Origin: Tridacna crocea
Taxonomy: Eukaryota > Mollusca > Bivalvia > Cardiida > Cardiidae
Reading direction: 5' to 3'
Length of the DNA: 64,000 nucleotides
Assembly (NCBI GenBank): GCA_943736015.1
Contig: OX031057.1
Span: forward strand, 45,222,501 to 45,286,500
This document shows positions 1 through 64,000 of this stretch, one piece after another. The notes under the pieces were generated by a model, which was not told where the DNA came from, did no database searches, and saw only the letters and a program-made list of their open reading frames with translations. Each line of letters opens with the position of its first letter. Within the stretch, counting starts at the first letter, position 1. The position numbers and the translations under genes are program-made.

Positions 1-867
1 TCAAAGTACTGATAGTACTGAAGGCCAGGAAATTGAGGATACGAAACAATACATGAGGTCAATTTTAATTAATACAAACATGTAGACGGACAGGGATACA
101 AGCGGATTCCACTAAGCCCCTGGAATTCTTGGTTTTATCAGGAAATTTTGAACTGATACTAGAAAGCACCAGCCGGAAACTAATTAAGCCAGAGCTAGGC
201 ATGTGCTCAAAGTTATGCGGTGCTTACAAATGGCTTAGAATACTTAGTAATTTGTCGTGCTTGTAAACAATCCCAAGTCAAATTTGAACCGTATTCAATT
301 GGTGCAATACCAACCTTGGTTATCTAAATTTTCTGAGACATGTGATGTCTTGTAGTCCTGAATGATGCTATTTTTTACATTTATGACGCAAGAACATATT
401 TATTTTTATTTATTTCAATGAAAATACATGTAAGATAGATATCAAGGTAAAAATTAATGAATAATAAAGATTGGAGTGATACGGCAGTTGGTCATGTTGT
501 CTCTACCTTCCACAAGTCGACGAAATTTTGAACTGGTCATATTTGAAGGAAGTTGTAGATGAAAATCCAAAGTAGTTCTTCGTGTATATTGAAAAGTAAG
601 ATTTTGGGGAAATTGGGAGGAATTGCTTGTTACAAGCGAATTCTCTTTTAGCCAAAATATTTTCTCAATAAAATACTGTGAAAAGGTTGGATTGTTTTGG
701 GAAAACGATTAGGCTCGGTTTTCCTATTTTACTTGCCTATTTTACGGACAAGTCATAGTGACTTGAGCTTCGATACTTATATCTACATAATATAAAAAGA
801 CGTTAATCCTAATTCATAATCGTTGTCCAAGGATAACTTGTGTCAAGCCCGCGAACGCTTGACTCTC

Positions 868-1145
868 AAGCTTGACCTAGACCCTGGACCTGAATAAATG
901 TTTCAAAGGGAACTTCTACTCATGATGGAGAACAATGAATTATGCTAATTTATATCGGAATCTATTCAAAAATGTAGGAGTTATGGTTCGGACAAAAAAT
1001 TAGCCTTCAATGGGGCCTTGATCTTGAACCTACTTGAACAGATGTTTCAAATGGCACATCTAACTGTGATGGAGGTCAATTGTGCCAAATTATTTTGAAA
1101 TCCATCCACAATTGTAGAAGTTATGGACCGGAAATATTCGGATGC
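868..1145. repeat. two degenerate tandem units of ~140 bp
   Basis: Two successive blocks share the same order of phrases: CTTGACC/CTTGAACC, then ATGTTTCAAA, then a GATGGAG word, then a run ending TGTAGRAGTTATGG. The pattern resembles the inner core repeats of mollusc repetitive elements. Exact family not assigned. Confidence 0.5.
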
Positions 1146-1637
1146 ACACAAGCCCTAGTGAACACTAGAAATAGGTGTGTCAGAGACACTGATGCCCGTG
1201 CTAAATGGTATTGGTCACAGGTATGTCATATGACACTATTAGAGAGAGAGAAATAAAAAAAAATACATTAAATGACAAGCGAACGACTACAGAAAAAAAT
1301 TATAAGCATTTATTGGGTATCAAATCAAAGTCAATCAAAGACATTTTTAAGAATCACACAGGTGTAATCTATTTGTGACAGGTTTAAAAGGTGTGAAATA
1401 CATCCTATCAGTGTGAAATAGGCAGTATAAACAATGACAAAACTACCAAATAACTCTTGGGTAAAGGTAACTAATACACATAATGTACATTCTAAAGACA
1501 ACAAAATTTCAAAAATATTTTTATAGACAACTTGATTAACGATATGGATGAAATTTGATGTTGGGGTCGATTTTTCGAAAATTTTATTTGGGGACGATTT
1601 CACCAAAGAAATCGTCTCCTGGGGACGATTTCTCCGG

Positions 1638-1766
1638 AGTGATAAACATAACACGGGCCAAGCAGTTAGGGGACCATTTCTTCAGGGGCCGATTTCTCCA
1701 GCATTCCGCTGAAGTACCCTAGATTTAGTCGATATACATAAGAAAAAGTGATAAACATAACACGGG
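1638..1766. repeat. 20-bp direct repeat, 109 bp apart
   Basis: AGTGATAAACATAACACGGG occurs at 1638 and, with at most one change, at 1747. Between and before the copies are several GGGGACGATTTC-like words, so this is a small local tandem duplication in non-coding DNA. Confidence 0.6.
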
Positions 1767-2580
1767 GCAATATTCTATATGTAGTTTGCTTTATTTACAA
1801 TCGCATTTTAGAGGAGACGCGTTTTGTGACACATATGTTCAAATGTCAACACAACGTTATAGACAAACTGCGAGCAGAGTCGTCATTCGTTAATCTCACC
1901 ATACCTGAATGTGAATGATCCAGAGTGCAAGAGAGAGCGTTATAGTTATTAACCGTATGTAGCGCGCAGGAATACACAATTGCCAGATAAAGCTAAGTTC
2001 ATTAGGTTACACCTTTATTAGGTCAGTGTTAATGACAAAAACGGGATAAAAACACACACTCATCAGTTATTAAAGGATTGTAATACCCTTGCAATTCCAT
2101 GGCGTTTTGCAGATGAAAGCTTTGAGGATAGGAAAGCATTCACACCGTGTGATAAGCAATCTCTGTATATACTTGGGAAACTAGTTGTTTTGGCGGACTC
2201 AGCGATATAGAGTGGACACAACGTCCAACATTTTTGTCTGAATAGGCAGCTTACGATCCCTATAGGCAAGGGAATCCCTTGAGAGGAAAAGTGTCGTTTC
2301 TGATCGAGATCACACTATACAGTAATGTACGAATGTCCATTTTCACATCTTGCAGGCAATATGTGATAGGCTTGCTAACATCAGTAGATACTTTATAATA
2401 TAGGTCAATTACCAGCGTGTCCAACTGACATTCTACTTCATGATCTAGTCGGCTATTAGTCAAAATGAATTTTATTGATCCATAATCATGGAATGCCTTG
2501 CTCCGTATAATGAATTATTAAGTAGAAAGATTAAACCCCCTTTTGTCAGAGGAAAGTTCATTATGATTCGTGATTTTGAT

Positions 2581-2800
2581 TTAACTCTTTAACACACAAT
2601 CCCGATTTTTAATGACCCTGAGAAAGAAGCCGATAGAAAACGTTATGGGAAAAGGAGAAAATACTGGTAACCAGCATTTTCTCCTTTTCTCACAACATTT
2701 TCTACCCTATCAGTAAGAAATCATCATACTACCAAGATTTAATTTGTTGTTTGCAGATGCTTTGAATTTCGTTCAGTCCAAAAATTTGTTCTTTGTTTGA
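2581..2800 (+). mobile_element. TTAA MITE, far end degraded
   Basis: Begins with TTAACTCTTTAACACACAAT and has an intact hairpin heart (ACTGGTAACCAG centre); the closing GGTAAAG-type end is worn away. It lies 3' of the POMT1 MIR exon. Confidence 0.8.
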
Positions 2801-2970
2801 GAATTGTGTTTCATGGTGCAATGTAAGCTTAGGTCATTAGTGTATAGAAGATATATTTTTGAATAAATGAAAAATAATTAAAAAAGTGAAAGAAAAAATT
2901 AGCGGAAGTCTTTTGAGAAGGTACAAAATCCTGGTGAAATAGAGAGTTTTAGATGACAAAACAGACTAGC

Positions 2971-3203
2971 CTGTCTGGATGCTTTATAATCCACCAATTA
3001 TTGACATCTTTGAAGACATAACATGTGACCTGTTGTTGGTGGCTGCTTCCCCGCCCATCCTTATATCTGACTGGGTATACATGAGAATGGGAGTGTAACC
3101 AGCAGGGCTGACCTGGACTTGGATCATATGTGTGTCGCAAGGTAATTTGGGAGCCATAGGCTACATAGAGAGGCTGTCCTTTAGTGAGAGTTGCCAACCC
3201 TCC
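2971..3203 (-). CDS. POMT1: POMT1 exon, first MIR domain
   Basis: Begins CAG|GGAGGGTTGGCA; encodes [20 protein letters not shown], then [30 protein letters not shown] and [16 protein letters not shown] domains are beta-trefoils that fine-tune acceptor recognition. The 3' boundary is uncertain: the best-looking site is CAG|GCTAGT, another GC donor; a weak CTA|GTCTGT lies 4 bp further. Confidence 0.88.
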
Positions 3204-6200
3204 CTGAAACATGAAATACGAATTTACTCTTGACCAAACAACAAAACTTTAGACTTGTCTTAATTAAAAAAATTTGCAAACTACAAGTTGGATGTAACTC
3301 AAATGTTGAGTTTTGTCCCCAAAATCAAAACATTGAAGGAAAAGGAGGAAATGCTGGTAATCAGCATGTAAGAGCTTGTTTCTCAATCAATGTAAAATGA
3401 ATATGTTTAAACTTAAAAAACAGTGTTATATTGCTTTCAGCAGTAATTTCAGTCATGGCTACACAGAAAAGTGTTGAATGAAGAAGAAAAAAACAATAAA
3501 AATGGTCCGTGTTACCTCCAAACTGGCTTGAAAAGCACTGGTCATCACATTGTCATGAGGCCCGGCCTTTGTAAGCATACTAAGGTGTATGTAGAATACA
3601 TAGATATATATAGCCACAGGTACTGCTAGAAACATGACTAGTCTCACTGTCAGGTGCTTCACTAGACTAATCTGAAAAGTACAAAAGTAAAGTATTAACT
3701 CATTACCAAACAACAATATCTAAATCTGAAATTTGTTTTGTGAAGGGTAGAACACATTGTGGGAAAAGGAGAAAATGCTGGTTACCAGCATTTTCTCCTT
3801 TTCCCACAATGTTTTCTAAAGCCTTCTTTCTCAGGGTCGTCAAAAGTAGGGACAGTGAGGTAAAAGTTTAAAAAAAGATCACTTCAACAATCAAAACAAT
3901 TGAATACTTCTCAAACCAAAAGCACTTGCAGGCAAAAAAATTCATTGTAGTTAAAATGATAAGATCACTCTTTACCAAATGACAAAATTTTGGACCAGAC
4001 TAAATTGAAAGCAATTGCAGATGACAAAATAAATGTGACTGAAAAATGGAAATTTCTTTTTGTATGGGTAGAAAACATTTCGGATAAGGTTGTATCAAAA
4101 ACCAAAAAATGTTTGTACTGAAAAAATTCTCTTAAGCCATAATGTATACCCTTGCATTCATGTGATAAACTTTAACTCATGCCTTAACCTGTTACCACAC
4201 AACAAAATTTTTGTCCTATCCAAATTGAAAGCATTTGCAGAAGACAATTTTAAAGTGGCTCAAATGGTGTAATTTTGCTTTGATTGGGTAGGATACTTTG
4301 TGGGAAAAGGAGAAAATGCTGGTTACCAGCATTTTCCCCTTTTCCCACAATGTTTTCAAAAGGCTTCTTCCTCAGAGGCATGGTATGGTAAAAGGTTAAG
4401 GGGGATTATATGCAAATTTGAAGAGCTGTCTGGAGACACTTTGGCCAGTGGAACTAACAATAGAAAACATTCACTCACATCAGATAGAGATACATCTCCC
4501 ACCATGCTCCAATAATCTCTAACAGCTAAGTACAGTATCAACACTGCCGTAAAGAAGCCCACATACTTTATACTGAAAATACAATAATAATCTGATAATT
4601 TCTTATTATATATTGCAACAATGACTAAAAGGCTGGCTATGGCAAAAGAAAGTATAGCCCCCCCCCCACCCCTTGATAAGCTGTTTGGTCCAAGTTTTTC
4701 TATACTGAGTAACCTATACCTATACCTGGGTCCAAAGAAAACATCTCAACCAAACAACCATTCTAATTGCTTTTCATAATATAGAATGCCTATCATTGCC
4801 ACTCCAATGGAGATATCTTTAAGTAGTCTTGCACACATTTGTAAAAACAATGAACAGGTTTTGTGAGACAGAACATCCATGCTTATTTTTATACATTTTG
4901 TTCCAATAGAAGTATAAATGAACATTTAATTGTAAGAGTCTCATGTACATTTGTGTATTAGAACAATATTGAGACTGGTTCATAAATGTAAAGGGCCTGT
5001 ATCAGAGAAGAGACAGAACAAAATGGACAATACTTGCCTTAGTGTAAAAGCAAATGATACACAAGTCAGTGACAGCCAGAAGAACCACTGGAAGGAAAAC
5101 TCTCTGAAAATACAATAAAGCAAATGTTGCTATTTGCTTTTTTTTGTGATAGTACATGTATAAGTTGAAAAACGTTCAATGAACCTGTCGTGTGAAAAAG
5201 TAGCTTTACTTATTACATTACAATAATATTTTAGTCACTTCATTACATATCTTGAATTCAGGACAAAATAGTCTATTCTAACAAAGGTTATTACACATTT
5301 TCATCCCATGTAAAAAATTAACGATTATTGTCAAAATATAAGCATGCATAGGCAATTATTTGGATTGCTCATGTCTTTTCTAATTTTTTTTTTTTTTTTT
5401 TTTTTTCAATTGAAATCCCTTCCCACCATGAAATCCCTTCCCGCCATCATGGAGTATCACCATCGGTTATCGACAAAGTTATCAACAGAAATTTAACTGT
5501 ACATGTAACATAAATGTTGCACTAGTGCAATTTTCTTTTAACTCTTTACCAAACAACAAAATTGTAGACTCGTCCAAATTCAAAGCATTTGCAGATGACA
5601 AAATAAATGCGAATAAAAAAAAATGAAATTTGTTTTGAGAAAGGTAGAAAAATAACACATATTGCCTATATGTCTGGTTACAAGCATTTTCTCCTTTTAC
5701 TACTATTTTTTCAAAAGGCTTCTTTCTCTTGGTCATGAGTAGTTGGGACTGTACGGTAAAGTTAAGGAATTCAGAGAGGATTCATACTTTTTCATACCTT
5801 CACAATTCATACCTTCATGATGAAAAGATGCTCAGTGAATTGCTGTTCAAATATGAAATTACTGTGAAAGACTTTTTCTGTAGACTGAGGTAAAAGGGGT
5901 AAGGCTCGATTTCAAGCCAGTTGCTCCTTTCCCAACTAAATTTTCCAACTGTTAAAAACATTACAAATTGACCAAGGCTTACTCAAGCTAATATAGTAAG
6001 TGACACAGAGGTTATCAAGTAACTTACCTGTGAGACAGATTTCTGAACCTCAAAAAGCTCATCAATGACAGGCACATAAAAAACAACAACATCCCCTCCA
6101 TCAACATAAACCTGGACTGTACCAGCAGGGCATTGTCTGTAATGAAGAAAAGTTTTGTTGATTTGTTACATGTTTAACTCATTACCAAACGACAAAATTT

Positions 6201-9200
6201 TAGGTTTGTCCAAATCGAAAACATTTGCAGACAATAGAATAAAAGTGACCGAAAATTTCAAATTTGTTTTGTGAAGGGGAGAAAACATAGTGGGAAAAGG
6301 AGAAAATCCTGGTTACCAGCATTTTTTCCTTTTCCCACAATGTTTTCTAAAGGCTTCTTTCTAAGGTTTGTCAAAAGTAAAGCTTGTGTGGTAATAGGTT
6401 AATGTCAATCTCACAATGTTTAATCTTTTTATCCCTTTCCCAAGTGACAAATTTTAGACTCTTCCAAGCTAAGAGCATCTGCAGGAGACACATTCAGAAT
6501 TGGTACAAATTAGCTTTAGGTCTCTGATTGGGTAAAAAACATTGTGGGAAAACTAAATTTGTACATTGTTTAGGTTGGAGAGATGGATTTTTTTGGAAAA
6601 GACTTTCACTAATCAATTCTAATGGTAACATACTGAATAAGGTAGAATATGACCTCAAACCTTAGATGTCACTGACCTTCACAGACTTACTGGCAAAGAA
6701 GATAGAAGAAAAAACATTTCTTTTTCAACATTTACCCTACAATTAGAACTCATCCCAAAGACTGCTAAATAAAATAAACTAGTCTTTTCAGTCTGACAGA
6801 AGAAAAAACCTTGATCGATTTTAGCTCATTGTCTGCATACAAAATAAAAATCTACGATACAGTGTAAATGCCAAGCAAGCCATCATGTAATGGTAATCAA
6901 AGACTCATAATATACACTTAGTCTAACAAACAGGTGAATATAGAGGAGTGGACCTTAAAAATTATTATTACAGATGCATTAAGCCCCCTTTTCACACAGC
7001 ATGGCTCATTTGTTTTTCTTTAACTCATTACCAAACGACAAAATTTTAGGATTGTCCAAATCGAAAGCATTTGCAGACAACAAAATAAAAGTGACTGAAA
7101 AATTGAGATTTGTCTTATGAAGGGTCGAAAACATTGTGGGAAAAGGAGAAAATGCTGTTTACCAGCATTTTCTCCTTTTCCCACAAAGTTTTCTAAAGGC
7201 TTCTTTCTCAGGGGCATCAAAAGTAGGGATTGTGTGGTAATGGGTTGAGCTTTGGAAAACAATCTGTTGCAGATGGAAAAAGCCCTCTGAGGAAGGTAAA
7301 TGGTTGTAAGATTACCTAGAAGTATATAAGTCCCAGCTAACAAGGCTGCCCATCTACTCAACCTCAACTCCACAGCTATCTGATATACCAAAGGTACTAC
7401 TAGACTGCCACAGACAGCAGGGATCAACCTTAACTGTTGCACAGGGAAGTGGGAGGGGTACCCTGTAAGTATAAAAATTAACATTATAGCACTATAATGC
7501 TCAACTACATAGTCCCAATTAACCTTTACTGTTGTACAAGAGAGTGGGAGGGGTACCCTGTAAGTATAAAAATCAACATTATAGTACTAATAATGCTCAA
7601 CTAGATAGCAAAGATTAACCTTAACTGTTGTACAGGGAAGTGCGAGGGATACCCTGTAATTAAATATAGTAACAATTATTTGTTTTCATTATATTTATAA
7701 CATTCCATAATCAGATTACCAGAATGTTTTCCACCAAAGTTTTTAAAAGGCCTCTTTCTCAGGACTGTGAAATCTTGGAATTATGAGGTAAGGTTCAAAG
7801 GAATTAGAGGTCCAAATAGTTCAAGATTACAAAACATTATTTCTTTGCTGAAACCAACATAGTGGGTACTCATTAAAGCTGTTGTACAAAAACCTTTTAC
7901 CAAACAATACCATGTTTTCACCACACTTTAGAGATGAAGGCTTCTAATCCTTTGCCACACAATCTTGGGCTTTAATGACCCTCACAAAGCCTTTGAAACA
8001 TTGTGAGAAAAGGAGATATTGCTGGTAAAAACAGCATTTTCTCTTTTTCCCACAATTTTTTCTATCCTTTCAAAACAATTTCTATCATTTCAATTACCTT
8101 TGATTTGCGATCTACAAATGTTTTCAAAATTTTTCTTGTGCGGTAAAAGAGTTAAGAAGACATACAGTAGCAGAAAAAAAATACAAGTCAAAACTTTGTC
8201 ACCTGGTAAAGGGCAAAAGCAAATCATGTTATATGAGCATCGTTTAGATTGTTGTCTACCAATGTTTTCCATATGAACAGTTCTAAACGCTTGTCTTCAG
8301 ATATAAAGTTCAGTCAAAAAGTCTAGCTGATCTTGATCCACACTGTCTACAAAATCAGCCATAACAATCATTCTGTGGATTAATCTGTAAACATACACAG
8401 CCAACTTCTATCACTCACCTGCCCCGATTCTGTCAAAACCAAAATCACCTTGAAAGCCTGTGTAACTCCCTGTAAAAATAAAAGTGTATTTCTTTATAGA
8501 CAGCATTTGGAAAATAGTATACCATGATCAAAGAGATATTTCATAAATATGTATGCGATGCATCTTACCAAACATGTTAAAACGTGTCATTAACATGTAA
8601 CCAATAACATATATGATTTTGAATCTGTAGAATCTATCCTGTCTAACAACTGGCTAAATCATGGAGTAGAATTGTCTTTTGACATGCAGAAGGCTCACCC
8701 ATTGTGAAAAAATTTCAACCTGTGTCACCCTCTGCAGTCTATGCTGGCTGACCTGAATCAATGCTTGTTGTAGTACATGCATGAAATTCATTTTTTACAG
8801 AGTATGGTTCGAATATGTTTTTATTGTCTTGTATTTAGGCTGTTAAAAATATCTTTAGAGGATAACTAAAATGTTGTTTTAGGGAAATTAGAAAAAGGAA
8901 ATTACAGAAAAACTGAATCTATCTGAAAACTCAGAAGCTACCCAATTAATTTCAAATTACCGGTAAATCCTACATATTCATTTTCTGGATAATGTGTGAA
9001 GAGTTACGATTAACCTTTTGTATGCCTATCACAGCTATAGTTCAATTTAACCCATTACCACACAATCCCTACTTTTGACGCCCCTGAGAAAGAAACCTTT
9101 ACAAAACATTGTGGGAAAAGGAGAAAATGCTGGTAACTAGCATTTTCTCCTTTTCCCACAATGTTTTCTACCCTTCACAAAACAAATTTCAAATTTTCAG

Positions 9201-11504
9201 TCACTTTTATTTTGTCGTCTGTAAATGCTTTCGATTTGGACAAACCTAAAATATGGTTGTTTAGTAATGAGTTAAAGATTGAGTAGATATAAGATCAGAC
9301 TGTACAGAATAAAGAGACTAATCTTAGAAATTACACTGCTGGCTTATTCGTGTCAGATCAGCATGTAAAATGTGACATTTGGGTCTTCTTTATGTGACTA
9401 AAACAGTTACCTGTATAATAAATTGCTGTAGGCTTACACAATGACGACTTTTAACACCCTGCAAGGAGAAAGTTTTTTTAAAATTTTGTAGGGAAACGAG
9501 AAAATGCTGGTAACCAGCCAGCATTTTCTCCTTTCCCCACAATGTTTTCAACCCTGCTGGAAACAAATTTCAATTTTTGAGTTATGTTTGAACTTTCTTT
9601 TGTCGTCTGCAAGTGTTTTTAATTTGGACCAGTCTAAAATTTTGTTGTTGGTAAAGGGTTTACTCCATAAACGAAATACTAGTAGCACAGAAAAATGTCA
9701 TACCAGCAAATGCAAGAAGGAGCTTTCCAAGTGGTGGGTGAACATCAAAGAAGAAAATTTTCTTGAGGTACAGGGAAACAAACTTGGCAAAATGCAGTTC
9801 ATCAAACCTTTAGTAGGGAAAAAAAATTAATGTACATCAAATTTCAGTAAGAATTGAATTGAAGAAACTGGGTTGCTAAGCAACTCATTCCCATGGAGTA
9901 TTGCTGAAAAGAAATAAAACTGAGGTACATATTTCAACTGAATGAGAAAACAGCTTTAGTTACAGCTACATGTAATTCTTTAACTCTCAAGCAGACAGAC
10001 AGAAGATTTTAACACTCATCTACACTGAAAGTGGTCACAAACAAAAAACTTAAAGTGGGTCAAATGAAAGGATTTGTCTTTCACAGATTTTTTGCAGATC
10101 TTTCACAGATCTTTTGAATATTGTACAGGGTGTCCCTGAGTGGTGCACCATCCTGAATCTCAATAAAGGTGTTTTTGAAATGAAAAGGTGCTCTTTATGA
10201 GAACCTGGATGGTGCAAGACTTCTGGAACACACTGTATTAACACAATTTGAAAATAAATGAATGGCAATGGACTATTCAGCTTCAAAAAAAATTCATTCA
10301 CAATGATGCAATTTGTTAAATCAGTATCAGAAGGAAGTGTAGGTGTCCACAGTGGCTCAGTATATAACAAGGGATCCTGCCTAGTGTGATCTTCAAAAGC
10401 AAAGCTGCTTATGTGGGGGTGTTAAAGGGAATGATTCTATTGATCTCAAACAGGGAAGGTTAAAAAAGACTAACTTCTAACAAACTCTGGAAGTAGAATT
10501 TTACATCTATAGTAAGAAAATGTTGGTAACCAATTTCTCCTTTTCCCTTAACATCTTCTACCTTTTCAATGACAAACCCTGTTATTTAACTCTTTACCAC
10601 ACAATTCCCAATCCCAACTTTTGACGACCCTGAGAAAAAAGCCTTTTGAAAACATTGTGGGAAAGGAGAAAATGCTGGTAACCAGCATTTTCTCCTCTTC
10701 CCACAATATTTTCTACCCTTCCCAAATCCATTTTCAATTTTTCAGTCATTTTTGTTTTGTTGTCTTAACCCTTTACTCCATAGATACTCATTTCTACACA
10801 TTGCTTGTAGGAGCCTTTGGAAAACATTCTGGCAAAAGGTGAAATTGCTCGTGACGAGCAATTTCACCTTATGTTGTCACGAGCAATTTCACCTTATGTC
10901 ACAATGTTTTCTATGCTATCAAAAGGTGTCATATACACATAGGAAGCGACTTCATCCTTGCTGTTAGTTAGTGTCAATTTGAGATACCATAGAAATGCCT
11001 TATGGGGTAAAGGGTTAAAATGCTTTCAATTTGGACCAGTCTAAAACTTTGTCATTTGGTACAGAGTTAAGCTATGTTTAACATGTAGTCTGCAAATGCT
11101 TTCAATCTACCATTCAATTTCTAAAATTTCAACAGCATTGTGGATTAAGGGAAAATGCTGGTAACTAGCATTTTCTCCTTTTCCCCCAAATTTTTTGCTC
11201 CCCTACGGAACAATTTTTTGTCAACATTGTCACCTCTGATTTATAATCTCTCAATACCTTTATTTTTGGAAAGTCTAAAAGAGGTAAATGAGATGTCACT
11301 GTAGCATAACTGAAGCATTGATAAAAGTGACATACAACATGGTAATACTGGTACTTGAATGATGTCCACTTACACAACTGCCCTTGGAAGACCAATCTGC
11401 CATGTACGAGTGGCTAGAGCAATGACAAACAGCACAATTTGCATGATGTCAATTTCCATCTTAACAGTGAATGGCTTTGAGGATCGTTGTTCGCTTTCTT
11501 CATC
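2971..11504 (-). CDS. POMT1: POMT1, protein O-mannosyltransferase 1 (partial, nine exons)
   Basis: This is the N-terminal half of an ER multi-spanning mannosyltransferase that, with POMT2, transfers mannose from dolichol-phosphate-mannose to Ser/Thr of proteins such as dystroglycan. Nine exons (11374-11504, 9704-9807, 8419-8469, 7316-7462, 6028-6136, 5038-5103, 4479-4572, 3516-3671, 2971-3203) join in one frame, about 363 residues. Visible family marks in order: [15 protein letters not shown] with the acidic [77 protein letters not shown], and the first MIR domain with [10 protein letters not shown] and [18 protein letters not shown] spans an exon junction exactly as in animal POMT1. The start codon exon (before [12 protein letters not shown]) was not found, and MIR 2-3 and the C-terminal membrane segments lie off the window. 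Introns are packed with MITEs. POMT2 is less likely because the MIR and GPHD segments match POMT1 better. Confidence 0.93.
3300..3372 (+). mobile_element. MITE fragment
   Basis: Only half a hairpin (AACATTGAAGGAAAAGGAGG then AAATGCTGGTAATCAGCATG) inside a POMT1 intron. Confidence 0.55.
3516..3671 (-). CDS. POMT1: POMT1 exon ending FQASLE
   Basis: CTTTTCAG acceptor and TTGGAG|GTAACA donor, 52 whole codons. Encodes [20 protein letters not shown] then [20 protein letters not shown] and [17 protein letters not shown] (3695-3871) ends 23 bp upstream of the acceptor junction. Confidence 0.94.
3695..3871 (-). mobile_element. TTAA MITE with internal deletion
   Basis: TTAA at both ends and a perfect hairpin, but the block with GAAAGCATTTGCAGAC is missing, making it ~50 bp short. 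In a POMT1 intron. Confidence 0.88.
3966..4090 (-). mobile_element. half MITE
   Basis: Left half only, from CTCTTTACCAAATGACAAAA to GTAGAAAACATTTCGG, stopping at the hairpin. Confidence 0.7.
4184..4399 (-). mobile_element. TTAA MITE, full length
   Basis: TTAACCTGTTACCACACAAC to GGTAAAAGGTTAA with one mismatch in the hairpin (CCCC for CTCC). In a POMT1 intron, 80 bp from exon 4479-4572. Confidence 0.9.
4479..4572 (-). CDS. POMT1: POMT1 exon ([12 protein letters not shown])
   Basis: TTTTCAG acceptor and TGAT|GTGAGT donor. Encodes [20 protein letters not shown] then [12 protein letters not shown], the counterpart of GIKYMGVFTYLLVLGVAA and WNLLGD. Confidence 0.92.
5038..5103 (-). CDS. POMT1: POMT1 exon with a GC donor
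   Basis: Encodes [20 protein letters not shown] then TL. The donor reads CTAAG|GCAAGT, a GC-AG intron with otherwise perfect consensus; no GT donor in frame is nearby. Length 66 bp keeps phase 2 on both sides. Confidence 0.88.
5385..5406. repeat. poly-T tract
   Basis: A run of more than 20 T in a POMT1 intron. Confidence 0.9.
5538..5765 (-). mobile_element. TTAA MITE, hairpin decayed
   Basis: Both ends and the AAATTCAAAGCATTTGCAGA block are clear; one arm of the hairpin has been replaced by AT-rich sequence. Confidence 0.82.
6028..6136 (-). CDS. POMT1: POMT1 exon ([16 protein letters not shown])
   Basis: TTACAG acceptor, CACAG|GTAAGT donor. Encodes [20 protein letters not shown] then [16 protein letters not shown], the equivalent of [20 protein letters not shown]. 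The frame differs from the long open frames nearby; phase agrees with both neighbouring exons. Confidence 0.92.
6174..6402 (-). mobile_element. TTAA MITE, full length
   Basis: TTAACTCATTACCAAACGAC to GGTAATAGGTTAA, hairpin nearly perfect. In a POMT1 intron. Confidence 0.92.
6430..6555 (-). mobile_element. half MITE, decayed
   Basis: CCCTTTCCCAAGTGACAAAT through GGGTAAAAAACATTGTGGGA; stops within the hairpin. Confidence 0.65.
7020..7248 (-). mobile_element. TTAA MITE, full length
   Basis: Left end TTAA, right end mutated to TTGA; hairpin centre is CTGTTTACCAG, one change from the usual. In a POMT1 intron. Confidence 0.92.
7316..7462 (-). CDS. POMT1: POMT1 exon ([15 protein letters not shown])
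   Basis: Acceptor ACTTACAG|GGTACC and donor CTAG|GTAATC. Encodes [20 protein letters not shown], then [20 protein letters not shown] and LLAGTYIL. The 5' edge and its acceptor have been copied twice upstream (see 7426-7665). Confidence 0.93.
7426..7665 (-). repeat. tandem triplication of a POMT1 exon edge (~95 bp unit)
   Basis: Three head-to-tail copies start at 7426, 7521 and 7617. Each carries the first ~37 bp of exon 7316-7462, its TACAG acceptor, and adjoining intron (third copy shorter). The acceptor-like junctions fall at 7462, 7557 and 7653. Copy 3 still reads [13 protein letters not shown]; copy 2 has a stop after VQQ. The spliceosome would meet copies 3 and 2 before the true acceptor. 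Confidence 0.9.
7720..7795 (-). mobile_element. MITE end fragment
   Basis: Right arm only: GAATGTTTTCCACCAAAG, TCTTTCTCAGGACTGTGAAA, GAGGTAAGGTT. Confidence 0.6.
7943..8155 (+). mobile_element. TTAA MITE, diverged
   Basis: CTAATCCTTTGCCACACAAT to GTGCGGTAAAAGAGTTAA with a hairpin enlarged at its centre (GGTAAAAACAGC). Confidence 0.82.
8322..8356. repeat. dispersed GATCTTGATC(T/C)ACACTG palindrome arm
   Basis: CTGATCTTGATCCACACTGT is one member of a short dispersed palindrome also found near 9290, 12498, 25250, 27955, 29680, 30068, 40085, 42365, 43327 and 46872. Confidence 0.6.
8419..8469 (-). CDS. POMT1: POMT1 small exon (GFDRIGA)
   Basis: A 51-bp exon with TTACAG acceptor and CAG|GTGAGT donor. 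It encodes [17 protein letters not shown], matching the GGYDGTFLFDRIGAEY region of POMT1. Too short to show up as an open reading frame; found by phase and motif. Confidence 0.9.
9047..9275 (+). mobile_element. TTAA MITE, full length
   Basis: TTAACCCATTACCACACAAT to GTAATGAGTTAA; hairpin with a single centre change (GGTAACTAGC). In a POMT1 intron. Confidence 0.93.
9436..9661 (+). mobile_element. TTAA MITE, ends worn
   Basis: Starts near ACACAATGACGACTTTTAAC, ends GTTGGTAAAGGGTTT. A 4-bp GCCA duplication sits at the hairpin centre. It ends 40 bp from POMT1 exon 9704-9807. Confidence 0.85.
9704..9807 (-). CDS. POMT1: POMT1 exon with FDE and HPPLGK motifs
   Basis: Bounded by AAAG acceptor and CTG|GTATGA donor. 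Encodes [16 protein letters not shown] then [18 protein letters not shown]. The FDE acidic pair is in the first lumenal loop needed for catalysis in this family; HPPLGK is the conserved family signature. Confidence 0.92.
10124..10237. mobile_element. small TA-flanked MITE, mariner-like ends
   Basis: TACAGGGTGTCCCTGAG at one end is mirrored by CTTCTGGAACACACTGTA at the other. About 45-bp imperfect inverted repeats share TTGCACCATCC and GTTCTCA-type words; TA at both edges. TACAGGGTGTYCC ends are common in mariner-type elements. Confidence 0.75.
10515..10585 (+). mobile_element. MITE fragment
   Basis: GAAAATGTTGGTAACC then TTTCTCCTTTTCCCTTAACA, abutting the next copy. Confidence 0.6.
10586..11070 (+). 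mobile_element. TTAA MITE split by a second MITE
   Basis: Outer copy: TTAACTCTTTACCACACAAT to GGTACAGAGTTAA. Its right arm is interrupted after TTTTGTTGTC and resumes at AATGCTTTCAATTTGG; the interruption is the element at 10765-11018, flanked by TTAA on both sides. Confidence 0.93.
10765..11018 (+). mobile_element. TTAA MITE, subtype C, nested
   Basis: TTAACCCTTTACTCCATAGA to TATGGGGTAAAGGGTTAA. Its heart is a different palindrome, GAAATTGCTCGTGACGAGC, and one arm (CACGAGCAATTTCACCTTAT) is tandemly duplicated. The flanks show an exact 4-bp TTAA target duplication in the outer copy. Confidence 0.93.
11090..11275 (+). mobile_element. MITE, partial and decayed
   Basis: Recognisable hairpin AAAATGCTGGTAACTAGC between worn flanks; ends just before exon 11374-11504. 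Confidence 0.6.
11374..11504 (-). CDS. POMT1: POMT1 exon, first membrane segment
   Basis: Acceptor CAG precedes GATGAAGAA and the donor is TTGT|GTAAGT. It encodes [15 protein letters not shown], then a hydrophobic segment and [13 protein letters not shown], the cytosolic tail and first transmembrane helix. It begins in phase 0, so at least one upstream coding exon exists; I could not find it. Confidence 0.88.
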
Positions 11505-11572
11505 CTGTTGAGGATTAAAAGATAGAAAGGCAACAAAAGTATAGTCGTGTTTCTGCTATAAACCCTAACCAT

Positions 11573-11772
11573 TTAACTATTTACCAAACAACAGAATTTT
11601 AGACATGTCAAAATTGAAAGTAACATAAACCCGACTCAAAAATTGAAACTTCATTTTAAAAGAGCAGAAAACACTGTGGAAATAGGAGACAATGCTAGTT
11701 ACCAGCAGTGTCTCCTTTTCCGACAATGTTTTCAGAGGACTTCTTCCTCTGGGTCGTATAGATCAGGATTAA
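11573..11772 (-). mobile_element. TTAA MITE
   Basis: TTAACTATTTACCAAACAAC at the left; the right end is missing after GGGTCGTATAGATCAGG. Hairpin diverged (AGACAATGCTAGTTACC). Confidence 0.8.
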
Positions 11773-11875
11773 TACAAATGCTAACCTAGTATTATCTGAC
11801 CAATTTCTCCTTCCATCACGTTGTTTTACAAGTGCTATGCTGCAATACCATAGGTGCTCTTTACAATGATGCTTT

Positions 11876-12095
11876 TTAACCCTTTACCACACAATCCTGA
11901 GGCTTAATGACTGTGAATGAGAAGACTTTTGAAAACATTTTAGAAAGAGGAGAAATTACTGGTAAACTGCATTTGCTCCTTTTTCAAAAATGTTTATACC
12001 CAATCAAAGACAGATATAATTATTTAAGCTAAAATTCATATTTCATCTGCCAATGTTTTCATATCTGTCCAATCCACAACTTGTTGTTGGTGAAG
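11876..12095 (+). mobile_element. TTAA MITE, diverged
   Basis: TTAACCCTTTACCACACAAT at the left, GTTGTTGGTGAAG near the right; hairpin degraded. Confidence 0.8.
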
Positions 12096-13036
12096 AAATC
12101 AAATGGCTCTTCCTACCCATACTTGAACTCATGCATTTATGCACCTATACTTTATATTTGCTTCTTTTGAGCTTCAAAGCTATTATCACTAATTTTTCTT
12201 GACAATTAAGACATACTGTATTATTGAATGATGTCAACCGTTTCTCTACTTTCTGCGAGATGCCTCTATGTATAACTGAATAGAAAGTGCTTCAGAGATT
12301 CTGTTTCTGTATATTTTAATTTTTTTATAGATTTCAAGAGCTTTTTCTGTAATTTTCCTTTGAGAGCTAAATAAACTACACAGACTTACTCAATTAAAAG
12401 TAAAACCTTAATTATTGCAATGATTAAGACAAGAACATCTTGACATAAATGTGGTTGACCCTGAAGATCCAGTACAAGACTGCACATCCTAAATTTTGTC
12501 TGATCTTGATCTACACTGTCCTTTTAAGCAACTAGTAAAGACATCTACATCTTTAGTAGCAAAGATTCCATAAAAAATAACCTCTAACTGACCTTAGCAT
12601 TTTTCAACATTTCACAAGCTTTATGCCAAAGGCACAGTAAACTGACTATTCAGGCATTAACCTTTTGAGTACCAGCTACACACAACACAACTTCCTACTA
12701 AACAAAGTCTATAAGCATTTAGCACAAATAATAACAAAATAATCACAATTTCAAAGTTTATCCAGAATGTCTGTGCTAAGCCCATACTGTTGATAAAAAA
12801 AAAAATTACTGCATATTTTGTGAAGTCTCATCTTGATATGCACAGGTTGAAAAGGTAACTACATTTGTGAAAGGTGCTCTATAGGTGAATGAATATTGTA
12901 ATATCATACTTTATCTTCTTTCTTTGCCTCTCTCAACACTTCAGATTCTTTGCTCTGCTCCATTCTTTTGTTCCACTATTATCTCTACACCTATAATCAT
13001 ACACAGATACTTTCAATTTCATCCTTGGGATAGTGT

Positions 13037-13252
13037 GGACAGTTTACATAACTATCTTGTATTTAATGACTCTGGGGAAGAAAGCCTAAAAAACATTGCG
13101 GCATAAGTAAGTTTTTGATTGGTAACAAGCATTTCCTACTTTTTCCCAGAATGTTTTTTATTTTACTGCTGAAGACAAATCTCATGGTTTAAGCAAAATT
13201 AGATTGGTCATCTTCAAATGCTACATCAATTTGAATTAGGCCTAACAAAAAT
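13037..13252 (+). mobile_element. MITE, strongly decayed
   Basis: Contains ACTCTGGGGAAGAAAGCC, AACATTGCGG, GATTGGTAACAAGCATTTCC in family order. Confidence 0.6.
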
Positions 13253-13254
13253 AG

Positions 13255-13894
13255 CTGTGTTCAGGGTTTCCATTTGAGATGGGTATGGTAGGTAGGATTT
13301 TTTTTTTCTCCCAGAAACTTTTTACATGGACAATGTACCTAAATCACACCTGACAGATTTTTTTTCTTCGACTGTAGTGTAAAACCACGGCGGGGAATCA
13401 CGTGACACAACAACAAAAACAATGACCGTTATTTGAAAAAATTCCTGACTTCAGGTAAGAAAATCTTCAATAATTCCGTTAATACATGACCGATTGGAAT
13501 TTGGTTTGAAGCAGAGAAGGCGGAAGGACTCCAGGGATTTGCTTGATGTGTTAGATTTTTTAAACAACACCTGATAAAAAGTTATTGACGAGCAAATAAA
13601 TTTTTACCCTGGATAATTTGTTTGCCCGTCAATAACTTTTTTATCGGGTGTTGTTTAATAAATATAACACATCAAGCAAATCCCCAGACTCCTTTCACCT
13701 TCTCTGCTTCAAACCAAATTCCAATCGGTCACGTATTGACGGAATTATTGAAGATTTTCTTACCTGAAGTCCGGGAATTTTTTCAAATAACGGTCATTGT
13801 TGTTGTTGTTGTGTCACGTGATTCCCCGCCGTGAAAATTGTAGTGTAAAAAGTTTAGCATTTTCTAGGTAGGATAAGGAAACCCTCAACACAGA
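13255..13894. mobile_element. element with CTGTGTTSAGGGTTTCC inverted ends
   Basis: CTGTGTTCAGGGTTTCC at 13255-13271 faces its reverse complement (one change) at 13878-13894, followed on each side by a GGTAGG word. Non-coding. It carries the foldback element 13386-13833 inside it. Confidence 0.7.
13386..13833. mobile_element. long foldback (hairpin) element, ~220-bp arms
   Basis: From CACGGCGGGGAATCACGTGA the sequence runs to a centre near 13609 and returns as its reverse complement to TCACGTGATTCCCCGCCGTG. Arms are ~95% matched by eye. TGTAGTGTAAAA occurs on both flanks (13373-13384 and 13839-13850), a likely 12-bp target duplication. No coding. Confidence 0.9.
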
Positions 13895-14824
13895 TTTTTT
13901 TTAAGGCCTTGGTACAGATCTGTCATTTAATTCCATCTTCCACAATATTTTCTATCACTTCAGAGACTCATTTCACGCACATTCATAATTTAATTACAGC
14001 AAATGTCTAGGAAAGAAATATTTGTGTGACATGATATTGAGCAAGCACATCTTGGTATAAATCTGTTTTCCAGACTTGGCAAATGACTGGAAAATTTTAC
14101 CGCACATTTGGTGCCACAGGCATGAAAGTTTAGCCAAATCAGATTTTGTGGCACATGTAGCTTGAGTTGTGGCTCCAAGAGTAAGAAAAATTTGTTAAAA
14201 TCACACAACACCAAATAAAAGTAAAATCTCTTTTCCACACCATTTGATCTTGAGATAAGGCTTCAAAGTAAACTAAAATTTATTTGAATATAAAGTTATC
14301 AAGTTGCTTTACAAACAGTAAATCCTTTGTATTGGTATACTGAAGGAAAGTCGAAGACTACTGAAGAATTAGACCCAAATCTGTTGCCGGTCATGGCTAA
14401 ATACACATGTACTAACTACTTATATGCCATGTAGAATGAAGAACGAAGACATAGCTTTAGAAATTATGGATGGCAACTGATTTCCCCTACCCAACTGGTT
14501 CCCAGTATAGTGAGTATACAGGGCTTTATCCACGCATTTTGGGAAAAGGCTCTTGGCCAAAATGGGAAAAAAATCATCAACAAAATGTCAAAATTAGAAA
14601 GAAAAAATTGTTTGGAACACTTTTAACCTTACAATAACTTAAAAACAATAGGCCATATAATTTAATTATACATACACTGAAGGTCCAGAAAATTAGAATG
14701 CATTTAATGATGTAGTTGGCCATTTTTAAGGCAGGTGACGAGAGCAATTCAGAATCAGTCAGATGGAATTGGAGCCCTATAATCAAATATTTCCAATCTT
14801 AGCTGTTTAACAAAACAAAGTGAC
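13895..14824. other. gene-free stretch, nothing recognised
   Basis: AT-rich, no conserved reading frame, no clear repeat boundaries. Confidence 0.5.
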
Positions 14825-15946
14825 TATTTCCCCGACCATCGTGTACCCACTGAAGAAAATTCGTACTGCGAGGCCGACTGTCATGTATTAAAAAACTTGT
14901 TGGGTGCCCAATGGTCGTGCCCAGACTGATGAAATATCGTCTTGAAGGCATGACATACATGAGCACTATTTCCGATTTCTTCATTCAGTACATGACATGG
15001 TCGTGCCCGCACTAAGAATAGAGCCCTTACGTACACTGTGTAAATAGGTTGGGCCGAAACGCGGATTGGCATGTGAACTGGCACAGCTTAGATGGTCTCA
15101 GTGGAGCAAACGGCAATAGTCATTTTATACAGGGTGTCACAGAACAAATGCACCGGCACAGCTGGCATCCTTTTTATACGCCCAAAGGGTAGTATCATGT
15201 TATACACCCGGTTGTCCATCCGTCAATTAGTAATTTCTTGTGAGCGGAACTCCTACAGTTTCCATCGGAAGTAGATCTATAAAGTTGAAACTTGCCACAA
15301 TGAATCTCCATGATGTCTAGTTGTGCATGTGACTCTCAAAATTTGGATCGCTGTTTGTGTTCTAAAATTATCTGCCCTTGATTTCTGAGATAGACAACTT
15401 TTCTCTTTGAATTTTTGTTCAGGCAATAACTTCCAAGCTATCAAAAGCATATACTGGCAGTAAAGATACTTGTACATACAGATTTTCAATTTATATTGTG
15501 TTGTAAGGCCGCTAGCCTAGGCAGGAGGCGGTGCAAAGACATTGTGTGTTCAAGCCTTGAATCATTAATAAATTTTCTGTTCTATTTAAGATACAACTTC
15601 GAGAGAGAAAACAACAGATAAGTAAGTTTTATTTAAGCTGCCTTTTTGTCGTGTGTTCCATTGAGACTGTCTACGCTATGCCAGTTCACATGCCAGTCCG
15701 CGTATTGGCCCAACCCATTTACATGGTGTACGTAAGAGTTCGATTCTTCAGTGCGGGCATGACCATGTGATGTACTGAATGAAGAAATCGGAAATAGCGC
15801 ACAGGTCAGTCGTGCTTCCAAGACGATGTTTTATCAGTCCAGGCGAGACCGTCGGGCACCCAACAACTTTTCCTTCATTGAGTACACGACAGTCGGCCTC
15901 GCAGTATTAATTTATTTTAGTGTGTATACGACAGTCGGGCAAATAT
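14825..15946. mobile_element. long terminal-inverted-repeat element, ~285-bp arms
   Basis: Left arm 14825-15106 (ATTTCCCCGACC..., CTGCGAGGCCGACTGTC, GGTTGGGCCGAAACGCGGAT) is mirrored by the right arm 15657-15946 (ATGCCAGTTCACATGCC, CAATACGCGG mirrored, GACAGTCGGCCTCGCAG, GTCGGGCAAAT). A ~550-bp spacer between them has no coding potential. Arms diverged perhaps 15%, suggesting moderate age. Superfamily not identified. Confidence 0.85.
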
Positions 15947-16231
15947 CATCGGCCTTCAGAAAATGGCCAAACTGAAAAATACTTGAAAAGAGGCAACCTA
16001 CAGCTTGGTCGCCAGTACCGAATCACCCCCAGTAGCGGATCAATTTTAGAAAACAAATACTCTATTTCTCTTACCGTTCAAGTTAAAAATACTAGAGCAA
16101 AGTACCCTAATGTCGGCATACCCGTAATTTCGACACCCCTTACTATTTATGTAGTAAAATCTGTTTTCACTTCATCTATTAATCGCTTCATCCGACTAGA
16201 TCATGACTTCAAAATATTTTTGACGTTTTGA
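15920..16231 (+). other. open frame without recognised homology
   Basis: A 103-codon frame overlaps the right arm of the foldback element and the left end of the next element, so it is almost certainly chance. Confidence 0.3.
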
Positions 16232-17127
16232 TGAAATCTCGGCTCAAAAGGCACTCACTTTATCGGAAATTTTTGGTGCAGACCGATTTTGTTTCTTGAA
16301 AAAGTTTTTTAAAAACTAGCCGTTAACACTTTCCATAAGGACAGGGCTTTATGAAAAGTAAAGCAAAAAAATTTTTTTTCATCAATTCAATACTTGCAGT
16401 AATGAAATAGCCCTGTACTATGTTTATTATGATGATTTGATGTTTAGATTTTCTATTCGCACCTGGAATAAAATTTTAGCAGAGGTGTCGAAAATAGGAA
16501 ACAAAATTGAAAGGGGTGCCGTAATTTCGCCACCCAACTGAGAAATAATATAATAAAATTCCGCTATTAGAACAGAAGCGTCCGTATCTTTGTGGTTAAG
16601 GGTGTAGTCCACCAGGCAGACATCTTTAATACCGCCGTAGGTTCAAACCACGAATTCTGCATTTATTTTTTCAACTTTTTTTTTTAAATATCTTGGCTAC
16701 ATCCCTAGTCAAATCGAACAAATGAATGAAATTTTGTCCTCCAGCACAATTTTATCTCATTAGCAATTACGGATAAATCGAACTCGTTTACCAGCCTGAA
16801 AACTTGCAATGGTTGCTTCCCTTGTGATTGGTAAATGGCGGATAACTGTCAAAATCACATGTTTACAGTAATCTGCATCTTTTTTTTCAAAACAAAACAA
16901 GGGCGTCGAAATTACGATCCCCATATCGAAATAAAGAATCATACCCTGGGTTACGTAAATATATTGAAAATATCATACAGGAATCGCACAGGTGACAATT
17001 TGAAGCATAAAATGTGTCGGGATGTTATCGTTCTTTGTCAAGGTATGTCGAAATTAGGTCATCTACAAACGGTATCTCATATGATAAAATTTTACTGTTA
17101 ACCTGTCGAAATTTGGGTACTTTGCTC
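16095..17127. mobile_element. TA-flanked DNA element with GAGCAAAGTACCC ends
   Basis: TA+GAGCAAAGTACCC at 16093 faces GGGTACTTTGCTC+TA ending 17129. Inside, TCGAAATTA or its complement recurs (near 16121, 16487 and 16525, 16905, 17047, 17104), usually near ACCCC/GGGGT. No transposase frame is seen, so it looks non-autonomous. A tRNA-like head near 16580-16650 may be a SINE inserted in it. Confidence 0.82.
16580..16660 (+). mobile_element. possible tRNA-derived SINE head
   Basis: GTGGTTAAGGGTGTAG resembles an A box and GGTTCAAACC is a good B box, ~45 bp apart. No full tRNA cloverleaf; judged SINE-like at best. Confidence 0.4.
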
Positions 17128-17129
17128 TA

Positions 17130-18290
17130 TTCTCGATTTTTTTCTTTTTTCTCTTACATTACGCACGTGCGTGGTGTGTGTACTTGAAGTTACACCTATG
17201 GATACCTTTGGAATTTTGGGAAACTATAAGCAAAACTAACCGATCCCATGGCGATTTTAACTGTGAAGTCGTGTTGTCGATCTTAACTTAAGACTTAAGT
17301 TACGAATCATTTTACAACAAATTACGGTTACAAAATCTCTCCCCTACAGATTATCGAACCCTACTCTCCCTTATGAAAACCGGGCTACTTCTTGCTACAT
17401 TCCACTTTACCTTAAAAACAAACGATACCGCAATTCTTTAGTAACTCAAGGAAACTCTTAATCCAAAATCCAAATAATTCATGGCGGAATTGCTAATAAG
17501 GGAGACAACTTTTGTAGTATTAATCGTACCATTACTTTTTCGAGAGAAACTGTCTATCTGTCAATCTTTTTGGTGAAGAAATATGATAAGAACTAATAAG
17601 CTGTATGTTTAGGTATGAAACACTAAACTGTAGTTTAATTTGTGTGATCTATCTTTTTTTCATTTGGTACAGACAGATTAACTGAAATAATTTATAGTTT
17701 CTGTTAGTGACCACGACTTAGTGCCCATGCACCATCAGTGGGAAAGTAATCCTTCGGTAATCATTTCGCCCAAAATAGTTTACCCTTGATGGTTTCCCAC
17801 TGATTGTTTTGTCCCAACTGATCGTTTTACCTCCCTGTTTTTTTTCCTAGAGAAGTTTATCCCCGTAAAACTAAGGTAAAACTATTTTGCGGGTCCCTAT
17901 TTTGCACACTAGAAGCTTGTAAATTTGGCCCTGTTGTCAGTGTATTTTATCTTTCTCAGCCATTTCTTGTCGACATTATTGAAGGAGCTTAACTACTTAA
18001 CTGGTAAAGTTTCTGGTGAGATAATGAAAAGACATTTACTTTTGTATGGAATACATGTTTTTACACCTCACCATTAATTGCTTAAATTTTTTTAACTTTG
18101 TGTGATTAATGAGTCAAACTAAATCCACAAGGTGATAAACGGTTTTGATCAACACATGTACAATCCTTCAGTTCATTTTATTAGAAGGAAGCACAAAAAG
18201 CCCACATTGATTTGGTAAAAAGATATATTTTGTTTCTCCACATTTACTATTTTCGGAAAATTGATGTCATAATTTACATTTTCATCCATG
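17130..18290. other. gene-free stretch, nothing recognised
   Basis: Plain AT-rich DNA; no supported exon or repeat boundary. Confidence 0.5.
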
Positions 18291-18295
18291 GTACT

Positions 18296-18610
18296 TCAAA
18301 CCATTATTGGCCGAGTCCCTGTAGGTCAGTCGGTAACCTGCAGGATTGGAGAACACAGGGTCTGGGGTTCGATCCCTAGCTATGACCCTTGGCTCGGCCA
18401 TTTTTTTCTGAGCATTGATGATCGTCATTGCAACAGGATTCATTTCTCGCCCACAGCTTACCATTGTTCCGACGATGATCATGTGGGAAAGCAGCCAGTG
18501 AAAAAAAAAAACTCCAGGAACCCATGGATATGTGCACTTGCCTCCGCGATATAAGTTTACAAATGAAATAATGTCGAAAATGGCGCTAAACACCATACAA
18601 TCAATCAAAC
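18296..18610 (+). mobile_element. tRNA-derived SINE, mollusc type
   Basis: An A-box-like TAGGTCAGTCGGT and B box GGGGTTCGATCCC sit ~40 bp apart at the head. The body follows (CCATGGATATGTGCACTTGC, CCTCCGCG) and the tail reads ATGGCGCTAAACACC then ATACAATCAATCAAAC. Mollusc SINEs commonly end in a GGCGYTAAAC plus short tandem tail. Confidence 0.8.
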
Positions 18611-18764
18611 CATTATTCTCTACAGGCACTCTATCTTTCTCCCTCTCTTTTTTTTACAGCCTGAATAACCTTTTTATACAATTTACATACAAACAACTGG
18701 AGGAGACATGGTTTGGGAGCATAACAACTAGGGTTTGGGATGTGAAAGACCTTGGGGTGAAATG

Positions 18765-18956
18765 TCTTGTTACCCCCGAGAAAGAAGCTTTTTGAAAACA
18801 CTGTAGGAAAAGGAGAAAATGCTGGTAACCAGCATTTTCTCCTTTTCCTACAGTGTTTTCTACCCTTCCCAGAACAAAGTTCAATTTTTCAGTCACCTTT
18901 GTCGTCTGCAAATGCTTTCAACCAGTCTATAATTTTGTTGTGTGGTAAAGAGTTAA
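18765..18956 (+). mobile_element. TTAA MITE with two paired arm changes
   Basis: Hairpin arms read CACTGTAGGAAAAGG and CCTTTTCCTACAGTG: two differences from the common arm, both matched in the other arm. Left end lost. Confidence 0.88.
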
Positions 18957-19125
18957 AGACATTTTCTGAAAAGAAGAAAGTGCTGATATCCAACAATTTC
19001 TCAATATTCCACAGTGTGGTCTTCTTTGGATAGTTTCAAAGCACTACAAAATCCTGTAATTTTAAAATGATTTGTTACAGGCAAGAGCTTTATAGTAAAG
19101 GGTTAACCTTCTTTTCAATAAAGGG

Positions 19126-19354
19126 TTAACCCTTTACTCTATAGATACTCATTTCTACACATTGCTTGTAGGAGCCTTTGGAAAACATTGTGACAAAAGG
19201 TGAAATTGCTCATGATGAGCAATTTCACCTTTTGTTACAATGTTTTCTACACTATCAAAAGGTGTCATGTACACATAAGAAACAGCTTCATCCTTGCTGC
19301 TATTTAGGGTCAGTTAGAGATACCATAGAAATGCCTTATGGGGTAAAGGGTTAA
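19126..19354 (+). mobile_element. TTAA MITE, subtype C
   Basis: TTAACCCTTTACTCTATAGA to GGGGTAAAGGGTTAA, heart GGTGAAATTGCTCATGATG with its mirror. Cleanest subtype C copy. Confidence 0.92.
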
Positions 19355-19680
19355 TCTTTTTCCACTCAATCCCAAGTTTTAACAACTCTGAGAAAGAGGC
19401 CTTTTAAAAACATTGTGGATAAAGAAGACAATGCTAATAACAAGTATTTTCTCCTTTTCTCATAACCCATTAGCACATAATAACTACTTTTGACAACCCC
19501 GAGAAAGAAGCTTTTAGAAAACATTGTAGGAAAAGGAGAAAATACTGGTAAACAGCATTTTCTCCTTTTCCCACAATGTTTTCTACCCTTCACAAACAAA
19601 TCTTAATTCACTTTTATTTTGTCGTCTGCAAATGCTTTCAATTTGGACCAGTCTAAAATATTGTTGTATGGTAATGAGAT
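19351..19680 (+). mobile_element. two adjoining MITEs, the first truncated
   Basis: A partial copy (19351-19465) shares TTAA with subtype C on its left; a near-complete copy (ACCCATTAGCACATAATAAC to GGTAATGAGATAA) follows at 19466-19680. Confidence 0.85.
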
Positions 19681-19867
19681 AATGTTTCTTCTCTGTCAAA
19701 GCAATCACTTTAACCTTGTATGCATTGTCATCTGCAAATACTAGGTCTGAATTTTTTGCGACAAAGAGCTTAACACCTAGAGATCACAAATTTATTTTCT
19801 TTGAGCACTGGTGACCATGTTGGTTCCCTCCCAGGGTTGTGAAAATCAGGGCTTGTTAGGTAAACAT

Positions 19868-20081
19868 TTAACCCATTATCTCACAATCCCTACTTTTGAC
19901 GCCTCTGAGAAAGAAGCCTTTTGAAAACACTATGTGAAAAGGACCAGCATTTTCTCCTTTTCCCACAGTGTTTCCTCCCTTCCCAAAATAAATTTCTACC
20001 TTTTAGTCACCTTTATTTTATCATCTGCAAATGCTTTCAATTTGGACCAGTCTAAAATTTTCTTGTGTGGTAAAGAGTTAA
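19868..20081 (+). mobile_element. TTAA MITE, hairpin arm shortened
   Basis: TTAACCCATTATCTCACAAT to GTGTGGTAAAGAGTTAA; about 15 bp of one hairpin arm is deleted. Confidence 0.9.
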
Positions 20082-20388
20082 GAGTACAAGACCCTTAGCA
20101 TAATGATGACATAGTAAAGGTGGTAAGCAGTTTCACAAGAGTTGGTCTCAAAAGGGCACTCGGGTAAGCTACAACATCTAAAAGAAGAGGTACAAAAGAA
20201 ACATATAAACAAGCCAGCGTTTTGTCATGTATATATCTTTTTATTCATCATTTATAGCATGTATGAATTTGTAGAAATTATAACACTAATGCAATGATGC
20301 AATACTTATTGTAAACACGAGGCAATCTATCTATAAACTCAAATTACCATTAGATTTGTTCAAGCACCTTTAAGGTTGTGCCAAGCTT

Positions 20389-20800
20389 TTAACACTTTAC
20401 AACACAATCCCTTTGTCTTAACCCTTTACCAAACAATCCCTGGTTTTTACGACCCTGAGATAGAAGCCTTTTGAAAACATTGTGGGAAAAGGAGAAAATG
20501 CTGGTTACCAGCATTTTCTCCTTTTCCCACAATGTTTTATAGCCTGCTGGAAACCAATTTCTATTTTTGACTCGCATTTATTTTGTCGTCTGCAAGTGCT
20601 TTCAATTTGGGCCATGAGTTAATGACTATGAAGAAGGCTTTAAAAATCATTATGGGAAAAGGAGAAAATACTCGTTTTCAGCACTTATTCCCTTTTTTTC
20701 ACAATATTCTCTACCTTTTCAAAGACGAATTCCAGTAATTTAGGAATAATAAAATTGTTTGCATTTGTCTTCTTATAATGAGTCAGCTAAAGGGTAAACC
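20389..20800 (+). mobile_element. TTAA MITE split by a nested copy
   Basis: TTAACACTTTACAACACAAT runs to CCCTTTGTC, is interrupted by 20418-20622, then resumes with GACTATGAAGAAGGC and a decayed right half. Confidence 0.8.
20418..20622 (+). mobile_element. nested TTAA MITE
   Basis: TTAACCCTTTACCAAACAAT to GGGCCATGAGTTAA with a perfect hairpin, inserted into the outer copy at the TTAA of its CTTTTAATGACC segment. Confidence 0.87.
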
Positions 20801-21016
20801 AAGTTATATATATTTAGAAATACGGGAAAAGATTAATTTTGCTGGTAATAAAAATGTCCCTTTGGAATATTGAAACATTGCAGAAAATAAGGAGCAACTG
20901 CTTGTTACAAAAAATAGCTCCATTTGGCTCAATGTTTTCACTGAATATCACCCTCTGCAAAGGTTAAAAAAAAATCTCATTCTGATAACTATATGTATAC
21001 TTGACTGTTTATCTCT

Positions 21017-21245
21017 TTAACCCATTACCACACAATCCCTACTTTTGACAACCCTGGGAAAGAAGCCTTTAGAAAACATTGTAGGAAATGGAGAAAATAC
21101 TGGTAACCAACATTTTCTCCTTTTCCCACAATGTTTTCTACTCTTCAAAATATGAATCTCAAATTTTCAGTGACTTTCATTTTGTCGTCCGTGAATGCTT
21201 TCGATTTGGACAAGCCTAAAACATTGTCGTTTGGTAATGAGTTAA
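21017..21245 (+). mobile_element. TTAA MITE, first of a chain of four
   Basis: TTAACCCATTACCACACAAT to GGTAATGAGTTAA. Its terminal TTAA (21242-21245) is also the first TTAA of the next copy. Confidence 0.92.
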
Positions 21246-21458
21246 CTCTTTACCAACACGACAAAATTTTAGACTAGTTCAAATTGAAAGCATTTGCAGA
21301 CGACAAAATAAAGGTGACTGAAAATTAAAATTTGATCTGGGAAGGGTAGAAAACACTGTTGGAAAAGGAGAAAATCCTGGTTACCTGTTCCTACAGTGTT
21401 TTCAAAAGGCTTCTTTCTCAGGGGCATCAAAAGTAGGGATTGTGTGGTAATGGGTTAA
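21242..21458 (-). mobile_element. TTAA MITE, second of the chain
   Basis: TTAACTCTTTACCAACACGA to GGTAATGGGTTAA, opposite orientation to its left neighbour; hairpin arm partly deleted. Confidence 0.9.
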
Positions 21459-21618
21459 CTATTTACCACACAACCCTATCTCTTTATGAACCTTGAAATT
21501 AGAAAAGAAAGCCTTTTTTCTTCACAAATTTTATGTTTTGAGAGTAATACTTATTATGTTGTCAGCAAATAACTTCTATTTTGACAAGTGTGAAATTTTG
21601 TTGATTGGCAAAGAATTA
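21455..21618 (+). mobile_element. TTAA MITE, third of the chain, hairpin lost
   Basis: TTAACTATTTACCACACAAC to GGCAAAGAATTAA; shares TTAA on both sides. Confidence 0.8.
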
Positions 21619-21800
21619 ACAGATAAAAAAATCTATCAAAATTTACACATTGAGAACATATACAGACAACAAATGACATGGTTTGAAAAAGTATGAGAAC
21701 ATTGCAAAAATGGTTAAAAATTCCAGTTACAAACGTTTTCTTATTATCTGATAGTGTTTTCACAGGCCGCCCCATGGTTGTAAAAGTACCATACTGTAAC
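21615..21800 (-). mobile_element. MITE, fourth of the chain, decayed
   Basis: CATTGAGAACATATACAGAC, CAAATGACATGG, AACGTTTTC and a worn hairpin follow the family order. Confidence 0.6.
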
Positions 21801-22039
21801 AGACTGTTTGGCACTAAGTATACATAAGCTAACAAAGACTATTCACCAAATGAACTTTTTTATTTTAGAAAACAATGTGAAGAATAAAACTAAATATCAC
21901 TCATAGCAAGCAATATCTCCTTTTGTCACAATGTTTCAAAAGAATAAACCTTGATTTCAATCAATTTTCCACAGTTTACAAGGGTGCCATCAAAGTAATC
22001 TTCAAATCTTCAAAAATTTTATTTTCAGGATTAGATGGA

Positions 22040-22238
22040 TTAGTTCTTTGTCACAAAACAAAACCTTAGATTCAAGAAAATTGAAAGCACTTGCAAATGG
22101 CAAAATTAATGTAGCTCAAATTATTATTTTTCTCTTTGATGCAGTAGAACGCATTCTGGGAAAAGGAGAAACCGGCATTTTCTTCATTTCCCACAATGTT
22201 TTCAAAATGTTTCCTCAGGTTGTGTGGTAAAGAATTAG
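22040..22238 (-). mobile_element. MITE, diverged
   Basis: TTCTTTGTCACAAAACAAAA to GTGTGGTAAAGAATTAG; hairpin centre deleted. Confidence 0.75.
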
Positions 22239-22531
22239 AGATGGGTAATTGGTTTCCATCTTACAACCATGCCATTTTTAGAGTTACCAACGACAACATG
22301 GTAATGCGTAACTTTCATTTCATGCACATTCCTACACACATGTATCCCCTAATTGTAGTTCAATCCTAATACTTTACAACTGGATTCGTTAAACATACTG
22401 GTAATACATGTACATGTATAATTCTAGCCGAGGGACTTTTGTACAGTTATGAAATATGAGATTCTTTATAACCAGTTCACCGACTCTTCCACTCATCCCA
22501 AAACTAGCCATCTGATTGACTAAAACATTCT

Positions 22532-22851
22532 GTTTAACCCTTTACCACACAAACCCAAAGGAAAAGGAAAAAACGCTCCATTTCAAACAATATTTTCTAT
22601 CATTTTAAGAGTAAATATCATCATTTAAACCTTTACCAAACGACAACATTTTAGGCTGGTGCAAAATAAAAGCATTTGCAGACGACAAAATAAAAATGAC
22701 TGAAAAAATTTTGATTTGTATTTGGAAGGGTAGAACACATTCTGGTAAAAGGAGAAAATGCCAGTTACCAGCATTTTCTCCTTTTCCCACAATATTTTCA
22801 AAAGGCTTCTTTCTCAGGGTCATTTAGTCGGGGTTGTGTGGTAAAGGGTTC
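22532..22851. mobile_element. partial MITE plus full MITE in opposite orientation
   Basis: A truncated plus copy (22532-22622) adjoins a minus copy (22624-22851, AAACCTTTACCAAACGACAA to GGTAAAGGGTTC) with an almost perfect hairpin. Confidence 0.88.
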
Positions 22852-22961
22852 AAATACAGTTAAATTGTCCAATGAGAATTCTCTCATCATGGATGAGTCT
22901 AAAAGGATTAAGTCAATCATACTAGTCTTAGAATCAATGAGAAAAAATGGTGAAAAAATAC

Positions 22962-24628
22962 AACAAGAGGGCCATGATGGCCCTGTATCGCTCCACTGGC
23001 TTTTTAACCCTTTACCACACAAAATGAAGTGTTCATGACCATGAAAAAGTGGGCCTTCAAAAACAATGAACGCTGTCAGGCAGTACAAGCAGGTTCACTC
23101 ATTAGCATGAAAGGTAAAATCCTTGGAAAAATAAGCTGAATGATAGAAACCTTACTCTGAATTTATTATTCACCTCATGTGAGCATAACTATTAGCATCA
23201 AAAAAATGAGTAACACTTGAAAACAGAATATTTTCTATCAAAATACTTAATGTCTAGCATCAATCATGTATCAATGCAGTTTGATAATCAAGGGAGGTAA
23301 ATAGTACCAAACTTTATCTTTCATAAAAAGAGTTATTTCCCTTGATTAATGTATAAATTAAAGTGACTATATCATGAGGCCCATGTTAAACTTGTGATCC
23401 CTGGATGGAGCCAATTTTGACCCCAGACCTACAGTATGAAACTAGAATGTGTGGTTATAAACACAAAGATTTTTGAATCTTGCCCAATAAAAAGCCCTGT
23501 AAAACAAGTTTGCTCAATAAAAGGCCCTGTAAAATATGTGACCCATGAGACAGGTTTATAAAGCCAATGTAAAACTTGTGACCCCTGGAATGGGGTCAAA
23601 CTTGACCCCCAAAGTTAAAATTTTGGCCCTCTTGGTAGAAGCCCATTAGATAAAGCTACATGCAAAATTTGGTAGCCCTAGGCCTTATGGCTCTGTACAA
23701 GTAGATTATTAAAGTTTCCCTATATAAGCCAATGCAAAACTTGTGATCCCCTGTGACGGGGGCTAAATTCAACCCCAGGGCTATACTTTTGGACACCCTT
23801 GGTAGAGACCCCCTAGATAAAGCTACATGCAAAATTTGATAGCCCTAGTCCTTATAGCTAGGTGCAACAAGATTTTGAAAGTTTTCCCTATATAAGCCCA
23901 TGTAAAATTTGTTACCCCCTGGGGGCGGGGCCAAATTTGACCCCTGGGCTATAAGTTGTAAACCCTTGGTAGAGGTCCACTAGATAAAGCTACATGCCGA
24001 ATTTGGTAGTCCTAGGCCCTATGGCTAGGTGGAAGAAGAATTTTGAAGTTCTCCCCATATAACCCCATGTAAAACTTGTTACCCCCGGGGCGGGGCCAAT
24101 TTTGACCCCAGGGCTATAATTTAGACACTCTTGGTAGAGGTCCACTAAATAAAACAACATCCCAAATTCGGTAGCCCTAGGCCCTATGCCTAGGTAGAAG
24201 AGGAGTTTTAAAGTTCTCCCTAAATAAGCCCATGTAAAACTTGTGACCCCCGGGGCGGGGCCAATTTTGACCCCAGGGCTATAATTTGAAGAAACTTGGT
24301 AGAGGTCCACTAGATAAAGCTACATGCCAAATTTGGTAGCTCTAGGCCTTACGGTTTCAGACAAGAAGATTTTCAAAGATTTTCAAAATTTTTCAGTTTT
24401 GTTGCCATGGCAACCAGAGTTTTTGAAGGAATTAAATTCTTTCAAGAAATTCTCAAGAGGACCATGGCAGGATCATTTCTGTGAAGTTTCATCAAAATTG
24501 GATGGGTAGTTTCAGAGAAGAAGATGTTTAAAGAAAAAGTTAATGCACGGACGGACGGACGGACGCACGCACGCACGACGGACAACGGGCCATGACATAA
24601 GCCCGCTGGCCTTCGGCCAGTGGAGCTA
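22962..24628 (+). mobile_element. pearl-type (Helitron-like) bivalve element 1
   Basis: Starts ACAAGAGGGCCATGATGGCC and ends with a hairpin (CTGGCC TTC GGCCAG) and GGAGCTAAAAA. Between them are about six degenerate ~165-bp tandem core units (AAACTTGTGACCCC..., TTGACCCCAGGGCTATA, AGGTCCACTAGATAAAGC), then GTTGCCATGGCAACCAGAG and an ACGG/ACGC microsatellite. This architecture is that of the pearl family of bivalves. A MITE end is lodged at 23004-23070. Non-coding. Confidence 0.88.
24547..24583. repeat. (ACGG)n/(ACGC)n microsatellite
   Basis: Four-base tandem repeat near the 3' end of the pearl-type element, its usual place in this family. Confidence 0.9.
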
Positions 24629-24759
24629 AAAAAAAAGCATGAACTTAAAATGAGTAGGAATATTTCCTCACCAATGATAAAGAATTAAATCACATACCTG
24701 CAATTTCTTGAGTAAACCCTACAGAAAACAACAAATTTCTCACTTGCCCAAATGTCCTT

Positions 24760-24877
24760 TTTCCATATTTTCTACCCTCCCAGAACTAATTTCAATATTT
24801 GAGTCACCTTAATTTTGTTGTCTGCAAATGCTTTAAATTTGGAATGGTCTAAAATTTTGTCATTTGGTAAAGAGTTA
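24760..24877 (+). mobile_element. half MITE
   Basis: Right half only, from ATATTTTCTACCCTCCCAGA to ATTTGGTAAAGAGTTAA. Confidence 0.8.
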
Positions 24878-25007
24878 AACAGTTGACCAAAAAAAAAAAG
24901 ACAAACATATAAAGGGAATCATCTTAGGTGACAATTTAACTCTTATCATGCTAGATGACTAAAATGAATTTTTCAATTTGATAGTCAAAAAATCAAGTAT
25001 GTTTTGT

Positions 25008-25231
25008 TTAACTCTTTACCACACGACAAAATTTTAGACTGGTTCAAATTCAAAGCATTTGCAGACGACAAAATAAAGGTGACTGAAAAATTGAAATTTG
25101 TTCTGGGAAGGGTAGAAAATGAGAAAAGGAGAAAATGCTGGTTACCAGCATTTTCTCCTTTTCCTACAGTGTTTTCAAAAGGCTTCTTTCTGAGGGGCGT
25201 CAAAAGTAGGGATTGAGTGGTAATGGGTTAA
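25008..25231 (-). mobile_element. TTAA MITE
   Basis: TTAACTCTTTACCACACGAC to GGTAATGGGTTAA; short deletion at the base of one hairpin arm. Confidence 0.92.
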
Positions 25232-25371
25232 TAATATCTCTTTAACAAACAGTGTAGATCCAAGATCAGACCGCAATCTTATCTTGAGTCACCCTGTCCG
25301 CAAAAAGTCAGCAAGTTGCACTTTGCAGTCTTTGGAGTAATTTTGGTTCACATGCTGGAATTTGCCATTGA

Positions 25372-25692
25372 CAGAGAAGAAAACATTGTAGGAAATGGAG
25401 CAAATACTGTTTAAGTGGAATTTTTTGTGAGAATGAAATTTTTGTGAATTTGCACTTTTGAATACTAGTAAACCACATAATTTTCTGTTCGCATAATTTT
25501 CCTACTGTCCAGTTATGGATACTTTGCGTACAAACATTTCTGTACGCAAAGTATCCATAACTGTTCATTCGCAAATTTTTTGACACGCATATATCCACAT
25601 ATACAGTATTGCAAATAAGCATTTTCTCTTTTTCCCACAATAATTTCAAAAGCCTTATTTCTTCAGAATTGTTCAAACACAACAAGGGTTAA
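25372..25692 (-). mobile_element. MITE split by a hairpin insertion
   Basis: GAAGAAAACATTGTAGGAAA opens and GCATTTTCTCTTTTTCCCAC closes a MITE whose centre has been replaced by ~230 bp containing the perfect hairpin at 25510-25563. Confidence 0.65.
25510..25563. repeat. perfect 22-bp inverted repeat with 10-base loop
   Basis: CAGTTATGGATACTTTGCG plus TAC, loop AAACATTTCT, then the exact reverse complement. Perfect arms imply recent origin or conversion. Confidence 0.95.
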
Positions 25693-25920
25693 GGGACAAA
25701 AGATAAAGATATATGCAAGAAGAACATTGCAGGTAAAGAAAATAAAAGTTTCTGTCATGTATAACTCTTAACCATTATTGCGCTGCCTATTATTTCTTGT
25801 GGCACCATAGACAAATGTATGTGCGAGGTAGGCCACTCAACGTGAGTAAAATTATGCAAAAACACATCCAAAATTAAAATGACTCTTCTGGTTCAATTCA
25901 AAATCTGACAAATTAACCCT

Positions 25921-26149
25921 TTAACTCATTACCAAATGACAAAATTTTAGGTTTTTCCAAATAGAATGCATTTGCAAACTACAAAATAAAAGTGACTGAA
26001 AATTTGCAATTTGTTTTGTGAAGGGTAAAAAATATTGTGGGAAAAGGAGAAAATGCTGGTTACCAGCATTTTCTCCTTTTCCCACAATGTTTTCTAAAGA
26101 CTTCTTTCTCAGGGGCGTCAAAAGTAGGGATTGTGTGGTAATGGGTTAA
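25921..26149 (-). mobile_element. TTAA MITE, full length
   Basis: TTAACTCATTACCAAATGAC to GGTAATGGGTTAA with perfect hairpin. Confidence 0.94.
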
Positions 26150-26380
26150 CACACACTCCTGAGTTCTTATGACCCCGAGAAAGTAGCTTTTGAAAACATT
26201 GTTGGAAAAGCAGAAAATGCTAGTAATCAGCATTTTCTCCTTTTCCTACAAATTTTTTCTACCTTTCCAGAGAAAAATTTCAATTTCTGAGTCACATTCG
26301 TCTTCTGCAAATACATGATTGTACTTTGAGTTTGGAATACCAGGACTAGTCTAAAATTTTGTGGTTTGGTAAAGAGTTAA
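26146..26380 (+). mobile_element. TTAA MITE sharing TTAA with its neighbour
   Basis: TTAACACACACTCCTGAGTT to GGTTTGGTAAAGAGTTAA; a short insertion in the right arm (ATACATGATTGTACTTTGAG). Confidence 0.88.
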
Positions 26381-26569
26381 AACTACAAACATGCAAGATA
26401 GCTTCTGAATACATTGCGTTAGAAGAAACAGAAACCTGTTACAATTAATTTCTTCTTTCTGTTCTATTTTTTCTTTATCATGAAAAAGGGATTTTATTTT
26501 GCTTCAGATATCTTTCCTCTTTGTCACTAGGACTATCAAAGCAAAAAAACACTTGAGTCATGCTCTATG

Positions 26570-26668
26570 AAAAGGGGGCTTGATGCATCTGCCAAAAGTA
26601 TCAACTCAGGTCAGCCTTCACAACATGCATAAGCTGACCTGGATTGAAACTTTTGCTAATGGTTCATT
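26570..26668. repeat. dispersed GGTCAGCCT/AGCTGACCT palindrome
   Basis: CAGGTCAGCCTTCACAACAT and GCATAAGCTGACCTGGATTG form an inverted repeat bracketed by GGGGGCTTGATGCATCTGCC. Relatives occur near 6970, 27050, 27405, 31350, 32825, 35890, 44740, 44870, 45050 and 47895. Such palindromes are abundant in heterodont bivalve DNA. Confidence 0.65.
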
Positions 26669-26695
26669 TCCTATACCTCCAAGGACCAGTCTACC

Positions 26696-26928
26696 TTACT
26701 GACCCTTTACCTAATCTACCAATTTGAGGCTCGTCCATTTCAGCAGCAAATAAAGATATGATGTCAAAAATACAGACAAATGAGGATACAAGTACCTGAT
26801 TGAGTGGAAAACATCGTGGGAAAAGGAGAAATTGCTCGTTACGAGCAATTTCTCCTTTTCCTACAATGTTTTCAAAAGCTGCCTGTTGTTGATATGTCAA
26901 AATGAGTATCTATGGAGTAAAGGGTTAA
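26696..26928 (-). mobile_element. TTAA MITE, hybrid subtype
   Basis: Right end (ATCTATGGAGTAAAGGGTTA) is that of subtype C, while the hairpin is GGAGAAATTGCTCGTTACG with its mirror, intermediate between the common heart and subtype C. Confidence 0.88.
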
Positions 26929-28047
26929 GTTGCTTAATAAAAAAATTGCTATTAATAATCCATAATTGTCTGATGGTATGATTGGTATCTGAAAGAAGAA
27001 CGGTCCTTTGAGATGTAGAAAATTTACAAATCCTTAAAAAAGGTTTGACCCATTATCTTGATCTATGTCAGCCTGCCGAGACAGCAGAGTTTGACATGGG
27101 TCAATATCTTTTTGCTGATGAATAAAGCCCTCTCTTCACAAAACATAACACATATACAAATTCAACATAAAGAGAATGTTATTATAATATCTATATAAAC
27201 TGCACATGTACAATTATTGCAACCATTTCTATATGAGGCATGCTGTGGCAAAAGGGGGCTTTAAAGCTTTATGCATTATACAAAGTAAGCAATCACACAG
27301 TTGTGAATCCATAATAGCCACATTCTCTAACAACTGACTTAATCATAAGGTACACTGGTCCTCCGACACATAGAAAATTGACATATAGTAAAAAGCCTGT
27401 GTGGACTGACCTAGGTTGAAACTGTTCACTGATGCATCAAGCCCTGTTTTCACAGAGCATGGCTCATATTTAACTTTTTTTTTTTTCTAAGAACTGTAAA
27501 ATAAAGATAAAGTAGACTCTCCCTGCCTTATGACCAGGAGCCCTAATCATCATTTATTCTAGATTGCATTCTTAGTCCAAATCTAAAAAGTAACGCAACC
27601 AATGTCTGTATTCTCCAACTTCTCTTTAGAATATTCTTACTCATATGCTTAAGAATTTTCTAAATTTGGCAGTAGCACAACTTCTGATTGGCTAACCATT
27701 TGATTTAACAAATCAGAGGTTTTGTTACTTTGAAATCTAGAAAATGATTGAGAATTAAACACAGAATACTTTTAAAAATGGTTGGTGAATACCGATATAG
27801 ATATTACCTTACTTTCAAGAATAAGAAGTTCAAAATATTTACACTAAGGAGGATGTCATGAATGGTTTATAGTAAATGATATCAGAGACATATCTGTTGG
27901 AACTTATTGGGTAATATAGTTGGATTATCATGAAAAATGAAACAATGTGTACATCAAAGATCAGACTGCACCTTCTTTGCAAAGCACCATATACATGTAC
28001 TGTCAACAGCATGCCAAATGACCCATATAGCCAGCAATCAGAGAAGC
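26929..28047. other. gene-free stretch
   Basis: Contains two members of the GGTCAGCCT palindrome family (27050-27120, 27405-27470) and otherwise AT-rich DNA without recognised coding. Confidence 0.5.
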
Positions 28048-28276
28048 TTAACTCTTTAGCACACAAGAAAAATTTAGACTGGTCCGAATTGAAGGTATTT
28101 GCAGACAACAAATAAAGCTGACAAAAAAATAGAAATTTGTTCTGGGAAGGATAGAAAACACTGTGGGAAAATGAGAAAATGCTGGTTACCAGCATTTTCT
28201 CCTTTTCCCACAGTGTTTTCAAAAAGGCTTCTTTCTCAGGGGCATCAAAAGTAGGGATTGTGTGGTAATGGGTTAA
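28048..28276 (-). mobile_element. TTAA MITE with a paired arm change
   Basis: TTAACTCTTTAGCACACAAG to GGTAATGGGTTAA. Arms read AACACTGTGGG and CCCACAGTGTT, matched C/G instead of the usual T/A. Confidence 0.92.
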
Positions 28277-28505
28277 CTATTTACTCCTCACCACATGAAA
28301 AATACTTTTGCTTGCCCAAATTGAAGGCATTTGTAAACAACATACCCAATAGGGTTCAACTAATGAATTTTGTCCATAGACCATCAATCCTTAAAAGATA
28401 AAAAAGCATTGCGAGAAAAGAAAATGCTAATTACCAGCACTTTTATCAAAAAGTATTTCCACAGTGTTTCATTTTAACAAGGGATTATTTAGTATAGCAT
28501 TAAAG
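28273..28505 (-). mobile_element. decayed MITE sharing TTAA
   Basis: TTAACTATTTACTCCTCACC, AAATTGAAGGCATTTGTAAA and a worn hairpin; its first TTAA is the last of 28048-28276. Confidence 0.7.
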
Positions 28506-28739
28506 TGGCTTATACAGTTTCAAGTCTTATTAATGTGAAACAATCCAGTAGAAGAAAAGCTGCTCAAAATAAGTAATTTATTTGCATACAGCATATTGCT
28601 TTTAAAAAAGTCTTTTACTATCAGAAAAAAGTCCCAATGCAGGTGGAAATGTATTTAATAGCTAAAATATCAGCAAAATTTACAATTAAGTAGCTAAAAT
28701 CAATCTAATCCTTGACATGTACCAATTTACCCTGTACTT

Positions 28740-28965
28740 ACAAATACTTCATCTGGCAAAAAAAAATTTACACCGGTCCATTATGAAGACATTTTCTAAA
28801 GACAAATTGAATAATTTTCTTTGGGATAGTGTTTGAAAGGTTTGAAAACTTTCCTGGCAATGAGAAGAAAAATTCTGATTAACAGTATCTTCTCTTTTTT
28901 CATCATTATTTTCAAAAGCTTTCCTTCTCAAGGTCTTCAAACTTGAGGAAGCATTATAAGGGGGC
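28740..28965 (-). mobile_element. MITE, strongly decayed
   Basis: GGTCCATTATGAAGAC, GAAAGGTTTGAAAAC and CTTTCCTTCTCAAGGTCTTC follow the family order. Confidence 0.6.
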
Positions 28966-29016
28966 CGAACCTTTGCCAAAATCTTATTAGTGATCCTATG
29001 TTTCAACAATCATGTA

Positions 29017-29233
29017 TTAACTAACTCTTTACTAAACAACAAAATTTTGGACTAGTCCAAATTGAAGCAATTTGCAGATGACATAATAAACACGACTCAA
29101 AAATTGAAACTTGACTTTCAAAGGGTAGAAAAGATTGTGGGAAAAGGAGAAATTGCTGGTTTTCCCAACAATGTTTTCAGAAGGCTTCTTCCTCTGGATC
29201 CTAAACCCAGGGATTGTTCCAGTAAAGGGTTAA
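29017..29233 (-). mobile_element. TTAA MITE, hairpin truncated
   Basis: AACTCTTTACTAAACAACAA to CCAGTAAAGGGTTAA; one hairpin arm mostly deleted. Confidence 0.87.
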
Positions 29234-30414
29234 TGTCACTTTCAATGATTTCAGTCATATCAACATATAACCAACCCTGTAGACTGACTGCTTGAATTAT
29301 GTTTTACAATATTTTGAACATTATATCAGTCACAACAGCCAGACAGCTTGCTTATTCATGTATGTGCTGGGTTATACCAGTGCAAGGCTAGACCACAACA
29401 ACCCCATGGAAGTCAATGTTTGAAAACAGTGTGGAAAACAGAGAAGAATACTGGTCTTCAATGTTTCTCTTTCTAGGACGTTCTACATTGTTTGAACAAT
29501 ATTTTAATTGTTTTCTGCAAATGCTTTCAGTATGAGAAAGTTTTATCGTCTGGTAAAGAACTAACTCTAGACAACCTTAGAGATACATAAACAATACACT
29601 ATTATGCAAACTTTGAAATGATTAGTGAACATTCATTTACCCTTGTAGCTCTGAACCAGAATTGCTAATGCAGATAGTGTAGATCAAGATCAGGCCACAC
29701 AAAGCATTCAATTTGATCTTGGGTCTGCATCATCCTCCTTTTTTCCGGATATTCTCACAAAATCAGCTCTTTAATCGAGTTATTGTCAGTCATTAGTAAG
29801 GACTATATTAATGTAATAACCATAAGTCGCAGTTTGGAGAAGAACTTTAACATAATTGTTCAAGTTATTCACAACACAAGCCTCCATATCAGATGACAAA
29901 ATTTCAGATTCCTACATACCCAAAGCATTTGCATTTGATGAAGTTGACTCAAACTATATGATTGTCTGTGAGAGGGTACAAAAAATTGCGGGAATAGAAA
30001 TGCTTGTCCCCAATGATTCAGTTATCTGCTACAATTTTAAAAGTATCTCACACAACATCAGAATGTAAAGATCTAAGATCAAACTGTTGTATCTGTTGCC
30101 TGACCTTGATCTGCACAATCTGAGGAAAAGACAAATGAGTGGAAAAAAAAAAAGATGTGCTTGGCTCTCAAGAATTAACTAAGGCCGTCACTGAATTGTG
30201 ACTTTATAGCCCTACGCTTTGACAGAAAAAAGCCATTGCTACCATTTTTTACACAGATGGACACACGGAGAGAGGCAAGGACAGATAGGCTGATTCCAGA
30301 ATTCCCCTGAAAACATTCATTTTGCGGGGGTATAAAAAAGAGCCAAAGTTTCATATGGGTCATGAAAAAAAATTAATACCAATCTACAACCAATGCAATT
30401 TCTATATTTCTCAA
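29234..30414. other. gene-free stretch 3' of GPSM2
   Basis: Decayed MITE pieces (29415, 29890), two AGATCAGACTGCACA-type palindromes (29680, 30068) and a GCGGGGGTATAAAA-bearing repeat end near 30320. No coding seen. Confidence 0.5.
29415..29575 (+). mobile_element. MITE, decayed
   Basis: GTTTGAAAACAGTGTGG, TCTGCAAATGCTTTCAGT, TCTGGTAAAGAACTAA. Confidence 0.6.
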
Positions 30415-30630
30415 ATCTGTAAAGTAAAACAAAAATTTCGACTCATCCATACTGGAAATATTTGTAGTTGATTAAAGTGGCTTAAATAATAGAATTTGTA
30501 GGTGAAATGATAACAAACATTGTGGAAAAATGAGAAATACTGGTTACCAGCATATTCTTCTTTTCCCACAATGTTTTCAGAAGTTTTCTTCCTCAGGGTC
30601 ACTAAACTCGTGGTCAGGTGAAGGGTTATC
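30415..30630 (-). mobile_element. MITE, diverged
   Basis: GTAAAACAAAAATTTCGACT to CAGGTGAAGGGTTA; hairpin ACTGGTTACCAGCATATTC. Confidence 0.78.
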
Positions 30631-30830
30631 CAGAAATAGGATATTTTTAGATTTGTCTCTACAGAAAAACAAGCTGCAGAATTGAAGAAAGGTCAACTGA
30701 GAAGACTAAACAATCTTCAATGACTCTGAATCAGAAAATACAGTGTGAGAAGACCATTTTCCATCAAAGTTCCATTTCCAATTCTCTAAGCTATCAAACC
30801 TGGGGACAGAGAAGCCTGTTCCTCAAAAGA

Positions 30831-30836
30831 TTTATT
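30831..30836 (-). promoter_or_regulatory. candidate polyadenylation signal for GPSM2
   Basis: AATAAA on the minus strand, ~180 nt past the GPSM2 stop codon. A plausible 3' UTR length; not proven. Confidence 0.5.
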
Positions 30837-31013
30837 CTATGCAAAATGTACTAAATTCTCAGAATGAAACATGATACTTGTATTATATTTTAAACCAAGG
30901 TTAATTCTTGATAACCTTCTAGATGAGAGTTACATGATGGGACGTCTAAAAAATCACATAGCCTTCATTAAATTAAAATATAAGCTTTCTCTTCACTACC
31001 ACATGATTTGTTT

Positions 31014-31208
31014 TTATTTCTTTTTCTTTTTTCCTGGTGTCTGTTGTTGAGGCAATTGCCCTTCAGCTGAATTTGGCAGATTGGTTCTTTGTTCTTCTAG
31101 CCTGCTAGATTGGACCTTTTGTATTAAACTGAAGAAATCTTCATCTGGGACAGTGGGAGCTTGCAAATTATGTGGTAAAGCACTTCGCTGATCGTCAATT
31201 CTAGAACC
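31014..31208 (-). CDS. GPSM2: GPSM2 last exon, GoLoco 3-4 and stop
   Basis: TTTCATAG acceptor. Encodes GSRIDDQRSALPHNLQAPTV then PDEDFFSLIQKVQSSRLEEQ, RTNLP and GKKKKK before TAA. The five-lysine tail is unusual for the family and comes from an A-rich run. Confidence 0.94.
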   Translation of the reverse strand, partial: GSRIDDQRSALPHNLQAPTVPDEDFFSLIQKVQSSRLEEQRTNLPNSAEGQLPQQQTPGKKKKK

Positions 31209-34200
31209 CTATGAAACAAAATGTCATTAGTTTTAATATCAGGAGAAAGCTTTTTTTTTCTCTTGCTTTTTATCACTATTTCCAATACCATAATGTAATT
31301 TCAAGTTATAGAAAAATGCTGTATGAATATGGTATATGCCATACTCTGTGAAAAGGGGTTAACACATCAGCAAAAAGGATTTAACCAGGTAAGTCAGCAC
31401 AAGCTTACCTGCATCAAAAAATGCTGCTGTAAGTCAATTTTCTGTATGTCACAGGACAATTCTACTTTATGTTTCAGTTATTTGTTAAACAAAATGGATT
31501 TTATGGATCCATAATCATATGTCGACTGGCTTGGTACATATATAATGCATCATTGAAATGCATGGTAGCCCCTTTTAGCCAGACTGCCACTCCTATAAGA
31601 TTTTGTGTCCACTGATACACTTGAGTGATGTTTAAGTTGAAATACTTGCAGTGTGAGATTTGAAGCCTGTGTAGCTCAAGATCAGAACCACTAATCTAAA
31701 GAGAATTCTCCACTACACAGTTGTTCTTTAAACCAGGATGAAGCCATGCATGAAGGAGTGGTCTCCCATAACAGTATTGCTTCTACATTGTTAAAATAAT
31801 ACTTCAAGAATTATTTGACAACCATGGTTTTAACTAACAAATATTCAGGCGTTTCTACTGCTCTGCAGCTCCAAAAAAGGAGCAGCTGCATAAAATGAGC
31901 CAAGTCACCCTTTTCTCAATAATGTATTAAAAAGCTGTCCTCTGGGTTATTAAAAGTTTTCATTGTGTGGTAAGAAAGTTACGCATCTACTTACTTGACT
32001 TCTCATTAACATCTCAAAGAAACTATCGTCAGGTATATCCTCGTCAATGCGCTGTCGCAGGTACTGATTTATCACAGCCTGGGAGTTCAACCCAGGGAAC
32101 TGGGGTAGATTTGCCCTCTGGTCATTCATCCTTGACCCCTGTATGCCTGCAACCATATCTAGGAAAGTTTCACTGTCAGGGGTGGAAGCTGCAGAGAGAA
32201 TGGCAGTAGAACAAAATAAAAATACTGTAGGATGGTTGCACATACATTGTAAGAAAAGGTGCAACTATCAGAAATAACTAAGAGCTTAATATTGGCTTAA
32301 GTTTTATTGCTTTATGTTATGAGAGATTAAAAAAGAAATAAGGCCTTACCTTTTTTAATTAACCCATTACCACACAATCCCTACTTTTGATGATCCTGAG
32401 AAAGAAGTCTTTAGAAAACAATGTGGGAAAAGGAGAAAATACTGGTAACCACCATTTTCTCCTTTTCACACAATGTTTTCTACTCTTCACTAGACAAATG
32501 TTCAAATTTTGAGTCATTTTTATTTTGTCATCTGCAAATGCTTTCAATTTGGACAGTCTAAAATATTGTTGTACGGTAACCATTTAAATTCTTTACAAAA
32601 ACACAGAATAAAGGCCAAGAAATTTCTAAATAACAAAACAACCACCTTAGTACATGAACTACTCAACATGGTTGTTTTAAAACAATGAAAAGAGAGCTTC
32701 TGATGATACTGTGGGAAGATGAACAAAATGCTGATAACAACAAGCATTCCTACTTATTCCCTCAATCTTTCTACACTTTTAGAGATACATACCATCATAA
32801 AAGGCACATTAATTTGAGCAATGCTCTCTGAAAAGAGGCTCAATGCATCTGCAAAAAGTATCAACCAAGGACCTATATAACATCTCATGCCGTTAAGTTG
32901 ATTGCTAAACAAGGTGGATATTATGGATCTATAAGTATAGGATGGCTTGCTTGGTACCATGGATAACGGAGATCCATAACCCTTTACCACACAATGACGA
33001 CTTTTTACAAGCCTAAAGAAGATGCCTTTTGAAAACTTTGTGGGAAAAGGAGAAAATGCTGGTAACCAGCATTTTCTCCTTTTTTCACAAATTTTTCTAC
33101 TCTATCAAAGAAAAATTGCATCAATGAGCCACTATGAAATTATCACCCACAAATGCTCCCGATTTGGAGAGGTCTAAAATTCTACTGTGTGGTAAAGGGT
33201 TAAGCCCCCTTTTGTAAGAGCAAGGCTCATTGGTTTTCTGCAAATGCTTTCAATATGGATGACAGTAAGACATTGTTATCCAGTATAAAGTTTAAGAATG
33301 ATGCCAACTTGTCTTGAACTGTACTTACCTGTGTTAGATTTTGGAAGAGATTTCTGGTCGCTTTGAGGTAAATCTGACTTTGACAGGCCATTTCTGTCAC
33401 TGACAGTGAGGCTACAACGCTGATCCTCAATACGACGACCTTGAAATTTACTCAGAAGCTCAAAGAAACCATCATCTTCTGGAGATAAAGCCTTGAAAAC
33501 ACAAATAATACATGTTAAAATCCCGTCTCAGATGCAGGTGTTAATCATTTATCAGATTTTAGTATTTAAGTCTAAAATGAAAACAATTGCAAATGACAAA
33601 ATCGTTGTAGTTGAAGTTATTTGATTTGTCCTGTATCGGGTAGCTAGCATCGTGGGTAAAAGAGAACAGGCTAACAACCTGCATTTCCTTCACCTAGAAC
33701 TTTTTCAAAGGCCCTTTCCTCAGTACATGTACACAGCATTTCTTGGTAACAGGTCAACTGTTTACCAAACATACTATAATTCACCTAATTAACCTGCCAG
33801 AGCGCTATACAAAACATGAAAAGGGCGCTCTTATTTCATTACCGATTCCCAAACTTCATTTCTAGATGTTTGCTGGTAACCAGCATTTTCTCCTTTTCCC
33901 ACAATGTTTTCTACCCTTCGCAAAACAAAATCAAAATTTTCAGTCACTTTTATTTTGTGGTCTACAAATGCTTTCAATATGGACCAGTCCAAAACATTGT
34001 CGTTTGGTAATGAGTTAATAGTAGTACAATAAGAGAGAGCATTAATTAGGTGATATATGATTAGTTGGTAGCTGATTTTTTTCTTACAAGCCTCGAGAGT
34101 AAGGTTTTTGAAAACATTGATAAAAATTGACATACATAGTGGCGGCTTCATAGTAGTTCCTTTCTTTATCCCTGTAGTACAAAATCTCAACTTTCAACCA

Positions 34201-37200
34201 CCTTTGGGTAGAAAACTTTTTAATTCGAAACATCATGGAAAAAGGAGAAGATACTGGTAAACATCATTTTCTCATTTCCCCACAATATTTTGTGAAAAAT
34301 ACCTTGATTTTACCCACTTATGATTTGTTGCCTGGAAATGCAATCAGTGTCTCAAATGTATCTCATTTGGGAAAGAGGTTTAAAAAAAAATGTTATTATC
34401 TATTACAGTTTAGCAAGTTCATATTGGCCCTTGTCATACCATATACCAAACTGATTCTTTTTGTGGACAGACTAAACCAAGATGAGCATACACTGAACCT
34501 TAACTTTATCAATTTAGCAACACATCAAGCAGGATGGGGGATAACACTTTTCAAATGATATAATTTTAGACCGGTCCAAAATGGAAGTATGTGCAGACTA
34601 CAAAATTATTGTGACTCAAAAACTGTAATTTGTTATGGGAAGGGAAGAATACTTTGTGGGAAAAATAGAAAATGCTGGTTTCCAGGATTTTCTCCTTTTC
34701 CCACAATGTTTTCAGAAGCCTTCCTCCTTAGATCTTGAAAACAGGGGATTGTTTGGGAAAGGGTTAATTAACCCTTTTCCGAACAGTCCCTGGTTTTTAT
34801 GGGTCTAGAATAGTAGCCTTTTGAAAACATTGTGAGAAAAGGGGAAAATGCTGGTAACCAGCATTTTCTCCTTTTCCCACAATGTTTTCTACCGTATCAT
34901 AGACGGAAATCATCTTTTCAGCAAGAGTTGAATTGTCGTCTGCAAATGATTTCAAATTGGTCTAGTCAAAGAGTTTGTTGTTTGGGAAAGGGTTAAAAGA
35001 ATGATCAAATTTCTCATCAAAATGGTCGAATTACCTCCTCTTTCCTAAGGCTGAAAGTTTCTGATGCTACGCTTTGAGATTTCTGCACCTTTGGTATTTT
35101 AGGTCTGGCCCCGCCATTACTGAAGTCATCTTTCTTGTCTGGCGTAAGCTTCATCAGCTCCATCCTTTCCATACTATGTCGACGTGAGACTCCAGCACGT
35201 CTGTCTGTATAGAAATAGTTTTATGTCACTTACAAAAGTGCTTCAGCCATACTAGAAAGCCGGAAAAAATTATTCATGCCTTTCCTGGATTATACAAATA
35301 CTAGGCTGAGCTTCGCAAGTACATTGCCAATAGACAATCCTATGGCATAAACTAGGTAACCAGCATTTTCTCTTTTTCCCACTGTGTTTTCTGCTCCATC
35401 AAGAATAAATTTTGTCAACTTACCCTTAATTTGACATCAACAAATGCTTTCAATTTGGACTAGCATAAAGTTCTGTGGTTTGGAGAAGATTTAAATGATG
35501 AACTTACACATTCCAACATCTGTGTGATCCATGTCTTTTCTTTCTGAAGTTACACCAGGGTCATTTATACCTAACACTGACCGTAAGTCTGCGAGATTCA
35601 TTTGGGCTGTCACCTGACCTGTCTCATCCCCAATCTGAAATACATTGTGGCATGTGTATTACGCAGTGGTAATTTTCTATTTCCTTATCTGACAAAGTAT
35701 GCTACAAAAATCATACATTCTATCTTTTCCGATGCATTTAAGCACACAGTAGTTACAGATGTCCGTAACTTTGTCTTCCTTACGTTATAACATTTCAATA
35801 TACATGTGCATGAGTCGTGCTCTACAAAGGAAGTTTAACCTCTTCACAATTCATCCACATCGTTTGACACAGGCTGTATCACAAGGTAGATGATTTACCA
35901 TTTGCAAAAAAAGCTTTGATCCTTGTATGCTAGCATGAACTGCACAAGCTGACAAGGATTGATACTTTTTACAATTGACTTAAACTTCTCTTATACAGCG
36001 TAACTCCCAGGTGTATAGCCAAGTTGTACGATGAAACGCTAAGTCAATACATCAGGGGAAAAAATCTGCTCCACAAGGATTTTAAAAACATCTAAGCAAA
36101 AATGAGATAATCTACAAACATTCTCAAAAGAGAAGAAATGACTTGTATTTTCAAGCACTTGTTTGAATCGTCTCACAGAGATAAAGAATCCAGATCATGG
36201 ATTTAACCCTTTATCAAACAATCCCTGCTTTTAACAACCCCCATTAACATTGTAGGAATGAAGAAAATGCTGGTAACCAGAATTTTCTCCATTTCCCACA
36301 ATGTTGTCTTCCTTGCTGGAAACAAATTTTAATTTCTGAGGTATCTTTATTTTGTCGTTTGCAAGCACTTTCAATATTAGCCAGTCTAAAATTTTGTCCA
36401 TGGTAAACGGTTAAGCAAGATTTTTTCCTCTTTTTTATCATCTATCAAATAATCTCAACCTTCAGAAAGAAGACTTTTTAAGAAAAACCAGCATTTTTTC
36501 CTTTCTTTACAAAGTTTTCAACCATTTCAAAGGCAGATACCACTGAGTTTTATCAAACTTGCTGCCTGCCTGAGAATATCTTTCAATTTTGGCAAGCATT
36601 TGTGGTATGTTGAAGAGTTTTATAGGAGCTTGGATTCAAGGTACAAAGGTAGTCAAGATACGAATACAGTCAAACCTGTATAAGACAGCCAGCTCTGGGA
36701 CTGACCCAAAGTGGCTGTCTTATACAGGTGGCTGTCTTATCCAGGTTCTATAACCTGCTAACCGAGGTGACTCATTACATCCAAAATTTTGGACTGACCC
36801 AACTTCAAAGACGCTACAGGCAATAGATTTGATATGGCCAAAAATCATGTAACTTTTACATTTTTTTCGGGATTGTTTGGACTAGAGCTAATAACCCATC
36901 TGAATGACTTGAGAATCCACCAAAATTATTAAATTATTGGACAATTCCCGATTAACTCTTTACCAGACTACAAAATTTTAGACTGGTCCAAATTCAAAGT
37001 ATAAGCAGATGACAAAATTAGAGTGAGTCAAACATTGAATTTTGTTTGGGAAGGGTAGAAAATATTGTGGGAAAAGGAGAAAAAGCTGATTACCAGCATT
37101 TTCTCCTTTTCCCACAATGTTTTTTGAGAGTTTCTTCTCCATAGTTGTCAGATATAGCTATTGTGTGGTAATGGGTTAAAGAAAAAAAAAATCTAAAAAC

Positions 37201-40200
37201 ATATTTAATTTAATCAGGAAGATCGGGTACAGTATAGATATAATCCACAAATAATGTCACAGCCTGGTAGAAATGCTTTACGAAGGTTGAGCGAGCTATT
37301 GTCTCATTATTGTCTCTAGAAAGTCATTCATACGTCAGCCATAGTAAGTGTGAAATGGATGATAAAAAATATGCATGAATGTGTTATAATCTGATCTGTA
37401 TCGGTTTTCAAATTCATCATATTGTTCTACAATGATCGATAATTGAATAATGACACCTGTCAAACTGTGACAATCTCTGACCCATTTTAAGGCTGAAGGG
37501 TGTTTGTTTCCAGCTAATTATCTTCTTTATAGTATTTGGTGGTCATAAAACGATTAACAAATGACCAATTATTGATTTCGTTGTCCAATCAAGCCGATCT
37601 GTAAACAAAAATGGCGGCGGTGTTTTCGATCTTGTTACCCGAGTATACAAGTTTGAAAACTGGTCATCATAAAATTTTGGTGGCGAGTTTATGCAGGTTT
37701 CCGCCAATTTTCGGACCCAAAAGTACTGGCCGTTGGCCGGGTCATGCAGGTGGCGCTCTTATCAAGGTTCATTGTAGAGTAAATTGCACTGGGGATGTAC
37801 GAAAGTGTCTCACTTAAGCAGGTGGCGCTCTTATACAGGTGGCCGATCGGGCAGGTTTGACTGTATATCCATTAAAATCTCCAATTTTCAAACCAACCTA
37901 CCTCTCTGGATATTTCTAGATGTTTGCTGGCATATCTTAAAGCTTCTTCATTCTTCCCTAGAGCAGTATGGGCGTTACCTAAGCTCCAGCATGCCCTGCC
38001 TTCACCCACTTTATCTTTCAGTTCCTGTGCTATTCTCAAATGTTTCATGTGAAATTCTATAGCTTTGTCATAGTCTTTAAGTAGTGTATATGTGTTCCCC
38101 AAACTATAGCAGGCTTGAGCTTCCAATGCTTTGTCACCCAGCTGTTTGGCTATTTGTAATGTTTTTCTGCAATAAAGAGGAATACTGATTAGTTTATTAA
38201 AACCTATTTATTTCACATCCATTTTGATTTTTTTTTTTTTCACAGCCTGTATTGATCACAATCAATGATTGGTTCCGATTACCAGAAATCCCTACTCCAA
38301 CTGTTATATGCATTGATCATAAGGTTGGCCCACCCATCAAAAGATCCAAACCAAACCTTTAATGTGAGGGACCAACACTTTACCTCTAGACCCCGACACC
38401 CACACTAGTTGTTTACCAAGATTCCACTCTTACATTAGTGTTAGAGTCAATAACCTGAGATATAATAGGCCTGTTGAAAAAATTGTGTGAAAAGCAAAAA
38501 TAGCTGATAGCCATCATTTTCTGCTTTTCTCCTTATGTGTTCTACCTTGTCAAAGAACTTAATTCAGTTGTACTGCTTTAACCCATTACCACACAATCCC
38601 TACTTTTGACGCCCCTGAGAAAGAAGCCTTTTGAAAACACTGAGGGAAAAGGAGAAAATGCTGGTAACCAGCATTTTCTCCTTTTCCCACAGTGTTTTCT
38701 ACCCTTCCCAGAATAAATTTCAATTTTTCAGTCACCTTTATTTTGTCGTCTGCAAATGCTTTGAATTTGGACCAGTCTAAAATTTTCTCATGTGGTAAAG
38801 AGTTAAGTTTTGTCCTCTGCCAATACTTTCAATTTTGAAGAGTCAAAAATTTGTTGTGCAGTAAATGGTTATGTTACCTATTATGGTCAGCAGCAAAGGT
38901 AAAAATTGTAGTAAATCTTTACCACACACAAAAAATATTCGTGGAGAATAATTTAAACATGGTTCAATTGATGAAATTTGTCTTTTATAGCACAGAAAAA
39001 CATGACGGGAAAACGACAAAATACTAGTTACCAACACCTCTTTTCCAATAATGTCTTCATCCGGCTTTTGCTACAGGCTTGTCAAAATGCGGAATTGTGT
39101 GGAAAAGGATTGACTTACCTATAATGGTCAGCAGCAACCTCAAATTCACCCAGAAATATATGGGCATTACCAAGATTGCTATACGCTCTTCTTTCAGCAG
39201 CTTTGTCACCAAATTCACGAGCAATTGCAAGCCTCTGAAAAGAACATTTCAAGAAAACATGAAATTTGTTTATAATATTTGAACACTTTCGTTGTATCAC
39301 AACTTATTTTCAAGAATGTCTTATCCAGTCAGGTGCCTAATCTTGGGATTAAGAAAAAGGATCAAACTAAATATGGTTGTTGAACAGGGGTACTAGATTT
39401 TTTTTTTAATGTCATATTTTAACCCTATCCCAAACGACAAATTTGGGACCAGACCAAATTAGCATTTTGCAGATGACAAATTAACAGTTGCTAAAAAGAT
39501 GATTTTTCTATATGATAGAGTAGAAAACATTGTGGGAAAAGGAGAAAATGCTGGTTACCAGCATTTTCTCCTTTTCCCACAATGTTTTCAAAAGGCTTCT
39601 ATTCCTGACCCGTAAAACCAGGGATTGTTTGGGAATGGGTTAAGTAACCATTGAAGTCTTATAATGAGGAATAACTGGTTGATCCTCATCTCTTTACCGT
39701 TCCATCTTGAGTAACCAGCATTTTCTCCATTTCCAACAGTGTTTTCTACCCTTTCTGAGACAAATCTAAATCACTTTGTTACATCTATTTTGGCCTCTAA
39801 AATTGCTTTCAATTTGGACTAGCCTAAGATTTTGTTGTTTGATACAATTAGCTCCTTACCAGACCATGAGATTTTTTACTTGTCCAAACTCAAAGCACTT
39901 GCACTTGCCGCACTATAATTAGTCCTTGAATGGGAAGAATATGGCGGTAACCTTAATTTCCTTCTTTTACTGGAATGTTCTTAGACACCTTTCTTCAGGC
40001 TTTTACAGCAGAGTAAAGTCTGCTAAAGTTTGCAAAAGGATTATGGCATTTTTGCCTAAAATATCTCACAATATACTAAACAGCAAAGGTCAAAGATCAG
40101 GCAGTATATTCTATGCAGTCTGATCCTGATCTGCATATGAAGCACAGTAATTTTTATTCTCTACTCAATATAAAGATCCAGTAATAAAAACATAAATGGA

Positions 40201-43200
40201 TACCTCTTGATGGTAAATTATAGCTTGACTAAAGTTCCCAAGGAGGTAGTGTGTGTTACCAAGGTTACCACAAGCCCGACCCTGGGCAGCTCTGTCACCC
40301 AGCTCTTGAACTATGGCAAGGTTAGCTCTATAACATGAAAAAAGTAAGTCAAGTACATGAACATGTTGCCCACAACTTACAATCACAAGCATATCAAGTG
40401 ACTACACAACATTTGGTTTTTGTGGTATTTAAAACCATTTTCAACTCGTTTCAGAATAATCGCAGCAGCCAGTGCACCTAAAATTTCCTTTTACCAGTAT
40501 ATCCCACAACATTCTTCGTAAGTCGCTGCTTCTCACATAACCATTGTCCAAACAATGATGAGCTGTGAGACTAGAATAAATCATGTCACACTGACTATCA
40601 TCAATCCTCAGAAAATAATTCTCTGTGCTGCAGATTCAAACCATCAACTCCCCTGTTCTCAAGCCCTGTAAACTACCAACTGTGCTACACTGGCTTGACT
40701 ACACAACAAGATTTTTTAAAATTCAATAAATTAAATGGTTATCATCTTCGTCCGTTACAACTGCTCCATCTCATCTCCTTTACCCTTTACCAAACAATCC
40801 AGAATTAACTCTTTAACTCTTTACCAAACAACAGAATTTTCAACTGGTCCAAATTCAAAGCACTTGCAGATGACAAAATGAATGTGACTGAAAATTTGAT
40901 CTTTCTTTTTGGAAAGGAAGAAAATATTGTGGGAAAAGGAGACAATGCTGGTTACTAGCATTTTCTCTTTTTCCCACAATGTCTTCAGAAGGCTTTTTTC
41001 TCAGGGTCATTTTCAGTCGGGATTGTGTGGTAAAGGGTTAACAAATGACAAAATTCTGGACTATACCAAAATCAAAGCATTAGTAGATAACATATTCATT
41101 TTAGCTAAATTGATGATTTCTCTCTGTGAAAGGATAGAAAACATTGTGGGAAAAGGACAGAAATATAGTTATGTGCATTTTCTTCTTTTTCTACAATGTT
41201 TTCAAAAGGCTTCTTCCCAGGGTTGTTAAAAATCAGGATTGTGTGGTAAAGACTTAAATAACCCTTAGATAGAAAGCTTTTTACTCTTTACCAAATGAAA
41301 ATAATTTAACCTTGTCTAAATTGAAAGCATTTGCAGACAATCACACATACCTCAAAACATGAAATTTGTCTTTCCTAGAGTCCAAAACATTGTGGAAAAA
41401 GGAGAAAAAGCTTGACACCGAACATTCATTTAGTGAGGTATCAACAACAAATCTCTAGCTCAAAGTCACTGACTTGTTTTTCTCATAAGAGCACAAGCAT
41501 CTCTCAAGATTAAGTGTAGCTCATCAGCTGGAATATTGCAATCTACTTATGATTAAGAAAATCACTTTCTACTACAGTAGATTCCGCTTATTTGCAAGTC
41601 CTATTTGTCAGAGAAAATATTGCGAATAAGCAGTCGGCCCGATAATCCGATGGCTCTTTTCAGACCGGAAGTCAAACCAGAGTTGCAGACGATCGTTTCG
41701 TTCTATTGACAGACGTTCAGCTCTTGCATCCCGATCATTTGATTAATGTTCATAATTTTTTTAATTATATGTATTTCAAACTAAACAAGTTTTAAAAAAA
41801 TCGTTTGTTTGCTTATTTACCTATCAAGTGCACAAAGCACCAGAAACGATCCTGGGTGTTAGCCATGGTGGTGCTTCGTTTGGCATAAAATTCAGCACAA
41901 ACTTTTTGTCAACACAGGTTTCGATGCATATCTTCAGTTTCCGGTTATCTAACATTTACTCCATGTGTACATGTACATTCTTACACAACATTATCGTGTA
42001 CTGTGCACCTGTATAAACCCCGACTTGCCATCTGTTAGGTTGAATGGGTGGGTAATTTTGGTTGACGTCATAGACTGATTGCCGCCCAGACGATTCTATT
42101 TTAACGCATCAATATAGGCCATACCATTCAAAGCAGACCGAAATAAGAAACGGTTTTCTGTGTTTTTCACAGTTTACATTCGGTACACCGTACTTTCACG
42201 CCTGTAGTCAAATTGTTTGTCACAAATTGGATTATCGACGAGACACTAACAAACAGTTAAGTTTTTTTTCCCCCAGTGTGTAATTATCTGATCGGTGATA
42301 AGTTATTTTGATTGGTCTTTCTTGTAACGGGTAAAGTGCCGAATTCGTTGCTTTCGGGGAGCGTAGATAAAGATCAGACTGCACAGAATGTGTTGTCTGA
42401 TCATAGAACGTCTATGTTCGTTTTTTTTTTTTTTCCCCCGAGTTATACCAAGACAAGATTTAAGTACATGTAGTCATCTTTTCGCCAATTTTCCGGCCCT
42501 AAAATTACCATTTTATTAATCAGTGCTCTTGATTGTGGATGTACAGCCTGGTACCCTAAATCTCGAGTAACCATCCAATAGTTTGAAAATCGGCAACCAG
42601 TGAAGCTCCATATTTAGAATGTCGGCCATTTGCAGATGTTTTGTAACCGTTATTACACTTTCTTAAATGAAAAGAATAACATGAAATACGCCAAGAATTT
42701 TTATCTTTAATGATTAAATTATGAAAACAAATCATGTCGGTCTCGTCGTTTGTATATTGCTACATTGGCTTTTAATCTGCGATTCTCTGTACGCATTGAA
42801 ATTCGACTTTTATCTTTTTGAGTAACCTTTTTTTTCCCGGACAGATTGAAATTTTTCGCTGTCTTATCCCACGGAATTGCTAATAAACACTAGAATTTCG
42901 AATCATGTGCTAAATTTTCGTTGCAAAAAACCGAAATGTTCTATTTACGGGATCCCGATTAAGCGTTGAAATTTACGTTGTCTAGATAGGAAATGGATCG
43001 GTGCTGGACCAAATCTTGCAAAAAACCGAAAATCCCAATAAACAGGGTTGCGATTAAGTGGAATCCACTGTACAAACTTGTTTTAGCCAATCTCTGTTTC
43101 AATAGTCCAAGAGAAGACTTTGGAAAAAAGAGGAAATTCCGGTAAGTAAAATACCTCCTTTTCTTACAATGTATATGTACCCTTCCAAAGAACCAATTTC

Positions 43201-46200
43201 AAATTTTGAGTATCGTTTGATGTGTAACTCGTAAATACCTTCAACTTGGACAAATCTAAAATTACACCATTTGGTACACAGTTAATCCTAAGACTGCTTA
43301 GCACAACCCATTGACCATTTGAAGACAGTGTAGATTAAGACCAGACAGCAAAGAATGTGCATTCTGATCTTGGATCTACACTATCCAACAAGGAAACAAC
43401 AGTTGCTCAACTTGATCCAGACATATGAACTTACTCGTAGTATTCAGCAGCTTTTTCCAGGCAGTCTTTAACCTCAGGTGGGAATTCCCCTGGGTCCTGG
43501 TTCCCAGATCGACCTGTATGTTTCCCTTTTGCATGGTACACATTGCCCAGATTGTACAATGCTCTTGCTTCCCCTATCTAATCAAAGAACACATAATGAC
43601 TTTAGTTAAACTCATGCAGGGAACCACTCAGGATTATTCATAATCAAAACAAACTTTAGTGGTGCCAATGCTCGACTGCAATAGCTTTTAGCGAAGCTTT
43701 TAAAACAAGTAAGGGGCATTACTGTGTCAAATATATACTGATGGTTACTTAGTTTGATTTCCTCTTTGAACAGTTTTCAAAAGTTTAAGTTTGAACTAAA
43801 TATCTTCAGTAATGATAGAGATACAGGTGCTATAAATTGTCAGAATTGTTGTGCAATACAGTCAACGGTGACAACAGGGCTGTGACAATACATACCTCAA
43901 TGTTTTCTTCAAAAACAGCCAAGTTAAACAGCTGCCAAACATTCATCAACTTATTCAGAAAAAATCTTTCATAGGGAGAAGCAAAGAAAGAGTATTACAC
44001 AAATTTTTGTAAAGCAAACCAAAAAGTAGATGTGAATGAAAGACAGGGAGAGTCAGAAGGCAAGGAAGGAATAGAAGGAAGGTGGAAAGTTAAAAGGAGG
44101 GAGAGCTGTATTATGTAAATGTATACACATACTCTGTCTTTTAACTCTCTAGAGAGTTCTAAATGCCGTAAACAGCAAGCTATAGCTTCATCAAACTTGC
44201 CCAGTACTTTGAGAGTATTGCCCAGGTTGCCACTAGCTTTTGCTTCACCGACTCTGTCACCCAGGGTTCTGCAACAAAAAAGTACCAACATGCTTTTGGG
44301 AATATTCAAGTCATAACCATAGAAATAAAATAGAAAACTTTTGATTTTTTTTTTTTTTAGGGAAAAACAACAATTTCAGTTGACAAGCAATTTCTACCTA
44401 AGACAGGTAACCCATTCTCTGTGAAATTGGAGCTTAATGCATCTCTACGATGCAATTTATTAACCCTTTGCCACACAATAATGACTTTTAAAGAACCTGA
44501 GGAAAAAGCCCTTTGAAAACATTGTGGGAAAAGGAGAAAATACTGGTAACCAGCATTTTCTCCTTTTCCCACAATGTTTTCTACCCTATCAAATGAAAAT
44601 TGCACCATTTGAGCCACATTGAAATTGTCATCCGCAAATGCTTTCAATTTGGACAAGCTTAAAATATTGTAGTTTGGTAATGAATTAAGCAATATGGTCT
44701 GCAACAACTGAAAAGGGGCATTCAGACATTTGAGTAAAGTGTCATCTCGGATCAGCCTGCGCAGTCTGCACAGGCTAACCTGAAACAATACTTTCTGTTT
44801 TCATGTAATTTTGTATTTTGTGCTAGTCTACTGTATCACAAAATCCAATATAGTCATAAAGTGCCTTGTCAGATTAGCCTGTGCGAACTGTGCAGGCTGA
44901 TGAGACAACACTTTATGCAAATATCCCAATACCCCTTTTCATGTGCTGCAAGCCATATAAGTATGGATCCATAAAATCTATTTTATACAACTGGCTAAAT
45001 CCTGAGGTACACTGATCTATTTGCATGCAGAAAAATTACTATAAGCAGAAAGTTCTCACCCAGGTGAACCTACAGAGATTGCAGGCTAACCCAAATCCAT
45101 ACTTTTTTCAAAAGCATTAAGCCTTTTCACAAACCATAGCTCAAGCATTTCTATTTTGTGCCACTTGTACTGGCTTTATCTGCTAAACAGTGTTGTTTAT
45201 CATTACAAGAGCTTTGTACTTTTTAAATATCCCTTCCAAAGTCCCAAACAACAATAAAGATAATTGGGAAGAAGAATGTTACAAACTTTTACTACTTATC
45301 AAGATTGACAAGCATGTTCATTGCCAACCCTAGTATATGCGGCTAAAGTTTACTCACCTTGTTTTTAATTTCTTGCTCAGGTTCATAAACACAAAGAGTG
45401 CATGACAAAAGTTGAAAGTTAACAGGTAAGAGAGTTTCATCTTTCTCTGAACTAAAAGCTACCACAACCCTCTTCCAGCCTGCCCTCTTCCCAGTAAGTC
45501 TTTAATCAATCCTTTACCACACAATCCCGACTTTTAAAGACCCTGTGACGGAGACCCGTTGGAAACATTGTGGGAAAAAGGAGAAAATGCTTTTAAACAG
45601 CATTTTCTCCTTTTCCCACAATGTTTTTCTACCCTTTCCAAAGCAAAAATTTATTTTTGAGTCAAAGTACTTTTGTCGTCTGCAAATGCTTTCAATTTGG
45701 ACAAGACCAAAATTTTGTTGTTTAATAAAGAGTTAAATCAATGGAAAAAGCCTTTCCCCTAACATTCAAATGTATCTCCTACATATCACTAAAGCTCCTG
45801 ACACAGGGAGTGATTTTGATTTCAAAATTGAAAATGTTAATTACTCTCCACTAAACTCTCTATTGTAGGTACTCATTAGAATTGTCTGGATGAGACATAT
45901 CTAATAAGTACCCACAACAGAGGGTTCTGAAGAGAAATAGTGGATTTAGAAAACCATCAGCCCCTCTTCTCTGAAGATCTGTATCACCTAGAATGCTTTT
46001 TACAATTGAGTCTAAAAATCAGACTGTCTGCTATGACAAAAAGGAGCTTCTTACCTTGCTAAATTGAGATCATGTTTATGGTATTCTAAAGCTTTTCCAA
46101 ACTCCTGTAAGTAGAAGTAGGCATTTCCAAGCTGACTATATATTGCACTTAATGTTTTTAAGTCATCAGTCCCAGAATTAACTGCAGCCTCAAAGAACTG

Positions 46201-46278
46201 AACTCCTGTTCTGCAGTCACCTGCTTTACACAGCCGCTCCCCTTCAAGGGCTAACTCCATACAAGTACAATCCATGCC
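31014..46278 (-). CDS. GPSM2: GPSM2/LGN/Pins: TPR-GoLoco G-protein signalling modulator (complete)
   Basis: Eleven exons join in frame from ATG 46275 to TAA 31014, 617 codons. The N-terminal ~350 residues are TPR repeats (MELALEGERLCKAGDCRTGV, LKTLSAIYSQLGNAYFYL, GEAKASGNLGNTLKVLGKFD, RALYNLGNVYHAKGK, GRACGNLGNTHYLLGNF, ERRAYSNLGNAHIFLGEFE, EAQACYSLGNTYTLLKDYDK, EGRACWSLGNAHTALGK) that in this family bind NuMA/Mud and Inscuteable. The linker has SRRHSMERMELMKLTP, the conserved phosphorylated RRHS site. Four GoLoco motifs follow at about residues 439-461, 493-514, 542-565 and 575-598, each with the (D/N/E)QR triad (IEDQR, MNDQR, IDDQR, LEEQR) that holds G-alpha-i-GDP. The protein ends in GKKKKK. 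It orients mitotic spindles at the cell cortex. Whether ATG 46275 is the true start is open: the exon begins 3 nt earlier after an acceptor, so a 5' exon exists. Introns are full of transposons. It equally represents AGS3/GPSM1, since invertebrates usually have one gene. Confidence 0.95.
31995..32188 (-). CDS. GPSM2: GPSM2 exon, GoLoco 2 and start of GoLoco 3
   Basis: CTCTGCAG acceptor, AGTCAA|GTAAGT donor. Encodes STPDSETFLDMVAGIQGSRM then NDQRANLPQFPGLNSQAVIN, and DDSFFEMLMRSQ. The third motif is split by the intron. Confidence 0.95.
32359..32587 (+). mobile_element. TTAA MITE in GPSM2 intron
   Basis: TTAACCCATTACCACACAAT to GGTAACCATTTAA; hairpin with a centre change (GGTAACCACC). Confidence 0.92.
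32976..33203 (+). mobile_element. TTAA MITE in GPSM2 intron
   Basis: ATAACCCTTTACCACACAAT to GTGTGGTAAAGGGTTAA. Confidence 0.92.
33329..33491 (-). CDS. GPSM2: GPSM2 exon, GoLoco 1
   Basis: TTTTCAAG acceptor, ACACAG|GTAAGT donor. Encodes ALSPEDDGFFELLSKFQGRR then IEDQRCSLTVSDRNG. Confidence 0.95.
33570..34018. mobile_element. two partial MITEs in GPSM2 intron
   Basis: A decayed minus copy at 33570-33760 and the right half of a plus copy at 33868-34018 (GCTGGTAACCAGC to GGTAATGAGTTAA). Confidence 0.75.
34215..34385 (+). mobile_element. MITE, decayed
   Basis: CGAAACATCATGGAAAAAGG, ACTGGTAAACATC, TTGTTGCCTGGAAATGCAAT. Confidence 0.6.
34541..34767 (-). mobile_element. MITE, left of a back-to-back pair
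   Basis: Hairpin AAATGCTGGTTTCCAGGATT; right end GGGAAAGGGTTAA directly abuts the next copy's TTAA. Confidence 0.88.
34768..34996 (+). mobile_element. TTAA MITE, right of a back-to-back pair
   Basis: TTAACCCTTTTCCGAACAGT to GGGAAAGGGTTAA. With the opposite-strand copy at its left it would make ~225-bp dsRNA in the GPSM2 pre-mRNA. Confidence 0.92.
35035..35204 (-). CDS. GPSM2: GPSM2 exon, linker with RRHS site
   Basis: ATACAG acceptor, GAGGAG|GTAATT donor. Encodes YRRAGVSRRHSMERMELMKL then TPDKKDDFSNGGARPKIPKV. The serine in RRHS corresponds to the phosphorylated serine of vertebrate LGN and fly Pins. Confidence 0.94.
35355..35496 (+). mobile_element. half MITE beside a splice donor
   Basis: AACCAGCATTTTCTCTTTTT to GGTTTGGAGAAGATTTAA; ends 12 bp from GPSM2 exon 35508-35634. 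Confidence 0.8.
35508..35634 (-). CDS. GPSM2: GPSM2 exon, end of TPR array
   Basis: TTTCAG acceptor, GAATGT|GTAAGT donor. Encodes IGDETGQVTAQMNLADLRSV then LGINDPGVTSERKDMDHTDV and GM. Confidence 0.93.
36203..36414 (+). mobile_element. TTAA MITE in GPSM2 intron
   Basis: TTAACCCTTTATCAAACAAT to ATGGTAAACGGTTAA; deletion near the CCTGAGAAAG block. Confidence 0.9.
36667..37863. mobile_element. TA-flanked DNA element with CAGTCAAACCTG ends
   Basis: CAGTCAAACCTG at 36667 is mirrored exactly by CAGGTTTGACTG ending 37863, each flanked by TA. A subterminal word GGYKGYKCTTATACAGG or its complement occurs about five times near the ends (36677, 36711, 36730, 37749, 37820). No transposase frame; non-autonomous. 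It contains the MITE at 36952-37179. TA duplication suggests the Tc1/mariner-like group. Confidence 0.88.
36952..37179 (-). mobile_element. TTAA MITE nested in a DNA element
   Basis: TTAACTCTTTACCAGACTAC to GGTAATGGGTTAA, inserted within the CAGTCAAACCTG element. Confidence 0.92.
37902..38166 (-). CDS. GPSM2: GPSM2 exon, TPRs 6-7
   Basis: TTGCAG acceptor, AGAGAG|GTAGGT donor. Encodes KTLQIAKQLGDKALEAQACY then SLGNTYTLLKDYDKAIEFHM, GRACWSLGNAHTALGK and YASKHLEISRE. A DNA transposon ends 37 bp downstream of the donor. Confidence 0.95.
38578..38806 (+). mobile_element. TTAA MITE in GPSM2 intron
   Basis: TTAACCCATTACCACACAAT to GTGTGGTAAAGAGTTAA; one arm mismatch (CACTGAGGG against CCCACAGTG). 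Confidence 0.93.
38874..38897 (-). repeat. copy of a GPSM2 exon edge and splice donor
   Basis: TTACCTATTATGGTCAGCAG is the exon 39119-39234 3' edge plus donor (TTACCTATAATGGTCAGCAG) with one change, 241 bp away. It sits between two MITE remnants. Confidence 0.8.
38915..39112 (-). mobile_element. MITE, decayed, abutting a splice donor
   Basis: TTTACCACACACAAAAAATA to GTGTGGAAAAGGATTGA; ends ~6 bp from the donor of exon 39119-39234. Confidence 0.75.
39119..39234 (-). CDS. GPSM2: GPSM2 exon, TPR 5
   Basis: TTTTCAG acceptor, TATAG|GTAAGT donor. Encodes RLAIAREFGDKAAERRAYSN then LGNAHIFLGEFEVAADHYR. A decayed MITE ends ~6 bp past the donor and a copy of the exon edge lies at 38874. Confidence 0.94.
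39419..39643 (-). mobile_element. TTAA MITE in GPSM2 intron
   Basis: TTAACCCTATCCCAAACGAC to GGGAATGGGTTAA, perfect hairpin. Confidence 0.93.
39711..40035. mobile_element. decayed MITE halves
   Basis: A plus right half (39711-39850, CCAGCATTTTCTCC to TTTGATACAATTA) followed by a worn minus copy. Confidence 0.65.
40204..40327 (-). CDS. GPSM2: GPSM2 exon, TPR 4
   Basis: TTATAG acceptor, CAAGAG|GTATCC donor. Encodes ANLAIVQELGDRAAQGRACG then NLGNTHYLLGNFSQAIIYHQ and E. Confidence 0.94.
40605..40700 (-). mobile_element. possible tRNA-derived SINE head
   Basis: On the minus strand AGTGTAGCACAGTTGGTAG resembles an A box and GATGGTTTGAATCTG a B box ~35 bp later. Decayed. Confidence 0.45.
40813..41041 (-). 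mobile_element. TTAA MITE, first of a pair
   Basis: TTAACTCTTTACCAAACAAC to GTGTGGTAAAGGGTTAA. A stray MITE start (CCCTTTACCAAACAATCCAG) lies just upstream, so this may be nested. Confidence 0.92.
41038..41257 (-). mobile_element. TTAA MITE sharing TTAA, same orientation
   Basis: TTAACAAATGACAAAATTCT to GTGTGGTAAAGACTTAA; hairpin centre altered. Confidence 0.87.
41281..41415 (-). mobile_element. half MITE
   Basis: CTCTTTACCAAATGAAAATA to ACATTGTGGAAAAAGGAG, ending at the hairpin. Confidence 0.75.
41575..43070. mobile_element. TA-flanked DNA element with CAGTRGATTCCRCTTA ends
   Basis: TACAGTAGATTCCGCTTAT at 41573 is mirrored by TAAGTGGAATCCACTGTA ending 43072. Words like GCGAATAAGC and CGATTAAGCG recur near both ends. 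No transposase frame. Ends and TA target resemble pogo/Tigger-type elements. It sits in a GPSM2 intron. Confidence 0.85.
43110..43283 (+). mobile_element. MITE, decayed
   Basis: AGAAGACTTTGGAAAAAAGA, ACCTTCAACTTGGACAAATC, CATTTGGTACACAGTTAA. Confidence 0.65.
43327..43385. repeat. AGATCAGACTGCACA-type palindrome
   Basis: AGTGTAGATTAAGACCAGAC, then GTGCATTCTGATCTTGGATC and TACACT form a near-palindrome; best preserved member of the family noted at 8322. Confidence 0.7.
43435..43577 (-). CDS. GPSM2: GPSM2 exon, TPR 3 and loop
   Basis: GATTAG acceptor, ACTACGA|GTAAGT donor. Encodes IGEARALYNLGNVYHAKGKH then TGRSGNQDPGEFPPEVKDCL and EKAAEYYE; the G..GEFPPEV loop is a family hallmark. Confidence 0.94.
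44133..44268 (-). CDS. GPSM2: GPSM2 exon, TPR 2
   Basis: TTGCAG acceptor, ACAGA|GTATGT donor. Encodes RTLGDRVGEAKASGNLGNTL then KVLGKFDEAIACCLRHLELS and RELKDR. Confidence 0.94.
44460..44688 (+). mobile_element. TTAA MITE in GPSM2 intron
   Basis: TTAACCCTTTGCCACACAAT to GGTAATGAATTAA. Confidence 0.93.
44730..45170. repeat. cluster of GGTCAGCCT-type palindromes
   Basis: CGGATCAGCCTGCGCAGTC/TGCACAGGCTAACCTGAAAC, CAGATTAGCCTGTGCGAAC/GTGCAGGCTGATGAGAC, and a third worn copy, three in a row inside a GPSM2 intron. Confidence 0.7.
45507..45736 (+). mobile_element. TTAA MITE in GPSM2 intron
   Basis: CCTTTACCACACAATCCCGA to TTTAATAAAGAGTTAA; centre altered to GCTTTTAAACAGC. Confidence 0.9.
46055..46278 (-). 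CDS. GPSM2: GPSM2 exon with putative start, TPR 1
   Basis: Acceptor TTCTGCAG precedes GGCATGG; donor GCAAG|GTAAGA. Encodes MDCTCMELALEGERLCKAGD, then TGVQFFEAAVNSGTDDLKTL and SAIYSQLGNAYFYL, then EYHKHDLNLAR. The ATG has G at -3 and +4. Vertebrate LGN has ~20 extra residues upstream; none could be found here. Confidence 0.93.
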
Positions 46279-46424
46279 CTGCAGAAGAAATAAAACATTG
46301 TGTATGCATGAATAAGGTTAATAACTTATAGAACACTGCATATAAGGGCAAGGGAAAAAGTCCAAGTCTTTGCAGACAACAAATTGAATGCAGCTAAAAT
46401 AATGGAATCTGTGAATGAAAGAGA

Positions 46425-46593
46425 CGAAAGCACTTGCAGACCACAAAATAAACATAACTCAAAAATGGAAATTTGTTTCCAGCAGGGTAGAAAACAATTG
46501 TGGGAAAAGGAGAAAATGTTGGTTACCACAATGTTTTCAAAAGGCTTCTATCTCAGGGTCGTAAAAACCAGGGATTGTTTGGTAAAGGGTTAT
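46425..46593 (-). mobile_element. MITE, 5' of GPSM2
   Basis: CACTTGCAGACCACAAAATA to TTTGGTAAAGGGTTA; one hairpin arm deleted. Confidence 0.8.
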
Positions 46594-47071
46594 AACTTGG
46601 GTAAAAACTTTTGGGGTGAGGGACAAAAAAGGGTAAAATTGACAATTTTTTTGTTTGCCTTAAACCTCGACTAACTCATACAGAAATTACCAGCAGTACA
46701 GATAGCAAATAACAGGTGGCTCCAATACATGTAATGGTAAAAATTTGTCTTTGAAAGGGAAGAAAACACTGCAGTAAAAAAAGGAGAAAATCTTGCATAC
46801 AAGCATTTTTTTCCCTATCTCCAAACTTCTTCCACAAGCTGATAAGCTTGTCAAATCATCCCTTTGAACAGAAGTGTAGACCAAGATCAGACTTCACACA
46901 ATATTTTTTTTTTAAATTGTTTGCCTCAAACCTCTACTTACTCACACAATAAAGTTATGCACTATAATGTTAGGTCTACACAGTCCAATATGGTGAAACT
47001 AATTCTGCAAAAAGAACTTTGAAATCACAATTTACTACTATAATTATGAGCCATGCTTTGGCAAAGGGGTC

Positions 47072-47742
47072 TTAACTCTTTACCAAATGACGAAATTTTA
47101 GCCTTGTCCAAATTGAAAGCATCTGCAGACGACAATTTCAATGTGGCTCAAATGGTGCAACAGTTTATTGATAGGGTAGAAAACATTGTGGGAAAAGGAG
47201 AAAATGCTGGTCACCAGCATTTTCTCCTTTTCCCACAATATTTTCAAGACTTCTTTCTCAGGGTTCTCATGAATGAATGAATGAATGTTGTTTTATGGCG
47301 CATCGACAACTTTGGTCATTTAGCGCGCATATCTATGTTAAAAGATAATAAACGTGGAGTTGTTTAAACTGAATAAAGTTTAAATGACAATAAAAGAATT
47401 GAATTAAGAAAATTTAATGCATAAAGGGCATCATCGAGTTACAGGGCAATCCCTATATACTCAAATGTTTTAAATGATAAGAATTGAATTAAGAAGAATG
47501 CATAAAGGGCATTATTGAGTTACAGGGCAATCCTTATATACTCAAAAGTTTTAAATGATAAGATTTAAGAAAGTGATAAAAAGGTTTAAACTCAATGTTG
47601 GTTTGATAAAAAGAAGTTTTTTAAATGAAAAAGAAATATGTGTCATTTATAATGTGCATAAAATATGATATTGAGTGGCTGGGCATTCCCTGCCTACTCA
47701 CTCAGGGTTCTCAAAAATAGGGATTGTTTGGTAATGGGTTAA
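47072..47742 (-). mobile_element. TTAA MITE split by a retroposon
   Basis: TTAACTCTTTACCAAATGAC to GGTAATGGGTTAA; its right arm is interrupted at CTCAGGGTTCTCA by the insertion 47270-47700. Confidence 0.93.
47257..47713 (-). mobile_element. SINE-like retroposon with 13-bp target duplication
   Basis: CTCAGGGTTCTCA occurs at 47257-47269 and 47701-47713. The 431 bp between end (minus strand) in CGCCATAAAACAACATTC and an ATTC tail, and contain ~83-bp near-duplicate blocks with GAGTTACAGGGCAATCC. No tRNA boxes seen. Variable-length duplication plus simple tail indicate retroposition. Confidence 0.85.
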
Positions 47743-48028
47743 TGCATATCTGCAATGCATGATACCAAGCAAGTAATCACAGTACATGTATTTTACATCC
47801 CTAAAATCTGTTTTGAACAATAACCTACAGAATCTCAACATTCAGTGGATCTTTGACATAGAATAGAAAATTGATTAAGTGTGAACAATTTCGGCCCAGG
47901 TCAGCCTAAGCAGAATGCATAGGCGGACCTGTGTCAATACTTTTTGCAAATGCATGAAGCCCCATTTTCACAGAGCATGACTCATAATTATAGCTTTTCA
48001 CTAGTTGCCAGAAATCCTTTTAGTTGTT

Positions 48029-48125
48029 TTACCCTTTACCACACAATGTCAAGTTTTATCAATGTTGAGGAAGAAGATTTTTTGAAAACTTTGTTAGAAA
48101 AGGGAAAAATCCTGGTACCTGGTAG
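48029..48125 (+). mobile_element. MITE fragment
   Basis: ACCCTTTACCACACAATGTC to AATCCTGGTACC. Confidence 0.7.
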
Positions 48126-48509
48126 TTAAACAGAAGTACTATACCCATCGTGACAGAAAAAAGGGAAGGAACACATTTTAAACCCATCTATTACCTTAAC
48201 ATGTGACATCTGACCCAATCAATGGGGGGAAACTGTCAGTTGCTATGGTTACATGTGTATCTCTGTTACTATGACATTGACTGTCTCTAACTGCGTCTTT
48301 GTGGTATCCCAGTCTGAAAAAGATTACAAGGGAAAAGAATTTAACTTCTTTGTACTCTTCCTGCCATCATATGGAAGTACTAATTTTTAAAACTTTTATA
48401 TCAGCTTTTACTTAAAATTTTATATGCAGATTTATCCCGTCACATAAGTACAGGCCAGGTATGGATCTATCAATAACTACCTTGTCTAAATAACAAACCA
48501 TGCAAACCT

Positions 48510-48744
48510 TTAACTCTTTACAAAACAACAAAGGTTCAGATTTGTCTAAATTAAAAGTATGCGCACACTTTACTTTAAATGTGACTCAAGTAGTGAGATA
48601 CTGGTATGTCATTGAAAAGTTAGACAACAATTTGGGAAAAGCAGAAAATGCTGGTTACCAGCATTTTCTCCTTTTCCCAAAATGTTTTCAAAAGCTCTCT
48701 TCCCTCAGGTTGTTAAAACTCAACATTGTGTGGTAATAGGTTAA
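48510..48744 (-). mobile_element. TTAA MITE, left of a pair
   Basis: TTAACTCTTTACAAAACAAC to GTGTGGTAATAGGTTAA. Confidence 0.9.
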
Positions 48745-48947
48745 CTCCTTACCACACAATTTTAACAACCCTGAGAAAGAAGCCTTCTGAAAACATTGTG
48801 AGGAAAGGAGAAAATGCTGGTAACTAGCATTCTCTCCTTTTCCCACACTGTGAACAATTTTCTATTTTTGAGCTACTTTCATTTTGTCGTCTGCTAGTGC
48901 TTTGAATTTGGAACAGTCTAAAATTTTGTCATGTGGTAAAGAGTTAA
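48741..48947 (+). mobile_element. TTAA MITE sharing TTAA, opposite orientation
   Basis: TTAACTCCTTACCACACAAT to ATGTGGTAAAGAGTTAA. Confidence 0.9.
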
Positions 48948-49070
48948 AAGAATGGTAATGATCATAATTAACATACAAAGAAATGAAGACTTCTGGATTT
49001 AAAGGTGAGTATTTAGAATTTTCACATCCCATCAAATCAAAAAAAATATATATCACTAAAATTTATATTA

Positions 49071-50659
49071 AACAAGAGGGCCAAGATGGCCCTGGATCGC
49101 TCACCTGAATTTTTGAGATGACCATAGTCTATTTTTTTTTTGAGGTATTGAAACATTGGAACCAAATTTATAATTTTGCCAAGCAATTTTCAAAAGGTCA
49201 CCTGTAAAAGTCATTTCGAAATCTGACCATCAGTTTCAAAAAGAAGAATTTTTAAGAATTCTTCATTTCTGTATAAGAGCAAGTAGCCCCCATCCACGAG
49301 AGCCATGTTTCTTGATGGATCAAAATTTACGAACAAGTTTTGAAAAGGGTCACCCAAGGAACATCTCTCTGAAATTATTTCAAAATCTGACCAGGGATTC
49401 AGAGAAAGAGAATTTTAAAGAATTTCATCATGTCCGTATAGTGCAAGTAGCCCCCATTCACAAGAGCCATGTTTCTTGACGGATCAAAATTATATGTACA
49501 GCTTTTGGAAAAGGTCACCCAAGGAACATCTCTGTCAGATTATTTTAAAATCTGACCACGGGTTTCAGAGAAGAAGAATTTTCAAGAATTTCTTCATTTC
49601 CATATAGTGCAAGTAGCCCCCATTCACTAGAGCCATGTTTCATGGCCAATCAAAATTTCGCGAACAGTTTTAGAAAAGGGTCACCCAAGGAACATCTCTG
49701 TGAAATTATTTCAAAATCTGTCCAGCCATTTCAGAGAAGAAGAATTTTCAAGAATTTCTTCATTTCTGTATAGTGCAAGAAGCCCCCATTCACCAGAGCC
49801 ATGTTTCTTGACCAATCAAAATTTCGCGAACAATTTTTGAAAAGGGTAACCCAAGGAACAAGTCTGTGAAATTATTTTATAATCTGACCAGCGGTTTCAG
49901 AGAAGAAGAATTTTTAAGAATTTCTTCATTTCTGTATAGTGCAAGAAGCCTCCATTCACCAGAGCCATGTTTCTTGACCAATCAAAATTTCGCGAACAAT
50001 TTTTGAAAAGGGTCACCCAAGGAACAACTCTGTGAAATTATTTCAAAATCTGACCAGAGGTTTCAGAGAAGAAGATTTTTTAAGAATTCCTTCATTTCTG
50101 TATAGTGCAAGAAGCCCCCATTCACCAGAGCCACATTTTTTGACGGATCAAAATTTCACGAACAATTTTTGAAAAGGGTCACCCAAGGAACATCTCTGTG
50201 AAATTATTTCAAAATCTGACCAGAGGTTTCAGAGGAGAACATTTTTAAAGAATTCCTTCATTTCTGTATAGTGCAAGAAGCCCCCATTCACTAGAGCCAC
50301 ATTTTTCAACGAATCAAAATTTCACGAACAAGTTTTGAAAAGGGTCACCCAAGGAACATATCTGTGGAATTATTTCAAAATCTGACCAGCGGTTTCAGAG
50401 GAGAAGATTTTTCAAAAAATTTGCTAAAAAATTCCATTTGGTTGCCATGGCAACCAGAGTTTTTAATGGAATCAAATTCTGTGAACAATTTTTAAAGAGG
50501 ACCTCCCAAGGAACATTCCTGCCAAGTTTGGTCCAAATCCGCCCAGCGGTTTAGGAGGAGTTGATGTTTAAAGAATTGTTGACGACGCACGACGGACGAC
50601 GGACACCGGATGATCCTAAAAGCTCCCCTTGAGCACGTTGTGCTCAGGTAAGCTAAAAA
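49071..50659 (+). mobile_element. pearl-type (Helitron-like) bivalve element 2
   Basis: Starts AACAAGAGGGCCAAGATGGC and ends with hairpin GAGCAC GTT GTGCTC then AGGTAAGCTAAAAA. Seven ~166-bp core units (markers GTCACCCAAGGAACATCTCT, AGCCCCCATTCACCAGAGCC, CTGACCAGCGGTTTCAGAG) begin near 49350, 49515, 49681, 49847, 50012, 50179 and 50344. GTTGCCATGGCAACCAGAG and a GACGGACGACGGAC tract precede the 3' hairpin. Non-coding. Confidence 0.9.
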
Positions 50660-51117
50660 CAATACAAATCATCAATAATTAAGAAACATAAAATTATGAA
50701 AAAAAAATTATTTTTTTTATGGTATTCCCTTAAAAGGCTATGTAGCCTCTTAAGCTATTTTTAGATTTCCTGCCAAAAATTGAAAAAGCACTATGGGAAT
50801 GTTAAATAACTAATGATGCTAAAACTCGATAACATAACAAATATGTAATTATTTTCCATAATGTCTTCTACAGATGCTATGTTTGAAGCTTCGTCTGTAT
50901 GTTTCCAGTATGTAGATGAGCGAGTTGCTCATGTAAAAATAGACCATGTTTCCCGTCGGTGTTGACCTGGGCTGCAGTAAACCTCTAATTTCTCTTGTTG
51001 TTGGATGCTTTTCGACTACTGGGGTTTTATGAATGAAAGTTATAAGGCTTTGGGAGCATAAGGATGATTTTTTTGTATTCTTGTAAAACTTTCGTCCCAA
51101 AATCTGAAGAGCCACCT

Positions 51118-51352
51118 GTAACTCTTTACCACACAATCCCTACTTTTAATGACCCTGAGAGGGAAGCCTTTTGAAAACATTATCATTATGGGAAAAGAAA
51201 AATATGCTGGAAACCAGCATTTTCTTCTTTTCCCATAATGTTTTCTACCCCTCCCAAAACTAATTTAGATTTTTTATTAACATTTGATTTTTCGTCCACA
51301 AATCCTTTCAAACTGGACCAGTCTAAAATTTTGTCGTTTGGTAAAGAGTTAA
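51118..51352 (+). mobile_element. TTAA MITE
   Basis: GTAACTCTTTACCACACAAT to TTTGGTAAAGAGTTAA. Hairpin arms carry a paired change (ATTATGGGAAAAG with CTTTTCCCATAAT) and a small ATTATC duplication. Confidence 0.92.
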
Positions 51353-51589
51353 GGCATATACATGTAAAGACAATAAAAAAAGATATGTTTTAAATGATGG
51401 GCTCTTTCTTTTAATAAGGCCAAGAAACAGCGTAACAGAAAATGCTGCTCCTTTATCATTACAATCTGGATTGTCAGGTAAAATATATTAATCGTATAGA
51501 AAACTTTGTGGAAAAAGGAGAAAATGCTTGTTTTAGGTAATTGCTCCCTTTCATTTCCATGTGGAATTTTGGATCATTTTTTGTACGTA

Positions 51590-52865
51590 TGGCATAGGTG
51601 AAGAGCCACCCCATCCCATCATATCTCTGTGTGATGTTTTGTTCATTCTGTCAAATCTGTGTGGGATGCGAGATACATCCCTATTTCATAAGTACATGTA
51701 TGTGCGTTTTTTTGTTCATCAAGGCCAATCATGCTGCAAATATATGTTGCATACTACGTCTGTTGGTTTTATCCAATGATCATGGTTTTCCAACCTTTAC
51801 ATATCTGTATGAATTACTTCATCAATCTTGCATATCTATGTGGGTCCTTTGTCCATCCTGTCACATCTGTATGGGATGTTATTTCTACTAAGTCATTTCT
51901 GTCTTGAATGTATTTGCCCATCCTATCACATCTGTATGGAATGTTTAACTTGACCTGTCTTATCAATGTGGGTTGATCTGTTCATGCTGGGCCATCTGTA
52001 TGAGATGACAAGTCCAACTTGTCTTACCAGTGTCAAGTGATTTGTCCATACTAAGACATCATTTCTTATGTGCCATGTTTTGCTCAACTGGTCATGTTCT
52101 GTGTGGATAATTTGTCCAAAATGTCCTGTTTGTGTGCAATGTTTTTTCCAAACTCTTATTACAAGGATGTTTCAGCAACAATGTCATCCCTGTGTAGGAA
52201 GTTTTGCCCACACCGTAATGTCTGTGTGGGATGTTTTGTCAAACCTTTTACAGGTATGTGTGATGTTCAGTCCAACCTATAACATCAAGTGGGCTGCTTT
52301 GCCAAACCTGTCACATCTGTGTGGACATTTCGCAAAACCTGTCACATCATGTGGGATATTTTGTCATACCTGTCACTCCTATGTTAGATGTTTTGCCATA
52401 CTGGTCACATCTGTAAAGGATGTTTTGCTAAACCTGTCATAGCATGTGGGAAATTTTGTCATACCTGTCACTCCTGTGTTGGGTATTTTGCCAAGCCTGT
52501 CACATAATTATGTAAATTATGTTTTGCCAAACCTGTCATAGCATTGTGGAATATTTTGTCATATCTGACACTCCTGTGTTGGATGTTTTGCCAAGGTTGT
52601 CACATCTGTGAATTATGTTTTGCCAAACCTGTCATAGCATGTGGGAAATTTTGTCATACCTGTCACTCCTGTGTTGGATACATGTATTTTGCCAAGCCTG
52701 TCACATATTGAAGGACGTTTTGCCAAACCTGTCATAGCATGTGGGAAATTTTGTCATACCTGTCACTCCTGTGTTGGATATTTTGCCAAGCCTGTCACAT
52801 ACTGAAGGATGTTTTGCCAAACCTGTCATAGCATGTGGGAAATTTTGTCATACCTGTCACTCCTG
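51590..52865 (+). repeat. ~31-bp minisatellite with trimer higher-order units
   Basis: Units of 31-32 bp of the type GTGGGATGTTTTGCCAAACC+TGTCACATCT, degenerate at the left and more regular to the right, where three variants alternate in ~94-100-bp blocks (GGGAAATTTTGTCATACC, GTTGGATATTTTGCCAAGCC, GAAGGATGTTTTGCCAAACC). The array resumes at 58841 beyond a 6-kb insertion. Confidence 0.9.
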
Positions 52866-53829
52866 GGCAACTTCAAAAAAAATGAAGCAAAAGTGTGACA
52901 TTGGGGGTCAAATTTCAAACCTGTTTTATCATGGCGCTTTTTCTTTTTTTTTGACTAGAGACATCCAAGTTCAAGGAACAAGCACTTCTACACGCAAAAA
53001 AAATGTAGAACTTGACCAAAATTAATGTTTTAATATTTTTTTCATCAATTTTTTTCAATTTGTTAGTTGACAAAAGAATTGATACTACACACAGGCATTA
53101 AGAAAAATGTCAATCTTTTTAATTTAGCTTTAGGGGGAAGTGTTTAGGGCACCATTTTAACACAATTTTTCTCACACATATCTATTTATTTTTTTCTTAT
53201 AGGATTTTTTTTAGTATTTGAGCCGTATATTTTCATTCGACACATCCCAAAGTTTTTTTCACTGGGAAAATGGGCAAGCTAAAATGAAAAAACATATATG
53301 TTAATATCAATGAAGGTATTGCCAAAGCATATGTAAAATTTTAATTGGTTATGATGAATATCAGAGTTGTTAGGTCTGTGTCAAAAACATGACATTATTT
53401 AGAAAAAAAAATGTTACACTTGTGACACTTTCAAAACTAAGGGTTTTTGTTTAAAATTTGCATTCTAATACCAAATTCTTTTCACATTTAGAATCTTTTG
53501 GTAATCACAAATGATTAAAGAGTAATTTGCAAGTAACCTTTCAACTTTAGGAGGAACAATGAAGAAAAATGATAAGGGAAGCTATTCTTATCTAAATTGG
53601 CAATATTGTTTTACTTTTTTCACAAATGACTCATGAAAGTGGTAGAATCTCTCATTCTGCAAACAGTTATAAACTATCAAATCATAATAAAACAATTTGT
53701 TATAAGTTTAAAGCCCCTGCCATAATCTGTAGGCTAGTTTTAAAGGTACCTTATATGCTACACTTGTGACAAAAGTAGTAATAATGACAAAAATAATTAT
53801 TTTACTTCAGTACCTGGTTTTTATTTTCA

Positions 53830-54169
53830 AGTTCTTTACCATGCAACAAAATTATTGGCCTGCTCCAATAGAAACTGCTTACAACACATTTAAGGTGTGT
53901 AAAATTGTAGAATTGAGCACTGATAGGGTAGAAAACATTGGGTGGAAAAGGATAAAATGCGGTGTACCACCATTTTCTCTCTTTTTAGACGAGTGAAAGA
54001 GATTTAACCCTTTACCAAAAGATAACATTTTAGACTTGTCAAAATTGAAAGCCTTTGCAGACAATATTTTTAATAAATGTGATCAGCATTTTCTCCTTTT
54101 CCCACAATGTTTTTCAAAGGCTTCGTTCTCAGGGTCCTCGAAAGTAGGTATTATGTGGTAATGGGTTAA
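53830..54169 (-). mobile_element. two adjoining MITEs inside the 6-kb element
   Basis: A decayed copy (53830-54003) then a shortened copy (54004-54169, TTAACCCTTTACCAAAAGAT to GGTAATGGGTTAA). Confidence 0.85.
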
Positions 54170-54199
54170 ATGGAATCTGTAACAAACCAACTACTTTTT

Positions 54200-54840
54200 C
54201 TCTCAACACACAATATGAAAGGGGAAATCATCAAATGAGCATACAATCATGTTTGATGAGTTTCTTGAAGTAGTTATCAGTTTTCTGGCATGTTCTTACT
54301 CTGAACAAACTTGTTGAGGGCTCCTAATTTTTGTTCAAGATTTTTGTTAACACCCTTCTGAAAGTGAGATATAAGCTTTTACATTTCTTTGTGATCAATT
54401 TCAATAAAGTGATAAATTTTCTGTGAAAGTCAGGATTGGCCTTTATGAATTACTTGTACAGTTTAAGCTTCGAATAAAGTAGATGCCATCTAACAACTGG
54501 AATGCCTCCAATCAACACAGTGTCTCTTTTGTTTGGCAATTTTTTGGAGTTTTCTTCTAGGAAAAGACTTTTGTCATTGCTTTCTTTTTGAAATAACCTC
54601 TATATCAAATGATGAATCCTTTTTTCTCTGCTGTTTTACTTTCTGTACAAAGTTCTTGCTTCTATTACAGCCTTCTTAATTTTTTACTTCTGTTTTAGTC
54701 CTAGGTCAGTTTTTAAGTCTCTTTCGTCACTTTCTTACACATGCTTTGAAGCTTGAAAATTTCTTTTCACATGTATTGGCAAAGGATTTACCTTTATATT
54801 GTAACTTAACAACAAGTCTGAAGTTCATTTTTCAGTTTCT
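54200..54840 (-). pseudogene. possible decayed transposon-encoded frame
   Basis: Minus-strand short open segments (54731-54836 and 54480-54539) have protein-like composition, and LPNKRDTVLIGG resembles, from memory only, an uncharacterised element-borne protein family of aquatic invertebrates. Many stops and shifts. Could be chance. Confidence 0.25.
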
Positions 54841-55520
54841 TTAACTAGCTGTGGAATTAAAAAATTTATAATGATTAATTCTTGAAATGTATGATTTTTG
54901 TCACAAGTGTAACATTTTAGGGCATCTTACTGATTTTGGCAAAAACCACCAGATTTCCTTTGAAATTAATTGTAATCTTTTGACTTTTAGGTACATAAAT
55001 AATTTAACATTAAATCTGACTGAAAAAACTGAAATGAATCTGTATAATAAAACAGATATCTGATGCCATTTTCCTGCTATATCTTAGTTTTATAGATCTA
55101 TTAAAATTTCTTTCACAGAATTGCTAAAATCTCTATAAATATGCATGATGAAAGAACTGTGATGCTTCATAAGTATTACATTGACTATTAGAGCAATGTA
55201 GGTATTTAAATGAGCTCTGTACATGTGTATGTTATACATGCTCAAAATGTGTTACACTTGTGACATCAGTTGAGACCTGCTGGCGAGGTCCACTGCTCAC
55301 TCATTTAAATAAAATTGACATCACTGACATCTTTTGACTTCCAGGATCAGGAAAATAGCAAATAGTGATATGTTATTCGAAGATTAAAGAAATACTGATG
55401 TCTGAAACATCAAATGTTACACTTGTGACATTTTTAGGTCATGTTGATCAAGCCAGGCTATACAACAGGTGTTGTATTTGTCTGTTGAAAAGACATTTTT
55501 TTTATTGTTTCTAATACATT

Positions 55521-58354
55521 CAGGGTTCCCACAACTTTCTGCTTGCGAAATTCCAGACTTTTTCCAGACTTTTTCCAGGATTTTTTTCAAAATTCAAGGT
55601 TTTTTGCAATAGAAAAACTGGAAATGCAAAACCTTTTGAAAGCTACTTTCTTTCATACATTCCTTGTTTTAATGAAAAATTAAGATTTAAAGAACATTCT
55701 AACTGCATGATAGTTATTTCATTTCTTTACTTGGCCAGCTACAAAACTTCAAATGACCGAATATAGATTCAGATCAGCCTATCCATACAGGCAGTTTAAT
55801 AAGGATCCATGCTGTTCTCTTACAGTTCCTAAGTTCCTACAAGTAATGAAGAATTTGAAGGCAAATAGTGTAGATCCTTATAAGACTACATAACCAGGCA
55901 AATTGGGAATAATAGGGCCATGATGGTCCCATGATGGTCCTATATCACTCACCTGAGTACTAAGTAGTAAAGGTCTACAGTGAAGATAAATACCAAATAT
56001 GGAAGTTCAAGGCCAAATAATTCTGACAGGGTATGTAACTGTGCAAAAAGCATTTTCTTCTTTTCCCAAAATGCTTTCACAACCCTTCTTCTTCAGGGTC
56101 ATTGAAAGTCAAGATTGTATTGTAAGGGACTGAATTAACTTTAAGAGGCATTTCCTGGTCAAAATGGTGGTCGAAAGACAGATTAAAAAACATCATTCGC
56201 ACATTGTTAAGACACAAATGAGACTTGTCTCAATAACTTTTTATCAAATTTCAAAGGATGTTGACTGAGACAGTAATCAAGCCAAACTGGGAACCCTAGA
56301 CTAACAGCTCACAACGTTACTGACTAATTTATTGGAGCTCGATAAGTCCAGTATGTGAAAGGTAACCCCTTTGTCCATGACCTATCTTACAGAAGAAAAT
56401 TGTATCACAAGGCTATCCTAAGGAAGACATGTATGAAGTTTCATGAGTGCCAAGGACTTTAGAAGATAACCCTCAACACGGATGGATCGGCCAACTGACT
56501 GTAATTGGTCCACAATGAAATCATACATTTAGTCCCCAATTTGGATAACATGTCGTTTCATGAAATAAAATCAAATAACTATTGTCTGTTGCTTAACAAG
56601 ATGAACATTAATTACATTTTTTCCTGTAATGAAAGAGACATTGGTCCACAGTAAAAATATACACCAAGCCCCCTTTTTCCATGATGTGACATTTAATGAA
56701 AAAGGGTAACATATTGTTATTGGCAGACCATCATAAGGAATACATCTACATAAATTCCATCTTGTTTCAGAGCAGAAGAATTTTAAAATTTTCCTATTTG
56801 TTCCCATGTTCAAACTTGTGACCACCAGGGCAGGGCCAGTTTGAACCCCAGGGGCACCATATGAGCAAACTTGGTAAAGGTCCTCTAGAAGATAGTACAT
56901 ACAAAATATGAAAGTTTGTAACCCCCGGGGTGGGGGTGGGGGGGGGTAGTTTGAACTCTGGGGGAATCATATGAACAATCTTGGTAGAGGTCCAATAGCA
57001 GATGCTGCATACCAAATATCAAAGCTCTATCCCTTCGTGTTTTAATGAAAAAGATTTTTCAAAGTTTTCTTTTATTATTTCCATGTTCAAACTTGTGACC
57101 CCTGAGGTGGGGTCAGTTTTGACCCCAGGGGCATTATATGGACAATTTTTGTAGAAGTATACTAGGAGATGCTACATACCAATTATCAAAGCCCTATGCT
57201 TTCTAGTTTCAGAGAAGAAGATTTTCAAAGATTTTGCTCTTTTTTTTCTTTGGTTGCCATGGCAACCAGAGTTAAGGGTGGAATTTAATATCTTGAACAA
57301 CTTTGGTGGAGATTTAAATAAGGAACATCCCTGCCAAGTTTCATCAAGATTGGCCCAGTGGTTTAGGAGGAGAAGATGTTAAGAAATTGTGGACGATGCA
57401 CGACAGACATGGGGCAATCACAAAGCTAAAAATGTGTTGTTTTTCTCTAACATTGGGAATTATTTTCTTTATGATTTGAGACACAGAATCAAGTCCTTGC
57501 ATATCATTTACTATCATAATGCACAACTCAACAGTTTTGCTGTAAGCCTTCAAATAGAGGTTCTTTTCCCTCTTCAGTCATTGGAACTAAAGCCTAATCC
57601 AAAAGTACCATGTTTTACTTTCACTTAAATTGTTCAGTTTTCATGACCTGAAGTACATGAAGAAATAAACCGGTCTTTTCAAAGGGCAATATCCCTGTTT
57701 TTAATGTTTCTGAAAATACGAATAATCGTAACTTTGTTAGATTTAATACTTGAAGTGTTTTGATCCATGATTGCAGACAAGCGCTTACTTTCAGTTTCTT
57801 CCGACTCGACAACCTCATCCCGACGAGAATCATAACTTGGCTTCATAAAGATAAAGTCTGTTAACCTTTCAGACCCCTATGGATTTAAATTTTCTGTAAT
57901 ATTTACTGTTGTAGCTCATTTTCACGTTAATTCACTTCAACTCGTCCGCGGGAAAATACAAAGCGCAGCTGCATTGTATTTTAGGATAAGTACCGAGTTC
58001 TCCGAAATTAATACACTGGATCCCGGTTTGTTTAAATATTACAATAACTATTCCGGGACCAGTGAACCTAAAAAAAGACCGTAATGTATTTGGGAAATTC
58101 ATCCTCTTCGACCAATGACGGTCTAGGATATATATTGCAGAAAATATTGGACCTTTATCCGAAAAATGGAGGACGCAGACCGAAAATTATTATCGTCCTA
58201 AATTTTTGTTTCATACCCAAAACGTTTCGTACTTTTCCCGGGTTTTTCCCGATTTTTCATAGATATAACAAAAATCAAGACTTTTTCAAGACCGGGAACG
58301 GGTTTTACGAAATTCCCGACTTTTTCCCGTTTTCCCGACTGCGTGGGAACCCTG
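55521..58354. mobile_element. nested element with CAGGGTTCCCAC ends
   Basis: CAGGGTTCCCAC at 55521 is mirrored by GTGGGAACCCTG ending 58354; TACATT is duplicated on both sides (55515-55520, 58355-58360). Next to each end are runs such as CCAGACTTTTTCCAG and CCCGACTTTTTCCCG. It carries pearl element 3. No transposase frame recognised. Confidence 0.82.
55911..57432 (+). mobile_element. pearl-type element 3, degraded
   Basis: ATAGGGCCATGATGGTCC at the left; core units with CATGTTCAAACTTGTGACC and TTTGAACCCCAGGGGC; then GTTGCCATGGCAACCAGAG, GACGATGCACGACAGAC and AAAGCTAAAAA. A MITE piece lies near 56040-56130. Confidence 0.8.
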
Positions 58355-58840
58355 TACATTGCTGTTTATAAAAAAAACTTACCCAGAATGTTAAATTTCA
58401 TCTATTCTCACTGGTAGCTTTAGAAAATCAGAGCACATGAAAAATTGTGCTCCCTTAAGCTCAAGGGGTAGGTGTATATAAATATTAGGATATTTGTTCC
58501 AACAATTCCAAAGTGGGTGGAAATGACCTCAGCTTGAAAATAATATACCTTAGTACACATACTGTGAACCTTGATAATATATACTCACAACTGTAAGCAA
58601 GATTAACAAATGAAGAACAGGGTATTTTAAAAATGTCACACTAAAAGTGTTACACTTGTTACTTTTTTTGATACATTTTGGTCCATAACTCTAGAACGCG
58701 TAATGTTAGAATAATGAAACTTGGCAGGATTATGGAAAACCACAATCTACACATGATAAGATTAAAAAAATAAGAATTTTATATTTTGAATTAACAAAAT
58801 CCTATGTTAGAGAAAAAGCTTCATTTTTTTTGAAGTTGCC

Positions 58841-59260
58841 CTCCTGTGTTGGATATTTTGCCAAGCCTGTCAGGCTGTCACATATGTAAAGGATGTTTTG
58901 CCAAACCTGTCGTATCTGTGTTGGATGTTTTGCTAAACTCTTTACCAAATGACAACATTTTAGACTGGACCAAATTGAAACCAAGACAACAAATTAAACA
59001 TTGCTTTGGAATTGAAATTTGTTTCCAGCAGAATTGAAAACATTGTGCGAAAAGGAGAAAATGCTGGTTACCAGCATTTTCCCATTTTCCCACAATGTTT
59101 TCAAAAGGCTTTTATGTCAGGGTCATAAAAACCAGGGATTGCTTGGGAAAGGGTTAACCTGTCACATTTGTGTGGATGTTTTGCCAAACCTACCAAATTT
59201 GTGGGGGATGTTTCATCAAACATTTCTCACCTATGTGGGATTTCAACTGTCTGCAAATGC
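58841..59260 (+). repeat. minisatellite, right-hand part
   Basis: CTCCTGTGTTGGATATTTTG, then AAGGATGTTTTGCCAAACC units continue the array at 51590-52865; a MITE (58934-59157) interrupts it. Confidence 0.9.
58934..59157 (-). mobile_element. TTAA MITE in the minisatellite
   Basis: CTCTTTACCAAATGACAACA to GGGAAAGGGTTAA; left flank TAAA, right TTAA, between satellite words GTTTTGC and CCTGTCAC. Confidence 0.92.
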
Positions 59261-59473
59261 TAAATCCAGGGATAAGTCTAAAATAAATATCTCTGTTTGG
59301 TTAACAAAAATTATAGAAAGGAACTAGGTAAGACCTATATATCGCAAGACTTTATATTGCATCTACCTTTTTTTTTCACAATGTACATGGCATAGTGAAA
59401 AATAAGAATCTTTTTCTAATGAAAAGGCCAAGTCTAATTACAGGTGATTTCTAGACACTTTAACCTTTGATCT

Positions 59474-59697
59474 TTAACCTTTTACCTGCAAACAAAAATT
59501 TAGACTTTCAAAAGCATTTGAGGATCCACTGACAAATGCCTGTCACTCAAAAATAGAGAATCACTCTATGAAGGGTATTATGCACTGTGAAAAGGAGAAA
59601 ATGCTGGTCACCAGCATTTTCTCCTCTTTCCACAATGTTTTCAAAAGGGTTCTTTCCAAGGGTCATTAAAAGTTGTCATTGTGCAGTAAAGGGTTAA
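59474..59697 (-). mobile_element. TTAA MITE, diverged
   Basis: TTAACCTTTTACCTGCAAAC to GCAGTAAAGGGTTAA; centre TGGTCACCAGC. Confidence 0.88.
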
Positions 59698-59699
59698 AT

Positions 59700-59962
59700 T
59701 GGTTGTATTGGTTGTATTGGGGTTACGCCACTTTAACAGCTATGGTCATATCATGGTGGTCGGTGACACACATGTGTTTCCTGGCTTTCTCACACCGGTA
59801 CTAACACAACTTTCTTTCCAAAGCCACTGACTACTTTTCTCCGATGCTTCAGCAGAAATGAGAGGCTAAAATACGCCGGAAAGAAAGTTTACCTCAAATT
59901 GGTATCGAACTCACAACCACCAGATCATGAGTCCAACACCCTCACCACTGAGCCACCCGGGT
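59700..59962 (-). mobile_element. tRNA-derived SINE, mollusc type
   Basis: Minus strand: CCGGGTGGCTCAGTGGTGAG (A box), GTTGTGAGTTCGATACC (B box), body with GTAGTCAGTGGC, tail AGTGGCGTAACCCC then CAATACAACCAATACAACC. Good example of tRNA-headed SINE with a short tandem tail. Confidence 0.82.
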
Positions 59963-60176
59963 AGGCAATAAAGGGTTAAAAGTTAACTTTGTCTCTGAAA
60001 GAGTAGACAAGAATATGGGAAAAGGAGAAAATGATAGTGACAAGCATTTTCTCTTTTTGTCACATTTTTTTAAAGTAATTTTCTCGGGTGTCCCTAAAAT
60101 GCAGCGTTGTTTAGAAAAGGGTTATCTGTAATTCATGTTGACTTCCATATTTAACATTTTTACCAACAACAATATC

Positions 60177-60318
60177 TTTACTCTTTACCAAATGACAACA
60201 TTTTAGGCTGGTCAAAATCGAAAGCATTTGCAGACGACAAAATAAAAGTGACTGAAAATTTGAAATTTGCTTTGTGAAGGATAGAAAACATTGTGGGAAA
60301 AGGAGAAAATGCTGGTTA
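60177..60318 (-). mobile_element. half MITE, cut at the hairpin centre
   Basis: CTCTTTACCAAATGACAACA to GGAGAAAATGCTGGTTA, then replaced by the 60324 element. Confidence 0.85.
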
Positions 60319-60323
60319 AGGAT

Positions 60324-60529
60324 AGGGCATCCTAATGGGATTCTTGTAATATTGCCTTTCAACATCGAAAAAGTAACAATTCGGCTAAGACTGGTATAAA
60401 TCCATAATTAATGCTGAGAACCAGCATTTACTAGCCGATCGATTACGGATTATCCGAGACTTAGAAGCCGAATCCATACATTTTTCAGCGTTGAAAGGCA
60501 ATGTAACACAAATCCCATTTGAGTGCCCT
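60324..60529. mobile_element. 206-bp MITE with AGGGCA ends
   Basis: Its ends AGGGCATCCTAATGGGATTC and (mirrored) AGGGCACTCAAATGGGATTT continue as ~40-bp inverted repeats to GCCTTTCAAC. Unrelated to the TTAA family; sits at the centre of a broken TTAA MITE. Confidence 0.88.
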
Positions 60530-60619
60530 GTCCAAATTGGAGGCATTTGCAGGTGAAAAACCTGGTAACAGAAACTCCTGGAAAGCATGGATTAGTGCAC
60601 TGCCAGCCAAAGTAATTGA

Positions 60620-60665
60620 AATAATGATAAAAATGTCGTTAAACACAATACAATCAATCACTCAA
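60620..60665 (+). mobile_element. SINE 3' tail fragment
   Basis: ATGTCGTTAAACACAATACA+ATCAATCACTC matches the tail of the SINE at 18296. Confidence 0.65.
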
Positions 60666-60826
60666 ACAATAAGGCAAACTTCCCAAATTCCTCAAATGAT
60701 GAAATCTGTCCTCAATAGGGTAGAAAAAATCATTGGGAATCTCAGTAGTTTCAAAAGACTTCTTCCTCAAGGACATGAAAATGCTGGGTTTTTGGGTAAA
60801 TGGTTAGAAAAAAAAAATTGTAAAGA

Positions 60827-61055
60827 TTAACCCATTACCACACAATCCCTACTTTTGACGCCACTGAGAAAGAAGGCTTTTGAAAACCCTGTGGGAAAAG
60901 GAGAAAATGCTGGTAACCAGCATTTTCTCCTTTTCCCACAGTGTTTTCTACCCTTCCAAGAACAAATTTCAATTTTTCAGTCACATTTATTTTGTCATCT
61001 GCAAATGCTTTCAATTTGGACAAGTCTAAATTTTTCTCGTGTGGTAATGGGTTAA
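60827..61055 (+). mobile_element. TTAA MITE, full length
   Basis: TTAACCCATTACCACACAAT to GTGTGGTAATGGGTTAA. Confidence 0.94.
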
Positions 61056-61288
61056 GAAGGAAAAAAATTCAAGACATGATACACCCTATGTTTCACTCTA
61101 GTTCCTTGGGATGAGATGGCAAAACATCAGACTGCAGAGATTGCATAATGCAGCATTCCATTGTTGTGAAGGGTCAATTACCATGAGGAATTGGATTGAA
61201 ATTTTCAGTTCAGGAGGCAGCCTGAAGTCACAGAAATTGATAGGTAGAATCTTGATACTTCCTCTTATTCAGCAATACAAATCTTATG

Positions 61289-61622
61289 TTAACCCTTTAC
61301 CAAGGAATTCCGGATTTTTAACGTCCCTTAACCCCTTACCATACAATCCCTACTTTTGACGACCCTGGGAGAGAAGACTTTAGAAAACACTGTGGGAAAA
61401 GGAGAAAATGCTGGTAACCAGCATTTTCTCCTTTTCCCACAGTGTTTTCTACTCTTCCCAGAACAAATTTCAATTTTTCAGTCACCTTTATTTTGTCGTC
61501 TGCAAATGCTTTCAATTTGGACCAGTCTAAAATTTTCTCGTGTGGTAATGGGTTAAAGAAAGCTTTGGAAAGATAGAGGGAAAAAGGGACAAAATGCTGG
61601 TTACCATCAATTTTCCTTTTCA
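61289..61622 (+). mobile_element. TTAA MITE split by a nested copy
   Basis: TTAACCCTTTACCAAGGAAT to AACGTCCC, interrupted by 61328-61556, resuming AGAAAGCTTTGGAAAG; right half lost. Confidence 0.8.
61328..61556 (+). mobile_element. nested TTAA MITE with a paired arm change
   Basis: TTAACCCCTTACCATACAAT to GTGTGGTAATGGGTTAA; arms AACACTGTGGG and CCCACAGTGTT match each other. Confidence 0.94.
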
Positions 61623-61624
61623 AA

Positions 61625-62429
61625 TATTAGATATCATCTAAAAGATGGTTTTCCCTGGACTTTGTCATATGAGGGTTATTTGACCAAATGAATTTGAGAA
61701 GGTGAACCTTTGAACTTTGAAGAACATTCAGAACACTTGGGGTGGGGTGGGGCAGTGTTCTGGTTTCGGAATGCAGTTTTTGAGTTGTCTGTCCATTCAG
61801 ACAGATATCTTCTAAACACATTTTTTACTTGGACTTTGTCATTATGAGAATTAGTTGACCCCTCTTCAAATGAATTAAAGAAGGCAAACATTTGAGTTTT
61901 GGAAAACATTCAGGACACTCGGGGGTCAAAATTCAAAGAAACAGGGGGTCAGGGAAAGCCATGAAAAAATCCTTGATATAAAACTGATGAAAACTTCATA
62001 GTTACATTTGTTCCTTATGATGGTCTGCCAATTAATAATTTAATTCTCTCATTTTGTGGTTTATTTTTAAATTCAATTCTGTGTCATAGAAAAAGGGGAG
62101 CTTGATGTATGTTTCCATTATGGAGCGTTACCTCTTTTACTACTGGACAAAGTTTCATGAAACTTCATATTCATATTGCCACCGATACTCATTATGTACT
62201 GGTAATTATTTTTAATGAGATGCCATGTCATGGAAAAAGGGAACTTAATGTGTAGCTTCATTCAGGACCAGTAACAAAAAGGCTACAGCTACATGCAAAA
62301 CTTAATGCATCTTCTAAATTTGTATCAAAAAAATCTTTTTCAGCAGGGGATTTCAACAAAATAACTTGTTCTTCAACATCTTGTTACTTCCTAAACAAAT
62401 TTGTAGCAGAAAACGTTGCAAAATTCCTT
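61625..62429. other. repeat-like, non-coding
   Basis: Two related blocks (61640-61760, 61800-61930) share GGACTTTGTCAT, GAATTTGAGAAGG or similar, and AACATTCAGRACACT, a ~160-bp degenerate tandem repeat. GTTTCATGAAACTTCATATT resembles common mollusc repeat ends. No coding. Confidence 0.55.
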
Positions 62430-62668
62430 TTAATCCATTACCAGACAACAATTTAAGCTTTAGACTTGTCCAAATTGAAGCCATTTGCAGATGAGTGAGA
62501 TGACAATTCAGATGTAGCTCAAAAGATGAAATTTTCCTTTAGTAGCAAAGAAAACATTGTGTGAAAAGGAGAAATGCTGGTTACCAGCATTTTCTCCTTT
62601 TCCCAATGTTTTCAGAAGGCTACTTCCTCAGGGTCATTAAAACTCGTGATCGTGTGGAAAAGAATTAA
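62430..62668 (-). mobile_element. TTAA MITE
   Basis: TTAATCCATTACCAGACAAC to GTGTGGAAAAGAATTAA; small duplication GATGAGTGAGATGAC in the left arm. Confidence 0.9.
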
Positions 62669-62803
62669 AGTATACATTATTGGACATGAAATGGGGTGAT
62701 CTGTCAGTCACAAAGTTTTGTGGCAGAACAGTCTTGGAGCCAAAATTAGAAAAGTTGCCTACCATAAATTAAGAGTTAGCCTTATACCAAGCAATCCTGT
62801 GAT

Positions 62804-63256
62804 TTAACCCTTTACCCTACAATGCTGACTTTAAAACCCTTTACTAAACAATGCCTGGTTTTTACGATCCTGAGACAGATGCCTTTTGAAAACATTGTGG
62901 GAAAAGGAGAAAATGCTGGTAACCAGCATTTTCTCCTTTTCGTACATTGTTTTCTACCAACCCTGCATGAAACAACTTTCAATTTTTGAGTTCCATTTAT
63001 TTTGTCGTCAGCCACTTTCAATTTGGATCAGTCTAAAATCATGCTGTTTGGTAAGTTAATGACCCTTGGAGAGAAGCTTTTTGAAAACAATGTGTAAAAA
63101 GGAGAAAATGCTGATACCCATCATTTCCTTCTTTTCCCACAATGTTTGCTATCCAAGAACTATTACACCAATAATTTTGAGCCACCCTGAAATTGTCATC
63201 TGCAAATGCTTTCAATTTGGTAAAGGCTTAAATTTTGTCCTCTGGTAAAGGTTTAA
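62804..63256 (+). mobile_element. TTAA MITE split by a nested copy
   Basis: TTAACCCTTTACCCTACAAT to GCTGACT, interrupted by 62831-63059, resuming GACCCTTGGAGAGAAGC through its own hairpin to GGTAAAGGTTTAA. Confidence 0.9.
62831..63059 (+). mobile_element. nested TTAA MITE
   Basis: TTAAAACCCTTTACTAAACA to CTGTTTGGTAAGTTAA, inserted at the TTAA of the outer copy's ACTTTTAATGACC segment. Confidence 0.9.
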
Positions 63257-63350
63257 TGACCCTGAGGAAAGATGCTTTTAAAATAGAGAATATTTTCACA
63301 AGAAAAAGAAATGCTGGTCAGCGGGATTTCCTCATTTTCATATTTGTCCG
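63253..63350 (+). mobile_element. MITE fragment
   Basis: TTAATGACCCTGAGGAAAGA to AATGCTGGTCAGC; shares TTAA with the previous copy. Confidence 0.7.
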
Positions 63351-63699
63351 TACTTACAAAACTAATTGAAGTACAGGTAAGTTTAGAAATGGCGATGTAT
63401 TTCGACTGCTTTCTCATAATAACATGTACCCGGTACTAAAATAATTTTCCAACAATATTCTACATCACTTCCTGATTAGACCGACCATGTAATCAATACC
63501 TCATAAAGAAAAAGATTAATAACTTGTAAGTAGCTTACAATGTGATACTCAATAGTTAAGGTACTTCCATTCCAAATTAATTTAGAGGAAAAAAGTACTG
63601 AGCCGAGATTTATTAAAGTTGGAATTGATCCATGCTTACCTTTTCCAATGAAAGACTACAACCTTGACAAAACTTGTGTTTCATTGAATTTTGGGAGAA

Positions 63700-63800
63700 A
63701 TACTTCTACAGAAATATTGTAGAGAAAGGAGAAAATGTTAGTACTTTGGAGAAAATGTTAGTACCGTTACTCTTTTCTCCACAATGTTTTTTACCCCAAT
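63700..63800. mobile_element. MITE hairpin remnant with duplicated arm
   Basis: GGAGAAAATGTTAGTAC occurs twice in tandem before TACTCTTTTCTCCACAATG. Confidence 0.6.
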
Positions 63801-63865
63801 TTATATTAGGAAAGTTGCAGTTGATCCATGCCAATTTTTTTCTAACTTATTGAAGACCTAAGCCT

Positions 63866-64000
63866 TCTTTAATGACAAAATTTTAGACATGTCCAAATTG
63901 AAAGTATTTGCAGACGACAAAATAGATGTGACTCAAAATTTGAAACTTGACTTTAGAAGCGTAGAAAACATTGTGGGAAAAGGAGAAAATGCTGGTTATC
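63866..64000 (-). mobile_element. TTAA MITE, cut by the window edge
   Basis: CTTTAATGACAAAATTTTAG to GAGAAAATGCTGGTTATC; the rest lies beyond 64000. Confidence 0.85.

Follow-up and report, generated by a model that had tools for sequence, protein, structure and literature searches.

A TTAA-Flanked MITE Family of Tridacna crocea with an Internal Palindrome: Low Arm Variability and Inherited Matched Changes

Introduction

In the CMITEs of Acropora corals, the internal region is better conserved between families than the terminal inverted repeats (TIRs) (PMC2872659). The MITE family described here, from a stretch of 64,000 nucleotides of Tridacna crocea (the window), shares with them a TTAA target duplication, and several CMITE families have CCCTTT ends. 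However, CMITEs are about 100 bp long, against about 230 bp here, and the terms palindrom-, hairpin, stem-loop and secondary structure are absent from their main text (PMC2872659). A search of the window for 43 bases of the published CMITE core finds no match at up to three mismatches.

mPing is a rice element and belongs to a different superfamily. It provides a case in which the internal sequence of a MITE influences mobility, and the abstract of that study makes no palindrome claim (PMC9921582). Pairs of CRDs in the piggyBac transposase bind a palindrome, and the ends of piggyBac and piggyBat carry such palindromes; as presented there, they are short, 19 bp long in the case of piggyBac, and terminal, whereas the palindrome here is single, internal and 67 bp long (PMC11707139). 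Compensatory mutation of RNA hairpins by template switching is expected to leave matched changes on both sides of the stem (PMC8794818). The present family shows no excess of private doubles in its old copies and no loop inversion.

The MITE Family and Its Copies

The element is a short, TTAA-flanked MITE of about 230 bp, with an internal palindrome of 33-bp arms (67 bp in all). It is dense in the window, where a model of 228 columns yields 114 matches, fragments included, that cover 18,492 of the 64,000 bases. Among 33 full-length copies, TTAA is found at the low end in 26 and at the high end in 29, counts that are partly circular because the model itself includes TTAA. TIRs are present, the consensus ends being TTAACCCTTTACC (in which the first T is flank) and, reverse-complemented, TTAACTCTTTACC. 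Of 45 left tips, 18 read CCCT and 15 CCCA; of 44 right tips, 23 start with CTC and 8 with CCC. A CC[C/T]T tip is given as a hallmark of TTAA-type, piggyBac-like MITEs (PMC2872659). The element is of TTAA type and perhaps piggyBac-like. From its 230-bp size it is assumed to be non-coding and non-autonomous.

As DNA, the perfect stem is very stable (-38 kcal/mol, z -13.8). The hairpin shows no surplus of deletion ends (32 of 104, 33.2 expected), and copy ends in columns 78-98, at the hairpin centre, are only suggestive of truncation there (12 of 65 versus 7.6, p 0.07). Exact-pattern scans of viral contigs and of genome contigs return 0 matches in each, and a tRNA scan of the window likewise returns 0. 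The copies to which the text refers are as follows.

18772..18956, + strand: CACTG-subfamily copy (model 33-228); hairpin 18794-18860, matched pairs 8 (C-G) and 12 (A-T)
19869..20081, + strand: CACTG-subfamily copy with pair 8 matched and a deletion of 14 columns that extends to the hairpin centre
21242..21457, - strand: CACTG-subfamily copy; matched at pair 8, A-A at pair 12
25008..25230, - strand: CACTG-subfamily copy; pair 8 partner lost to a 5-column deletion, pair 12 A-C
28048..28275, - strand: CACTG-subfamily copy; hairpin 28154-28220, pair 8 matched
38579..38806, + strand: CACTG-subfamily copy; pair 8 matched
60828..61055, + strand: CACTG-subfamily copy; pair 8 matched
61329..61556, + strand: CACTG-subfamily copy, the search seed; hairpin 61383-61449, perfect arms
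19127..19354, + strand: subtype C MITE; hairpin 19181-19247, matched pairs 13, 14, 21, 26, 31 and 32, single change at pair 12
10765..11018, + strand: second subtype C copy, nested in a main-type copy (10587-10764, resuming 11018-11070)
26702..26927, - strand: single-copy hybrid MITE with its hairpin at 26807-26873; pairs 26 and 31 differ in matched form, pairs 9 and 12 in one arm
39419..39642, - strand: main-type copy; hairpin 39523-39589 a flawless consensus, flank divergence from consensus 0.261
51119..51352, + strand: copy with 3 single changes besides the matched pairs 10 and 20; hairpin 51184-51240, left-arm CATTAT duplicated

Scoring covers the 64 of 114 matches with 20 or more scored pairs and no fewer than 60 flank sites. 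Removal of eight copies that are old, align poorly or belong to a subtype (5538, 43111, 19127, 26702, 515, 21646, 33542 and 32687) leaves 56, and the flank tree comprises 53 copies, at least 95 flank sites also being required. Gapless hairpins number 36, of which 34 are used (the much-decayed 18955 and 21695 are excluded) and 27 remain after seven subfamily and subtype rows are dropped. These removals were decided once the table had been seen.

Variation of Arms and Flanks

The arms vary less than the interior flanks, and the arm difference within a copy is nearly that between copies. In the 56 copies, arm distance is 0.165 within and 0.192 between copies, against 0.453 for the interior flank and 0.248 for the TIR. 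When CpG and gap-rich flank columns are dropped (55 copies), the values are 0.158, 0.187 and 0.433 for within-copy arms, between-copy arms and flanks, respectively; the excess over the within-copy value is then 0.029 [0.016, 0.043] for arms and 0.275 [0.240, 0.320] for flanks. In shared trinucleotide contexts, the flank rates would predict 729 changes in the arms, and 335 of 3619 are seen, less than half. The low arm change is not supported as an effect of CpG or base context, since the difference persists with CpG dropped and in matched contexts.

Profiles of the flanks only refound 55 of the 56 copies. Since these profiles had been built from the same 56 copies, the search was redone, free of the hairpin, from the right flank of one copy. 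This recovers 49 of the 56 (10587, 3682, 20620, 59978, 46667, 11136 and 38914 are missed), with distances of 0.145 within, 0.173 between and 0.427 for the flank; the left flank, which played no role in the search, gives 0.421 in those 49 copies. A lower in-place mutation rate in the arms would mimic part of a split between changes before and after insertion.

Read as a clock, and assuming equal in-place decay of arms and flanks, these distances suggest that the arms are barely altered before insertion and decay singly afterwards.

Mirrored Changes and Their Inheritance

A sequence-only reading had proposed that arm differences in named copies are mirrored in the opposite arm and that independent mutation would not do this. 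Mirrored letters are present at every named site, and the per-copy excess is real: the 64 copies hold 42 matched doubles in 2027 arm-pair cells, against a mean of 13.1 and a maximum of 24 in 500 shuffles. The list was nevertheless selective, single-arm changes being far commoner; the same copies contain 331 of them (about 8:1 to matched doubles) and 22 non-matching doubles. In the gapless hairpins (n = 34), 12 pairs are altered on both sides, against 3.0 when shuffled and 3-7 in slid-partner controls.

The CACTG subfamily, subtype C and the hybrid supply 16 of the 42 matched doubles. Without seven of their rows (five CACTG, C and the hybrid), a removal picked after the table was seen, 4 two-sided pairs are left, against 2.1 shuffled and 2-5 with slid partners, and on 3 of 5 shuffle measures the observed value is reached by only 10-24 of 500 shuffles. 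The 54 copies outside the subfamilies hold 26 doubles versus 17.5 expected, which is near chance as a whole. Under an age cut (flank divergence 0.275) likewise picked after the table was seen, the 16 old copies, which retain four of the eight copies removed above, are at the chance level (13 doubles versus 11.6 expected), and the younger non-subfamily copies, which exclude 5538 and 43111 with 2 matched doubles each, show a small excess (9 versus 3.7). Within the main family, the doubles once taken to defy independent mutation are thus largely ancestral subfamily differences, a few inherited variants, and chance, with that small excess still standing in the younger copies. The per-copy excess of mirrored letters does not demonstrate recurrent paired mutation.

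Three of the four main-family sites named in that reading (18765, 28048 and 61328) carry one common change, at pair 8, with the CACTG subfamily, which the flank-only tree resolves as a clade (ultrafast bootstrap 83). The change is inherited, and wherever both sides can be read, in 7 CACTG copies, it is matched. Among 41 arm variants tested, it alone clusters on the flank tree at p <= 0.01; left pair 12 has p 0.015. Variation on this tree is mostly private (terminal branches make up 8.64 of its 9.61 length, and support is 95 or more at a single internal node of 50), and the association between left and right flanks is weak (44 of 3686 tests versus 8 shuffled). Imperfect arms can also be inherited: left pair 12 G to A is common to the related copies 18772, 21242 and 25008, and is matched in 18772 only. 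Left pair 28 G to A occurs in 12 copies and is matched in none of the 11 scorable carriers.

Subtype C and the hybrid depart from the main type mostly through matched pairs (8 of 11 changed pairs). To call their hearts wholly different was an overstatement, as the 33 pairs include 6 matched and 1 single change in the C copy 19127 and 2 of each in the hybrid. Against the main type their right flanks align weakly (C z 3.0, hybrid z 4.4) and their hairpins strongly (z 12.3 and 16.7). Some relatedness persists in the interiors of the hybrid and C, whose left flanks align at z 9.1, and a hybrid query retrieves full-length main-type copies. In the C copy 10765, pairs 21, 26 and 31 are matched as in 19127, as is pair 14 by eye, pair 13 is G-T, and the right arm has an internal tandem duplication. 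The difference between both C copies at pair 32 may stem from CpG decay, each arm holding one such dinucleotide.

These counts bear on the idea that the palindrome is unselected, its matched pairs being subfamily inheritance plus chance at mirrored mutation-prone positions and its low arm variability a matter of slower in-place mutation or homogenisation. This account is rather doubtful. It would accommodate the fall of paired change to the slid-control level once seven rows are dropped, the recurrence of G to A (left) and C to T (right) at several pairs, the common and mostly unmatched left pairs 12 and 28, and the CpG reading of pair 32, but is at odds with arm change below half the flank rate in identical contexts and with the matched state of pair 8 and of most changed pairs in C and the hybrid.

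The earlier reading had also proposed that one arm templates the other, which is improbable, whether by quasipalindrome correction or by template switching, and whether in resident copies or whenever the element transposes. Although RNA-gene hairpins provide documented cases of the mechanism (PMC8794818), and copy 51119 with its two matched changes and the excess in younger copies would suit it, old copies carry doubles at chance level. Matching at the pre-insertion rate of the flanks would predict about 296 doubles, roughly tenfold more than the 26 seen in 1772 cells, a count to which CACTG copies contribute 8. Nor is the centre base inverted (in the 56 copies it is A in 49, T in 2, G in 2, C in 1 and a gap in 2); over all 92 scorable matches it is A in 74 and T in 7, and the mean A>T at 70 other A columns is 0.055.

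Selection acting on an RNA form of the hairpin, such as a small-RNA precursor or a transcript structure, is very improbable: the stem is stable and human mir-548 genes come from Made1 MITEs (PMC1784062), but no Rfam hit in the window attains the gathering score of its family, and a strand-specific wobble bias is not supported, single changes on the model strand being 59 of G-T type versus 73 of A-C type.

The Palindrome as a Candidate Mobility Module

Selection on the hairpin, the other half of the earlier proposal, gains indirect support from arms that are far less variable than the flanks, whereas its symmetry part comes from few cases, namely pair 8, the single-copy hybrid and the two-copy subtype C. 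With slightly better than even confidence, and for one 64-kb window, we infer that the palindrome acts in cis in a TTAA-type MITE, as a module kept by purifying selection for mobility. Every insertion would begin with near-perfect arms, which would then decay one at a time and without repair. Copies with badly spoiled arms would seldom act as sources, and in this way the palindrome would be held by purifying selection. A source lineage may now and then shift between symmetric sequences, its descendants inheriting the pair. The likeliest reason would be a cis-acting, two-fold symmetric site, as first choice a binding site for a transposase or host dimer, and as second a DNA hairpin or cruciform needed in mobilisation. 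Precedents are the coral CMITEs, the CRD-bound piggyBac palindrome and mPing. Weighing against this reading are a possible lower in-place rate in the arms, the mostly private flank variation with its weak left-right association, the inheritance of imperfect arms at left pair 12, the excess of doubles in younger non-subfamily copies, the partial relatedness of the hybrid and C interiors, and the arms of 33 bp, which exceed the length that a dimer site needs.

More tentatively, the palindrome may be a required two-fold symmetric mobility module, conserved above the TIRs and common to related MITEs with weakly aligning right interiors. Because the arms would begin matched and decay independently, their mismatch alone could date each insertion, as LTR divergence does in retrotransposons.

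Significance

Structure alone hardly settles whether an internal palindrome is a working part of a MITE or a by-product. The present family also illustrates that covariation can be mimicked by subfamily inheritance if copies, rather than events, are counted. Given its density, and arms whose mismatch may date every copy, it would allow a quantitative test, within one genome, of change in the source lineage versus decay in place.

The TTAA-flanked MITE family

A profile search of the window, seeded with one copy, returned 114 matches to one MITE family, fragments counted, covering 18,492 of the 64,000 bases. The MITE is about 230 bp long, ends in TTAA and inverted repeats, and contains an internal palindrome of 33-bp arms (pairs 1-33) around a 1-base centre; as single-stranded DNA, a copy with a perfect hairpin folds at -38 kcal/mol (z -13.8). 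All data come from one 64-kb window, several sets and cut-offs were picked after inspection, and intervals are based on 150-200 bootstraps. Copies are named by their start. Relative ages follow from the insertion of an element of subtype C, a minor type of two copies, into a main-type copy:

10587-11070: nested insertion, C element 10765-11018 within a main-type copy with pieces on both sides (model 1-172 and 176-228)

Six half copies retain the right half (33871-34018, 35355-35494 and 39711-39844 on the plus strand; 3226-3367, 41283-41419 and 60180-60318 on the minus strand). They begin slightly left of the palindrome centre, at model columns 80-87, and the DNA beside them does not clearly match the half that they lack, 33871 being borderline (z 3.8). 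Among all truncations, clustering at the palindrome centre (columns 78-98) amounts to only 12 of 65 ends, against 7.6 expected (p 0.07).

The window also contains the following features:

37872-38207, minus strand: TPR-like ORF matching G-protein-signaling modulator 2 (LGN/Pins) chains (E 2.4e-80)
43995-44375, minus strand: ORF, TPR-like by eye
49213-50415: long tandem array, unit 166 bases
23557-24378: long tandem array, unit 165 bases
25510-25563: hairpin outside this family, 23-bp perfect arms by eye
13576-13641 and 45854-45926: hairpins outside this family
60319-60518: by eye, a further MITE-like element whose inverted ends are long, adjoining a main-family half copy

The match of the first ORF marks the window as animal DNA, and given this match many of the MITEs may be located in introns of the GPSM2/Pins gene.

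Mirrored arm changes: copies and events

The sequence-only reading named mirrored arm letters at 18765, 28048, 61328 and 51118, in subtype C and in a single hybrid copy (26702), and all were found in these copies. The 2027 pairs scored across 64 copies include 42 matched doubles, in which both arms changed and remain complementary, against a shuffle expectation of 13.1. Only one arm changed in 331 cases, and in 22 doubles the two letters do not match. In a separate MAFFT alignment (34/36 gapless hairpins) both sides changed at 12 pairs, versus 3.0 when shuffled and 3-7 with slid partners. The excess is real if copies are the counting unit.

Counted as events, the picture differs. The CACTG variant of pair 8 occurs in eight copies, seven of which are readable on both sides, all matched. 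These eight form a clade (ultrafast bootstrap 83) in a 53-copy tree built from non-hairpin columns only, and among 41 variants tested on it only those of pair 8 show clustering at p <=0.01, so that a single event most simply explains the pair-8 changes at 18765, 28048 and 61328. Copy 18765 also changed at pair 12; 21242 (A-A) and 25008 (A-C) have the same left letter there, and of these three carriers only 18765 is matched.

CACTG copies account for 8 of the 42 doubles, C for 6 and the hybrid for 2. Removal of seven such rows (five CACTG copies, C and the hybrid) leaves 27 hairpins with 4 pairs changed on both sides, versus 2.1 shuffled and 2-5 slid; some shuffle measures are still mildly high, and the covariation score is matched or passed by 10 of 500 shuffles. 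The remaining 54 copies hold 26 doubles, versus 17.5 expected from column frequencies and copy rates: 13 versus 11.6 in old copies (n=16), 9 versus 3.7 in younger ones (n=36), plus 4 from two copies that align poorly. The small younger-copy excess may reflect further private source changes.

Tips and palindrome are common to the main type, C and the hybrid. The hairpins of C and the hybrid align best to the main type (z 12.3 and 16.7), their left parts less so (4.7 and 4.7; 9.1 between C and hybrid) and their right interiors weakly (3.0 and 4.4; 2.1 between them). Since a hybrid query retrieves main-type copies over their full length, both are, on alignment evidence, relatives of the main type and not strangers. 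The C copy at 19127 differs from the main type by 6 matched and 1 single change, the hybrid by two of each kind. The other C copy (10765) shares matched pairs 21, 26 and 31 with 19127, and by eye pair 14, and has G-T at pair 13; its right arm shows by eye a tandem duplication of about 25 bases (10850-10900). Pair 32, which differs between the two, lies in a CpG found in both arms, and parallel CpG decay may account for the difference.

Arms and flanks

In 56 copies, the within-copy arm distance is 0.165, the between-copy arm distance 0.192, the interior flank distance 0.453 and the TIR distance 0.248. Without CpG or gap-rich flank columns (55 copies) the arm values are 0.158 and 0.187 and the flank value 0.433, so that arms exceed the within-copy value by 0.029 [0.016, 0.043] and flanks by 0.275 [0.240, 0.320]. 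Because the flank profiles used as a check derived from the same copies, a further search was seeded with just one right flank and recovers 49 of the 56 copies (0.145, 0.173 and 0.427; left flank alone 0.421). In a same-context comparison, arm changes number 335 of 3619, versus 729 expected. Between copies, flanks are far more variable than arms. Read most simply, the arms would have been almost fixed before insertion and have decayed singly since, which presumes equal in-place decay of arms and flanks. Most variation in the flanks is private (terminal branches make up 8.64 of 9.61 tree length, 53-copy tree) and left-right variant association is weak (44 of 3686 tests, versus 8 shuffled); both count against a simple few-source picture.

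Conservation of the palindrome

The first choice for what kept the palindrome in source lineages would be a two-fold symmetric protein site, with a DNA hairpin or cruciform as a possible second. The templating of one arm by the other proposed earlier, a form of compensation by template switching documented for RNA genes (PMC8794818), has left no evident footprints in these hairpins: unselected copying would build up matched pairs at the rate of flank changes, to about 296 if arm mismatch is read as in-place decay since insertion, but 26 of 1772 cells are matched. An inversion of the hairpin would exchange the base at its centre, where 49 of 56 copies have A and 2 have T.

In a limited literature search, no title among the matches listed names such a long-palindrome TTAA-type MITE. 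The coral CMITEs are TTAA-type MITEs with an internal region conserved between families above the TIRs, for which the authors of their description suggested a role in transposition (PMC2872659). The present family likewise has an internal region more conserved than its TIRs but, unlike the CMITEs as described there, a long palindrome. Its tips show the piggyBac hallmark only in part. In piggyBac and piggyBat, palindromes at the ends are bound by paired transposase CRDs (PMC11707139); by analogy, a two-fold symmetric protein site would fit as the reason for palindrome conservation in this family.
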